Source: Tetracentron sinense (Eukaryota; Streptophyta; Magnoliopsida; Trochodendrales; Trochodendraceae). Taken from it: a stretch of 64,000 nt of DNA. Shown here piece by piece: positions 1-64,000 of this stretch (the first letter of the stretch is position 1; each line of letters begins with the position of its first letter). The notes below the pieces were generated by a model. That model made no database searches, was not told the DNA's origin, and saw only the letters and a program-made list of their open reading frames with translations. A program made the position numbers and the translations under genes. Where the stretch lies: NCBI GenBank assembly GCA_015143295.1, contig CM026556.1, positions 18,290,547-18,354,546 of the forward strand, read 5' to 3'.

Positions 1-720
1 CCTGAAATGAGACCAGTTAAACAAAAACTGAGATGGATGAGGCCCGAATGGTCACAGAAAGTCAAAGAGGAGGTAGAGAAGCAGATCAAAGCAGGCTTAC
101 TGGTAGTAGCAACCTATCCTGAGTGGTTAGCCAACATTGTGCCGGTACCCAAGAAGGATGGAAAAGTCTGAATGTGTTTCGACTACCATAAGTTGAACAA
201 GGCGAGCCCTAAAGACAACTTCTCTCTCCCGCACATCGACATCCTGGTCGACAACACAGCAGAGCATGAGACGCTCTTATTTATGGATGGTTTCTCCAGA
301 TACAACCACATCAGAATGGCAGAAGAAGACATGGAGAAAACATCCTTTATCACACCTTGGGGAACGTTCTGCTACAAGGTAATGCCCTTCGGACTCAAGC
401 ATACAGGGAAAACCTATCAGAGGGCCATAACAGCACTCTTCCATGACATGTTCCAAAAGTCACCTGAAGTTTATGTGGATGACATGATCGTTAAATCACC
501 TACCGCCAGGTAGCACCCTGAAGACTTAAAGAAACTATGTGACAAACTCAGAAAATTCGACCTAAGACTGAATCCCAACTGTGTCTTTAGAGCAGCATTA
601 GGAAAGTTCCTTAGCTCAATAGTTAGTAAAAGAGGCATCGAGATCGATCCAGCTAAAGCCAGAGCTATCATCAAAATGCCTGAACCCCAAACTGAAAAGG
701 AAATCCGTAGGCTCCTGGTT
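1..720 (+). pseudogene. pol: Ogre-like reverse transcriptase, fossil
   Basis: Decayed RT domain. Translated pieces show the RT start (PVPKKDG near 150), the DYHKLNKASPKDNF block just after 178, the MPFGLK block near 385 and the catalytic YVDD motif around 470-485. These are the usual blocks of a Ty3/gypsy RT, which copies element RNA into DNA in virus-like particles. The protease and gag that should precede it lie beyond the window edge. The domain is broken and reads in pieces. The minus-strand copy at 30872-31500 and copy B at 53894-54630 have the same block order. The family call is firm; function is not expected. Confidence 0.88.
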
Positions 721-739
721 AGAATTTAGTACATCAGTT

Positions 740-1280
740 GATTCATCTCTCTGCTCACTCCGATATACGAGTCAATCTTCAAGCTTCTCTAAAAGAATGT
801 ATCTACAGTCTGGACCGACAAGTGTCAGGAAGCCTTTCACAGAATAAAGCAGTATCTTCTCTATCCTCTAGTACCTATGCCTCTTATACTGGGATGGCCA
901 CTACTACTCTACATCTTAGTACAAGAAACCTCCATGGGGTGCGTCTTGGCACAACATGATGAGACAGATAGAATAGAGCAAGTCATCTACTACATTAGTA
1001 AGTGCCTGCTAGAGTATGAAAAAAGGTACAGTCCACTCGAGAAAACTTGTCTTGCACTGGTCTGGGCTACTCAGTGACTACGGCACTATCTGCTTTCTTA
1101 CCCGACAATCCTGATCTCCCTGATGGACCCACTCAAGTACCTGTTAGAAAGGCCAGCCACTACCGGGAGGACCACCCGATGACTTATGATGTTATCTGAA
1201 TATATAACTCAGAAATCAATCAAGGAGCAGACAATTACAGATCATTTGGCCCACAGTCCGACACAAGATTATGGTTCAGT
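740..1280 (+). pseudogene. pol: Ogre-like RNase H domain, fossil
   Basis: Remnant of the ordinary gypsy RNase H that follows RT and degrades the RNA strand of the RNA-DNA hybrid. Recognisable strings are YISKCLLEYEKRYSPLEK near 990-1045 and the LALVWATQ block just after it, matching the same place in the better-preserved minus-strand copy (30305-30871). It is heavily broken. Its position between RT and the second RNase H is what a Tat-group element should show. Confidence 0.8.
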
Positions 1281-1289
1281 ATATGATTA

Positions 1290-1750
1290 ATTCCCAGATG
1301 AAGCCATCCTGTATGCAGAGTTTGAAGAGCAAGAATACCTCGGTTGGAAGTTATATTTTGTCGAAGCCGCTAACAATCATGGACATGGGGCAGGAGCAGT
1401 CCTAATCTCTCCTAAGGGAGCCCACCTCCTCATCTCAGTCAAGCTGAAATTCAGATGTTCAAACAACGAAGCATAGTATGAGGTATGCATAGCCAGACTG
1501 AAAGGAGCCCTCGGCATCGGGATTGAAGAGACAGACGTCTACGGTGACTCATCTTTGGTAATTTGTCAGTGAAATGAAGCTTGGGCCATCCAAGAAGCTA
1601 GGCTAGTCCCGTACCTGGCCTATCTCAATGTACTGATCACTCAGTTCAGAAGAATCTACTTCAATCATAGGTCCAGGAACCACAACATATTTGCCAATGC
1701 ACTGGCCACCCTTGCCTCCATGGTATAGATTCCTAGGGGTATCATGCTCT
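1290..1750 (+). pseudogene. pol: second (archaeal-type) RNase H of Tat group, fossil
   Basis: Remnant of the additional RNase H that marks the plant Tat/Ogre/Retand group of Ty3/gypsy elements. Recognisable pieces are GAGAVLISPKG near 1390, the DVYGDSSLVI block near 1535-1565 and EARLVPYLAYLN near 1595-1630, followed by the FNHRSRN block near 1660. The same blocks are open for longer on the minus strand at 29499-30252. In this family the extra domain is thought to add to or take over RNase H function. This copy is broken. Confidence 0.82.
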
Positions 1751-1929
1751 GGCCAATCGAGATTCAACAATAGGATCAGCTTGCTTACTGCCTTGTGATA
1801 GAAGAGGTATCAGACAATAAGCCTTGGTACGCAGACATCAAGCAGTATCTCTAGGACGGGACCTTCCCACTTGATGCCACCAAAACAGACTACTGGGCAA
1901 TCAGAAAACTGGCTATTCAGTTTGTCCTT

Positions 1930-3060
1930 TATGGGGGAATCTTGTACAAGAGATCACCAAACCTAATTTGGCTCAGATGCCTCAACAATTGTAAAGCTGA
2001 ACAGGTAGTTGAAGAAATTCACGGAGGAGCTTGCGGCCCACACATGAACGGGTTAATGCTGTCTAAGAAGATACTCAGATTGGGCTACTACTGGTTTACA
2101 ATAGAATCTGACTGTTGCCAGTATGTATAGAAATGCCACCATTGCTAAATCTATGCCAATAGGATCAATGCACCGCTAACCAGGCTGCACAATCTCACGC
2201 TTCATGGTCATTCTCAGCTTGGGGCATCGACGTCATTGGGCCTATAGCCCCGAAAGCATCAAACGGACATCGATTCATTCTGGTAGTGATCGATTATTTC
2301 AGAAAATGGGTCGAGGCAGCCTCTTATGCCAACGTCACAACATTTGTGGTTCAGCGCTTTCTAAAAAAGGACATCATTTGCCGATACAGTGTCCCATTTG
2401 AGATTGTAACAGACAATGCTCTCAATTTCTGCAACAAAGGGATGACAGATCTTAGCAAAAAGTTTAAGATACAGTATCACAATTCCACGCCATACAGTCC
2501 ACAGACCAATGGTGTAGTTGAAGCCGCCAACAAGAACATAAAGAAGATTATAGAAAAGATGGCAACCAATTACTCTGCCTGGTATAAGATGCTCTCATAT
2601 GCACTCTTGGCTTACAGAACGTCCATCCGAACCTCAACTAGGGCAGCACCATTCTCTTTGGCTTATGGTATAGAAGTGGCCCTCCCTATCGAAGTAGAAA
2701 TTCCGTCACTCCGGGTGTTAATGGAAGCAGAAATCTCAAAGATAGAGTGGGCACAAACCAGATATGAACAGCTGAATTTGATAGAAGAGAGGCGACTGAA
2801 AGCCATCAACCACTCGGAAGCCTACCAGAGGCGCATGACTAGGGCATTCCACAAGAAAGTCAAACCCCGGTGCATCAAAGTCGGATGACCTAGTTCTCTG
2901 AAAAATGTTGCCAAACCGCCCTGACCCAAGGGACAAGTTCACACTTAACTATGAAGGCCCATACATTGTCTAAGACAAATTCTCCGGTGGCGCCCTTTGA
3001 CTCGGACGTATGGATGACAAAAATCACCCAGAGCTCGTCAACATGGACAAGGTCAAATGA
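1930..3060 (+). pseudogene. pol: Ogre-like integrase, fossil
   Basis: Integrase region that would insert the element copy into the host genome. A zinc-binding-like stretch lies near 1940-2160, and the core is readable at 2286-2888 (200 residues). The core shows FEIVTDNALNF with one catalytic Asp, and STPYSPQTNGVVEAANK with the last catalytic Glu, which is the usual DD35E spacing region. The C-terminal part carries the RYEQLNLIEERRLKAI helix common in plant Tat integrases. Fragments are well preserved but the gene as a whole is broken. Copy B at 55783-56960 is nearly identical over the core. Confidence 0.9.
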
Positions 3061-4821
3061 TACTACACTTAGGGTCTAGATTAGATAGGTGCTTTACACT
3101 CGTAGATTCTTCGGGAAATGACAGGAGGCCATCCTTGGTACACTCCTTATCCCCAACAATGTAAACCATTTTCAAATCAGTGAAATCCGCTAGTTAGCCC
3201 CTTGAGCCTAACAACCTTTCTTTCAAAAAAACCTTTTTAGGGACATCTTCCCTTATCATCTATGGTACAAGCCTGAACTATGTCATGACCTGATCCTGTA
3301 AAGGGTATGTCGGTAACCTGACAATCAGGTGCGGTCACTAAAGGGATCCAGATATCTCCTAAACCATCCCCAAGTGGAGTCCAAACCTCTCCAAAGTCTC
3401 CCCACAGAGCGAAACTTTCCCCAAATAAAGGCAAGACCTTCCCAATTTCCCTGACCGAGATAATTCTCAAGGTTACAAAATTTTCATAAAAGGAAAACCC
3501 AAAATAGAAGTTAAAACATCCTCAAAGACTCCCCACAGAGACAACCTCTCCAGACTCTTTCCCCGGTAGAAATCTTCAAGGACAATCTCTCCCGAAAAAC
3601 ACTCCCCCAAGCAGAGACAACCTCTCTCAAAAGCCCCCCAACAAAGTCAATCTCTCCCCAAGTCAGCCTTAATCAAAGAGGAAAATTCCCAAAAAAAAAT
3701 TTCTCCACCAAAAATCCCAAGGTACAAATCCCCAGGATAGTGTAAATCAATTGTAAGAGAAGAAATCGCAGGGTGTCCTAAACTTCAGTCCCCTAGCCTA
3801 CATTTCATTCCTCTCTAAGTCTTCCTAGATCCCCTAGAAACTATGAGTGTAAGTGCAGTATCACATCTACATCCCCAACGGAGCACAAATCGTCGACAAA
3901 GTGCCATGAAGGGAGAAGATCTACTTCCCTCAACAAATCGCGAGCATGAGTGAAAACTAGCAACAACCTCATTGCTTAAAAATCATGCGACCCTAGACCT
4001 AGTCTTGCAACTAGGGGCAAAAAAAGGACAAAAATCAACCAGCTTCGCAGGCATGAGGAAAACCGGCAACGGCCTCATTGCGTAAAAATTATGCGAATCC
4101 CATGACTTGGTCATTCCAAGGGTAAAAAAGGGAGAAAAACTGAAGAGCGGTTTGGCAACAAAATCTGGTAGCAATCAGTCTCACTGAATCCCTGATCATC
4201 CCAAGCAAATCCCACAAAGAAACAAACTCCCTAGCAGTGGTCTACAACAGAGTTCCACTCCCCAGCAAGTCCCCAGCAATGACCTACCACAATGTCACAT
4301 TCCCCAGTGGATCCTTAGGTCTACAATTGCTCTTTAGCAAGCTTCTCCCCAACCAGAGTCCCCAATCCCCCAGCAACAAGAAGACAAGCATGTCTACCTC
4401 CAAACATCCCTAGTAATGACGAAACCTCTTCTGGGTTATACTCCACTCTTCGAGAGTAAAAGACAGACTACAAAAATCCCCTAAGGCCTGACAAAGGTAA
4501 TTTCCTCACAAATCCAAAAGCTAGCTAAGCATTCTTTCTATCAAAATCAAAAACCTTTGCAAAAGTCCGCAACACTTTTCTAAAAATATTTTTCAAAACA
4601 GAACTTCTGGTACCGAGACCTGGTTGTACCAACCTGCATCAAGCAGCCCCAGCAAAAACAAGCAGAAGAAGCCGATATTGCGCATTACCAGCAATTCACA
4701 GTCAACAGACTCATGGGAAAGCATCCTCACCTTTACACCCTGCATGACATCATCAAAATCTAGTACCCCTAGGCCATTTCAAAAATCGATCCGGCTAGTG
4801 CCTCTTGGATATGCCACACCC
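3061..4821 (+). other. Ogre 3' non-coding region, C-rich
   Basis: No gene is visible in these 1.8 kb. The sequence is rich in C and A, with irregular returns of short words such as CTCCCCA, CCCCAGCAA and CAACCTCTC. It lies between the integrase end and the minisatellite and matches, on the other strand, 17947-19260 of the minus-strand Ogre copy. So it belongs to the element as its long 3' untranslated region. Small open frames here look like chance. Confidence 0.75.
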
Positions 4822-5084
4822 TTTTGATACCCCCGTGTGTCCTTGAAATCTTGTGTGCCCCTTGACAATCTAGTCATACCACAACATTACCTCCTACATG
4901 TCCCCAACATCTTGTGTATCTCTTAAAAATCTCATCATACCGCGATGCCTCCTGCATGTCCCCTTCGACACCCCTATGTCCTTGACATCCTGTGTGTCCC
5001 TTAACAATCTTGTCATATTGCAGTATTACCTCTTGCATGTCTCTGACATCCTATGTATCCCTTGACAATCTTGTCATACCGTGA
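4822..5084 (+). repeat. minisatellite in Ogre 3' region, left part
   Basis: Tandem array with a higher-order period of about 140 bp made of two related sub-units. Recurring words are CCTCCTGCATGTCCC, TTCGACACCCC, CTTGACATCCTGTGTG and AATCTCATCATACCGC. It is interrupted at 5085 by a solo copia LTR and resumes at 7259. Confidence 0.85.
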
Positions 5085-7258
5085 TGTTAGACATATATGC
5101 CGTCGAAAGCCATTCCGGTATTGTATTAGTGTACTTAATCAATAAAAGCATATTTTACGTTCACACATTGTCTTCTACATTGGGTAACACATTAAAAGTA
5201 TCTTATTGGATGAGACTACTTTGTCCCTGAGGTAACATTGTAGGAAAAACCATCCAATTGGTTAATGACTAATTGCTAAGGAGATATGGTTTTTCCGGTT
5301 CCTTGTAGACCTAAAATTGTTCTAAGTTATTCAGGATACATCTGGACAATGTATTCCTACTGACTTACACATTGTTAGTTCCATATGATGGAGTGCTGAA
5401 TCTCAATCACTAAGAGAAGGGTCTCTTGACTAAGATGTGGATATAAGTAAGAAGTACTTACATTGCAACTGGATCGCTCAGTGGATACCTTTAGAAATAT
5501 ACTGTCTTTATATTTAGGGTAGTCCATTTGACAGATTGTCCTTAACCTGAGAGGTTGACATCTTCTCTAGTATTTGCCTATATAGCTTTGATGTAGCCAA
5601 TTGTCAATGTCCAACACATCGGACTAAATATGGGGTCATTGGGTTATGTACGCTATATTAGAAGACGTTTGTGTACGCTCAACAAGGATTCCACTACTCT
5701 TACAGAGCAAATAATATTGAGTTGATACTTGTCAAAACCGGAATTAAAAAACCCAGCGCTGGTATTTATCGATGAAATGGTTTTATCGAGGAGTTTATTT
5801 TCTGTATGAAAGAAATGTAATTATTATTATTATTTCTTTTAAAGAATTTCTAAAATGTTTTGAAAGTCCAAGTTTGACTACAAGTATCAAAGAGAATGGG
5901 TTCTCAATATAAGCTAGGGATTAAAGACAGTATTAGATATTGTCCCGTAAGCTTATAACAATATTGGAAGTGGAGGGACGCATCTGTAAACAAATCTGGA
6001 GATAGAAATACCTGAAAGTAATTCTCTATTTTCTAGAAGTTAATCACATTTTGTTAATAGAAATTATTGTGATTGGTGGAAGTCCAGGGATATAGATAAA
6101 ATTCTATAATCCTAATAATGTATAGGAAAGGTGTTTCCTAGTAACAATGCTTTAACCGAAAGGTTGAGTACTTGGTCCCACAACCGGAAATAAGAGATCC
6201 CTTTAGATCCCACACACAAGGACTTTCTTAAAGTATTTAATTTAATTATTTATTAAATTAATTAATTTCTCTAAGTAATCACTATATGGTATAGTGAAGC
6301 TCCAAAAGGTGGAATCACATTAAATGTGAAAAACCAAACGGGTAGGACCGATTGGGGATTTTGATGGAAGATCAAAAATGATGACCAAAAGGGGTTTGGA
6401 ACCCTAGGGGCATGTGGAGTGGGGCCCACCTATGGTGGGACGCCCACTTCATGGAGGGTGCTTTAATAATTAGTTTCTGATTAACTATGGAGTCCTTATT
6501 AGATAAGGTTAGTTAGTTAGTTAGTTACTAATTAAAGATTCCCTATTTGTTAGGGATTCTAATAGTTTTTTGCTAATCAAGGAATCTTAATTGGATTAGG
6601 ATAAGGATATGGTTAGTTGGTTACTAATGGATAAGATTTGTTTCTATTAATGATTAATCCTAATTAATTAGGAAATATTAATAAAGGAAACAAATTGAGG
6701 AATCCTTATTGGATAAGGATTAAAAGACTTGGGTGGTAGGCAACCCAAGCAAAAGGGTTATAAATAGAGGTGGACGTCCACTATTGTGGAGACAATTAAA
6801 ATTTCTAGAATTTTAATCTCTCTCCCCTCTCGTCATAACCTCACGCCACTCTCTCTCTCTTCCCTAGAGTGTACGGTCACTCTTCTCCCCCTCTTTCTTC
6901 TCTTGTGTTCTTAGTATTGAATATCAAGAAGAAGATCGAGAAGGTCTTGATCAGTACAGATTGGATCTTTATTTCAAGATCCTAGAGCTAGAAATTTGGA
7001 AGGGCCATTAGCTTCCATTAGAGAAAGCTTTAATTAAAAAGAAGGTCCATGTGGATTGCGAAGGAGACTTGACACTTGTGAAGTTTTGCCGGTCTAGCCT
7101 TCTATCGTGCAATTGACTTAACAATTTCAAAGTCGCAAAGGTGATTGTGATTTTAACTTTCATTGAATAAAATCAATTAGAATCTTAGTCAGATCTTGGG
7201 ATTCGATGTATGCCCCCCAAGAATTGTTTTTCTAAAATTAAAAAGAGGTATACTTTCA
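5085..7258 (+). mobile_element. solo LTR, Ty1/copia-like, inside the minisatellite
   Basis: A 2174-bp unit starting TGTTAGACATATATGCC and ending GGTATACTTTCA. It is clearly related to the LTRs of the copia element at 20171-29498 (same ends, same CATTGTAGGAAAA block, same TATA region, same 3' tail). No internal region or second LTR flanks it, so it is a solo LTR, presumably left by LTR-LTR recombination. The target duplication is not clean (CGTGA on the left, TGGGA on the right). The minisatellite resumes on both sides in register. The same insertion is present at 59008-61181. Confidence 0.88.
6759..6766 (+). promoter_or_regulatory. TATA box of solo copia LTR
   Basis: TATAAATA, followed by a CT-rich stretch (6820-6900), at the same place as the TATA motifs of the other copia LTRs here. 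A likely LTR promoter by position only. Confidence 0.6.
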
Positions 7259-7600
7259 TGGGATACCTCCTGTATGTCCCATTCGACACCCCCATGTGTC
7301 CTTGACACCCTGTGTGCCCCTTAAAAATCTCATCATACCACGACATTACCTCCTGTATGTCCCTAACATCCTGTGTATCCCTTGACAATCTCGTCATACC
7401 GCAATACCTCCCACATGTCCCCTTCGACACCCCCGTGTGTCCCCGGCATCCTGTGTGCTCCTTGACAATCTCATCATACTGCGACATTACCTCTTACATG
7501 TCCCAAACATCCTACTTGTACCTTGACAACTCATTTGTCATACCACTACACTTCCTGCATGTCCTCCTTCCAACACTTCGCGTGTCCTTCGGTTGTTTTG
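7259..7600 (+). repeat. minisatellite in Ogre 3' region, right part
   Basis: Continuation of the array cut by the solo LTR. The TTCGACACCCC word recurs at about 7282 and 7423, giving a period near 141 bp. Open frames of about 100 codons on both strands come from the repeat and are not genes. Confidence 0.85.
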
Positions 7601-7863
7601 GCTAAACACCTCTGGGTAATGCCATAGCAACCAATTTGGCTAGCGCATCCGGGACATGCCGTCTTTCATAGGATCCATCAATTCCTAGCACGAGCAGACC
7701 GGACTACTTACTAGTCCCCTGTGAGTAGTCCTAACCACTTCATCACCCTACCACTTGCACAACATGCATACATATCATCATCCAATCTTGGTGTAAAAAT
7801 AGGATGATTCCAGTCTTTGCTGTTCAATTGCCAACTTGACAGTCTCCGGCAAAGAGGAGTAGC
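7601..7863 (+). other. end of Ogre internal region with polypurine-like tract
   Basis: Non-coding remainder of the 3' untranslated region. A purine-rich stretch (GGCAAAGAGGAGTAG, about 7848-7862) lies directly before the LTR start TGTAAGCACC, where a plus-strand primer tract should be. Confidence 0.65.
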
Positions 7864-7904
7864 TGTAAGCACCTAATTTTTACACCTCCTTCTTGGTCAT
7901 GGTT

Positions 7905-8086
7905 AAAATCCTAACCCTAGGTAAACCCTAGTCAAACCCTAGGTAAACCCTAGTCAAACCTTAGGCCTAACCCTAGGAGAAACCCTAACCCCAGGTAAAT
8001 CCTAATCAAACCCTAGGTAAACCCTAGGCTTAACCCTAGTTAAACCCTAGGCCTAATCCTAGATAAACCCTAAGCCTAACCCTAGT
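7905..8086 (+). repeat. AAACCCTAGG-type short repeats in Ogre U3
   Basis: About a dozen degenerate returns of an 11-bp word close to AAACCCTAGGT or AAACCCTAGTC. It resembles the plant telomere heptamer but the spacing is 10-11 bp, so it is not telomeric sequence. The related minus-strand LTR shows a looser version at 42600-42790. Confidence 0.75.
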
Positions 8087-8216
8087 GTCACGTGCGTATG
8101 TTTAGTCCCACACCAGCCATGTACTGGGTGTTCCAGGCCATTGGTGTGGGAGTAGGCAGCATCTGAATTGGCTAGTCACTTCGGTTGGCAAGCGCTCCGT
8201 GACACTAGGGTTAGGC
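8074..8216. repeat. foldback with perfect 19-bp arms near the Ogre promoter
   Basis: Arms 8074-8092 (GCCTAACCCTAGTGTCACG) and 8198-8216 are exact reverse complements around a 105-bp loop. The loop itself holds a 10-bp inverted pair (TCCCACACCA and TGGTGTGGGA). It lies about 140 bp upstream of the TATA box. Confidence 0.8.
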
Positions 8217-8353
8217 AGCATCTGAGTTTCTACCGCCATTCCTGGTGTCTTCTTCCAGGGCTTGCTGGCACCCCCTGGACCACTCCTCTCTGCCTCCCTA
8301 CTGTCTTACACTCTCCCAACAACCCCTAAACTACCCCTGGGTTCATCAAATCC

Positions 8354-8360
8354 TATAAAA
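8354..8360 (+). promoter_or_regulatory. TATA box of Ogre-like LTR (copy A)
   Basis: TATAAAA followed by a C run and a CT-rich leader; the same motif is at 62277-62283 in copy B and, on the other strand, at 39985-39991 in the minus copy. Confidence 0.65.
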
Positions 8361-8976
8361 CCCCCCCTCTCTTCATGGTTAAGCCATTCCAAAAACCCTA
8401 CATGAAATCTCTGCTAGAGCTCTGTGCAACCCAAAACCATTTCTGTCCTCAGTCCAGAACACCTAAAGGAGAACCCTAGAGCCCTAGGGAGCTGCCTCTG
8501 CACCACCTCAGCCCTCTCCCCTTGCATTACCACCGTGTACAGCCTCCTCCGACGAGCCAACAGGGTAGGACCCCCTACCCCCTCTCTTTCTTTCTGTAAA
8601 AGCACTGTAAGACCCCTAGTCCTACTCCAGGGGTCCTCTATTTTCATTTTATTCATGTTGTAGTACTGTAACAAGGGATAGGGGTCCTCCTTGTCTCTTC
8701 GTAGGCATGGGGGAACCCCCTTGAGGTTAAAAGTTCGGCTATAGTGGCCACCTCGTGTATGGCATACACCCCTTGATTTTTGAGGGACCCTCAGTCCATT
8801 AGGGATCCCTTAGAAGTGGTCAGGACCTACCCCAGGGAGTAGATTTTTAGTGCCTAGAAAAATGACAGAATGGCTGTAAACTCAGTACTGCCATTCTGGG
8901 TACTCTCCATTGTAGCATCTGTAGATCTCTTTTGAGTGGGCCCTAATCCTTTCCAGAGCCATGGTTAGATTCCTAG

Positions 8977-11172
8977 TGTTAGACATGATGCCCAGAAAAG
9001 TCATTTAGATTGTTAGATTCTTTTTAATTTGATTAATAAAGACTTCTTCTTTATCTATTGTGTATTCATTATGGGTAATTGACCATGATCATGAGATGAT
9101 CTATACGATATGAGATATCGATAAAGGTCCTTAGGATATATTATAGGAAAGTTATGTGATTGGATTATCGTAGACATATATAACTTTCCAGTTTCTTATA
9201 CCTTTTATAGTCACAACTATGGGTGAAGCTGGGCTCTTCACTTATATGGCTGCCACTATGCTAAGATGTTCTCAATAGTTAAGATGTAGTTCTATCTCAA
9301 ACTATTGTAGTGGAGACTACACATCAACATATGGGTGCTTAAATGTTCACTGATTGATTGCATTCAATGAGAGACCTCTTGCATAAACATACTATCAGAT
9401 AGTTGGTCTCTCATTCACATTGAATAGTTTCAATGATCCTTAGATCTGATGAGATCATTTATAATTGAACAGTAATCTGACTGTTTTGATTCCATCAAAG
9501 TATTCTCTACCTTAGGGAATACGATACAGTGACAGTTGGATAGTCAGAAAGTTGTTCGAGTCATAATGAATTCCAAACAAGAAATCCATACTCATTAATT
9601 TGAGAGATTATCCAAGTTCCGGGTAAGACAGTCGATTAAGCTTAAATCCTATGCAGGTGATTTTGAAACAAAATAAGTTTGAAATATATTTTATTTAAAA
9701 TATATTATACTTGTAAAAATATTTTTCTCAAAATGTTTTTCATGAGAAATTTTTTCTCATGGCTTAATCAAAAGTCTTGGAAACCCGAATTATGTGCAAT
9801 GGGCTATGAGTTAGATAGTATAAATAATCTCAAAGACCCATTAGGGATAATGTAATCGGAAGGATCAATTGAATTAAAAAGTTCATTTGGCAGGATCCAT
9901 ATTGGTTAATGTTCTTACACTGGGATTCAATTGCAACATGGATATCTCACGTCACTAGCAATTCCGATGTAATTCCTATTTAGGGTCAATGGGATAACAT
10001 TGGATAAGCCAGGGTTTGAATGTCCCAGAGACATTTGTGGAGATGCTCACATAAGAAATACAAGCTCATAAATTGATTAAAAGTTAGTCAATTATGTAAA
10101 AATGATTAAATGTTAATTACTAATTAAATAGATTAAAAGTTAATCTATGGTTTAAATTAATTGTTAATTTAAATTAGAGGATTATTTTAGTAATTATTTA
10201 ATTAACCTAATTAAAGGGGAAATGGGTTTGACCCATATCCATAAACCCATTAAGAATGGACCTTTAATATGGGCCCAAGCCCATGGATTATAAAACCCAT
10301 GAATGGGGCGCCCACTTTAGTAATCCTAGTTGGATTAAGATTTGGTTACTTGAATAATAATTCTTTTAATTATGGAATTAAATTATAATGGTTGGAATGC
10401 AAGTAGGATTAAGATGAGTTGTAATTGGATTACAACTAGGAGTTTTAACTCCCCTATAGCTCACGCCCCCTTTGGAAAAATCCTAATTAGATTAGGATTG
10501 GTTGATTGTTGACTAATCCCTTTAATTAAGGAATCCCTTTTGGAAAAGGACTCTTTAATTAGTATGATTATTATAACTAAAGTAGTTATAATTAAACTAG
10601 GATTTATTTAAATTAATAATAAGAGTTATTATTAATAAATAACTCCTAAAGGGATAAGTTGTAGTTGGAGTAGGATTTGGATTTGATCCAATCTATAAAT
10701 ACCCCAACATCCAAAACATTTGGAATAGAATTCTCATTATTTTCTCCAGAATTTTTTCTCTCCCTCTCCTCCTCTCCAAAACCGTGAGCCCATAGGGTAT
10801 TTCCTAGGGATTTTTGTGAGCTACAAGGCAGCACCCAAGTTGGGTTTTTCGATTCAAGGGTTTTGAACCCTAGGGTTTTCAGTGACAGAAAGTCTACACC
10901 ATTACTCCATTTTCTTCCTCTTGCTTTATCAATTCCAAAGAGAGATTCTAAAGCTTCGTGGGGATAGCGAAGAACAAGGATCGAGCTTCGAGTATTTCTT
11001 CGAGAAATCTCTACAAATAGTTCTGACGGTTCGAGTGGATTTAGCTTCACTGGTGAACATCTTTCACCGAGGTAATATGACTAAAACGAGTAGATAATTT
11101 TAGTTGCTTTCTATGGTGTAAAGATCATCGGGATCCAATTTCCGCATAAATTTTTATCCGGATCCCCCTACA
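8977..11172 (+). mobile_element. 5' LTR of a second Ty1/copia-like family
   Basis: A 2196-bp LTR beginning TGTTAGACATGATGCC and ending GGATCCCCCTACA, directly followed by a primer site. It shares its opening word and general plan with the LTRs at 5085 and 20171 but is too different to be the same family. It sits inside the Ogre LTR of copy A. Only the 5' LTR and 331 bp of interior are visible before a chromovirus interrupts it. The same LTR starts at 62895 in copy B. Confidence 0.82.
10694..10701 (+). promoter_or_regulatory. TATA box of second copia-like LTR
   Basis: TATAAATA followed by CCCC and a CT-rich stretch (10730-10790), the position expected for the LTR promoter. Confidence 0.6.
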
Positions 11173-11503
11173 AGTGGTATCAAAGCTCATGGTTAGGGAG
11201 TGTTTTTTGTTTATTTTAAAGGAATTAAATAGATGAATTAATTCATGAGATGAATTTAATTCTAGTTATTTAATGATGCTCATAGTTTTTGTTTTTTATT
11301 TGTTCATGAGATGAATAAATATATAATTATTTTTATTATATTATTAAATGAGATTTGATAATGGTAATTAAATAATTTTAAAAACTAGTATTATATGTGA
11401 TATAATTATATTCGAAATAAAGAGTTTATTTTGAAATTTCTTTTTAAATGATTTGATCATTTAATATATATTCATTAATTTTTAAAATAATTAATGTATG
11501 ATT
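11173..11503 (+). other. primer-binding site and start of copia interior
   Basis: TGGTATCAAAGC at 11175-11186, two bases after the LTR end, is one base away from the usual initiator-Met tRNA primer site TGGTATCAGAGC. The rest is AT-rich leader with no reading frame, ending where a chromovirus LTR begins. Confidence 0.8.
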
Positions 11504-12200
11504 TGTCACGCCCCAAAATACCCCCTAGGAGTTAAGGGATACTTTAGAGGTGACTACGTGTACCTGTCAAACCATCCTGTAATGCAAGAGGCTAAACATA
11601 ATATAATTCAATGAAAATCAGAGCGCGGAAACTAAACATAAGTGCGGAAGCGTAAGCCAACTTTTCTTTTCTTCTATAACTCCAATTAGTATTCCAAGTT
11701 AACATATACCAAATACAATCAAAGTAAAGGTGGACATGCCCACCTATCAAAATACAAAAGGAACTCTCTAATCCTCTCCTCTCAACAGTAGTCGAGGTAT
11801 GGCCACACATCCAAGTCCCCATCCTCCTGAGACTGCCATGGGATAGGTGGCTCCCTCTCCTCTACATACTCCTCCTCGACCCAAGGCTCGGGGTCGAGGA
11901 CATCCACAGTACCTGCCGACATAAAAGTACGGCTGAGCATGGAATACTCAGCGAGTACAAACTACTAGCTAACCATAACAATAGCGAAAGCATAACAACA
12001 GTGAGCAATACAAGATATTAATTTAAAGCAATAGTGAAAGCATAAGATACATAGCCATATCTTGACATGCGTGTATGAATGCAAAAACCTCGGTAAAACT
12101 CATGTCTCGGAAACCCTTTTCGTGTCTCGGTCAAATCATGTATGTGTATCGTGTCTTGTCTTGTATTTCATGTCTTGATTTGTTCTTGACTTGTATACTT

Positions 12201-12614
12201 GTGAGCCAGAGGCTAGCACCCTTCCTTGGGCTACCAACCTCCTTGTCATGTTCTTGTTCCATTTCTCTTGTGAGCCAGAGGCTAGCACCCTTCCTGGGGC
12301 TACCAACCTCCTTGTCATGTTCTTGTTTCATTTCACTTGTGAGCCAGAGGCTAGCACCCTTCCTTGGGCTACCAACCTCCTTGTCATGTTCTTGTTTCAT
12401 TTCTCTTGTGAGCCAGAGGCTAGCACCCTTCCTTGGGCTACCAACCTCCTTGTCATGTTCTCTCTTGCAATTCACTTGTGAGCCAGAGGCTAGCACCCTT
12501 CCTTGGGCTACCAACCTCCTTGTCATGTTCTTGTTCCGTTTCTCTTGTGAGCCAGAGGCTAGCACCCTTCCTTGGGCTACCAACCTCCTTGTCATGTTCT
12601 TGATTCATTTCATA
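12201..12614. repeat. 69-bp tandem array inside chromovirus I LTR
   Basis: Six copies begin with GTGAGCCAGAGG at 12201, 12270, 12339, 12408, 12478 and 12547, so the period is 69 bp with one 70-bp step. Because 69 is a multiple of three, reading frames stay open on both strands and give false repetitive proteins (201 and 154 codons). Confidence 0.95.
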
Positions 12615-13578
12615 TACAAATACAATCTTGGAAAAAACCCGGTTTCATGCATGCATGCGTGCTTGTGTGCTTGTCAATAGTAGTAATCATGATGACATAC
12701 TTGAACGGGCGGATCACATGACTATGGCATTTCAATCCTTAACATAGTGGTATGAAAATTTAGGCAACATATAGCACATTTGAGCAATTTATCATTTCTA
12801 AGAACAATTACACAATTTCTATTTCCATTTTCTTCATTAAGTCCATTTATCCCTTGTTTAGTCGTTTTATCAAACACATAGCATGCAAGGTTCCTTAATG
12901 GTTCATCTTCTTCTTTTTAGTGCCTACTTTCCATCCAAAAATCAAGGTATGTTCATTATTGGTAAAGTACCCATCCACCATTTCCATCACACACATCACC
13001 CAACATACACCTCGGCATCCAATCGCCACATCAACCCCCACACACATCCATACCTTTTTCTTATCTTGTTTAGGTTCATTGGAGATGATACATTTTATAT
13101 GGGAGGCAAACATAATAGCATAAATCACATTTCATAAGGAAAAACCTAGATTTATTGCTAGGGTAAGTTAGTAGGGTGTACTAACCTTGAATCAAGGCTT
13201 GATCCTTAGTAGAAACCTTGATTGAAGCTCCAACTTGCAAGAAGAAAGATCCTTGCTTGAAGAAGGCTTAGTGTGGGGAAAACAACCTTGAAGTTGCCGT
13301 AGAAAACGCTGCCCTACCTTGGAGAAGGAGTCCCACACGAACTTGAGGTTGGATTTTCGAAATCCAAGCTTTTAGGGATGCTCTTGGGGTGCTTAAACCA
13401 TTGATCTTACTCTCAAATGGAAAGGGGGTTTTGGAACCCTAGTTTCTTCTCCCTCTCTCTCAAATATCCCTAAGTGTTGCAAGTGAGGCCTCAAAGGGTC
13501 GAGCAAACCCTTATGGGTAAGGGTTTAACACCCAAAAGACGAAAACGCCCTTACTGAAATTTCTGCAAAAACGCGAAG

Positions 13579-13763
13579 ACCGAGCGATCGGTGGTTATGA
13601 CCGATCGATCGGTTGCCTACCGAGCGATCGGTGTTTATGACCGATCGACCGGTCAAAAACTCACTCTCTGGAAAATTTCCCCATACAAAATTTCTGACCG
13701 TGCGATAGATACCGATCGATCGGTTATGGACCGATCGATCGCTGACTGGACCGAGCGATCGGT
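13579..13763. repeat. palindrome cluster in U3 of chromovirus I
   Basis: Seven returns of ACCGATCGATCGGT or close variants (ACCGAGCGATCGGT), many of them perfect or near-perfect palindromes, within 185 bp. The cluster recurs at the matching place in the other chromovirus LTRs (42204-42387, 46520-46704). Confidence 0.9.
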
Positions 13764-13975
13764 CTTCTGTATGTCTGGACTGTTTTGACCATATCTTTTG
13801 ACTCGCTCGTCGGATTTCGACGATTCAACTTGCGTTGGGTTCGTCTTTCGAAAACGCACATTTCTGACGTTTCGGAATTTCCGATTTCTTCCTTATTTAT
13901 TAATTAGACTACAAAAACGGCCAATTAGCTACGAAGGTGTTACTCATTAAGGATGAAAAAGTCCGGGGTGCTACA

Positions 13976-13988
13976 TTCTCCCCCCCTT
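13976..13988 (-). other. polypurine tract of chromovirus I
   Basis: In element sense a purine run with six G and then AGAA touches the 3' LTR start TGTAGCACC. This is where plus-strand DNA synthesis is primed. The same tract is found at 46918-46930 in chromovirus II. Confidence 0.85.
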
Positions 13989-14085
13989 ACAAAAATTTCG
14001 TCCTCGAAATTTGGACAATGCGTGCTTTACAATTTAAACAACTTAGCATAACAATTTGAAATAAAATTACAAGTCATACATAAAA

Positions 14086-17000
14086 TCATTCAAACAACTC
14101 GGGGTGCTTCGCCTTGACTTCGGCCTCACGTTCCCATGTAGCCTCTTCCGGAGCGTGATGTTGCCATTGCACGAGAACTAGCGGAATAGTCTTGTTGCGA
14201 AGTACTTGGTCTCTTCGATCCAAAATATGAACCGGCTTCTCAACCAAAGTGAGATCCTCTCGAATCTCAACCGGATCAAGCTCGATGACGTGAGAAGGAT
14301 CCGGGATGTACTTCCGAAGCTGGGAGATATGAAACACGTTGTGGACCGCCGCCATGTGAGCGGGCAAAGCAACACGGTAAGCCACCTCGCCAACTCGAGT
14401 AATGATCTCGAACGGACCCACATATCTCGGGTTAAGCTTGCCTCTCTTCCCGAATCGCATAACACCTTTGGTCGGTGAAATCCTTACAAACACAAAATCA
14501 CCGACTCGGAATTCAAGATCCCTCCTTCGGTTGTCGGCATAGCTTTTCTGTCTATCTTGTGCGGTCTTCAACCTCTCCCGGATAAGCTTGACCCTATCTG
14601 CGGTTTGTTCAATTAACTCGGGGCCCAAGATCTTTCTTTCTCCCACTTCATCCCAATACAACGGGGATCTACAACTTCTTCCGTACAAAGCCTCGAAAGG
14701 CGCCATTTGTATGCTTTCTTGATAACTATTGTTGTAAGCGAATTCCACCAAAGGTAGGTGATCTTCCCAACTTCCCTTGAAGTCTAGCATACATGCTCGG
14801 AGCATATCTTCAATAACCTGATTCACCCTCTCGGTTTGCCCGTCGGTCTGTGGGTGGAAAGCTGTGCTAAAGTCTAATCGGGAGCCCATTGCACCTTGAA
14901 AACTTTTCCAAAACCTGGATGTGAATCTTGGGTCTCTATCCGACACAATACTCACTGGCACCCCGTGTAATCGGACTATTTCCTTGATGTATAGCTCCGC
15001 TAACTGATTGGAGTTGAATGTAGTCCGGTACGGTAAGAAATGAGCGGACTTCGTGAGTCTATCAACAACTACCCATATAGCATCGGTCTTCCTAACCGTC
15101 TTCGGCAATCCCACGATAAAGTCCATAGAGATATGTTCCCATTTCCACTCGGGAATAGGGAGAGACTGCAGAAGACCTGCCGGTCTCAAATGCTCCGCTT
15201 TCACCTGTTGGCACACCAAACACCGTGCCACATACTCCGCAACCTCCCTCTTCATGTTTCGCCACCAAAAGTGACTCTTGAGGTTCCGATACATCTTTGT
15301 CCCTCCGGGATGCACTGTATACTTAGACCGGTGAGCCTCGTCCATAATCTCTCTCCGAAGGTCTACATTGGCTGGGACACAAAGTCTTCCCTTGAATGTA
15401 ATAGCACCTCGGCTAGTGAGAGAGAAGTCCGTACTACCCTTGGCCACTTCCTTATCCCTGAAAGCCAACAAGTCAGTGTCTGTGGCTTGATACTCCTGGA
15501 TCAAGTCTATAAGGTACGGCCGAACTGTAACATTTGCCAAAACCGGACCGCGGACAGAATCGTTCACACTGATGTCTAGATTTACCAAATCGTCTAACAG
15601 TCTCCATTCCCGCACCAACATGTGAGCCAACAACCCCGATGGTTTCCTACTCAGAGCATCTGCCACCACATTTGCTTTTCCCGGGTGATATTGGATAGTG
15701 CACTCGTAGTCCTTTAAGAACTCAATCCAACGCCGTTGTCGTAAGTTTAACTCTTTTTGGGAAAAGAGATACTTGAGGCTCTTGTGGTCCGTGTACACAT
15801 AGAACCCTACCCCGTACAGATAATGTCGCCAAATTTTAAGTGCAAACACGACCGCCGCAAGCTCCAAGTCGTGAGTGGGGTAGTTCTTTTCATGCTCTTT
15901 CAACTGCCTTGATGCATAGGCAATGACTTTCTTGTGTTGCATTAGGACACACCCGAGTCCGACGTGCGAGGCATCACTATACACCTCATACCCAAAAGGT
16001 CCAGATGGCACAGTAAGGACAGGGGCTGTGGTGAGGCGTTTCTTCAACTCTTGGAAACTTACTTCACATCGGTCACTCCAACTGAACTTTGCATTTTTCC
16101 TTGTCAAGTAGGTGAGAGGTGCAGCCAGACTGGAGAATCCCTCCACAAATCTCCGGTAGTAGCCTGCCAATCCGAGGAAACTACGTATCTCCGTGACGCT
16201 CTTGGGCCTCTCCCAACTCATGACTGCCTCAACCTTGGCTGGATCTACAGAAATGCCCTCGGCCGACACCACGTGTCCAAGAAATGCGACCTTCTCTAAC
16301 CAAAACTCGCACTTACTCAATTTGGCATATAGCCTATGCTCTCTCAACATCTCCAGAGCGAGGCGGAGGTCTCGTGCGTGATCTTCCCGTGTCTGGGAAT
16401 ACACCAAAATGTCATCAATGAATACAATCACGCATCGATCCAAGTAAGATCGGAACACCCGGTTCATCAAATCCATGAATGTCGCCGGTGCATTCGTCAG
16501 CCCAAAAGGCATGACAAGGAACTCGTAATGCCCATACCGAGTCCTAAAAGCCGTCTTCGGAACATCTTCCGCCTTGATCCTTAATTGATGATACCCCGAT
16601 CTAAGGTCAATTTTGGAGAAGAATCTCGCTCCCTTCAGTTGGTCGAACAAGTCATCGATCCTTGGCAAGGGATAACGATTCTTGATAGTTACCTTGTTCA
16701 ACTGACGGTAGTCTATACACATTCTCATCGACCCGTCTTTCTTCTTTACAAAAAGGACCGGAGCTCCCCACGGTGACACACTTGGTTGGATGAAACCAAG
16801 TTGTTGTAACTCCTCAATTTGCTTCTTCAATTCTTCAAGCTCTATCGGGGCCATTCTATATGGGGCTCTTGAAATTGGAGCGGTGCCCGGAGTAAGCTCT
16901 ATAGCGAACTCAATCTCCCGATTCGGAGGTAACCCGGGAAGTTCCTCTGGAAACACGTCCAAGAAATCACTCACGACCGGAATGGCCGAGGAGTTTTGTG

Positions 17001-17406
17001 CTTCTAGGTTTGTTACACTCAAGGCTGCGAGGCGAGCAATGTCCCTCTCTCTTAATCCTCGGAAGTGAAACGGCTTACCCCCTTCCGGCTTGAAATTCAC
17101 CATCTTCTCAAAACACGCAACATGCCCGTGATGGTTTGCCAACCAATCCATACCAAGAATGACGTCAAAGTCTAAATCTTGGAAATCCAAAATGATAAGA
17201 TCGGCCACTAGTTCATTCTCCCCTACTTGAACCACACAATCTCTGAATATCTTGTTCGTGTCAACTGACTTACCGAGTGGAGTTGCAATGGTCAACTCCC
17301 GCTCTAACGGAATAGCCTCAGTCAAAAATCCCTTCGCGAAACTAGGTGACACAAAGGAGTGAGTGGATCCTGTGTCGATCAACACTCGGGCGAGACACTC
17401 GTTCAC
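14086..17406 (-). CDS. pol: chromovirus I pol polyprotein
   Basis: Open for 1106 residues. In order: aspartic protease with DTGSTHSF (residues 11-18); reverse transcriptase about 185-375 with FIDD at 329-332; RNase H about 473-590 (YSDAS 477-481, TDHKSL 539-544); integrase with HHCC zinc site (His near 692 and 699, Cys 729 and 732) and catalytic D762, D823, E859, which is the DD35E spacing; the GPF module near 997; and a chromodomain at about 1055-1106 ending WEREAEV..HPELF. Such a polyprotein is cut by its own protease and acts in cytoplasmic particles and then the nucleus, the chromodomain steering integration. The Met used as start is only the first in frame; the natural protein probably begins upstream, with gag. 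Looks whole in the visible part. Confidence 0.95.
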
Positions 17407-17533
17407 TAATAAAGCGCCTGTGCGATTAAGTAGCTACTATTAGTAGATTTCAAACAACAACCAGCATCATACATAGGTAACCCTTAGTATAAATAATCAC
17501 ATAATAAACCATAGAATTTTATACAACTTAAAC
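17407..17533 (-). other. AT-rich spacer between gag and pol, chromovirus I
   Basis: A short AT-rich stretch separates the gag zinc-knuckle frame from the protease. Chromovirus II has a similar spacer at the same place, so it is a feature of this lineage rather than private damage. It may be a spacer or an intron-like segment; the sequence alone does not decide. Confidence 0.6.
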
Positions 17534-17846
17534 TCAAAATTCTCGCGTACCTTGCACGACATCATCGGATGCACGTGCGTCTCTCTCTGATAGAGCAAAA
17601 ACTCGACCCTGAGTGGCTGGGCGAGGAGGTCGGGTAGACTGTGAGGCCCTCGAAGCCTGAGAAGAGCTAGGCTGAGATGTCTGCCTAATCGGGGGCCTGC
17701 TCCCCGAAGACTGAGCTGGCAATCGACGTCGGGGACAATCCCGAATCATGTGGCCCTGGTCGCCACAATGAAAACAGCCTCCTGTAGCCTTCCGACATTC
17801 CCCTACTGGATGCCTCCTTCCACAAAGGGTGCAGCACATCATGTGA
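17534..17846 (-). CDS. gag: chromovirus I gag, C-terminal part
   Basis: Visible end of the gag protein, which packages element RNA. It holds two cysteine knuckles in tandem: a CTLCGRRHPVGEC type, then the classic CFHCGDQGHMIRDCP (CCHC). A Ser/Pro/Arg-rich tail follows. The N-terminal half is lost in the gap at 17847-17946. The knuckle pair is the same as in chromovirus II (50459-50881). Confidence 0.88.
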
Positions 17847-17946
17847 NNNNNNNNNNNNNNNNNNNNNNNNNNNNNNNNNNNNNNNNNNNNNNNNNNNNNN
17901 NNNNNNNNNNNNNNNNNNNNNNNNNNNNNNNNNNNNNNNNNNNNNN
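17847..17946. other. assembly gap (100 N)
   Basis: Exactly 100 unknown bases, a common placeholder for a gap of unknown size. It joins chromovirus I gag to the 3' non-coding part of an Ogre-like element, so several element ends are missing here. Confidence 0.99.
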
Positions 17947-19259
17947 GCGTTTGTAGGCCCGTTCTGGAGATCTGTTAGGGGATATGAATATTGTCGTAGA
18001 GCACTGCCGGGGATCTGCACATCGTTGGGAGCCTAGTGTCGGGGCAGCTGCTATCCCTGAATCTACCAGGGTGCTGTCGGGGTTATATGGCTAGTATGAA
18101 TGTGCCGGAATTGATGTTTGACCAATAACTGCTCTTCAGCTTTTTTCCCTTTTAGCCCTGAAATAACCAAAGTCATGGGGTTGCATAACTTTTTGCGTGA
18201 TGAGGCCGTTGCCGATTTGCCTCAGCTGCGAAACTGGATGATTTTTTCCCTTTTATCCTGTCACAAGCAGGGTCTGGGGATCACGTGATGCCAGTTTTCA
18301 CTCATGCCCGCGGCTTATTGGGGAAGTGTTCTAACTGGGGAAAATAGGTGGTTCTGCCATCATACCCGAATGGTGCTCCTTAGGAATTGAGGGATATTTG
18401 CGCGGGGATACTGATGTGATACTGTGATTGTACGCGTAGCTTCTGGGGGATCTAGGAGGACGTGGAAGGGGGAGACTATAGGCTGAGGGACGATGCATCG
18501 GGAAACCTGGGATTTCCTGTTGTGGTGATGTGCCCTCCCTTGGAGGTTTTGGTTTGATACAATTTGATTTTCACGTCTTGGGGAAACCCTTCTATTTCTG
18601 GGGGAATTTGTCTGCTAAAGTCTTGTGCATTAGGTTTCTCGAGTGATTTTTTTGCGGAGGAATATTGAGAGAGGTGTCTGCTGCCAGGATAGGGTGAGGA
18701 GGTGTGTTGCTGAGGATAGAGGAGTGGTCTCTGCCTGATAATTGTTTTCAGGAGAGATGGTCTCTGAAATTTTTTTCTATTGGGTATTAGAGTCGGAGAG
18801 ATTGTCTCTGTAGGGAGTCCTGGACTATTGCATTTTTCACTTCCATTTGTTCTTTTGAAGAAAGTTGTACCCTGAGACGTTGCTGGGAGCTGGGAGAGTT
18901 TGTCACGGGTGGGTGAGGACTATTATGGGGGATAGTTTAGACTTTTTGGAAGAGGACTCTGTTGGGGAGGTCGGGGACGGGGATACCCCTTTTGGGACGT
19001 ACTTGATTTGACAGGTTGCCTATATACCCTTTACAGGATCAGGTCCTGAGTAGGTCAGGTATACTGCGAGGGGCGAGGGAGGGTTGTCCCTGAAAGGGTA
19101 AATGGATAAAGCAGGGATGTCAGGCTCGAGGGGCTAACTAGCGAATTTTGATTGATCATAAACAGTTATAGGACAAGAGGGAGAAGAGTGTGCCAAGGAT
19201 GACCTATTGTCCATTTCCCGGAGAAAACTACAAGTGCAAAGAGGCGCCTATCAGATCTA
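17947..19259 (-). other. 3' non-coding region of minus-strand Ogre
   Basis: No gene seen. In element sense it matches 3061-4300 of copy A, including the pieces near 4020-4110 with repeated GCATGAGG.AAAAC and CCTCATTGCGTAAAAA words. Its 3' LTR would lie in or beyond the gap. Confidence 0.75.
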
Positions 19260-20170
19260 GACCCTAAGCATAGTATCTTGACTTTGTGATGTTGACGGGA
19301 TTGAGAGGTCTTCGTCATCCATACGTCCGAGTCGAAGGGCACCGCCTGAGAATTTGTCTCAGACGACGTATGGTCCTTCATAATTGGGAGTGAACTTGCC
19401 CCTCGGGTAAGGGCGGTTTGGCAACATCTTTCAGAGGACCAGGTCACCAATCTCGCTACTTTTTGGTGACTTTCTTGTTGAATGCCTAGCCATACGCCTT
19501 TGATAGGCCTGAGAGTGATTGATGGCTTTCAGTCGCCGCTCTTCAATCAGATTCAGCTGCTCATACCGGGTCTGTGCCCATTCTGCTTCTGAGAGCTCTG
19601 CTTCCATTAACACCCGGAGTGATAGAATTTGTACTTCGATGGGGAGGACTGCTTCCATACCATAGGCCAGAGAGAATGGTGTTGGCGGCTTCAACTGCAC
19701 CATTGGTCTGTTGCCTGTATGGTATAGAGTTGTGATGCTGGATCATGAATTTCTGGCAGAGGTCAGTCATCCCCTTGTAGCAAAAGTTACGAGCATTGTC
19801 TGTTACAATCTCATACAGGACCCCATATCGGTAGATGATATCCCTTTTTAGAAAACACTAAACCACTGAGGCTGTGACGTTAGCATAAGAGGCTGCCTCA
19901 ACCCATTTTGTGAAATAATCGATTGCTACCAGAATGAATCGATGTCTGTTGGATGCTTTTGGAGCTATGGGTCCAATCACGTCAATGCCCCAAACTGAGA
20001 ATGGCCAAGGAGCGATGAGATTATGCAGCTTGTTTGATGGTGTATTTACCCCGTCGGCGTAGATTTAACACTCGTGGCACTTCTGTACGTGCTTGCAACA
20101 GTCTGATTCCATGGTGGATGAGTAGTAGCCTAGCCTCAAAATCTTCTTAGATAACATCAACCCATTCATT
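19260..20170 (-). pseudogene. pol: integrase of minus-strand Ogre, fossil
   Basis: Recognisable by the FSLAYGMEAVLPIEV block and the RYEQLNLIEERRLKAI helix in the 90-residue frame at 19431-19703, and by pieces of the core near 19561-20000 (TPYRQQTNGAVEAAN-like, with the catalytic Glu region). It is a diverged relative of copy A integrase (1930-3060). The domain is broken, and the copia element inserted at 20171 separates its N-terminal part from the rest of pol at 29499. Confidence 0.85.
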
Positions 20171-22362
20171 TGTTGGACATATATGCCATCGAAAGCCAAT
20201 AAGAGATTTTTCTATGTTGATTAGATAAGCATCATATTCACACAGCCAACTATAAAGGGTATTTATATTAATTACTGTCTCATATGATGAAGACATAAAG
20301 TTCCATAGGTAACATTGTAGGAAAATCATGCAAAGGTTGCGAGGAGATATGATTTTCCGGTTCCTTGTAAACCTAATATTGTTCGAATCCTCTAGAGTAT
20401 TGGTTGGGCACTTTACTTCATCATGGCTTGCACATGTGTAGTTCTATGAGATAGTGTGATGAATCTCATTCACAGAGAGTGGTGACTCTTGACTAACATG
20501 TGAGTATATGTAGCAAGTACATAATACTGAACGGGGTCACTAGTGGATACCCTATGGAATACACTGTCAGATTGTATTAGGGTTATCCATTTGAAAAATT
20601 GTCCTTAGACTTGAGAGGTTAACATCTTCTCAGACATTTGTCTATATGGCTTTGATGTGCCAATCGGTAATGTCCAATACACAGGACTAACTTCGGGTAC
20701 GTTGGGTCATGTACACTATGTTTGGAGGAGTGTGTAAACACTCAATGAGGAATCCACAACTCCTTAATTGGAGATAATGATATCAAGGTGATATTTGTTG
20801 AACTGAATTGTTAAATCCAGTACTGGTGCTTTTCGGTAAAATGGTCTTTATCGAAGTTGATATTTTTAATATGGAAAAGTATATATAAATATATATGTCA
20901 GTTCTTTTCTAATGTTTCTTGAAAAGTGTTTTGGAGGTTTAGTTCATTGAAAAAGTAATCATGAGAAAGGGTTCTATTCATAAGCTAGGGACTAAGACAG
21001 TGGAATTGTTCCAATCCGAAAGCTTACAAGTGTTATCGGAATGTGGAAGGATTTATTTGTAAATATATTGTGAGATGGTACTTACAAGCAATTCTCTAAT
21101 TTCTGGAGGTTAATCACATTGTGTTAATGGACATTAATTGTGATTGGTGGAAGTCCAGGGACTTAGATAACATTCTATGATCCTAATGGAGTTTTAGGAA
21201 AGGTGTTTCCTAGTAACAATGCTTCAATCAAAAAGGTGAAGTACTTGGTCCCACAACTGGAAATAGGAGATCTCTTTAGATCTCACACACAAGGACCTTC
21301 TTAAAGTATTTAATTTAATTTATAATTAAATTAATTAATTTCTCTAAGTAATCACTATATGGTATAGTGAAGCTCTAAAAGGTGGAATCACATTAGATGT
21401 GAAAAACCAAATGGGTAGGACCCATTGGGAATTATTATAAAAGAATAATTCAAGTGACCAAGAGAGTTTTGGAAACCCTTTGGGCGTGTGGGGTGGGACC
21501 CACCTAGGGTGGGACGCCCACTTCATGGAGGAAATAATAATTTTTATTATTTATTTAATTAGTTTCTAAGAACTAATATCCTTATTGGATAAGGTTAGTT
21601 AGTTAGTTAGAGTTAGTTACTAATTAAAGATTCCTTGTTGGACAAGGATTCTATTAGTTTCTTGCTAATCAAGGAATTCTAATTGGATTAGGATAAGGAT
21701 AAGATTAGTTGGACACTAATGGATGAGATTAGTTTCTATTTTGATTATTCCTAATTAATTATGGAGAAACCAAATAGGAAACTAATTGAGGAATCCTTAT
21801 TAGATAAGGATTAGGAAACTTTGGTTCCAAGCAACCAATGAAGCCTATAAAAGGGATGGACATCCAAGGCTTTGGGCATTCTTGAATTTTCCAGAATTTC
21901 TAGATTTGGAAACTTCTCCCCTCTCCTCAAACCTCACGCCCTCCCCTCTCTCTCCTTGAGGTGTACGGTCACACCCATCTCTCTCTTCTTTTGTCTTCTT
22001 GATTGGATCCTGAGGAAAAGCAAGAATTCATCTTGTTCATCAAGAAAGGTTCTTGATCAATAAAGATTGGATCTTTATTCAAGATTCCTAGAGCTAGAAA
22101 TTTGGAAGGGCCATTAGCTTCCATTAGAGAAAGCTTTAAAGGAAAAAGAAGGTTCGTGTGAATCGACAGGAGACTTGACACTTGTGAAGTTTTGCGAGTA
22201 CTATTCTAACGTGGATTTGACTTAACAATTTCAAAGTCGCAAAGGTGAATGTTATTCTAACCTTCATTGAATAAAATCAATTAGAATCTTAGTCAGATCT
22301 TGGGATTCGATGTATGCCCCCCAAGAACTGTGTTTCTAAAATTAAAAAGAGGCATACTTTCA
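20171..22362 (+). mobile_element. 5' LTR of copia element
   Basis: 2192 bp, TGTTGGACATATATGCC to GGCATACTTTCA. Same family group as the solo LTRs at 5085 and 59008. Open frames inside it (for example 21872-22063) are not credible genes. Confidence 0.92.
21846..21852 (+). promoter_or_regulatory. TATA box of copia 5' LTR
   Basis: TATAAAA followed by a CT-rich leader (21915-21990); repeated at 28982-28988 in the 3' LTR. Confidence 0.65.
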
Positions 22363-22363
22363 G

Positions 22364-22376
22364 TGGTATCAGAGCC
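22364..22376 (+). other. primer-binding site, initiator-Met tRNA
   Basis: TGGTATCAGAGCC, one base after the LTR end. This is the exact complement expected for the 3' end of plant initiator-Met tRNA, the usual copia minus-strand primer. Confidence 0.93.
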
Positions 22377-24950
22377 AGGTTATGCTTCTCTTTGATTTTA
22401 GGGTATAATCAAATTTTAATTATATCAAGAATGCCTCCCCTATGAATTTTGGTTACCCTAATGAATCAATCTTTTAGATTCTTGATTATTGGATAATCAT
22501 TTATTAGGGCTAAGGGAGCCCTCTAGTTATTGAGGGAGACATCAAACCCTTATAAATTAGTGTGATACTAATTTTGGTTTTGGATTTTTTCGAAACATAT
22601 TTTCATAAGGGATAGGTATTTAGAGATATCTAAATCTTGATTATAGCCTTCAAGGATTTGAAAATCCTTTTAGAATATTAAATTAAATTGTTTAATTTAT
22701 TTTAGAGAGCCCAGAACAAGTTTTCCCTTTGATTTAGACCACTTAGATACCCATTGATATTTTGGCTAGCATATATAGATGAGATTTTATATATTAAATG
22801 TTAATTAATAAATCTCATGGTGTTAGACACCCTTGCTTAAGTGTTCTTGGAGATTAAAGCTTATTTCGATTAAAATTGATTCATGGATTTTCGGATTTGT
22901 ATTTGATTAGAAGAATCGATATAGTTTTGGTATTTCGGCCATAACTTTGTGACCGTAAGTCCGATTTAGGTTTTTCAGTACATCGTTTCGAAGCCGTCGA
23001 AAAGATCTACAACTTTTATGAAGAAAGTTTTTCCAGAATCAATCGTTTTAAGGGTCAAAACTTGAGTTGAAAATCTAAAGCGGGAAAATGAGTTTTCTAA
23101 ATTAATTTTCCAAGAGGCTTTCAAATTTTTCCTAAATTCCATTATTTGATTTGAGAGCATGGGATGCTATTAAATCGTTTAATGGGCTATCAATTAATTA
23201 AATAATTTAATTATTTGATTCGAGAGCACGGGCTGAGATTTAATTAAATTGTTTAATTATCTGCTTCGAGTCCACGGGCTATCATTTAATTAAATGTTAA
23301 TTATGATATCTTTTATGGTTCCCTAAAAAGTTTATGGGAATAATACTATAATTATTGTAGTTGATTTGGATCAATTACATGTGCTCAAAATTTTCGGCTA
23401 CATAGTATTTATAAGTTTTTATTTGATTAATAGTTAATCAAGTAATTACATAAATACCATTGGTTGAGATACAGGGTTTTATCTCAAGTGAATTTTAATT
23501 GATAGAGATCAATTATTTTATGGACATTTAATACTAGTGTTTAGGGTATTATTTTATTTAATTGTTAAATCAAATAATCCCTAAAGCAGTTGGCCATTAT
23601 GGAAAATTTTGAATTCACCTATTATTGATTTTGAATCAATATAAAGTGATATTAAAAATTAGCAATTTGCTGATTTTTATTTTGGTCTTTTAATAGTTAT
23701 TAGATCAAAATAATATAGAAGAGATTAGATCCCTAGCTTAGCTGAATTTAATATGGTGTTTTCTATTTATTTATCAATTGAGGAATGTGAGGATGAATTT
23801 TAGGGTTAGATTAAATCTCAGAGAAATTGTTTCTCTTAATGATTTTCCAAGCATTAAAGGAAAATTGTTTTCTTTTAATGATGATCTAAAAACCCTAAGA
23901 ATTCATTCTTGTCATGCTTATTTTCTTTGCTCTAAGGTTTTTCTATTAAATGTTAATAGAGGCCTTAACCATATGGGAAAGAGTTTCCCTAAGGTTAACA
24001 AAACTCTTGTTGAGGTTATGGACTTTCTAAGTAATTTGTCATGCCATATTACTATTCATAGTTGATGAATTGTTAATATATATTCTTGTTGAATGGTGGA
24101 TGGGTTACATGATTATGCCTTCTTCTTCTCTCTCTATTCTCTTCTCTTTCTTCTTATGGGTTGTACTCCCTTTGAGCACCCTATTTTGGGTGGTTTCTCA
24201 AGGTTTCTTATTTTGAATATGATGTAATCTTAGTATTAAGAGTTGCTGGTTTTTCTCTGTGAAGAAATCATATTGAAGATCGAAGATGTTGGTGATCGTA
24301 TGGAAAATAAATCTTAAAAGGCGTTCTACAAGAGTAGTTGTAGGATTCTAAGATAGCATGATCATGTGACCCATTGTGCGGCTATATTATGTGTTTCATG
24401 TGATGATTTGTTATAGCTTTTAGTTGCTTAGAAAAGTCTATAACCCTTGTGATAATGTGATTATCGTTTTTGTGCAAATTTTGGATAATTAGATTAAACC
24501 CCACAATATGTGTTTTGTTCAAACATAAAAGTTTGTGTTTAAATAAAACACATTATTATAGCCCTTTTGGACGTGATGCATCTAGTCCATGTTGAAATTT
24601 TTACGTGGAATATGTTACATGATTATGAGATAATTGTGCCTTAATTGGCATAGATGTAAGCTAACAATATTCACGATTATGAGAAGTGCTTGAGTAACAC
24701 TTATAGACCCTAGTAGAGGTCTTAAAGAGTTGTTTAAAGACTCCCATAATTTCTTTTAAACTTAGGGTTGGTGAACCCTAATGTGCTAAAAATAATTCGT
24801 AGAGAATTAAAGGGTAATATAGTCCATTTTGACTTATGAGCTTTAGTGATGCACATGGACACTTTATAATTTTTTTTGTTTCTATAGTAGATAGAAATGT
24901 GTATAGCCTGATAGGGAGTGTCAACTAGCATGAGGGCATATTCCTACTTG
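22377..24950 (+). other. AT-rich untranslated stretch of copia interior
   Basis: About 2.6 kb with no reading frame I can assign. It includes short reiterated blocks near 23150-23300 where a TTTAATTAAAT..GAGCACGGGCT-type phrase returns three times. The small frame at 23778-24065 has no family I recognise and is probably chance. Confidence 0.6.
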
Positions 24951-27297
24951 ATCATATGACAACCGAGAATAATGGGTTTCACTTAACCAAGGAACATGAC
25001 GGCTGACATAGTGACGGTCATGTTGTCCTTAGAGGTCACAAGAAAATTGGGAATCACTGATTAACATAAGAAGTTATACATGAGATGTTCAGTGATGGAT
25101 AGTTACTATCCACCTTGTAGTACATGTTCGTACTATCCTAGCATGGAAGATTGCATGTGTATTATAAGGGACCCAATGCTCATTAGAAATATGAAGTAGC
25201 ATATTTCCTAATTTTATAGATTGAGGGGTCTATGAAATTTGACTGAATGATGAGCAATATCATCAAAGATCGAAAGCCCTGATCTAATGATATTATAATG
25301 TGTGAAATATTATGATGTATGTTTTATTTTCATGTCATTCTATAACCACCTTACCAAGACTTTAATGAGAATCTCTTGACCGATTCAAAGTGTTTGGAAT
25401 GGAAAAGGAATCTCAAGCTTGTGCTTACTATCTAAAGAATTGCCCAAGTTCTCACTACTAATGTTAAATCTCATATGAGATGTTTACAGAATACAATAGG
25501 GCTGCTAGGCAACTTACTATATAAAAGGACAAGTGGAGACCAAGTTGACTAGGGAAACCCAGTCACAAAGAATATGATAGGGATCATTGGATTCATAAAT
25601 CCCAATTCTTGGTGCTGAGATAAATTGAGATAAATTTATGGGATTAGAGGATATGATCTTTGACAAACTCCCGCAGTCCTTTAATATGGTTATGTTGAAC
25701 AAGTAGGAAATCAGATTGTCTGAAATCCCACATGTTGCATATGGCTAAGAACCTTTGAAGAGTTAAATGTTACTTGTAAAGATGTTCAAAAGAATTGGAT
25801 TTTCAAAATCCCGAGCAATTAAGGAAAGGAAAGAAATCCAAGATTTTCCATTGGAAAGGTATTCTAGTAGTATGGACAAAGGCTCTTCTGAGAAGAAATG
25901 AAAGTATAAGGATTGTGCTTCATTGTGAAGCAATTGGTCATTGAATACAGGACAAACCTTTGGAAGGATTGTCCAGATTGTATACTCATCAAGTCCAACT
26001 TAATTGTTGGAACCTCCAGCTCCTAATGCTTGGTATGATCTTGCATAAGTGTAATAGTTGCATGTTTGTTAAGGAGAATGAGAAATCTAAGTAGATAAAA
26101 CTTCTACTTGGGAATGGGACAAAAGTTGGATGATCGTAATTATATGAATCTTCTATTAAGAGGTAGCTAACTTTATTTCACATTCTTTGAAAAGTTCAAG
26201 GAATTCCGCATTGAAATAAATAAACAGCTAGATAAGTCTTCCATGATTGAGAAGAGTACCTCTTAATAGAAATTTCATAATTTACTCTCATTACATCTTG
26301 TCTCAGATAATTCCCAGAACAAACCATAGCATGATGGTGTTGTTAAATCGAATTTTATTGGATATGATTTGATAGAAGATGAGCTTGGGATTCGCATTAG
26401 AGACATTTAGTCTCTATTCCTGGATAATAAAAGATATTTGTAAACAGGAATATAAGTTTCCTAGTACAGACACTGAATCTAGAATTGTTATACAAGCGGA
26501 AGCCCAATAAACCAATAACTATGAGAATTGATAGAGATCAACTCTCTACTTTCACTATACCTAAATAGTACACTAGAACCCACAGGTCCCAGAATCTGTA
26601 GATGGACTAACTTTTATTCTGATGAAGTAATCAAACTGTTTGATTTTCATCTAAGAATGAAAGTATCCTTTGTGTACAAATTGGTTAGTGGGAGCATAAT
26701 TACTTTCCTGACTCTATGCAAAGATAAGATTCTTTTCATTGTGAATGAAGTATGAATATTATTCTTCTCTTAGATTTGATCTAGCAATTTTGCAATGAAT
26801 GACAAAAACTTTGACATCATGTTTTCTTAGTCCTAAATGGTTTAGAGAGAAAAGGAAAATGATATTATTATTCTCTCAATAACAATGATGTTTTTGTGCA
26901 AGTAAGATTCCAAGAAAAGAGTTTCTAACTTTATGGAATGGAATCAGTTTCTCTTAGATATGTGATATATTGAGAAAGTATACTTGTACTAGACCAGATA
27001 TTCATCACATGTTGATGTGATTAGATATTGATCAGATTAGTCCGGAGCATTGTACAATGGTAAAGCACAAGCAAGTTAACTTCAGAAAATGACTATTGGA
27101 CAGTATCATTTTTGTTTAGTCTTTTAAGACTATGGTTATTGATAATAAATTTGCAAGAGTTGCAAATGTTATTGCATCACTACAATAGTTGTGGTAAAGC
27201 AGAAATGACAGACCCATACATATTAAGTTATGTCTCAATTGGTGTTTGAGAAACATCACTAAGAAGATCGGTATTACATCTAATTGGCTTAGAGTGC
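24951..27297 (+). pseudogene. copia gag-pol traces, heavily decayed
   Basis: Only scattered motifs remain. Near 25668-25685 a LPQSFN-like string fits the copia gag core. Near 25905-25985 there is a degenerate CCHC knuckle with a GHW-like centre. At 26985-27002 CTRPDI, followed by traces of the SRY...W..VKH block, fits the copia RNase H region. The 3' end runs into the LTR with the word GTGCAAGTGGGAGAT that is common at the ends of plant copia elements. The length (4.9 kb interior, of which 2.3 kb could be coding remains) suggests that much of pol has been lost. It is broken beyond count. Confidence 0.65.
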
Positions 27298-27308
27298 AAG
27301 TGGGAGAT
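27298..27308 (+). other. polypurine tract of copia element
   Basis: AAGTGGGAGAT directly before the 3' LTR start TGTTGGACAT. Confidence 0.8.
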
Positions 27309-29498
27309 TGTTGGACATATATGCTCTCGAAAGCCAATAAGAGACTTTTCTATGTTGATTAGATAAGCATCATATTCACACAACCAACTATAAAGGGTAT
27401 TTATATTAATTACTGTCTCATATGATGAAGACATAAAGTTCCATAGGTAACATTGTAGGAAAATCATGCAAAGGTTGCGAGGAGATATGATTTTCCGGTT
27501 CCTTGTAAACCTAATATTGTTCGAAGCCTCTAGAGTACTGGTTGGGTGCCGTACTTCATCATGGCTTGCACATGTGTAGTTCTATGAGATAGTGTGATGA
27601 ATCTCATTCACAGAGAGTGGTGACTCTTGACTAACATGTGAGTATATGTAGCAAGTACATAATACTGAACGGGGTCACTAGTGGATACCCTATGGAATAC
27701 ACTGTCAGATTGTATTAGGGTTATCCATTTGACAAATTGTCCTTAGACCTGAGAGGTTAACATCTTCTCAGACATCTGTCATATGGCTTTGATGTGCCAA
27801 TCGGCAATGTCCAATACACAGGACTAACTCCGGGTACGTTGGGTCATGTACACTATGTTTGGAGGAGTGTGTAAACACTCAATAAGGAATCCACAACTCC
27901 TTAATTGGAGATAATGATATCAAGGTGATACTTGTTAAACTAAACTATTAAATCCAGTACTGGTGCTTTTCGGTAAAATGGTCTTTATCGAAGTTGATAT
28001 TTTTAATATGGAAAAAAGTATATATAAATATATATGTCAGTTCTTTTCTAATGTTTCTTCAAAAGTGTTTTGGAGGTTCAGTTCATTGAAAAAGTAATCA
28101 TGAGAAAGGGTTCTATTCATAAGCTAGGGATTAAGACAGTGGAATTGTTCCAATCCCAGAAGCTTACAAGTGATATCGGAGTGTGGAAGGATTTATTTGT
28201 AAATATATTGTGAGATGGTACTTACAAGCAATTCTCTAATTTCTGGAGGTTAATCACATTGTGTTAATGGACATTAATTGTGATTGGTGGAAGCCAGGGA
28301 CTTAGATAACATTCTATGATCCTAATGGAGTAGGAAAGGTGTTTCCTAGTAACAATGCTTCAATCAAAAAGGTGAAGTACTTGGTCCCACAACCGGAAAT
28401 AGGAGATCCCTTTAGATCCCACACACAAGGACCTTCTTAAAGTATTTAATTTAATTTATAATTAAATTAATTAATTTCTCTAAGTAATCACTATATGGTA
28501 TAGTGAAGCTCTAAAAGGTGGAATCACATTAGATGTGAAAAACCAAATGGGTAGGACCCATTGGAAATTATTATAAAAGAATAATTCAAGTGACCAAGAG
28601 GGTTTTGGAAACCCTTTGGGCGTGTGGGGTGGGACCCACCTAGGGTGGGACGCCCACTTCATGGAGGAAATAATAATTGTTATTATTTATTTAATTAGTT
28701 TCTAATAACTAATATCCTTATTGGATAAGGTTAGTTAGTTAGTTAGAGTTAGTTACTAATTAAAGATTTCTTGTTGGATAAGGATTCTATTAGTTTCTTG
28801 CTAATCAAAGAATTCTAATTGGATTAGGATAAGGATAAGATTAGTTGGACACTAATGGATGTGATTAGTTTCTATTTTGATTATTCCTAATTAATTATGG
28901 AGAAACCAAATAGGAAACTAATTGAGGAATCCTTATTAGATAAGGATTAGGAAACTTTGGTTGCAAGCAACCAATGAAGCCTATAAAAGGGATAGACGTC
29001 CAAGGCTTTGGGCATTCTTGAATTTTCCAGAATTTCTAGATTTGGAAACTTCTCCCCTCTCCTCAAACCTCACGCCCTCCCCTCTCTCTCCTTGAGGTGT
29101 ACGATCACACCCATCTCTCTCTTCTTTTGTTTTCTTGATTGGATCTTGAGGAAAAGCAAGAATTCATCTTGTTCATCAAGAAAGGTTCTTGATCAATAAA
29201 GATTGGATCTTTATTCAAGATTCCTAGAGCTGGAATTTTGGAAGAGCCATTAGCTTCCATTAGAGAAAGCTTTCAAGGAAAAAGAAGGTTCGTGTGAATC
29301 GACAGGAGACTTGACACTTGTGAAGTTTTGCGAGTACTATTCTAACGTGGATTTGACTTAACAATTTCAAAGTCGCAAAGGTAAATGTTATTCTAACCTT
29401 CATTGAATAAAATCAATTAGAATCGTAGTCAGATCTTGAGATTCGATGTATGCCCCCCAAGAACTGTGTTTCTAAAATTAAAAAGAGGCATACTTTCA
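27309..29498 (+). mobile_element. 3' LTR of copia element
   Basis: 2190 bp, co-linear with the 5' LTR at 20171-22362 with scattered differences and a few very short length changes. TATA box at 28982-28988. Confidence 0.92.
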
Positions 29499-30252
29499 TC
29501 ATGTGTAGGCCGCAAGTTCCTCCATGAACTTCTTCGACTACCCGTGCTGCTTCACTAGTATCCAAGCATCTGAGCCAGAGTAGGTTTGGTGACCTCTTGT
29601 ACAAGATGCCCCCTGATAGGACGAACTGAATAGCTAGTCTTCTGATTGCCTGACGGTCTGCCTTGGTAGCATCGAGAGGGAAGGTCCCGTCCTCGAGATA
29701 CTGCTTGATGTCCGTATACCAAGGCTTATTGTCTAATACCTTCTCGATCTGAAGGCAGTAGGCAGGTTGATCCTGTTGTTGAATTTCGATTGGCCAGAGC
29801 ATGATGTCTGTAGGGATCTGTACCATGGAAGCGAGAGGGGCCAGCGCGTCGGCGAATCTGTTCTGGTTCCTGGATCGGTGGTTGAAGCTGATACTTCTGA
29901 ACTGACTGATTATCTGATTGAGGTAGGCTAAGTACGGGACTAGCCTTGCTTCTCGAATGGCCCAAGATTCATTCGCTTGATAGATTACTAAAGATGAGTC
30001 ACCGTAGATGTCTACTTCTTCAATCTTGATGTCCAGGGATTCTTTTGGTCCAGCTATGCATGTCTCGTATTCTGCCTCATTCTTGGAGCATCTTGACTGA
30101 GATAGGGAGGTGTGCTCCCTTAGGTGAGATAAGGACTGCTCCTGCCCCTTGCCCATGACTGTTGGTAGCTCCGTCAAAGTATAACTCCCAGCCAGAGTAT
30201 TCTGGTTTGTCTGCTTCTGTATACAAGATGGCTTCATCTTGAAACCGATCAT
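29499..30252 (-). pseudogene. pol: second (archaeal-type) RNase H of minus-strand Ogre
   Basis: Part of a 279-residue open frame. It shows the NEAEYETCIAG block, DIYGDSSLVIYQ with the catalytic Asp, EARLVPYLAYLNQII and the NHRSRNQNRFADALA block with a further acidic residue. This is the additional RNase H of the Tat group. The frame continues into the start of the integrase (LPIQ..GGILYKRSPN, WLRCLDTSEAARVVEEVHGG) before the copia element interrupts it. The best-preserved example of this domain in the window, though the gene as a whole is broken. Confidence 0.88.
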
Positions 30253-30304
30253 GTACAGATATGTAGTCCTGTGCTAGACTATAGGCAAGGTGATCTGCTA
30301 TTGC

Positions 30305-30871
30305 CTACCCTTTGATTGACTTCTGTGTCATGTACGTGATGTCGAATTCAGAAAACATCATAAGCCATCGGACAGTCTTCCCGGTGGTGGCTGGCTTTTC
30401 CAGTAGATACTTGAGTGGGTCCATCTGGGAGATCAGAATTATCGGGTAAGAAAGCCAATAGTGCCGAAGACGCTGAGTTGCCCAGACTAGTGCCAGACAA
30501 GTCTTCTCAAGAGGGCCGTATCGCTCTTCGTACTCAAGCAGACACTCACTGATGTAGTAGATGGCTTGTTCCGTTCTGCCTGTCTCATCATGTTGCACCA
30601 GGATGCACCCCATAGAGGTTTCTTGCATAGAAATGTACAGTAGCAGTGGCCGTCCTGGTGTAGGAGGCACAAGGACTGGAGGTTTCAGGAGATACTGCTT
30701 TATTCTGTCAAAGGCTTTCTGGCATTCTACTATCCAAACTGTTGGTGTGTTCTTCCAGAGAAGTCTGAAGATTGGCTCGCATATCGGAGTGAGCTGAGAA
30801 ATGAATCTGCTGATGTACTGAATTCTACCCAGGAAACCACAGATCTCCTTTTCAGTTTGGGGTGCTGACAT
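30305..30871 (-). pseudogene. pol: RNase H and RT connection of minus-strand Ogre
   Basis: 188-residue frame. It begins with the RT tail (EICGFLGRIQYISRFI..LTPICEPIF, the gypsy FLG..YYRRFI block) and continues through LLYISMQETSMGCILVQHDE, YYISECLLEYEERYGPLEKTCLALVWA and LRHYWL. This is the ordinary gypsy RNase H lying between RT and the second RNase H. It matches the decayed stretch 690-1280 in copy A. Confidence 0.88.
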
Positions 30872-31500
30872 TTCAATGATAACTCTGGCTTTAGTTGGAT
30901 CGATCTCAATGCCCCTCTTACTGACTATGAAGCCAAGGAGTTTTCTTGATGAGGCTCCAAAGACACATTAGCTGGATTCAGTCTCAGGTTGTACTCTCGG
31001 AGTCTGTCGTAGAGTCTCTTCAAGTCTTCTGGGTGCTGCTCGGCAGTAGGAGACTTGATGATCATGTCATCCACATAGATTTTAGTGGACTTGTGCATCA
31101 TATCGTGGAACAGAGCCGTCATGGCCCTCTGGTAGGTGCCCCTACGTTCTTGAGTCCGAATGGCATGACCTCGTAGCAGAATGTGCCCCATGGTGTGATA
31201 AAGGAGGTTTCTCCATGTCTTCTTCTACCATTCTGATTTGGTTGTATCCGGAGAAATCATCCATAAATGAGAGAGTCTCATGCCCAGCAGTATTATCGAC
31301 CAGAATGTCGATGTGTGGGAGAGGAATATTGTCTTTGGGGCTTGCCCTGTTTAGATTTCGGTACACATTCGGACCTTACCGTCCTTTTTGGGTATCGGTA
31401 CGATGTTGGCTAACCAATTAGGGTAGGTTGCAACTGCCAGGAAGCCTGCACTGATCTACTTCTCAAATTCTTCCTTGACCTTCTATGACCATTCGGGCCT
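30872..31500 (-). pseudogene. pol: reverse transcriptase of minus-strand Ogre, fossil
   Basis: RT blocks in two frames: RNLNRASPKDNIPLPHIDILVDNTAG and the MDDFSGYNQI block (31142-31366), then TYQRAMTALFHDM and IYVDDMI with the catalytic YVDD (30925-31191). This matches copy A 100-690. It has a few breaks. The protease region follows upstream in element sense. Confidence 0.88.
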
Positions 31501-32450
31501 CATCCATTTTAGTCTCTGCTTAACTGGTTTGACATCAGGGTTCAAGGGTGTCTGTGTACCATCAATACTGGGTTTAAGCCTGACATGTCTGCATATGACC
31601 AGGCGAAGACATCACTATAGCTTCTCAGGAAACTGATCATATCCCCTCTCTGCTGAGGGTTCATGCTTGTGCCGATTTTGACTAGCCGAGGGGTGTCTGT
31701 GGATCCCAGATTAACTGTTTTAGTGTCTTCCCTATTTGACTGTAGGAGTCCTTCGCTGTGCTCAAGGAGGTCCAAAATTTTCTGAGGCGGTTCCTCTTCC
31801 TGTTCTGAGTCATACTCTACTTCGGAGAGTTCAAGGAGGGTTTGAGGGGTAACCCTATCAGAGGTAATTTCCTGACAAATCAATTAGCTTCAGTTTAGCA
31901 TGCTTGATGATTGATTTTGTTAGCTTCAGAACACTAGGCCTTCCAGGGGAAGAGTCCGTGTGATTTCGTCATCAGTCGATATGAGATATATTGTTTGAAA
32001 ACATGATTTTTTAGTCAAAACAATCTAATTTTCATTGACAAAATGATGATTGGTTTACAAAAAAGATTCAAACAAAAAGAGGCTGACAGTGGCCTGACTT
32101 TTGGATTTTACAAATGGGAGCAAAAGAGAGGTAGATGAAGGAGAAGGGTGATGCTTGGTCACTGCTATCTAGGATCAACCTGTCCTGCACTGTGCTTACC
32201 CCGGCCTTGGTTGGCCTCAATGGTGAGAGCCTCAGTCCACCAACGGATCAGTGGCTGGTGACTGGAGGACGCTTCGACACTGTTGGAGAGGATGCAGACC
32301 TGCTCTCCCGCTAGATATTCTGCTTCAGTAGGGTCTTCGATAGTCAGTTTGTCGAACATCTGGACCATGCTGAACACTTCTGGATATGGAATTCCTGAAG
32401 ACTCGGCATTAGGTTGAGGGGTTGAGGCAACAGGTGCGATAGAGGTTTCT
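31501..32450 (-). pseudogene. linker between protease and RT in minus-strand Ogre
   Basis: Contains an acidic 113-residue frame (31542-31883) with EVEYDSEQEEEPPQKILDL and a DVFAWSYADMSGLNP block. The latter is the stretch that immediately precedes RT in plant Tat elements. The remainder (31884-32450) shows only short frames. In Ogre elements the known intron lies between protease and RT, so a non-coding stretch here is expected for the family. Confidence 0.65.
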
Positions 32451-33210
32451 GGGTAGGTTTCAAAGATGGAAGGTTACAGAGATGTGTGGTCGGGGCTCGG
32501 GTTTTGCCGACTGTCTGCTCTTCTTAGCCAGCTTGGAGAGGTAATCCTCGTACCTGGGCTTGTATCTCAAGCCAAACGGAGATGTATAGCGAGGAGGCAT
32601 GTATCTTTTCTTCATACCTTGATTCCTGGCACTGAGACCATTTCCAAGCTGGTAGTTCATTCTGGCCATCATTTTGACAAATGGTGGCACTGCTTACTTG
32701 CTTTGATGTTCTACCTGGGCGATAAAACTAACCTGTTTGAACTGGAATGTCATGAAGGCAGTGCCTTGCCCCAGCTCCTGGACGTCCCTAAAAGAACTTG
32801 CTAACTCTTCAGAAGGAATGACAACCAGATGATCATCCTGGATGAACTTGATTCTTTGGTGCAAAGAGGAGGGAATGGCTCCGGCCACGTGATTCCATGG
32901 CCTCCCTAGGAGCAGAGTAAAAGAGGCTGGCACATTCACAACTTGAAAGTTCATTGAGAATTGAGTAGGTCCGATCCCAATGTTTAGATCGATGTCACCC
33001 AGGTTCTACCTAGTTGTGTTATCGAAGGCCCTGATGGTCATGGGTCTCTTCTTCACTTGACTGAGGTTTAAGCCCAGGTTCTGTAGTGTGGAAAGGGTGC
33101 AGACATTCAGGCTGGATCCATTGTCGATGAGCACTGATGATAACGTTCGGTCCATGCACTAAACTGTAATGTACAAAGCCCGGGTATGGTCCTTATCGCT
33201 GTCTGGTATC
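32451..33210 (-). pseudogene. protease region of minus-strand Ogre, fossil
   Basis: The frame at 32694-32954 reads FTLLLGRPWNHVAGAIPSSLHQRIKFI, the conserved C-terminal part of Tat-group aspartic proteases. Upstream, near 33100-33135, the DNGSSLNVC string fits the active-site loop (DNGS in place of the usual DTGS in this group). Retropepsin of this kind cuts the polyprotein. It is broken. Confidence 0.8.
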
Positions 33211-34990
33211 TCCTCTTCCGTGAAGGAGATGACTTTAGGTTCGAGGATTTGTCCTACCATTTGCCCTAGTTTCTCGGGCGTTATGTCTGGTGTTATATGG
33301 GCATTGCTGAATACTCAGAGCAGTTGCTTTCTGTGGTACTCTAAAGTGAGAAGAAGATCCAAGATGGATATCTATGCTGGGACCTTGCTCAGTTGCTGAG
33401 TGATATTGAACTCCTTTGCTTTTTCTAAGATTTTCAATAGAACCGTTGATTCAGCTGCTTCTTTCTGTGGGTTCGACACCCCTGCTTTCTCTTTCTCTGC
33501 ATTCTTCACCTTTGTTGGCTCAATTGCAGGAGGTTGATATACCCAGCCAGATTGGGTTAGGTTGGCAATGCTCTCGCCCTCAAGGATGAGAAAGCAGGGA
33601 GTGGGTACTCGATTGAGATTGAAGGGAGGCTCTGGGATATAAGGGATTTGGACAGGGCCTGAAGGGGTTGAGGCTTGAGCTGGAGCTGTAGGCCAATTTG
33701 CGGGATAAGGGATAGTAAAGATGATCTGTTCGGGGACAGGTTTCTGGGTTGGGGACTAAATGGTCTGTATGTTTGACTGGGGGAAGGGGATTATGACAGG
33801 TGATCGATAAGAGGGCCTGATGATGCTGTCATTCACTACGGGTGTGCTGGGTCCTGATTGCCCTGCCCCGAGCTCTTCTCACTGGATAAAGTTGACTTAA
33901 TTGTTATGTGGGGGCAGTGGCACCTGATTGATGCTGGTGTTGATGGGAGCCAGCTCAACACTTCCGTCATCCAAGAGATCTTGGATGGCACACTTCAGGC
34001 CTATGCAGTAGTCTATAGCATGGCCCGGGCCTCTGTGAAAGGCGCAGTGATGATCGGTATTGTAGTTCTTGTTTTATTTGTCTGGAGGTAGAAGAGGTGT
34101 GGGGCCTCTCAACTCGAGAAGACCCTGCTTGGTGAGGAATTTCAACAACTGGCTGACGGTGTATGGAAGAGGGGTAAAGTTTCTGGGAGGACGGTTTTGC
34201 CCCTGGGCTGGTCGGGCTGGCCGGGTATTCCTGATAACTGCCTGTTGCTGAGCTGCTAGAGCTGGTAGTCGGATGGGCACTGTAGAAGCAACCATATGTA
34301 CATCTTCCTTCTTTCTGTGATCCCAGAGACCGATGTTTCTGCTGGAAGAGGTTGTCGCCTTGAGGGGATCAAGTCCTAAACTGGAATGAATGGCCCCACT
34401 CTTGATAACAGTCTCAATACGGGTACCTGTCCTGACGATGGTGCCGAAGTCCACTACTGGTAGGGTCACCATGAGTGTAGGGTAGGGCTACTTTAGAGTA
34501 CCCATGAACATGCCTGCCAGCTCCTCTTTAGGGATAGGAGTCTGGATCTTTACTGTCATTTCCTTTCAGCGGGTGGCGTACTCCAAAAATGATTAGTTGT
34601 TACGCTGGCTTAACTGCTCAAGCTGGCTCCTTTGAGGGCGGAGCTCCTGGTTAAAGGAGTATTGCTCCACGAAGCTGTCCATGGCATCTTACTAAGTCTT
34701 GACCTTCTGCTTGTCCACGGACATCTACTATGTAAAGGCTGCTCCCTTCAGACTCTTCTAGAAGTACTGGATGAGTAAAAGCTGGTTCCTGTTATGTTGG
34801 AGCATGTCTCCCAGGTACAATTACAAGTGTTGTTTTAAGACAGCCCGAGCCTTCGTATTTGTCAAAGTCTGGGACCTTGAATCCTACGGGAACAGCATCC
34901 CCTGATGAGAAAGTTAAGTCCTCTAGTGATAGACTTGTACTGGTAGATGCACCCTTCATTCTTCTCATCTCCTCTTTCATCTGCTTGATT
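33211..34990 (-). pseudogene. gag: gag of minus-strand Ogre, C-terminal part
   Basis: The frame at 34074-34472 carries RQ-rich sequence and the NRPPRNFTPLPYTVSQLLKFL block, followed by a LLELRGPTPLLPPDK end, which is typical for the end of Ogre gag. Further right in element sense a zinc-like YH..GH....C..LK..IQDLLDDG stretch can be read near 33975-34060, and a Gln/Pro-rich stretch near 33540-33850. The same region, on +, flanks chromovirus II at 43876-44505 and from 51719 onward. It is broken. Confidence 0.75.
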
Positions 34991-36300
34991 TTATCCTGTA
35001 AGGATGGAGTGGGGTCTGAGCATGATGGCCGGTCCTAGTGGACGTGTGAGGCCTTGGGTTGCTCTTCGTACTGGTCATACTCCTCTCCTCTGCCTGTTGC
35101 GGGTATGGGATCAGGTATGATGAAGGGGGGAGGACGAGGCTCTGGTATAGGTTGCTCGGTTGGTTCTCCGATTGGGATCTGGGTGGAGGGTTCTTCGGTT
35201 CCCATACCAATTAGAATCTTCAGGGATTCCAGAACACTGTCAAGCTTTGACTGTATGGCCACTATGTCCCTGTCATGTGACTGTAGTATCTCACTGGTGC
35301 TGATCTGCAGGTTCTGCCATTGAGTCTGTGCTGCTTTCTGATTATGCTGTGTAAGAGCTGCTCTCTGATTGGGTTGTGCAAGGTACTAACTCTGTAATTG
35401 GTTTCTCTGTCAAAACTGCGAATGCGGCTGCTGCTTCTGCGAGAATCGCAGTAAGAGAACGAGTCATAAGTCGGCTCATGCAACTAAAAAGAATGCAACG
35501 ACTAATCATGATTATGCATGATGACAAGAAGCAGATGCTAGAAAAAAGGGGTTTTTCATTGATGCATGAAGAGTGCAGTGAGTACAGGGATAGTGAGACT
35601 CAAAAGAAAAAAGGTTCGATCCTAGGCAAGCCCTTCGGGGATCACGAAGTCAAGTGGCCGGGGCACACTCTTAAGATCCATGATCTGTTCCTGGAGGGAT
35701 GTGACTTCAACCTCTATGTGCGTAAGGGTTTCAGTAGCGTTGAACATGCGGTATCCAAATTGTTGGATACGGGAGGTCATCTCCGCCTTAGCACTATCAA
35801 GCTGCTCTTGGTGGAAGTAAAGTTGGGCCCGAATGATGGTTGCTTCCCTGGCGTAGCCTCTGTGTCTCCTGTGAAGGGACTGGATTGTCTGCTCCAATTG
35901 TTCAACCGGCTCTTGTACGGTTTGGAGTTCACGACCTTGTTCCGCTTCCTGCTTCCGTAGCCTTTTCCATTTTTGCTGGATCTGAAGCTGTCTGTCCAGG
36001 GAACCACCATTTCTGCTAGGGGTATGGTTCCTTGTAATGGAGCTGCGACTGGTGTGGGCAGTTCCCTGGGTACAGGCATGCCGGGTAGAATGTCAGGATT
36101 ATCCACCCACTGTCGGTACGCTGAGTTGGTCGGTAATCCTGGTGTAACCATGAAGTCCAGCTACTGATTCCATTTGGAGCTGCGCCAAGCTGACTTGAAG
36201 TGTTGGGTGAGGCTGTCGGAGTGCGCTGTGAAAGTGGTCCAATCATTTTCCTTTGGCCTATCACTGGGATACGTTGAGGGAATCCAAACTGTCAGAGGAC
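34991..36300 (-). pseudogene. gag N-terminal and spacer region of minus-strand Ogre
   Basis: Several overlapping short frames. The best candidate is 35622-35897 (91 residues), rich in Gln, Glu and Leu in a coiled-coil-like pattern (TIQSLHRRHRGYAREATII, MTSRIQQFGY), as seen before gag cores in Ogre elements. A Pro-rich stretch (35035-35210) also fits gag. I cannot set exact borders. Confidence 0.5.
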
Positions 36301-36563
36301 TCAGAGTGGTGTATATACTGCGGAGCCTGTTAGACCAGCAAGAATCTTGCATCGTCTACCGGTGATGACAATGCGAGGTAGTCTATTCAGTACAAGCCAA
36401 TCGCATTGCCAAGTGATTTCTTCCTCTGATAGGTCTTGGAGAAGCTGGTAGAGCTCTCCAACGTTCGTAGTTGCTATCGGGCCTTGATTCTGAGAAATCT
36501 TCTGAGGTAGACTGTAGGCATCGCGGATGCCGTCCGATACCGATATGATTGTAGACAAATGAC

Positions 36564-37280
36564 TTACCTACCAAAGGTGTAGGAGAGGTGTACTGGCATA
36601 CAAATGCCCTTTCTGTAATCTGTCGACTGGTTGAGAGCCCTGAGAAGCTCGGCTAGGATGACTGGTACAACTGAGTAGGAGTTGTCCATATCCTCGACGA
36701 TCCTGACCAGAACTGCTTCGACGAGTGAACGGCACCTTGGGAATACCAGCTGAGACATGGCTATCAGTGCAAGGGCGCTAAGACCGAGAAGTTCCGCTGA
36801 AATAGAGTCAGGGTTCCACTTGCGCTTGTACATCTTTTCGAGAAAAGACACAGGTATCCGATCAAAAGAGCCGTTAGGACCGGGCTGCAAGCAGGCAGGC
36901 TTGATATGCAAGAACCTGGATAGGTCTGCCTGATATGTTGTCTTGTAGCACGGTACTATGACTTCGCTGTCCATGTTTAACCCTAGAATGTGCTGAATCT
37001 CTTTCAGTGTTGGGCAGAGCTCGTTCTTACCAAAACGGAATACCATGTGAGATGGGCTCCAACACTGGATAGCAGCGTTCATGAGGCGCGAGTCTAGGTT
37101 AACCACAGATAGGTATAGGATAGTCCCAGTTTTGTAGTACTGAGCCCAAGCAAGACGTTGACTCGAGGAAAAAGCCCCAATTGCTTCCTGGAGGTTATTA
37201 TCACATGCCCCCTGAGAAATTAGATGCATGGGTCTTGATGGTCGACCCATTGACTGAACAATCCCTGAAGGACCTGACAT
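36564..37280 (-). CDS. extra upstream ORF of Ogre element (plant mobile-domain-like)
   Basis: 238-residue open frame between the 5' leader and gag. Visible features are the AWAQYYKTGTILYLS block, then PSHMVFRFGKNELCPTLKEI followed by HILGLN, and later YKRKWNPDSISAELLGLSALALIAMSQLVFPRC. The FRFG..ELCPTLEE-type block is shared with plant proteins of the DUF7745 type and with ORF1 of Ogre elements (recognised from memory, not searched). Its role in the element is unknown. The neighbouring frame at 36301-36558 may carry a continuation. Having this ORF upstream of gag is the main argument for Ogre rather than Retand. Confidence 0.75.
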   Translation of the reverse strand: MSGPSGIVQSMGRPSRPMHLISQGACDNNLQEAIGAFSSSQRLAWAQYYKTGTILYLSVVNLDSRLMNAAIQCWSPSHMVFRFGKNELCPTLKEIQHILGLNMDSEVIVPCYKTTYQADLSRFLHIKPACLQPGPNGSFDRIPVSFLEKMYKRKWNPDSISAELLGLSALALIAMSQLVFPRCRSLVEAVLVRIVEDMDNSYSVVPVILAELLRALNQSTDYRKGICMPVHLSYTFGR

Positions 37281-38100
37281 CTACCTGGATAATAATATAC
37301 AGACTCTGTGAGTGTACTATGCATGCAGATGGGATGGAAAATGATGATGCAATATTTTTTGATTTTTGATTGGGTATGACAAGACACATGTGATCCGAAA
37401 GAGCAGACGGACGGAGGTCCGACGTGCTTTAGCCCAGGTTATTGGAAACCGAGGGACCTATCAGATCAAGGTTAGGACAGGCCCAGTGAAGGCCTGTCTG
37501 CTTGGGATTTGGACCCCATATGCTATGTCGAGAAGCAGGGTTGGATGTAATTTATTACAAACATAGGTTTGGCTCATTACATGCCCCTGGTGGGTGGTTA
37601 TCCGGGTAGAATGTGCCCGGGTAGTCAACTATAATTGGGGACAAGTATAGGGTGTAAGCAAGTTAGGGTTTATAGTAGCCCTCCCAGGATGGGCTGCTTG
37701 TAGACTATACCCTGGCCTAAACTGTATGTATGAATGCTGGTTTGATACAGGTGTGTTTCTAGCAGGATGGGGGATCACTTAACACCGTATATGCGACTCC
37801 CCGGTATAGAACATACCTGAAAGGGACGATTGGTGCAAGCGGGAGCATTCAGAATCCTTTCCTGAGGGTAATCACCCAACAAGAGTAACTCCGCGGACCT
37901 CCAAGACGTTTAAGTCACTGACACTAAGGATGTTCATCTAATAGCCGTTAACGTAATAAGCCTGTCTACTGGGTTGAATGAGATAATTTCACTACTATGA
38001 CATGTATGGATGCACAGTACACGATTAACCAAGAGATGTAAAAATGATTAGTGTTAAGTTAAATGTTTAGGTATTTTAATCAAAATTAAGGTTTAGTTAG
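37281..38100 (-). other. 5' leader of minus-strand Ogre
   Basis: Non-coding. No convincing frame. The border with the LTR lies somewhere between here and about 38500; I could not identify a clear primer site. Confidence 0.5.
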
Positions 38101-39154
38101 CTTAAACCTGGGTTCCTTGTTGAACCCTGAAATGTCCAAGTCCCCAGCAAAGTCCCCAGAGTTGTGAGTACGGGAATTTCTTCGTGAAGGCTCACAAAGG
38201 AGGATATACAATTACCTGTGTACCCTCACAGGTGTGAAAGGGTTTTATGATTAAGAGTCACCATCTATTTATTCAGAAGGGATAAGTCCCCCGAGTTTGG
38301 ATTAGTTCTTGGTCTGCGAGTGAGATCAGGGTAAGGGGTTCGGTTAAGTCCAGGGAAGGTGTCAGACACCCTGATGCTTCTGTTTTTCAACGATTCCGTA
38401 CTCCTCAGATTTAAGCCAATTAAAGTTAATCTTGATTAGAATGCCGAAGTTTTTCAGTTAACACTAATCCAAGAAAGGAAAAGCTAACTGGGTCGAACCT
38501 GGGTTGGGTTACCTACGTACTCACACGGTGAGATCAAACCGAGCGTAGTTCTGGCACGTGAGCCTGTGTCAAGGCTAGGGGCGTGTGTGTGTGCACCAAG
38601 GGTGGCTAACATGGACTAGTCCGGTAGACTAGGGTTTGGTTGACCAAGAGGGGTCAAGTGCATGGTATTTACGCTCGGTAGGCCTAGGGGGGGTAGTCCG
38701 GTAGATTAGGGTGGAGTCCAGCCCGGGTTAGGGTTGCTAACCGGAGTTAGGCCGAACTAACTATGGTTAGGGGTTCTAACCACGGTTAAGGGGATGTGAT
38801 GTGTAGTCCGATAGGCTAAGAAGAGGCCCGGTAGGCTAAGGATAAGTCTAATATACTTGGTTTTTAGGCCCGATAGACCGTAAACTGAAGTTAACTACGA
38901 TTAGGGTTGCTAACCAGGGTTAGGAAGGAGGCCAAAGTTAGTTTTATGGTTCGATTACATTTTCAAGAATTTCCGTTTAATCTCATAAAGTTTATAGGGT
39001 TAAGGGGTGCTTAACCGCGGTTAAATGTTAACCGAAGATGCATTTAACTGTGGTTAAGGGTTTAGTATGGTCTGAGGTGGGCCCAGGTGGCTAGGCAGGA
39101 CCTAAAGTGGCCTCCTACCAGACCTGGGCCCCTGCAAAAGGCCAAAAAAAAAGT

Positions 39155-39183
39155 TAATGTCGGTAATTGAATTACCGACATTA
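39155..39183. repeat. inverted repeat, 14-bp perfect arms
   Basis: TAATGTCGGTAATT, one central base, then its exact reverse complement. A second hairpin lies at 39368-39394 (ATTGGCGGTA arms, 7-bp loop), and an imperfect third near 39460-39500 around AGGAATGGCGGT. Confidence 0.85.
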
Positions 39184-39984
39184 TAAACAGTGTTTTTGAA
39201 CTGTGTTTCTGCTAAAGTTAACTAGGGTTAAGCTGTAACCCAGAGTGATCTGAGGTCAGGGGAGTGTAGAAGGGACTCCCAGGAAGGTTTCAAACCAGGT
39301 GTGGGCCCTAGGGGATGCCTGGAGTGGGCCCCACAAGGTTGCAAAGCTGCTGTACATGCAATAGCTTATTGGCGGTAATTATTCTACCGCCAATACAAAA
39401 CTAAGCCAAAAACAGGATGTCGGTAAAACTTTCATCGACAAAAAGAAAACAGGCTTTACCAGGAATGGCGGTACTAGAATTACTACCATTCCTGATTTTT
39501 TTTCAAAACCAAGCTTCTGCCCATGGGGGCTGTGCATAGAGGTTACTAAGGGTTCCCTCAAGATCTGAGGGACCCCCAGAATGTCCGAGATGGTCTGCAA
39601 TGCTTGGTGAAGATTGGTATACCCGTAGAGGTTCACCGCACCTATGGTTTAGGTGGGTGAACACCCTGTATGGGTTTGCACTACTGTAAACAATGCTAAA
39701 ATAAGAAGAAGTTGTCCCCTAAAGATGACCAGGGGCTCACATATGATGAAAAAGCATAGAAAAATGGGTAAGGGGTCACCTACCCGCACGCTTTGTTCCT
39801 GCCAAGAGGAGAGGTGGCCTATGCACTATTGAAATACACTGGTAGTGCTGCCCAGGTGCAAATGGGAGGCTGAGGTAGTCCTAAGAACTCAGGGAAGCTT
39901 AAAGCAAGGGTCCAATGCCTTGGTTTCATAGCAGGGGTTTGAGTATGAAGAATTCGGATCCGATAACAGGGGAGAGCTACTGGG

Positions 39985-39991
39985 TTTTATA
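39985..39991 (-). promoter_or_regulatory. TATA box of minus-strand Ogre LTR
   Basis: TATAAAA in element sense, about 567 bp from the LTR start once the solo LTR insertion is subtracted, close to the 490 bp in copy A. Confidence 0.6.
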
Positions 39992-41126
39992 GGGAAGCAC
40001 CTAAGGACCTAAGAGGGATAAGAAATAAGTGGAAGAAGGTGGTTGGACCTCTCAGAGGTCGAGTGAGAGGAGTTGAAGGGAGAGTTGAGGTGGAGGTTGA
40101 GTGTGCAGGGTATTCGTAGACTGCTAGCTCGTAACTCACTTATTGCCGGTAGAAGGTCTAATGACAATATGAAAATAGGCTTTTATGAATTGTCCGTAGA
40201 CTCTCTACTGACAATAAGGGATTTAGTTTGAATTGGGCTGGGCCCTGCACATATGGGTATGGGACTTGGGCTTTGGTGTTTCAAGCCTTAAAGGCTTTAG
40301 GCTAGGGGTCAGGCCCTATAGGCCATGGGTCTTTTAAGCCCTAAGTGTCGCGACCCAAAACCCACCCTAGGAGTTAGAGTGAACTTTGGATTACTAATCA
40401 TGGCTTACATGACTTGCTTGACAAACCAACCTGCGAAAACCCACAGAGCATATACAATAAAGGATGACAACAGAAACAGAACTATAAAACACAGTGGAAG
40501 TCTAACAACCTCTAAGTATATACACATGGTCCAAGTTTAATACTAAGAAATCAAAACAAAGAAAGTGCGGACATGCCCACCAAAATATATGGATATAATC
40601 TCTCATGCTCACCCACAGCTAATCCACTCAGAATCTAACACCACCTACTGATAACCCTCTACGGGAGGTTCCTCCAAAGGCTCCTCGACGTACTCCTCTT
40701 CCACCCATGGACCAGGAGCACAAACATCAAATGGAGCAGCAGGTCCCTCAGATCCTGCCGACATAAGAAGTACGGCTGAGCATGGAATACTCAGCGGGTA
40801 CCAAGCACTAACCAACAGTCATAGCATAAAAATGGCAATACATAAATCAGGAGCAATTCATAAATGTTAGACGGAAACAATTCATATCATACAAGGAAGT
40901 AAAGCAATTTATAATCATGCTTGTATTTCGTAGAAAGCCGATAAAACCTTTTGAAAACATCGTGCACTTGACCTTGGCTTGAAATATCTTTTCATACTTG
41001 AAAGCTTGTCGTGTTTGTCTTGCTTGATCTTGTCGAGCGTGTCGTATATGTCATGTCATGCATGTCATGCGTGCTTGCTTGTGATCATGTAACTTGTGAG
41101 ATACACTTGTGAGATATCCTTGTGAG

Positions 41127-41290
41127 ATGCGCTTGAGAGATGCCTTGAGAGGGAAGGGAGACCCTTCTTTATGCAATGCACTTGAGAGGGAAGGGAGACC
41201 CTTCTTCATGATATGTATGTACTTGCGAGGGAAGGGAGGCCCTTCTTCATGATATGCACTTGTGAGTGAGGGGAGACCCCTCGTGGAATG
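41127..41290. repeat. tandem array in solo chromovirus LTR
   Basis: About four returns of a roughly 50-bp unit centred on GAGGGAAGGGAGACCCTTCTTCATG. It sits at the position where chromoviruses I and II carry their 69-bp and 68-bp arrays. Confidence 0.85.
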
Positions 41291-42203
41291 TTGGTTCTTG
41301 TTTTCTTGTGAAAAGCGAGATAAAACATATCGTAGGATATGTCCCACCTCTAACCATGTTCTTGAAAACCTCGGTAAATCATGTCATGCATGCCGTGCTC
41401 GTGGGAATCGTGTACATACTTGCATTTAAATTTAAACATGACATTTGGGTAATTCACAACACATATAGCATCAATGATTGAGCAATGTAATATTCACATC
41501 ATTTAGGGAAAGCAAGAAAACACACTATCATAGGCCCTAGCAATTTCCATAATTTATTAGGCATGTATTTCCTAATTTACAACTCACTTTATTCACCTTG
41601 GCATTTCATCAAACATGGTGTGTTCATTATTCGTTATTCATTTAAACCTAAATCATGCTTTTCTAGGTGAGTTTACTCACATCATAAATGTGTGTTTATT
41701 ATGGATACAATGCCCTCCCCCGTTTCAATCATCACAACACAACCATTGGCATCCAATCGCCTATTCCATCTCCATTCACCACATCCACACTTCCAAACTC
41801 ATAGCACATGTACAAAGGAAGGAAACAAAGATAAATAAAGGAAAAGAGGAGCTATAACTAGGAGGGTAGCAAGAAGTACCGACCTTGAAGAAATGAGGAA
41901 GAAACCCCTTCCAAAAATGACCGTGAGGTGCTGCCCTAGCTTGGGGAACGCTCTCCACGAGTGCTTGAGCCGTGATCTTGGAGAAAAGCCAGACTTGAAG
42001 TGATCTAGGGTCTCAAAACCCCTTTGATTTCTCTCCAAAATGGAAACCCTAGGTTTAGGAATCACCCTCTCCTCTCTTCTTATCTCCCAATCTCTCTAAG
42101 TGTCGAAATGAAGCCCTAAAGGCTCGGGTTAAACTCTTAAGGTAAGAGTGAACCGACCAAAAGACCATAATACCCTTACTGAAATTTCTGCAAAAACACG
42201 AGT

Positions 42204-42387
42204 ACCGAGCGATCGGTGTTAATGACCGATCGATCAGTTGCCTACCGAGCGATCGGTGTGTTGACCGAGCTCTCGACCAAAAATCATCTCTCTGGAAAAT
42301 TTCTCCATACAAAAATCTTGACCAGTCGATAGCTACCGATCGATCGGTTTTGGACCGATCGATCGCTCTATGTACCGAGCGATCGGT
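42204..42387. repeat. palindrome cluster in solo chromovirus LTR
   Basis: ACCGATCGATCGGT and ACCGAGCGATCGGT variants return at least five times, at the same place as in chromoviruses I and II. Confidence 0.85.
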
Positions 42388-42598
42388 GGTCTGCAGGTCC
42401 AAACTGTTTTGGCCATAACTTTTGACTCGTTCGTCCGATTTTGACGATTCAACTTGCGTTGGGTTCGTACTTCGAAAAGGAACATTTCTGACGTTTCAGA
42501 ATTTCTAATTCCTTCCTTATTTATTAATTATACCTCTTTAAGGCAAAATGGCAACGAATGTGTCATGCATTAAATGTGAAAAGGTCTGGGGCTCTACA

Positions 42599-42816
42599 CT
42601 AAGGGCTCTAGGGTTATGCTATGGTCACCTAAGGCTAGGGTTTTTGACATGGGATTGACTTAGGGTGAGTCCTAAGATTTAACTAGGGTTCACCTAGGGT
42701 TTAGTCCTAAGGGTAGGGTTTGGCCCTAGGGTTTTCTAGGGTTTGACTTAGGGTGGTAACCATAGTTAAAAGGTTTTAACTGTGGTTAGATGGGGTGTAA
42801 AAATTGGGTGCTTACA
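42599..42816 (-). mobile_element. U3 start of minus-strand Ogre 5' LTR
   Basis: Holds returns of CTAGGGTTTGACTTAGGG-like words (reverse of the AAACCCTAGG repeats in copy A) and ends GGGTGCTTACA, i.e. starts TGTAAGCACCC in element sense. This gives the outer border of the minus-strand Ogre. Confidence 0.85.
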
Positions 42817-43875
42817 AGCATATTAGCGAACTTGGAAAATTGGGTTCCTAAATCATTGTTCATAGTCTTGAGTATAATTTCCACACATGCATTTCATCAA
42901 GCACCTAATGATCAACATTTCATTAAGTCTTTTTACTCATAATTTTATCATTCACATTTCATCAAACACGTTGTGTGCGTTTATTATGTGAACATTGCCC
43001 TTCCCCATTTGCATCACACAACAACATCCACATCTTCATGACATCCAATCGCTTGAACTATCCATCCATTCCACACATCCATTACCATTCACTTTAGTCT
43101 TTTTAAGAAACATGGTAGATTTCAAAGAAAAAGGAAATAGACAAGATCAATCCACAATCATTTCAAGGAAACCTAAGTAATTACTAAAGCCAACTGGAAG
43201 GGTGTACTAACCTTGAGGATTTACTCCTAATCTTGAAGAAAAACCCTTGAGGATAAGGATCCTTGCCTGGTGTGAAGATCCAAGCTTGAGTTGAGCTCCT
43301 CTTGATCTTCAATCCAAACCTTCTTGAAGAATCCCCAAATTTGTCTTCTCCTCTCAATCCCTCTTAGTCTCCTTTAGGTTTTAGGTTAACCCAAAAATCC
43401 CCAAATGACTTCCTATTTATAGGCCCAAGCGTGAAAACCCTTATTTCTGCGTGTTTTAAAAAAACAGATATTCGCATTGATGATCGATCGTTAGGCTGGG
43501 CGATCGATCGTCAATCTAAAAATGATCGATTGTTAAACTTCCAGTGAGCTTGCCCAGATTCTGGGTTCTAGACGATCAATTGTCAGGCTGTGACGATCGA
43601 TCTCAAGTGAACCTGAAAATTTGCCCTTTTTTTCCTCTAACGATGATCGATCGCCGCCATGCTGCGATCGATCGCACCTCCCAGTTTTCTTCTTTTTAAC
43701 CCCTTAGACCCCTTGGAATGTTTTTCAACTTCCTTAGGGCAATAACCCCTCTTATATACTATCATAGCTTGTTTCCCATCCACCTTTTCAGTTATCTAAA
43801 TTCAAGGTTTATAAAAGGCCCTTTGGCCTATAAAGTACTATTCATAACCCATGTAAAAAGTTCTGGGGTTCTACA
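42817..43875 (-). mobile_element. cut chromovirus LTR, third type
   Basis: About 1.06 kb ending GGGGTTCTACA at 43875. It shows the ATCCAATCGC word and a GATCGATCG palindrome cluster (43480-43676) in the same order as in the other chromovirus LTRs, but the sequence differs. Its left side stops exactly where the minus-strand Ogre LTR begins, so the Ogre probably inserted into it. To its right comes Ogre gag with no polypurine tract, so it is the outer (5') LTR or a solo LTR. Confidence 0.75.
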
Positions 43876-44505
43876 CTCCTCGTAGAGCGGCAGCACCAGT
43901 CAGCAGAAATAGCGGTCCCAGGGACCAGAGAAGGAAAGAAGCCTGTCAAATGGTAACTTCCATAGCACCAATCAGATTACTGGCTCCAGCCACTCAGTCT
44001 CTGCTAGCACCCGAAAATACCATGCCAATCAGACAAAACCAGGGGCAAAACCGTCCCCCCAGAAACTTCACTCCTCTTCCATACACTTTCAGCCAGTTGT
44101 TGGACTTCCTGACCATCAAAGTCTTCTCACTTTGAGAGGCCCTACCCCTCTTTTGCCCCCCGACAAACAAAATAAAATTACAGAGCCGATCATCATTGCG
44201 TCTTTCATCAAGGCCCAAACCATGCCACTGACTACTGCATTGGCCTAAAATGCGCCATCCAAGATCTCTTGGATGAGGGAAAGGTTGAATTGATCCCCAG
44301 GAATTCCTACATCAACCAAGCACCACTGGTCCCACACAATAATCAAGTCAATTTCATTGAGTGGGAAGAGCCCAGGGCAGGGTGGCCAAGACCCAGTTCG
44401 CCAGTAGTGGATGATGGTATAATCAGGCCTTCTTACCAGCCTCCTATCATAATTCCATTTCCCCAGTCAAACATCCAAGCTATCCTACCACTGGTACAGA
44501 TCTCT
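43876..44505 (+). pseudogene. gag: gag of Ogre copy B, part left of chromovirus II
   Basis: Matches, on the opposite strand, 33800-34340 of the minus-strand Ogre, including the NRPPRNFTPLPYTFSQLLDFL block near 44055-44115 and the zinc-like GH region after it. It reads in pieces. The sequence resumes at 51719-51724 after the inserted chromovirus, in register with the minus copy near 33760. Confidence 0.8.
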
Positions 44506-45164
44506 TGTCACGCCCCAAAATACCCCCTAGGAGTTTAGGGATACTTTAGGTGGACTATACAAACCTGCCAAACCATCCTGTAATGAACAAGATAAATAAG
44601 GTACTACACAATGATAATCAGAGCGCAGAAGCTAAACATAATTTGCGGAAGCGAAAACTAAAATTTTCTTTTCTTTATAATGATCCAAAATGTAGTATTC
44701 CAAGTTAACGTAAATACAAAACACGTCTAAGTCTAAGGTGGACAGGCCCACCTTACAAAAATACAAAAGACAAAATACAACTCTGTCTCGCTCAATAGTC
44801 ATCCCCGTGGGGCCAATGGTCTAAGTCTCTCGCCTCCGCCTGAGGCTCGACTACTAGATCCTCATAAGGTTCCTCCTCGCCATAGTCCTCCTCTATCCAA
44901 GGACCCGGATCACAAATGTCGAGAGGGACTCGAGTACCTGCCGACATGAAAGTACGACTGAGCATGGAATACTCAGCGAGTACAAGCCCCTAACTAACAA
45001 TGGTAATAACGAACAAATAACATATACAAGTGATGGAATAGTACAGATCATAATTATGTAAAGCAACATAATACATAAACATTTTATCAAGTCATAATTA
45101 TTATGAAACTAAAACATGTCTATGCATCATACAATTCCTCTTTGAGTTGTCCTTTCAATATTTC

Positions 45165-45706
45165 TTATGAGCCAGAGGTTAGCACCCGCATATCCCTAGG
45201 CTACCAACCTCCTTGACAGTACAATACCTTTCTTATGAGCCAGGGGTTAGCACCCGCACATCCCTGGGCTACCAACCCCCTTGACAGTGCAATACCTTTC
45301 TTATGAGCCAGGGGTTAGCACCCGCACATCCCTGGGCTACCAACCCCCTTGACAGTACAATACCTTTCTTATGAGCCAGGGGTTAGCACCCGCACATCCC
45401 TGGGCTACCAACCCCCTTGACAGTACAATACATTTCTTATGAGCCAGAGGTTAGCACCCTTAACCGGGGTTACCAACCTCCTTGACAATATCATTTCCTT
45501 TCTTATGAGCCAGAGGTTAGCACCCTTAACCGGGGCTACCAACCTCCTTGACAGTGCAACATTTCCGAGTCCTTTCTTATGAGCCAGGGGTTAGTACCCG
45601 CATGATCCCTGGGCTACCAACCCCCTTGACAATACAATACGTTTCTTATGAGCCAGAGGTTAGCACCCGCATAATCCTGGGCTACCAACCTCCTTGACAA
45701 TATCCT
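45165..45706. repeat. 68-bp tandem array inside chromovirus II LTR
   Basis: Eight copies starting TTATGAGCCAG, period mostly 68 bp (steps 66-74). The unit is related to the 69-bp unit of chromovirus I (GAGCCAGAGG.TAGCACCC ... GGGCTACCAACCTCCTTG). Each unit has the ends of an imperfect hairpin, GAGGTTAGCACCC against GGGCTACCAACCTC. Confidence 0.95.
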
Positions 45707-46519
45707 CCATCTACATATGTGCTCGTGCATAGCAATCGTGAAATTATGATGACATATAGCATTTTAACAATTCCCAACTCACATGAGAATTTAAGAAGCG
45801 AAATAAACACATGCATACAACTTACCAAATGGGGAACATTTATGTGACTCATGCTTTCAAATCTTAGTTTATTCATGCATTCTATCAAACATGTGGTATT
45901 CAACCTTTTTACCTTTAGTTATTTCATATTTTCTCCTTCGAACATTTTATCAAACACTTGGGGTGTGTTCATTATGCGTAATATGCCCTTCCACCATTTT
46001 TCCCATCATTCAACACATCACAACATGGCATCCAATCGCCTCCACTCCTCATCCATTCATACATTCCACCATTTGTTTGTATTATCTTGTTTATGTTTTA
46101 GGGATTTAGCATATACCAACACAAGGGAGCAATGGGGAAGATCCAACACATTTTCTTAGAAAAAAATCTTAGGTTATTACCAAAGTAACTAGGAAGAGTG
46201 TACTAACCTTGGAAAGGGAAAGAAAATCCTTGAGGATGATGTAGAAACGCTGCCCTAGCTTGGACGAGGTACTCCACACGAGCTTGAGGTTGGATTTGGA
46301 GAATCCAAGCCTTTAGAACGGTTCTAGGGTTCTAAAACCCTTGATTCTCTCAAGTGGAAAACCCTAGATGTAAATCCCCCTTCTCTTCTCTTCTTCTCTC
46401 TCAAAACCTTCTAAGTGAGGTGAATGAGGGCTCAAAGGGTCGAGCAAACCCTTATGGGTAAGGGTTTAACACCCAAAAGACGAAAACGCCCTTACTGAAA
46501 TTTCTGCAAAAACACGAAG

Positions 46520-46704
46520 ACCGAGCGATCGGTGGTCATGACCGATCGATCGGTTGCCTACCGAGCGATCGGTGTTTATGACCGATCGATCGGTCAAAAA
46601 CTCACTCTCTGGAAAATTTCCCCATACAAAATTTCTGACCGTGCGATAGCTACCGATCGATCGGTTATGGACCGATCGATCGCTGACTGGACCGAGCGAT
46701 CGGT
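46520..46704. repeat. palindrome cluster in U3 of chromovirus II
   Basis: Same arrangement as at 13579-13763: repeated ACCGATCGATCGGT and ACCGAGCGATCGGT in 185 bp. The last member reappears in the 5' LTR fragment at 51492-51505. Confidence 0.9.
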
Positions 46705-46917
46705 GCTCTTGTAGGTCTGGACTGTTTTGACCATATCTTTTGACTCGCTCGTCGGATTTCGACGATTCAACTTGCGTTGGATCCGTCTTTCGAAAACGAA
46801 CATTCCTGACGTTTCAGAATTTCCGATTTCTCCCTTATTTATTAATTAGACTACAAAAACGTCCAATTAGCTACAAAGGTGCTATTCATTAAGGATGAGA
46901 AAGTCCGGGGTGCTACA

Positions 46918-46930
46918 TTCTCCCCCCCTT
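46918..46930 (-). other. polypurine tract of chromovirus II
   Basis: Purine run with six G then AGAA in element sense, touching the LTR, as at 13976-13988. Confidence 0.85.
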
Positions 46931-47008
46931 ACAAAAATTTCGTCCCCGAAATTTGGACGATACATACATGCGTAAAACTATAACAAAATACAAGGAAATG
47001 TCAAGGCC

Positions 47009-50000
47009 TTAAACAAATAAATGGGGGTACTTTTCTCGTACTTCGGCTTCTCGTTCCCAAGTAGCTTCCTCCCTTGAATGGTGTTGCCATCTTACCAAGA
47101 CCAAGGGAATGGTCTTGTTGCGCAAGACTTGATCTCGCCTATCCAAGATCTGCACCGGTTGTTCAACTAGGGTGAGGGCCTCTCGGATCTCTATCGGATC
47201 AAGCTCGATGACATGAGAAGGATCCGGGATATACTTCCGAAGCATGGAGATGTGAAATACGTTGTGGATCGCCGCCATGTGAGCGGGCAAGGCAACTCGG
47301 TAAGCTACCTCACCAACTCGAGTAATGATCTCGAATGGACCCACATATCTCGGGCTAAGCTTGCCTCTTTTCCCGAATCTCATAACCCCCTTGGTTGGTG
47401 AAATCTTGACAAAAACAAAGTCACCAACTCGATATTCAAGATCCCTCCTTCGGTTGTCGGCATAGCTTTTCTGTCGGTCTTGTGCGGTCTTCAACCTTTC
47501 CCGGATGAGCTTGACTCTATCCGCAGTTTGTTCAATCAACTCGGGGCCCAAAATTTTTCTTTCTCCCACTTCATCCCAATACAACGGAGATCTACAACTC
47601 CTTCCGTACAAAGCCTCAAAGGGTGCCATCTGTATGCTTGCCTGGTAACTATTGTTGTAGGAGAATTCCACCAAAGGTAGGTGATCCTCCCAACTTCCCT
47701 TGAAGTCTAGCATACATGCACGGAGCATGTCTTCAATAATCTGATTCACTCGCTCGGTTTGCCCATCCGTCTGTGGATGGAAGGCCGTGCTAAAGTCTAG
47801 TCTGGAACCCATGGCATCCTGAAAACTTCTCCAAAACCTGGATGTGAACCTTGGGTCCCGGTCTGAGACAATGCTCACTGGCACTCCGTGCAATCGGACT
47901 ATCTCTTTGATGTACAAGGCAGCTAACTGATTTGAGTTGAATGTAGTCCGGTACGGTAAGAAATGGGCGGACTTCGTGAGTCTGTCAACCACAACCCATA
48001 TCGCATCAGTCTTTTTAACTATCTTTGGCAACCCCACGATGAAGTCCATAGAGATATGTTCCCATTTCCACTCGGGAATAGGGAGAGACTGCAACAGACC
48101 CGCTGGTCTCCTATGCTCGGCCTTGACTTGTTGGCACACCAAGCATCGGGACACGTACTCCGCTATTTCTCGCTTCATGTTCCGCCACCAAAAGTGCTTC
48201 TTCAAGTCCCTATACATCTTGGTACCCCCGGGGTGAACGGTGTACTTGGACCGGTGAGCCTCGTATAAGATTTCTCGTTTAAGCTTCTCGTCGGCTGGGA
48301 CACATACTCTTCCCTTGAAAGTGATAATTCCATCATCCCTCACCGTAAAATCCTTGCTGCCACTTTTAACTGACTGGTCTCGGTAAGACAGTAGCTCGGC
48401 ATCCATTCCCTGCAACTCCCTGGTCATGCTTAGGATATATGGCCTAACTGTGATGTTAGCCATTACTGGCCCAAAAGTAGGGAGACTAAAACTGATGTCG
48501 AGGTTGGATGCATCTTCTAACAACCTCCATTCCCTCAGCATCATGTGCGCCAAAAGTCCAGTGGGCTTCCGGCTAAGAGCATCGGCTACAACGTTCGCCT
48601 TGCCCGGATGATATTGAATGGAACATTCGTAGTCCTTCAAAAACTCTACCCATCTCCTCTGCCTTAAATTCAATTCCTTTTGGGAGAACAGGTACTTCAA
48701 GCTTTTATGGTCCGTAAATACGTCGAACTGTTCCCCATAGAGATAATGTCGCCAAATCTTCAAGGCAAACACAACTGCGGCGAGCTCTAAATCGTGAGTG
48801 GGATAATTCTTCTCATGCTCTTTCAATTGCCTGGAGGCGTAAGCAATGACTTTGCCATGCTGCATAAGTACACATCCCAACCCCACGTGCGAGGCATCAC
48901 TGTAAACCACAAAACCACCACTCCCAGATGGCACACTAAGGACGGGGGCCGTGGTGAGGCGTTTCTTCAACTCTTGGAAGCTCGCTTCGCATCTGTCGCT
49001 CCAACTAAACTTAGCATTCTTTCTCGTCAGGTAAGTGAGAGGTGCAGCCAAACTGGAGAATCCCTCCACGAATCTCCGATAATAGCCTGCCAACCCGAGA
49101 AAACTACGTATCTCCGTGACGCTCTTGGGTCTCTCCCATATCATAACTGCCTCTATCTTTGCCGGGTCAACAGAAATACCCTCGGCCGACACTACGTGGC
49201 CTAGGAACGCCACCTTCTCCAACCAAAATTCACACTTGCTTAACTTAGCGTATAGCCTATGCTCTCTCAATATCTCCAGAGCAAGACGAAGGTCTCGTGC
49301 GTGATCTTCCCTTGTCTGGGAATACACTAAAATGTCATCTATGAACACAATCACACATCGATCCAAATACGATCGGAACACCCGGTTCATCAAATCCATG
49401 AACGCCGCCGGTTCATTCGTCAGCCCAAAAGGCATGACAAGGAACTCGTAGTGCCCATACCGAGTCCTGAAAGCCGACTTCGGAACATCTGCCGCCTTGA
49501 TCTTTAACTGATGATACCCCGATCTAAGATCAATCTTGGAGAAAAATCTCGCTCCCTTCAGTTGGTCAAACAAGTCGTCTATCCGAGGCAAAGGATAACG
49601 ATTTTTAATAGTTATCTTGTTCAACTGCCGGTAATCTATGCACATTCTCATTGACCCGTCTTTCTTTTTCACAAAGAGGACCGGAGCTCCCCATGGTGAC
49701 ACACTTGGTTGGATGAAGCCAAGTTGTTGTAACTCCTCAATTTGCTTCTTTAATTCCTCAAGCTCTATTGGGGCCATTCTATATGGTGCCCTTGAAATCG
49801 GAGCGGTGCCTGGAGTAAGCTCTATAGCGAACTCAATCTCCCGATCCGGAGGCAATCCGGGAAGTTCCTCCGGAAACACATCCAAAAACTCACTCACGAC
49901 CGGAATGACCGAGGAGTTTTGTGCTTCTGGGTTTGCTAAGCTCAAAGCTGCGAGGCGAGCAATGTCTCTTTCCCTCAACCCTCGAAAGTGAAATGGCTTA

Positions 50001-50068
50001 ACTCCCATCGGCTCAAAGTTCACCATCTTCTCGAACATGCCACATGTCCGTGGTGAGCCGATAGCCAA
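47009..50068 (-). CDS. pol: chromovirus II pol: RT, RNase H, integrase, chromodomain
   Basis: 1019 residues, co-linear with residues 88-1106 of chromovirus I pol without length change and more than nine-tenths identical by eye. RT with FIDD at 242-245; RNase H about 386-503; integrase with HHCC site and catalytic Asp near 675 and 736 and Glu near 772; C-terminal chromodomain ending [15 protein letters not shown]. The first Met is not a natural start, since the protease lies just upstream in the neighbouring frame. Roles are as for chromovirus I pol. Close to whole. Confidence 0.93.
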
Positions 50069-50345
50069 TCCATACCAAGTATGACATCAAAATCTAAGTC
50101 TTGGAAGTCCAGGATGATGAGGTCGGCTAACAACTCATTCTGTCCCACTTGGACTACACAGTCCCTGTATATACGGTCCGTGTCCACTGACTTGCCGAGC
50201 GGTGTGGAGATGGTTAATTCATGCTTCAACTGACTGGACTTGGTTGGAAATCCTTTCGCAAAGCTAGGCGATACAAAGGAATGAGTGGATCCTGTGTCGA
50301 TCAGCACTCGGGCTAGGCATTCATTCACTAATAACGCGCCTGTAT
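50020..50345 (-). CDS. pol: chromovirus II protease
   Basis: Carries [20 protein letters not shown] with the DTG active site, and the [10 protein letters not shown] block that closes the retropepsin fold. It lies between the gag-pol spacer and RT, as in chromovirus I. It overlaps the RT frame at its end. The N-terminal part of the 161-residue open frame (50346-50505) reads through the AT-rich spacer and is probably not protease. Confidence 0.85.
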
Positions 50346-50470
50346 GATTAATTAAATTCACGTTAATAGATTTCACGCAATAACACATAAGTATAGGTAG
50401 CATGTCATACATATAAGCAATCACATTACATAATAACAGCCAATTACAACTCGAAACTTTAGCATGATAG
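50346..50470 (-). other. AT-rich spacer between gag and pol, chromovirus II
   Basis: Counterpart of 17407-17533 in chromovirus I, similar in length and composition though the sequence has changed. Spacer or intron-like; not decided. Confidence 0.6.
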
Positions 50471-51410
50471 CGTACCTTGCACGACATCGTCAGATGCACG
50501 TGCATCCCGTTCCGACAAGGTAAAAACTTGACCCTGGTTTGCCCTACGAGGCGGTGGAGTGGATAACGTGGGTCGTGAAGGTCTAGACGCAGAAGCCTGT
50601 GAGGATCCCGGCTGGGAATCCTGACGAACTGGGGGCCTACTCCCCTGGGGTTGGATAGGCTGCAGCTGCCTGCGTGGGCAATCCCTGACCATGTGATTCA
50701 CATCTCCACAGTGAAAGCACCCACCCGAAATCCTCCGACATTCACCAATCCGGTGACTCCGACCACAATAGGAGCACTCCTCAAATGCTGATGAGGATGA
50801 AGGTGGAACATATCGGGTGGCCTGTGAAAGTATGGGACGAGGTACCGGTGTAATGGTAGGCCGAGATACTTGTGATGTCAAGGGAGGCCTCTGTGACCGT
50901 ATCGGCTTGGATGCCTGATATGGGGCTGCCCTAGCCCTCTTCTCTGCTGACCCGAACTACTCGATGGCCTCGAGCAACAATGACCTTCTCTTGAGAATTC
51001 TTCAGAATTATTCGGCAAGCTTCGCCTTGCTCAACAAACTCTCCCCGGTCGCAACCTGGAACAGCGAGACCCTGTCTCTAATGGAGGTTTCAACCCAGCT
51101 CAAATTTCCTGACTCGCATATGCTCCGATGCAATTAGGTGAGGTGCGAATCGCGACAACTCCACGAAGGTAGCCTCATAATCGGCCACACTCAACTCTCC
51201 TTGTTCAAGAGTCATGAATTCAATCTCCTTCTGTTCTTTGACAGCGGCTGGAAAAATATGTTATAGAAGACATCCAAAAATTCGAGCCATGCCACGGGCT
51301 CCCCAGCCCTGGTGGACTCCCTCTGTCTCTGTGAGGATCTCCACCAATGCCCTCCGGCCGCACCTTCCATCACGAAGGGTGGCCCCGTCCACCTTTATAT
51401 GTGAAGTGGA
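50459..51410 (-). pseudogene. gag: chromovirus II gag
   Basis: The C-terminal part (50459-50881, 140 residues) carries the knuckle pair CSYCGRSHRIGEC and CFHCGDVNHMVRDCP. Further left in the protein, 50882-51410 holds the gag core, recognisable by LEQGELSVADYEATFVELSRFAPHL, the typical Tekay gag block. The start is lost in the gap at 51411. The core has a few breaks in this sequence. Gag forms the particle and binds element RNA. Confidence 0.82.
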
Positions 51411-51478
51411 NNNNNNNNNNNNNNNNNNNNNNNNNNNNNNNNNNNNNNNNNNNNNNNNNNNNNNNNNNNNNNNNNNNN
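51411..51478. other. assembly gap (68 N) inside chromovirus II
   Basis: On its left is gag core and on its right the outer 240 bp of a 2.4 kb LTR, so at least about 2.2 kb of LTR plus leader and gag start are missing. 68 N is too small. Confidence 0.95.
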
Positions 51479-51718
51479 GATCGCTGACTGGACCGAGCGA
51501 TCGGTGCTCTTGTAGGTCTGGACTGTTTTGACCATATCTTTTGACTCGCTCGTCGGATTTCGACGATTCAACTTGCGTTGGATCCGTCTTTCGAAAACGA
51601 ACATTCCTGACGTTTCAGAATTTCCGATTTCTCCCTTATTTATTAATTAGACTACAAAAACGTCCAATTAGCTACAAAGGTGCTATTCATTAAGGATGAG
51701 AAAGTCCGGGGTGCTACA
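51479..51718 (-). mobile_element. 5' LTR of chromovirus II, outer 240 bp
   Basis: Identical base for base to 46678-46917 and followed by the target duplication TCTCT. Confidence 0.95.
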
Positions 51719-53893
51719 TCTCTGTCCTTGAACCAGCCAAAGAGCAGATCATCTACACCATCCCTTGCCCAGCGAATTGGCCCACAGCTCTAGCTCAAGC
51801 CTCCACCTCTTCTAGCCCCATCAGGATCCCGTATATCCCTTCTCCACCTTTCAACCTCGACCGAGTACCTGCACCTCACTCTCTTATCCTTGAGAGTGAA
51901 TGCATAGCCAACCTCAACCAATATGGTAGCGGTGTATCAACCTCCAGTGGCGGACGGCAAAAGAGGAAAGGGAGAAAGAGGGAAAGCAAAGGTAGACAGA
52001 CCCATAGAAAGAGAAGTGACGCAAACAGATATAAAAACGTAACTAGAAAAGGAGAAGAGCTCAATATCAAGCCGCCGTTGAGCAAACATCTGGCACAGTC
52101 TCCATAAATGTGGTTACTCCTGACTTCGAGCCATCCCAGAAGCAAATAATCAGGTTATTTACACAACGACCATGTGACACCAAGTATCATGCTTGAGAAA
52201 TTGAGGCACATGGGTGCGAGTAATGTCTTAGAATCGAGATCATATCCTTTACAGAAGAAAGAAATATCAGACAGGGATATGGATAACAATGGGCTCTTAT
52301 AGTGCAGTAAGTGCTGTACCAAAACCCTATCATCAGTGCTATTGAAAACGGCTCCGGCCTAAACATGTGCACATTGTTACAATGTAAGCCTGGGTTTGGA
52401 GCTTAGTTAAGGAAGAAGAGACCTATGACCATCAAGGCTTTAATAACTTACAAGGGAGGAATTGGGTGACATGGAAATAACAATCGGGGTTGGACCTGCT
52501 CAGGTCACAATAAATTTTCAAGCTGTGTGCATGTGCCAGCCTCATTTACTTTGATCCTATGGAGACGTGGATTATGCGGTTGGAGCCATTCCCTCCTCTC
52601 TTCATTAAAGAATCACGTCTATCCAAGATGACCACTGGTCAGATCCTTCAGAGGAGAAGGGCCAGTTCCTTCCAGGGACATCTAGGAGTTGGGCAGGCAT
52701 GCCTTCATAAGATACCAGTTTGAGCAAGTCAGTCTATCGTCCAGATATAAAAAGCAGAACAAACAAGCAGTACCACCATTTGTCAGGATATGGCCAGAAT
52801 GAAACTACTACTAGGGTCAGGAGTGAGAGAGTCAGAAAACCAGGGAATAAAGAAGAGATATGTACCTCCTCGCTACACACCCCCCATTCGGAATGGGATA
52901 CAAGCCAAGTTCGAGGACTATATCTCTAAGCTAACAATGAAGAGCACTGGTCGGCGAAACCAGAACCTTGACCCCAATCTTGTAACCTTCCAGTGGGGAC
53001 CTTTAAAGCTACCTTGATACCCTCTTGCACAATCGTCAAAATCTCAAACCCCCTAGCCAATGTCAGAGTCTTCAGGGATTCCAGATCTAGAAGTGTTTAG
53101 CATGGCACAGATGTTCGACAAGCTGACTGTCAAAGATGCCGCAGAAAAGCAGAAGACTAGCAGGAGAGTAAGCCTGATTGCTAATCGTGGTGGTGCGGAC
53201 CGAAGGCTCTAACCATCGGAGGCCAATCCATGGCCGGGGCAAGCAATGTAGGTTAGTCCGATAGTTAAGCTGTAACCAAAACACCATTCACTCTCCTCCT
53301 TCTATTTTCTCTTGATCCTCCCTTATGGAAAATCCAAACGTCGGCCACTGTCGGCCTATTTTATCAAGTCAAATTTTGTAACACAATAGTCATCTGTTTA
53401 TTCAATAGAAAATCTGCTGTGACTCAAAATCATGATTGTATAAAAACATTTCAAATTGGATGATGATGAAAATAATACAGGACGATTCCCTAGAAGACAA
53501 GTGTCCTGATGAAGCCACCAATAATAACAAAAAATTGCTAAACTAAGCTTAATGATTTACAGGAAATCATCTCTGCTGAAGGCTACCCCAACAAACCATC
53601 CTTGAACTTACGAAGTAAGCATGACTCAGAGCAGGAAAGAGGAGCCACCTCAAGAGATCTCGGACCTCCTAGAGCACAGTGAAGGGATCATGCAGTCTAA
53701 CATCGAGGAAAAACTAAGACCATAAATCTGGATCCAAAGTAACCCCAAGCTTTTAAAGATCGGCAAAACCCATGAGCAGCAGAAAGAGAACAGAATGATC
53801 AGTTTTTAGAAGAGCTACAGTGAGTCTTCGCATGGTTATATGCAGACATGTCCAGCTTGGACTAGCTTTGTGGTACACAGACTGCCATTGAGC
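51719..53893 (+). pseudogene. gag end, protease and linker of Ogre copy B, fossil
   Basis: Continues the gag cut at 44505, in register with the minus-strand Ogre from about 33760 down to 31500. Recognisable parts are the Pro-rich gag tail (51740-51900), a protease C-terminal region near 52480-52680, the KKRYVPPRYTPP..RNGIQAKFEDYISKL string (52840-52930; compare KKRYMPPRYTSPFG on the minus copy) and the acidic EEPPQEISDLLEHSEG linker near 53640-53690. It is broken throughout, with many short length changes relative to the minus copy. Confidence 0.72.
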
Positions 53894-54640
53894 CCTGAAA
53901 TGAGACCAGTTAAAACAAAAACAACTGAGATGGATGAGGCCCCGAATGAATGTCACAGAAAAGTCAAAGAGGAGGTAGAGAAGAGATCAAAGCAGGCTTA
54001 CTGGTAGTAGCAACCTATCTGAGTCGGTTAGCAACATTGTGCCGGTACCCAAGAAGGATGGCAAAGTCTGAGGTGTATCGACTACCATAAGTTGAAACAA
54101 GGCGAGCCCTAAAGACAATTCTCTCTCCGCCATCGGACATCCTGGTCGACAACACAGCAGAGAATGCGAGCTCTTATTATGGATGGTTTCTCCAGATACA
54201 ACCACATCAAAATGGCAGAAGAAGACATGGAGAAGGGAACCTCCTTTATCACACCTGGGGAACGTTCTGCTACAAGGTAATGCCCTTCGGACTCAAGCAT
54301 ACAGGGAAAACCTATCAGAGGGCCATAACAGCACTCTTCCATGACATGTTCCAAAAGTCACCTGAAGTTTATGTGGATGACATGATCGTTGAAATCACCT
54401 ACCGCCAGGTAGCACCCTGAAGACTTAAAGAAACTATGTGACAAAATCAGAAAATTCGCACCTAAGACTGAATCCAACTGTGTCTTGGAGCAACAGTTAG
54501 GAAAGTCCTTAGCTCAATAGTTAGTAAAAGAGGCATCGAGATCGATCCAGCTAAAGCCAGAGCTATCATCAAAAATGCTGACACCCCAAAACTGAAAAGG
54601 AAATCCGTAGGTCATGGTTAGAATTAGTATCATCAATCGC
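53894..54640 (+). pseudogene. pol: reverse transcriptase of Ogre copy B, fossil
   Basis: Counterpart of 1-720. The same blocks are visible: PVPKKDGKV near 54045, the MPFGLK block near 54280 and YVDDMI near 54370. It differs from copy A mainly by many one- to three-base length changes rather than substitutions, and is broken very often. Identity to copy A is otherwise high. Confidence 0.85.
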
Positions 54641-55640
54641 TTCATCTCTCTGCTCACTCCGATATACGAGTCAATCTTCAAGCTTACTCAAAAGAAGTAT
54701 CTACAGTCTGGACCGACAAGTGTCAGGGAAGGCTTACAGAATAAAAGCAGTATCTTCTCTTCCTCTAGGACCTATGCCTCTTATACTGGATGGCCACTAA
54801 GACTCTACATCTTAGTACAAGAAACCTCCATGGGGTGGTCTTGGCACAACATGATGAGACAGATAGAATAGAGCAAGTCATCTACTACATTAATAAGTGC
54901 CTGCTAGAGTATGAAAAAATACGGTACAGTCCACTCGAGGAGGGAAAACTTGTCTTGCACTGGTCTGGGGCTACTCAGGTGAATACGCACTATCTGCTTT
55001 CTCCCACCCGACAATCATGATCTCCTGATGGACCCACTCAAGTAAATGTTAGAAAGGCCAGCCACATACGGGAGGACACCGATGACTTATGATGTTATGG
55101 AATAGATAACTCAGAAATCAATCAAGGAGCAGACAATTACAGATCATTTGGCCCACAATCCGACACAGATTATGGTTCGTTTTATGATCTGTTAATTCCA
55201 GATGAAGCCATCCATGTATGCAGAGGTTTGAAGAGCAAGAAATCCTCGTTGGAAGTTTATTTTGGACGAAGCCGCTAACAAATCATGGCATGGGGCAGGA
55301 GCAGTCCTAATCTATCCTAAGGGAAGCCCACTCTCATCATCTTCAGTCAACGCTGAAATCAGCAAACAAACAACGAAGATAGTATGGGTATGCATAGCCA
55401 GACTGAAAAGGAGCCCTCGGGCATTGGGATTGAAGAGACAGACGTCTACGGTGACTCATCTTTGGTTAATTTGTCAGTGAAAATGAAGCTTGGGCCATCC
55501 AACAAGAAGCTAGGCTAGGTCCGTACCTGGCCTATCTCATGGTACTGATCACTCAGTTCAGAAGAATCTACTTCAGTCATAGGTCCAGGAACCACAACAT
55601 ATTTGCCAATTGCATGGCCACCCTTGCCTCCATGGTATAG
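54641..55640 (+). pseudogene. pol: RNase H and second RNase H of Ogre copy B, fossil
   Basis: Counterpart of 720-1740. LHLSTRNLHG.V..QHDETDRIEQVIYYI traces mark the first RNase H (54790-54960). GAGAVLIYPKGSP near 55297-55335 and the DVYGDSSLV region near 55440 mark the second. It is broken very often by small length changes. Confidence 0.8.
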
Positions 55641-56970
55641 ATTCCTAGGGGTATCATGCTCTGGCCAATCGAGATTCAACAATAGGATAAGCTTGCTTAT
55701 TGCCTTGTGATAGAAGAGGTATCAGACAATAAGCCTTGGTACGCAGACACTCAAGCAGTATCTCTAGGACGGGACTTCCCCATTGATGCCACCAAAACAG
55801 ACTACTGGGCAATCAGAAAACTGGCTCTATTCAGTTTGTCCTTTATGGGGGAATCTTGTCAAGAGATCACCAAACCTAATTTGGCTCAGATGCCTCAACA
55901 ATTGTAAAGCTGAACAGGTAGTTGAAGAAATTCACGGAGGAGCTTGCGGCCCACACATGAATGGGTTAAGCTGTTTTGGTCAAGAAGATACTCAGATTGG
56001 GCTACTACTGGTTACAATAGAATCTGACTGTTGCCAGTATGTATAGAAATGCCACATTGCTAAATCTATGCCAATAGGATCAATGCACCGCTAACCAGGC
56101 TGCACAATCTCACGCTTCTGGTCATTCTCAGCTTGGGGCATCGACGTCTTGGGCCTATAGCCCCGAAAGCATCAAATGGACATCGATTCATTCTGGTAGT
56201 GATCGATTATTTCAGGAAATGGGTCGAGGCAGCCTCTTATGCCAACGTCACAACATTTGTGGTTCAGCGCTTTCTAAAAAAGGACATCATTTGCCGATAC
56301 AGTGTCCCATTTGAGATTGTAACAGACAATGCTCTCAATTTCTGCAACAAAGGGATGACAGATCTTAGCAAAAAGTTTAAGATACAGTATCACAATTCCA
56401 CGCCATACAGTCCACAGACCAATGGTGTAGTTGAAGCCGCCAACAAGAACATAAAGAAGATTATAGAAAAGATGGCAACCAATTACTCTGCCTGGTATAA
56501 GATGCTCTCATATGCACTCTTGGCTTACAGAACGTCCATCCGAACCTCAACTAGGGCAGCACCATTCTCTTTGGCTTATGGTATAGAAGTGGCCCTCCCT
56601 ATCGAAGTAGAAATTCCGTCACTCCGGGTGTTAATGGAAGCAGAAATCTCAAAGATAGAGTGGGCACAAACCAGATATGAACAGCTGAATTTGATAGAAG
56701 AGAGGCGACTGAAAGCCATCAACCACTCGAAAGCCTACCAGAGGCGCATGACTAGGGCATTCCACAAGAAAGTCAAACCCCGGTGCATCAAAGTCGGGTG
56801 ACCTAGTTCTCTGGAAAATGTTACCAAACCGCCCTGACCCAAGGGACAAGTTCACACTTAACTATGAAGGCCCATACATTGTCTAAGACAAATTCTCCGG
56901 TGGCGCCCTTTGACTGGGACGTATGGATGACAAAAATCACCCAGAGCTCGTCAACATGGACAAGGTCAAA
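55641..56970 (+). pseudogene. pol: integrase of Ogre copy B, fossil
   Basis: Counterpart of 1745-3060. The zinc-like stretch lies near 55850-56070; the core and C-terminal part form a 222-residue open frame at 56133-56801 with FEIVTDNALNF, SPQTNGVVEAANK and RYEQLNLIEERRLKAI. From about 56150 onward the sequence is almost identical to copy A and differs by rare substitutions. It is broken as a whole. Confidence 0.9.
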
Positions 56971-58744
56971 TGATACTACACTTAGGGTCTAGATTAGATA
57001 GGTGCTTTACACTCGTAGATTCTTCAGGAAATGACAGGAGGCCATCCTTGGTACACTCCTTATCCCCAACAATGTAAACCATTTTCAAATCAGTGAAATC
57101 CGCTAGTTAGCCCCTTGAGCCTAACAACCTTTCTTTCAAAAAAACCTTTTTAGGGACATCTTCCCTTATCATCTATGGTACAAGCCTGAACTATGTCATG
57201 ACCTGATCCTGTAAAGGGTACGTCGGTAACCTGACAATCAGGTGCGGTCACTAAAGGGATCCAGATATCTCCTAAACCATCCCCAAGTGGAGTCCAAACC
57301 TCTCCAAAGTCTCCCCACAGAGCGAAACTTTCCCCAAATAAAGGCAAGACCTTCCCAATTTCCCTGACCGAGATAATTCTCAAGGTTACAAAATTTTCAT
57401 AAAAGGAAAACCCAAAATAGAAGTTAAAACATCCTCAAAGACTCCCCACAGAGACAACCTCTCCAGACTCTTTCCCCGGTAGAAATCTTCAAGGACAATC
57501 TCTCCCGAAAAACACTCCCCCAAGCAGAGACAACCTCTCTCGAAAGCCCCCCAACAAAGTCAATCTCTCCCCAAGTCAGCCTTAATCAAAGAGGAAAATT
57601 CCCAAAAAAAAATTTCTCCACCAAAAATCCCAAGGTACAAATCCCCAGGAGAGTGTAAATCAATTGTAAGAGAAGAAATCGCAGGGTGTCCTAAACTTCA
57701 GTCCCCTAACCTACATTTCATTCCTCTCTAAGTCTTCCTAGATCCCCTAGAAACTATGAGTGTAAGTGCAGTATCACATCTACATCCCCAACGGAGCACA
57801 AATCTTCGACAAAGTGCCATTCAGGGCCATGAAGGGAGAAGATCTACTTCCCTCAACAAATCGCGAGCATGAGTGAAAACTAGCAACAACCTCATTGCTT
57901 AAAAATCATGCGACCCTAGACCTAGTCTTGCAACTAGGGGCAAAAAAAGGACAAAAATCAACCAGCTTCGCAGGCATGAGGAAAACCGGCAACGGCCTCA
58001 TTGCGTAAAAATTATGCGAATCCCATGACTTGGTCATTCCAAGGGTAAAAAAGGGAGAAAAACTGAAGAGCGGTTTGGCAACAAAATCTGGTAGTAATCA
58101 GTCTCACTGAATCCCTGATCATCCCAAGCAAATCCCACAAAGAAACAAACTCCCTAGCAGTGGTCTACAACAGAGTTCCACTCCCCAGCAAGTCCCCAGC
58201 AATGACCAACCACAATGTCACATTCCCCAGTGGATCCTCAGGTCTACAATTGCTCTTTAGCAAGCTTCTCCCCAACCAGAGTCCCCAATCCCCCAGCAAC
58301 AAGAAGACAAGCATGTCTACCTCCAAACATCCCTAGTAATGACGAAACCTCTTCTGGGTTATACTCCACTCTTCGAGAGTAAAAGACAGACTACAAAAAT
58401 CCCCTAAGGCCTGACAAAAGTAATTTCCTGACAAATCCAAAAGCTAGCTAAGCATTCTTTCTATCAAAATAAAAAACCTTTGCAAAAGTCCGCAACACTT
58501 TTCTAAAAATATTTTTCAAAACAGAACTTCTGGTACCGAGACCTGGTTGTACCAACCTGCATTAAGCAGCCCCAGCAAAAACAAGCAGAAGAAGCCGATA
58601 TTGCGCATTACCAGCAATTCACAGTCAACAGACTCATGGGAAAGCATCCTCACCTTTACACCCTGTATGACATCATCAAAATCTAGTACCCCTAGGCCAT
58701 TTCAAAAATCGATCCGGCTAGTGCCTCTTGGATATGCCACACCC
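56971..58744 (+). other. Ogre copy B 3' non-coding region, C-rich
   Basis: No gene seen. Counterpart of 3061-4821, with a 10-bp length difference near 57820 and rare substitutions. Confidence 0.75.
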
Positions 58745-59007
58745 TTTTGATACCCCCGTGTGTCCTTGAAATCTTGTGTGCCCCTTGACAATCTAGTCAT
58801 ACCACAACATTACCTCCTACATGTCCCCAACATCTTGTGTATCCCTTAAAAATCTCATCATACCGTGATGCCTCCTGCATGTCCCCTTCGACACCCCTAT
58901 GTCCTTGACATCCTGTGTGTCCCTTAACAATCTTGTCATATTGCGGTATTACCTCTTGCATGTCTCTGACATCCTATGTATCCCTTGACAATCTTGTCAT
59001 ACCGTGA
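58745..59007 (+). repeat. minisatellite in Ogre copy B 3' region, left part
   Basis: Counterpart of 4822-5084, period about 140 bp. Confidence 0.85.
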
Positions 59008-61181
59008 TGTTAGACATATATGCCGTCGAAAGCCATTCCGGTATTGTATTAGTGTACTTAATCAATAAAAGCATATTTTACATTCACACATTGTCTTCGA
59101 CATTGGGTAACACATTAAAAGTATCTTATTGGATGAGACTACTTTGTCCCTGAGGTAACATTGTAGGAAAAACCATCCAATTGGTTAATGACTAATTGCT
59201 AAGGAGATATGGTTTTTCCGGTTCCTTGTAGACCTAAAATTGTTCTAAGTTATTCAGGATACATCTGGACAATGTATTCCTACTGACTTACACATTGTTA
59301 GTTCCATATGATGGAGTGCTGAATCTCAATCACTAAGAGAAGGGTCTCTTGACTAAGATGTGGATATAAGTAAGAAGTACTTACATTGCAACTGGATCGC
59401 TCAGTGGATACCTTTAGAAATATACTGTCTTTATATTTAGGGTAGTCCATTTGACAGATTGTCCTTAACCTGAGAGGTTGACATCTTCTCTAGTATTTGC
59501 CTATATAGCTTTGATGTAGCCAATTGTCAATGTCCAACACATCGGACTAAATATGGGCTCATTGGGTTATGTACGCTATATTAGAAGACGTTTGTGTACG
59601 CTCAACAAGGATTCCACTACTCTTACAGAGCAAATAATATTGAGTTGATACTTGTCAAAACCGGACTTAAAAAACCCAGCGCTGGTATTTATCGATGAAA
59701 TGGTTTTATCGAGGAGTTTATTTTCTGTATGAAAGAAATGTAATTATTATTATTATTTCTTTTAAAGAATTTCTAAAATGTTTTGAAAGTCCAAGTTTGA
59801 TTACAAGTATCAAAGAGAATGGGTTCTCAATATAAGCTAGGGATTAAAGACAGTATTAGATATTGTCCCGTAAGCTTATAACAATATTGGAAGTGGAGGG
59901 ACGCATCTGTAAACAAATCTTGAGATAGAAATACCTGAAAGTAATTCTCTATTTTCTAGAAGTTAATCACATTTTGTTAATAGAAATTATTGTGATTGGT
60001 GGAAGTCCAGGGATATAGATAAAATTCTATAATCCTAATGGAGTATAGGAAAGGTGTTTCCTAGTAACAATGCTTTAACCGAAAGGTTGAGTACTTGGTC
60101 CCACAACAGGAAATAAGAGATCCCTTTAGATCCCACACACAAGGACTTTCTTAAAATATTTAATTTAATTATTTATTAAATTAATTAATTTCTCTAAGTA
60201 ATCACTATATGGTATAGTGAAGCTCCAAAAGGTGGAATCACATTAAATGTGAAAAACCAAACGAGTAGGACCGATTGGGGATTTTGATGGAAGATCAAAA
60301 ATGATGACCAAAAGGGGTTTGGAACCCTAGGGGCATGTGGAGTGGGGCCCACCTATGGTGGGACGCCCACTTCATGGAGGGTGCTTTAATAATTAGTTTC
60401 TGATTAACTATGGAGTCCTTATTAGATAAGGTTAGTTAGTTAGTTAGTTACTAATTAAAGATTCCCTATTTGTTAGGGATTCTAATAGTTTTTTGCTAAT
60501 CAAGGAATCTTAATTGGATTAGGATAAGGATATGGTTAGTTGGTTACTAATGGATAAGATTTGTTTCTATTAATGATTAATCCTAATTAATTAGGAAATA
60601 TTAATAAAGGAAACAAATTGAGGAATCCTTATTGGATAAGGATTAAAAGACTTGGGTGGTAGGCAACCCAAGCAAAAGGGTTATAAATAGAGGTGGACGT
60701 CCACTATTGTGGAGACAATTAAAATTTCTAGAATTTTAATCTCTCTCCCCTCTCGTCATAACCTCACGCCACTCTCTCTCTCTTCCCTAGAGTGTACGGT
60801 CACTCTTCTCCCCCTCTTTCTTCTCTTGTGTTCTTAGTATTGAATATCAAGAAGAAGATCGAGAAGGTCTTGATCAATAAAGATTGGATCTTTATTTCAA
60901 GATCCTAGAGCTAGAAATTTGGAAGGGCCATTAGCTTCCATTAGAGAAAGCTTTAATTAAAAAGAAGGTCCATGTGGATTGCGAAGGAGACTTGACACTT
61001 GTGAAGTTTTGCCGGTCTAGCCTTCTATCGTGCAATTGACTTAACAATTTCAAAGTCGCAAAGGTGATTGTGATTTTAACTTTCATTGAATAAAATCAAT
61101 TAGAATCTTAGTCAGATCTTGGGATTCGATGTATGCCCCCCAAGAATTGTTTTTCTAAAATTAAAAAGAGGTATACTTTCA
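59008..61181 (+). mobile_element. solo copia LTR in Ogre copy B
   Basis: 2174 bp, same length, ends and flanks as 5085-7258. It is the same insertion event, not an independent one. TATA box TATAAATA at 60682-60689. Confidence 0.9.
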
Positions 61182-61523
61182 TGGGATACCTCCTGTATGT
61201 CCCATTCGACACCCCCATGTGTCCTTGACACCCTGTGTGCCCCTTAAAAATCTCATCATACCACGACATTACCTCCTGTATGTCCCTAACATCCTGTGTA
61301 TCCCTTGACAATCTCGTCATACCGCAATACCTCCCACATGTCCCCTTCGACACCCCCGTGTGTCCCCGACATCCTGTGTGCTCCTTGACAATCTCATCAT
61401 ACTGCGACATTACCTCTTACATGTCCCAAACATCCTACTTGTACCTTGACAACTCATTTGTCATACCACTACACTTCCTGCATGTCCTCCTTCCAACACT
61501 TCACGTGTCCTTCGGTTGTTTTG
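61182..61523 (+). repeat. minisatellite in Ogre copy B 3' region, right part
   Basis: Counterpart of 7259-7600; the array resumes after the solo LTR. Open frames of about 100 codons here are repeat-derived. Confidence 0.85.
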
Positions 61524-61786
61524 GCTAAACACCTCTGGGTAATGCCATAGCAACCAATTTGGTTAGCGCATCCGGGACATGCCGTCTTTCATAGGATCCA
61601 TCAATTCCTAGCACGAGCAGACCGGACTACTTACTAGTCCCCTGTGAGTAGTCCTAACCACTTCATCACCCTACCACTTGCACAACATGCATACATATCA
61701 TCATCCAATCTTGGTGTAAAAATAGGATGATTCCAGTCTTTGCTGTTCAATTGCCAACTTGACAGTCTCCGGCAAAGAGGGGTAGC
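61524..61786 (+). other. end of Ogre copy B interior
   Basis: Non-coding counterpart of 7601-7863, ending in the purine-rich stretch GGCAAAGAGGGGTAG before the LTR. Confidence 0.65.
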
Positions 61787-62894
61787 TGTAAGCACCTAAT
61801 TTTTACACCTCCTTCTTGGTCATGGTTAAAATCCTAACCCTAGGTAAACCCTAGTCAAACCCTAGGTAAACCCTAGTCAAACCTTAGGCCTAACCCTAGG
61901 AGAAACCCTAACCCCAGGTAAATCCTAATCAAACCCTAGGTAAACCCTAGGCTTAACCCTAGTTAAACCCTAGGCCTAATCCTAGTTAAACCCTAAGCCT
62001 AACCCTAGTGTCACGTGCGTATGTTTAGTCCCACACCAGCCATGTACTGGGTGTTCCAGGCCATTGGTGTGGGAGTAGGCAGCATCTGAATTGGCTAGTC
62101 ACTTCGGTTGGCAAGCGCTCCGTGACACTAGGGTTAGGCAGCATCTGAGTTTCTACCGCCATTCCTGGTGTCTTCTTCCAGGGCTTGCTGGCACCCCCTG
62201 GACCACTCCTCTCTGCCTCCCTACTGTCTTACACTCTCCCAACAACCCCTAAACTACCCCTGGGTCCATCAAATCCTATAAAACCCCCCCTCTCTTCATG
62301 GTTAAGCCATTCCAAAAACCCTACATGAAATCTCTGCTAGAGCTCTGTGCAACCCAAAACCATTTCTGTCCTCAGTCCAGAACACCTAAAGGAGAACCCT
62401 AGAGCCCTAGGGAGCTGCCTCTGCACCACCTCAGCCCTCTCCCCTTGCATTACCACCGTGTACAGCCTCCTCCGACGAGCCAACAGGGTAGGACCCCCTA
62501 CCCCCTCTCTTTCTTTCTGTAAAAGTAAGACCCCTAGTCCTACTCCAGGGGTCCTCTATTTTCATTTTATTCATGTTGTAGTACTGTAACAAGGGATAGG
62601 GGTCCTCCTTGTCTCTTCGTAGGCATGGGGGAACCCCCTTGAGGTTAAAAGTTCGGCTATAGTGGCCACCTCGTGTATGGCATACACCCCTTGATTTTTG
62701 AGGGACCCTCAGTCCATTAGGGATCCCTTAGAAGTGGTCAGGACCTACCCCAGGGAGTAGATTTTTAGTGCCTAGAAAAATGACAGAATGGCTATAAACT
62801 CAGTACTGCCATTCTGGGTACTCTCCATTGTAGCATCTGTAGATCTCTTTTGAGTGGGCCCTAATCCTTTCCAGAGCCATGGTTAGATTCCTAG
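61787..62894 (+). mobile_element. Ogre-like 3' LTR, 5' portion (copy B)
   Basis: Counterpart of 7864-8976, starting TGTAAGCACC, with the AAACCCTAGG repeats (about 61828-62009), the foldback with 19-bp arms (about 61997-62139) and a TATA box at 62277-62283. A 5-bp length difference from copy A lies near 62525. Confidence 0.82.
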
Positions 62895-64000
62895 TGTTAG
62901 ACATGATGCCCAGAAAAGTCATTTAGATTGTTAGATTCTTTTTAATTTGATTAATAAAGACTTCTTCTTTATCTATTGTGTATTCATTATGGGTAATTGA
63001 CCATGATCATGTGATGATCTATACGATATGAGATATCGATAAAGGTCCTTAGGATATATTATAGGAAAGTTATGTGATTGGATTATCGTAGACATATATA
63101 ACTTTCCAGTTTCTTATACCTTTTATAGTCACAACTATGGGTGAAGCTGGGCTCTTCACTTATATGGCTGCCACTATGCTAAGATGTTCTCAATAGTTAA
63201 GATGTAGTTCTATCTCAAACTATTGTAGTGGAGACTACACATCAACATATGGGTGCTTAAATGTTCACTGATTGATTGCATTCAATGAGAGACCTCTTGC
63301 ATAAACATACTATCAGATAGTTGGTCTCTCATTCACATTGAACAGTTTCAATGATCCTTAGATCTGATGAGATCATTTATAATTGAACAGTAATCTGACT
63401 GTTTTGATTCCATCAAAGTATTCTCTACCTTAGGGAATACGATACAGTGACAGTTGGATAGTCAGAAAGTTGTTCGAGTCATAATGAATTCCAAACAAGA
63501 AATCCATACTCATTAATTTGAGAGATTATCCAAGTTCCGGGTAAGACAGTCGATTAAGCTTAAATCCTATGCAGGTGATTTTGAAACAAAATAAGTTTGA
63601 AATATATTTTATTTAAAATATATTATACTTATAAAAATATTTTTCTCAAAATGTTTTTCATGAGAAATTTTTTCTCATGGCTTAATCAAAAGTCTTGGAA
63701 ACCCGAATGATGTGCAATGGGCTATGAGTTAGATAGTATAAATAATCTCAAAGACCCATTAGGGATAATGTAATCGGAAGGATCAATTGAATTAAAAAGT
63801 TCATTTGGCAGGATCCATATTGGTTAATGTTCTTACACTGGGATTCAATTGCAACATGGATATCTCACGTCACTAGCAATTCCGATGTAATTCCTATTTA
63901 GGGTCAATGGGATAACATTGGATAAGCCAGGGTTTGAATGTCCCAGAGACATTTGTGGAGATGCTCACATAAGAAATACAAGCTCATAAATTGATTAAAA
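62895..64000 (+). mobile_element. second copia-like LTR, cut by window edge
   Basis: Counterpart of 8977-10082, beginning TGTTAGACATGATGCC. The window ends inside it. Confidence 0.88.

Follow-up and report, generated by a model that had tools for sequence, protein, structure and literature searches.

False duplications, heterotype as well as homotype, are among the described systems closest to the locus studied here. In the passages relevant to it, Kelley and Salzberg (2010, PMC2864568) state that two haplotype contigs can end up placed near each other, and Ko et al. (2022, PMC9516828) name, as marks of false duplication, gaps between pairs located on the same scaffold and depth gaps resulting from incorrect gap-filling or error-bearing reads; in the same passages of the latter paper, same-scaffold pairs constitute 7–24% of false duplications in three older assemblies and the majority in newer ones. 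Two further systems are of importance. Gap closing with raw long reads, as implemented in PBJelly and LR_Gapcloser, is described in a passage of PMC6324547 as the filling of gaps using uncorrected reads, and Ogre retrotransposons are known, from the corresponding sections of two papers, to have tandem repeats downstream of the coding region and ahead of the 3' LTR (PMC7004042; PMC3305785).

The window analyzed here is a stretch of 64,000 nt from Tetracentron sinense (assembly GCA_015143295.1, contig CM026556.1, positions 18,290,547 to 18,354,546 of the forward strand), the two ends of which, further referred to as copies A and B, are nearly identical (Table 1). Our best explanation, to which we assign about an even chance, is that one locus has been placed twice by a gapped draft assembly, either as two haplotypes or as under-collapsed contigs. 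The locus would represent the 3' portion of an Ogre-type retrotransposon (Ty3/gypsy, Tat) that has long been dead and contains nested LTR insertions. The piece 1–17846 would carry version A, and the piece 17947–64000, version B, the latter being completed by an apparent unpolished long-read fill at approximately 52.3–56.15 kb; both versions would have been placed next to each other, separated by a 100-N gap, whose real size is not given by the N count. Such an arrangement resembles false duplications, as far as these are outlined in the cited passages (PMC2864568; PMC9516828), in that a single scaffold holds two nearly identical copies, that gaps separate these (N runs at 17847–17946 and 51411–51478) and that one copy bears errors, with the candidate incorrect fill situated between the members of the pair. 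It differs from them in that the copies are nominally 54 kb apart, with other repeats in the interval, and in being known from the letters alone.

Table 1. Features of the 64,000-nt window (positions in the window; N gaps have no strand).
Feature	Coordinates	Strand	Remarks
Left copy A	1..10082	+	3' portion of Ogre pol, solo LTR within 3'UTR minisatellite, Ogre LTR start, nested LTR; from self-alignment
Solo LTR in 3'UTR minisatellite, copy A	5085..7258	+	Full-length profile match
Ogre LTR start, copy A, until nested LTR	7864..8976	+	Begins TGTAAGCACC; homologous to outer end of Ogre O 5' LTR (42816, minus strand)
Probable 5' LTR of second, diverged LTR element nested in Ogre LTR	8977..11172	+	Partial profile match at start
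el1, chromovirus-like, inserted in second LTR element (8977 on)	11504..17846	-	LTR 11504–13975; left target site TGATT
N gap, 100 N	17847..17946	.	Sole link of copy A to remaining sequence
Ogre O, independent Ogre-like element	17947..42816	-	Nested LTR element at 20171–29498
el4, part of chromovirus-like LTR in copy B's Ogre, near Ogre O 5' end	42886..43875	-	42886–43215 homologous to el2 LTR; end TTCTACA at 43875
el2, chromovirus-like, within copy B's Ogre	44506..51718	-	Perfect 5-bp target duplication TCTCT on both sides
N gap, 68 N, in el2 5' LTR region	51411..51478	.	Hidden length estimated from left versus right LTR length
Error-rich stretch, copy B's Ogre	52300..56149	+	One-sided changes versus O, Ts:Tv 66:98, broken frames
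Right copy B	53894..64000	+	Clipped by window end; from self-alignment
Same solo LTR, copy B	59008..61181	+	Profile match; displayed flanking bases identical to those of copy A
Copy B counterpart of the LTR at 8977..11172	62895 to beyond 64000	+	Partial profile match

Self-BLASTN of the window yields one same-strand alignment between 1–10082 and 53894–64000, with 97.7% identity over 10156 columns; the match is clipped by both window edges, so that its lengths are a minimum extent. Chance similarity is ruled out by 10 kb at such identity. Everything visible in the match belongs to one Ogre-type element and to insertions inside that element. The differences are distributed unevenly: from 2236 onward, there are 49 substitutions in 7842 columns (0.62%) and just two indels, of 10 and 5 bp, the longest perfect run being 612 bases, and 162 substitutions with 50 indel events fall into the 2206 columns of the region 1–2235. 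The step is abrupt, with the final indel at 2234 and the following substitution at 2264, and the ratio of transitions to transversions between the copies is 66:98 over A 1–2400 and 33:16 over A 2250–10082. Within the clean part, divergence further decreases from 0.88% (2236–6341) to 0.35% (6342–10082); this split was made post hoc and is not used below.

The original prediction had described the same-orientation match of the window ends, the rarity of differences past 2.2 kb together with the length changes of 10 and 5 bp, and LTRs nested in both copies at 5085–7258 and 59008–61181 and at 8977 and 62895. Our alignment agrees with the former two, and the nested LTRs are recovered by an LTR-family profile, which matches 5085–7258 and 59008–61181 in full length and gives partial matches starting at 8977 and 62895. 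The spacing of about 53.9 kb, also claimed there, follows from the match coordinates but is nominal, as the interval between the copies includes two N runs.

No PBS was found in the right flank of the solo LTR at 5085–7258, and its flanks, CGTGA and TGGGA, do not form a clean target duplication. The LTR starting at 8977 has a CTACA end at approximately 11172, followed by the PBS-like TGGTATCAAAGC; on this ground, we reject solo status for it and regard it as the probable 5' LTR of an element. The assignment of the nested LTR elements to copia, as in the original prediction, is presumptive, being based only on the look of the LTR ends, PBS and PPT. The one full-length relative, at 20171–29498, has no plus-strand open stretch longer than 107 aa in its interior and no credible Pfam match in the four pieces scanned, and a non-coding element is not amenable to classification in this way.

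The independent element Ogre O contains RT_RNaseH and a second RNase H (RVT_3) domains, as well as a DUF7745/PMD-like ORF at 36564–37280, a candidate for the extra ORF that Ogre/Tat elements have upstream of gag; the rve integrase domain was found in copy A. The second RNase H and the DUF7745 ORF are features that we take to be Ogre/Tat traits. Right after the N run, at 17947, the sequence begins inside the 3' region of O, with homology to copy A from 18127. In copy A, the coding region is followed by 141-bp tandem repeats at 7263–7529, which fits the position of tandem repeats reported for Ogre elements in the passages mentioned above (PMC7004042; PMC3305785). The likeness to the Tat lineage of Ty3/gypsy comprises these repeats past the coding region and, in O, the second RNase H and, as a candidate trait, the DUF7745 ORF; A and B differ in being dead elements with a solo LTR among the tandem repeats. 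All elements in the window are of known kinds, and nothing was seen outside them.

Ogre O, which is 71.8–80% identical to A and B in BLAST pieces, served as an outgroup for polarization of the changes between the copies. For A 1–2047 (B 53894–55960; 2002 columns), 119 substitutions are B-derived versus 22 A-derived, with 20 columns differing three ways, and 42 indels are assigned to the B side (19 insertions and 23 deletions, that is, approximately as many of the former as of the latter; 22 of the 23 deletions are of a single base) versus one indel on the A side. In A 2037–2532, spanning the step, six substitutions and five indels are on the B side versus two and none on the A side, and in the clean segment A 2644–3345, four substitutions are on the B side and none on the A side, two columns differ three ways, and neither copy has an indel. 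The deletions in B are not biased to homopolymers (11 out of 27 are within runs, with the baseline 0.43).

The reading frames were considered in a six-frame comparison with O. All top blocks of A are in frame 1, from 1 to 2046, and B produces short blocks in shifting frames. To the left, the frame of B is kept at 51730–51927, matched weakly at 51964–52212 (27.7% identity) and fragmented from 52341. On its left, the error-rich stretch has no sharp boundary, the edge being located somewhere at approximately 51.93–52.34 kb.

As the changes fall mostly on B (119 + 42 versus 22 + 1), the divergence between the copies in the first 2.2 kb most likely reflects poor sequence quality in the right-hand copy and not evolution, which the original prediction had overlooked. 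A different origin of the step, the edge of a gene-conversion tract between truly diverged paralogs, agrees with its sharpness, noted above, but the predominance of B-side changes, the near-equal counts of B insertions and deletions (19 and 23), the single-base size of almost all these deletions (22 of 23) and Ts:Tv of 66:98 in the diverged part leave it hardly any probability; we reject it on the B-sided changes and the Ts:Tv ratio. To judge from the error pattern and not from assembly records, the stretch of approximately 52.3–56.15 kb in B is probably an unpolished long-read gap fill. It resembles the outcome of raw long-read gap closing with PBJelly or LR_Gapcloser, in so far as a passage of PMC6324547 describes it, as an error-rich stretch between accurate ones, adjoining an N run, and differs in that its status as a fill comes from its errors.

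Copies A and B also share their decay. In A, the frame with the best match to O has 13 stops between 1 and 2046, and seven of them are the same codon in B; out of the remaining six, five correspond to a different codon in B and one to an alignment gap, all 13 being within the error-rich stretch of B. Within the clean sequence, both copies have the stop at 2886 that closes the open integrase frame; in the next frame, the stops at 2971 and 2998 are present in both, and the one at 2899 is specific to A (TGA; TGG in B). Two observations run counter to shared decay: the six early stops of A that B does not have as the same codon, and the A-specific stop at 2899.

The shared premature stops indicate that the common ancestor of A and B was already inactive. 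They point to copying at the DNA level rather than transposition, or equally to one locus seen twice, and argue against two insertions from a live master. In such a scenario, A and B would be independent retrotranspositions from one master Ogre in which both nested LTRs were already present. It agrees with the fact that all visible shared sequence is within the Ogre and its nested insertions, with shared host flank not shown, but the ancestor already had premature stops (seven of 13 shared before 2046, and the shared stop at 2886), and the element at 8977, apparently possessing a PBS, would be expected to interrupt the genomic transcript. We regard this scenario as very improbable, and sibling insertion of A and B is rejected on the shared premature stops. 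The argument of the original prediction, that shared nested insertions imply duplication of the whole locus, stands as regards descent by DNA-level copying, or one locus assembled twice, given the shared stops; the nested insertions are insufficient alone, as a live master with nested LTRs could in principle pass them on. True duplication and assembly artefact were rightly posed there as the alternatives, both of which predict the same letters.

The chromovirus-like elements characterize the joins. In el1 and el2, RT, RNase H and Integrase_H2C2 score above the curated cut-offs. Sub-threshold are Chromo, with 23.7 and 22.9 bits against a cut-off of 25.1, and rve, with 21.1 and 23.1 against 32.6. 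The 5' LTR of el1, expected to be approximately 2.47 kb long, is not seen before the N run at 17847; this run of 100 N looks like a placeholder and seems to hide this LTR and the 3' end of Ogre O, if both elements are complete. The left LTR of el2 (44506–46917) has 2412 bp, and of its right LTR only 240 bp are visible (51479–51718), positions 51479–51719 being identical to 46678–46918 in all 241 of 241 bases by self-BLASTN. If the el2 LTRs are equally long, the 68-N run seems to hide approximately 2.17 kb of LTR or more. Provided that the order is right and the elements are complete, the true spacing between A and B would be approximately 58 kb or more, and not 53.9. A tRNA scan of the window with the bacterial code found none.

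On each side, el2 is bordered by Ogre sequence, and the two flanks are homologous to parts of O that neighbour each other. Together with the TCTCT duplication, these flanks link copy B's Ogre in cis with the middle sequence across the 68-N run. The duplication thus disfavours a wholly wrong placement of copy B, and the doubtful join is that to copy A.

We favour the twice-placed locus because A and B are joined only via N runs and error-rich sequence, because one LTR of 2.47 kb or more sequence seems to be concealed by the 100-N run and approximately 2.17 kb by the 68-N run, and because copy B is entered through error-rich sequence with broken frames and deletions lacking homopolymer bias. The divergence of 0.62% with Ts:Tv of 33:16 is within the range of allelic differences.

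Several observations weigh on the other side. Nothing in the window marks A and B as alleles, gaps in LTRs occur in every draft assembly of repeats, and a recent duplication that is real would have the same appearance at 0.62%. By its TCTCT duplication, el2 shows that the Ogre of copy B and the middle sequence belong together. In the passage of PMC9516828 concerning three older assemblies, only 7–24% of false duplications are on one scaffold, although most are in the newer assemblies.

A true recent segmental duplication, perhaps in tandem, of the dead-Ogre locus is a possible, more tentative reading, with a unit of at least 10 kb and a spacing of approximately 58 kb or more when the missing LTRs are counted. 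The clean 7.8 kb with real-looking mutations (Ts:Tv 33:16, two multi-base indels), the dead-element stops common to A and B and the location of B in cis with the middle sequence are consistent with it, and the same orientation, shared nested insertions and 99.4% identity of the clean part are as generally known for recent segmental duplications in TE-rich plant DNA. It differs from those in that breakpoints and flanks are not visible in the window: in place of copied non-mobile flank bounded by breakpoints, the visible match consists of the Ogre and nested elements and extends into both window edges. Besides, A is joined to the remainder by a gap of nominal size.

An unlikely reading is an Ogre tandem of the form LTR–internal–LTR–internal–LTR, produced by unequal crossing-over between the two LTRs of one element, on sister or homologous chromatids, and later split by O, el1, el2 and el4. 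Copy A is indeed followed by an Ogre LTR (from 7864) and then, past nested elements and the gap, by the internal region of B in the same orientation, and the presence of the nested LTR in both Ogre LTRs would be explicable by a crossover beyond it. However, the 100-N gap would then have to contain both the remainder of the LTR of A and the 5' portion of the Ogre of B, and nothing shows a shared LTR. If true, such a tandem would mean that the internal region of one giant element was copied with its nested insertions and then split by four further insertions.

For the window itself, the absence of expected LTRs suggests, for both gaps, a true length far beyond the one shown, and the N-run lengths are unusable for spacing; window-only testing of the assembly reaches as far as one join, which the target-site duplication confirms. 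Neither a locus placed twice nor, less likely, an ordinary recent duplication would be surprising. The observations made here call for caution, as apparent long direct duplications in repeat-rich drafts can arise from twice-placed contigs and gap filling, and locally high “divergence” in drafts can likewise stem from gap filling.

The 5' LTR of Ogre O, an independent Ogre-like element, seems to be interrupted by a chromovirus-like LTR with its end at 42598. Tandem repeats with units of 69 and 68 bp occupy corresponding LTR sites in two chromovirus-like elements, and both telomere-like arrays are located shortly within the Ogre LTR start.

Coordinates of repeat features in the window
Feature	Position	Context	Internal matches
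Complete LTR element	20171-29498		
Tandem repeat, 69 bp unit	12198-12611	within chromovirus-like LTR	94%
Tandem repeat, 68 bp unit	45161-45699	within chromovirus-like LTR	87%
Telomere-like AAACCCTAGG array	7906-8085		
Telomere-like AAACCCTAGG array	61829-62009		
Ogre O 5' LTR, apparently in two pieces	42608-42816 + 39455-39994		

Within 2236-10082, differences between the left and right Ogre copies are sparser after 6341 (13 per 3736 columns) than before it (36 per 4106 columns), this split point being picked post hoc on data already seen.

In the complete LTR element, the two LTRs measure 2.19 kb each and match one another at 97.3%, while the interior spans 4.95 kb and contains no plus-strand open stretch exceeding 107 aa; the element resembles a large non-autonomous one.
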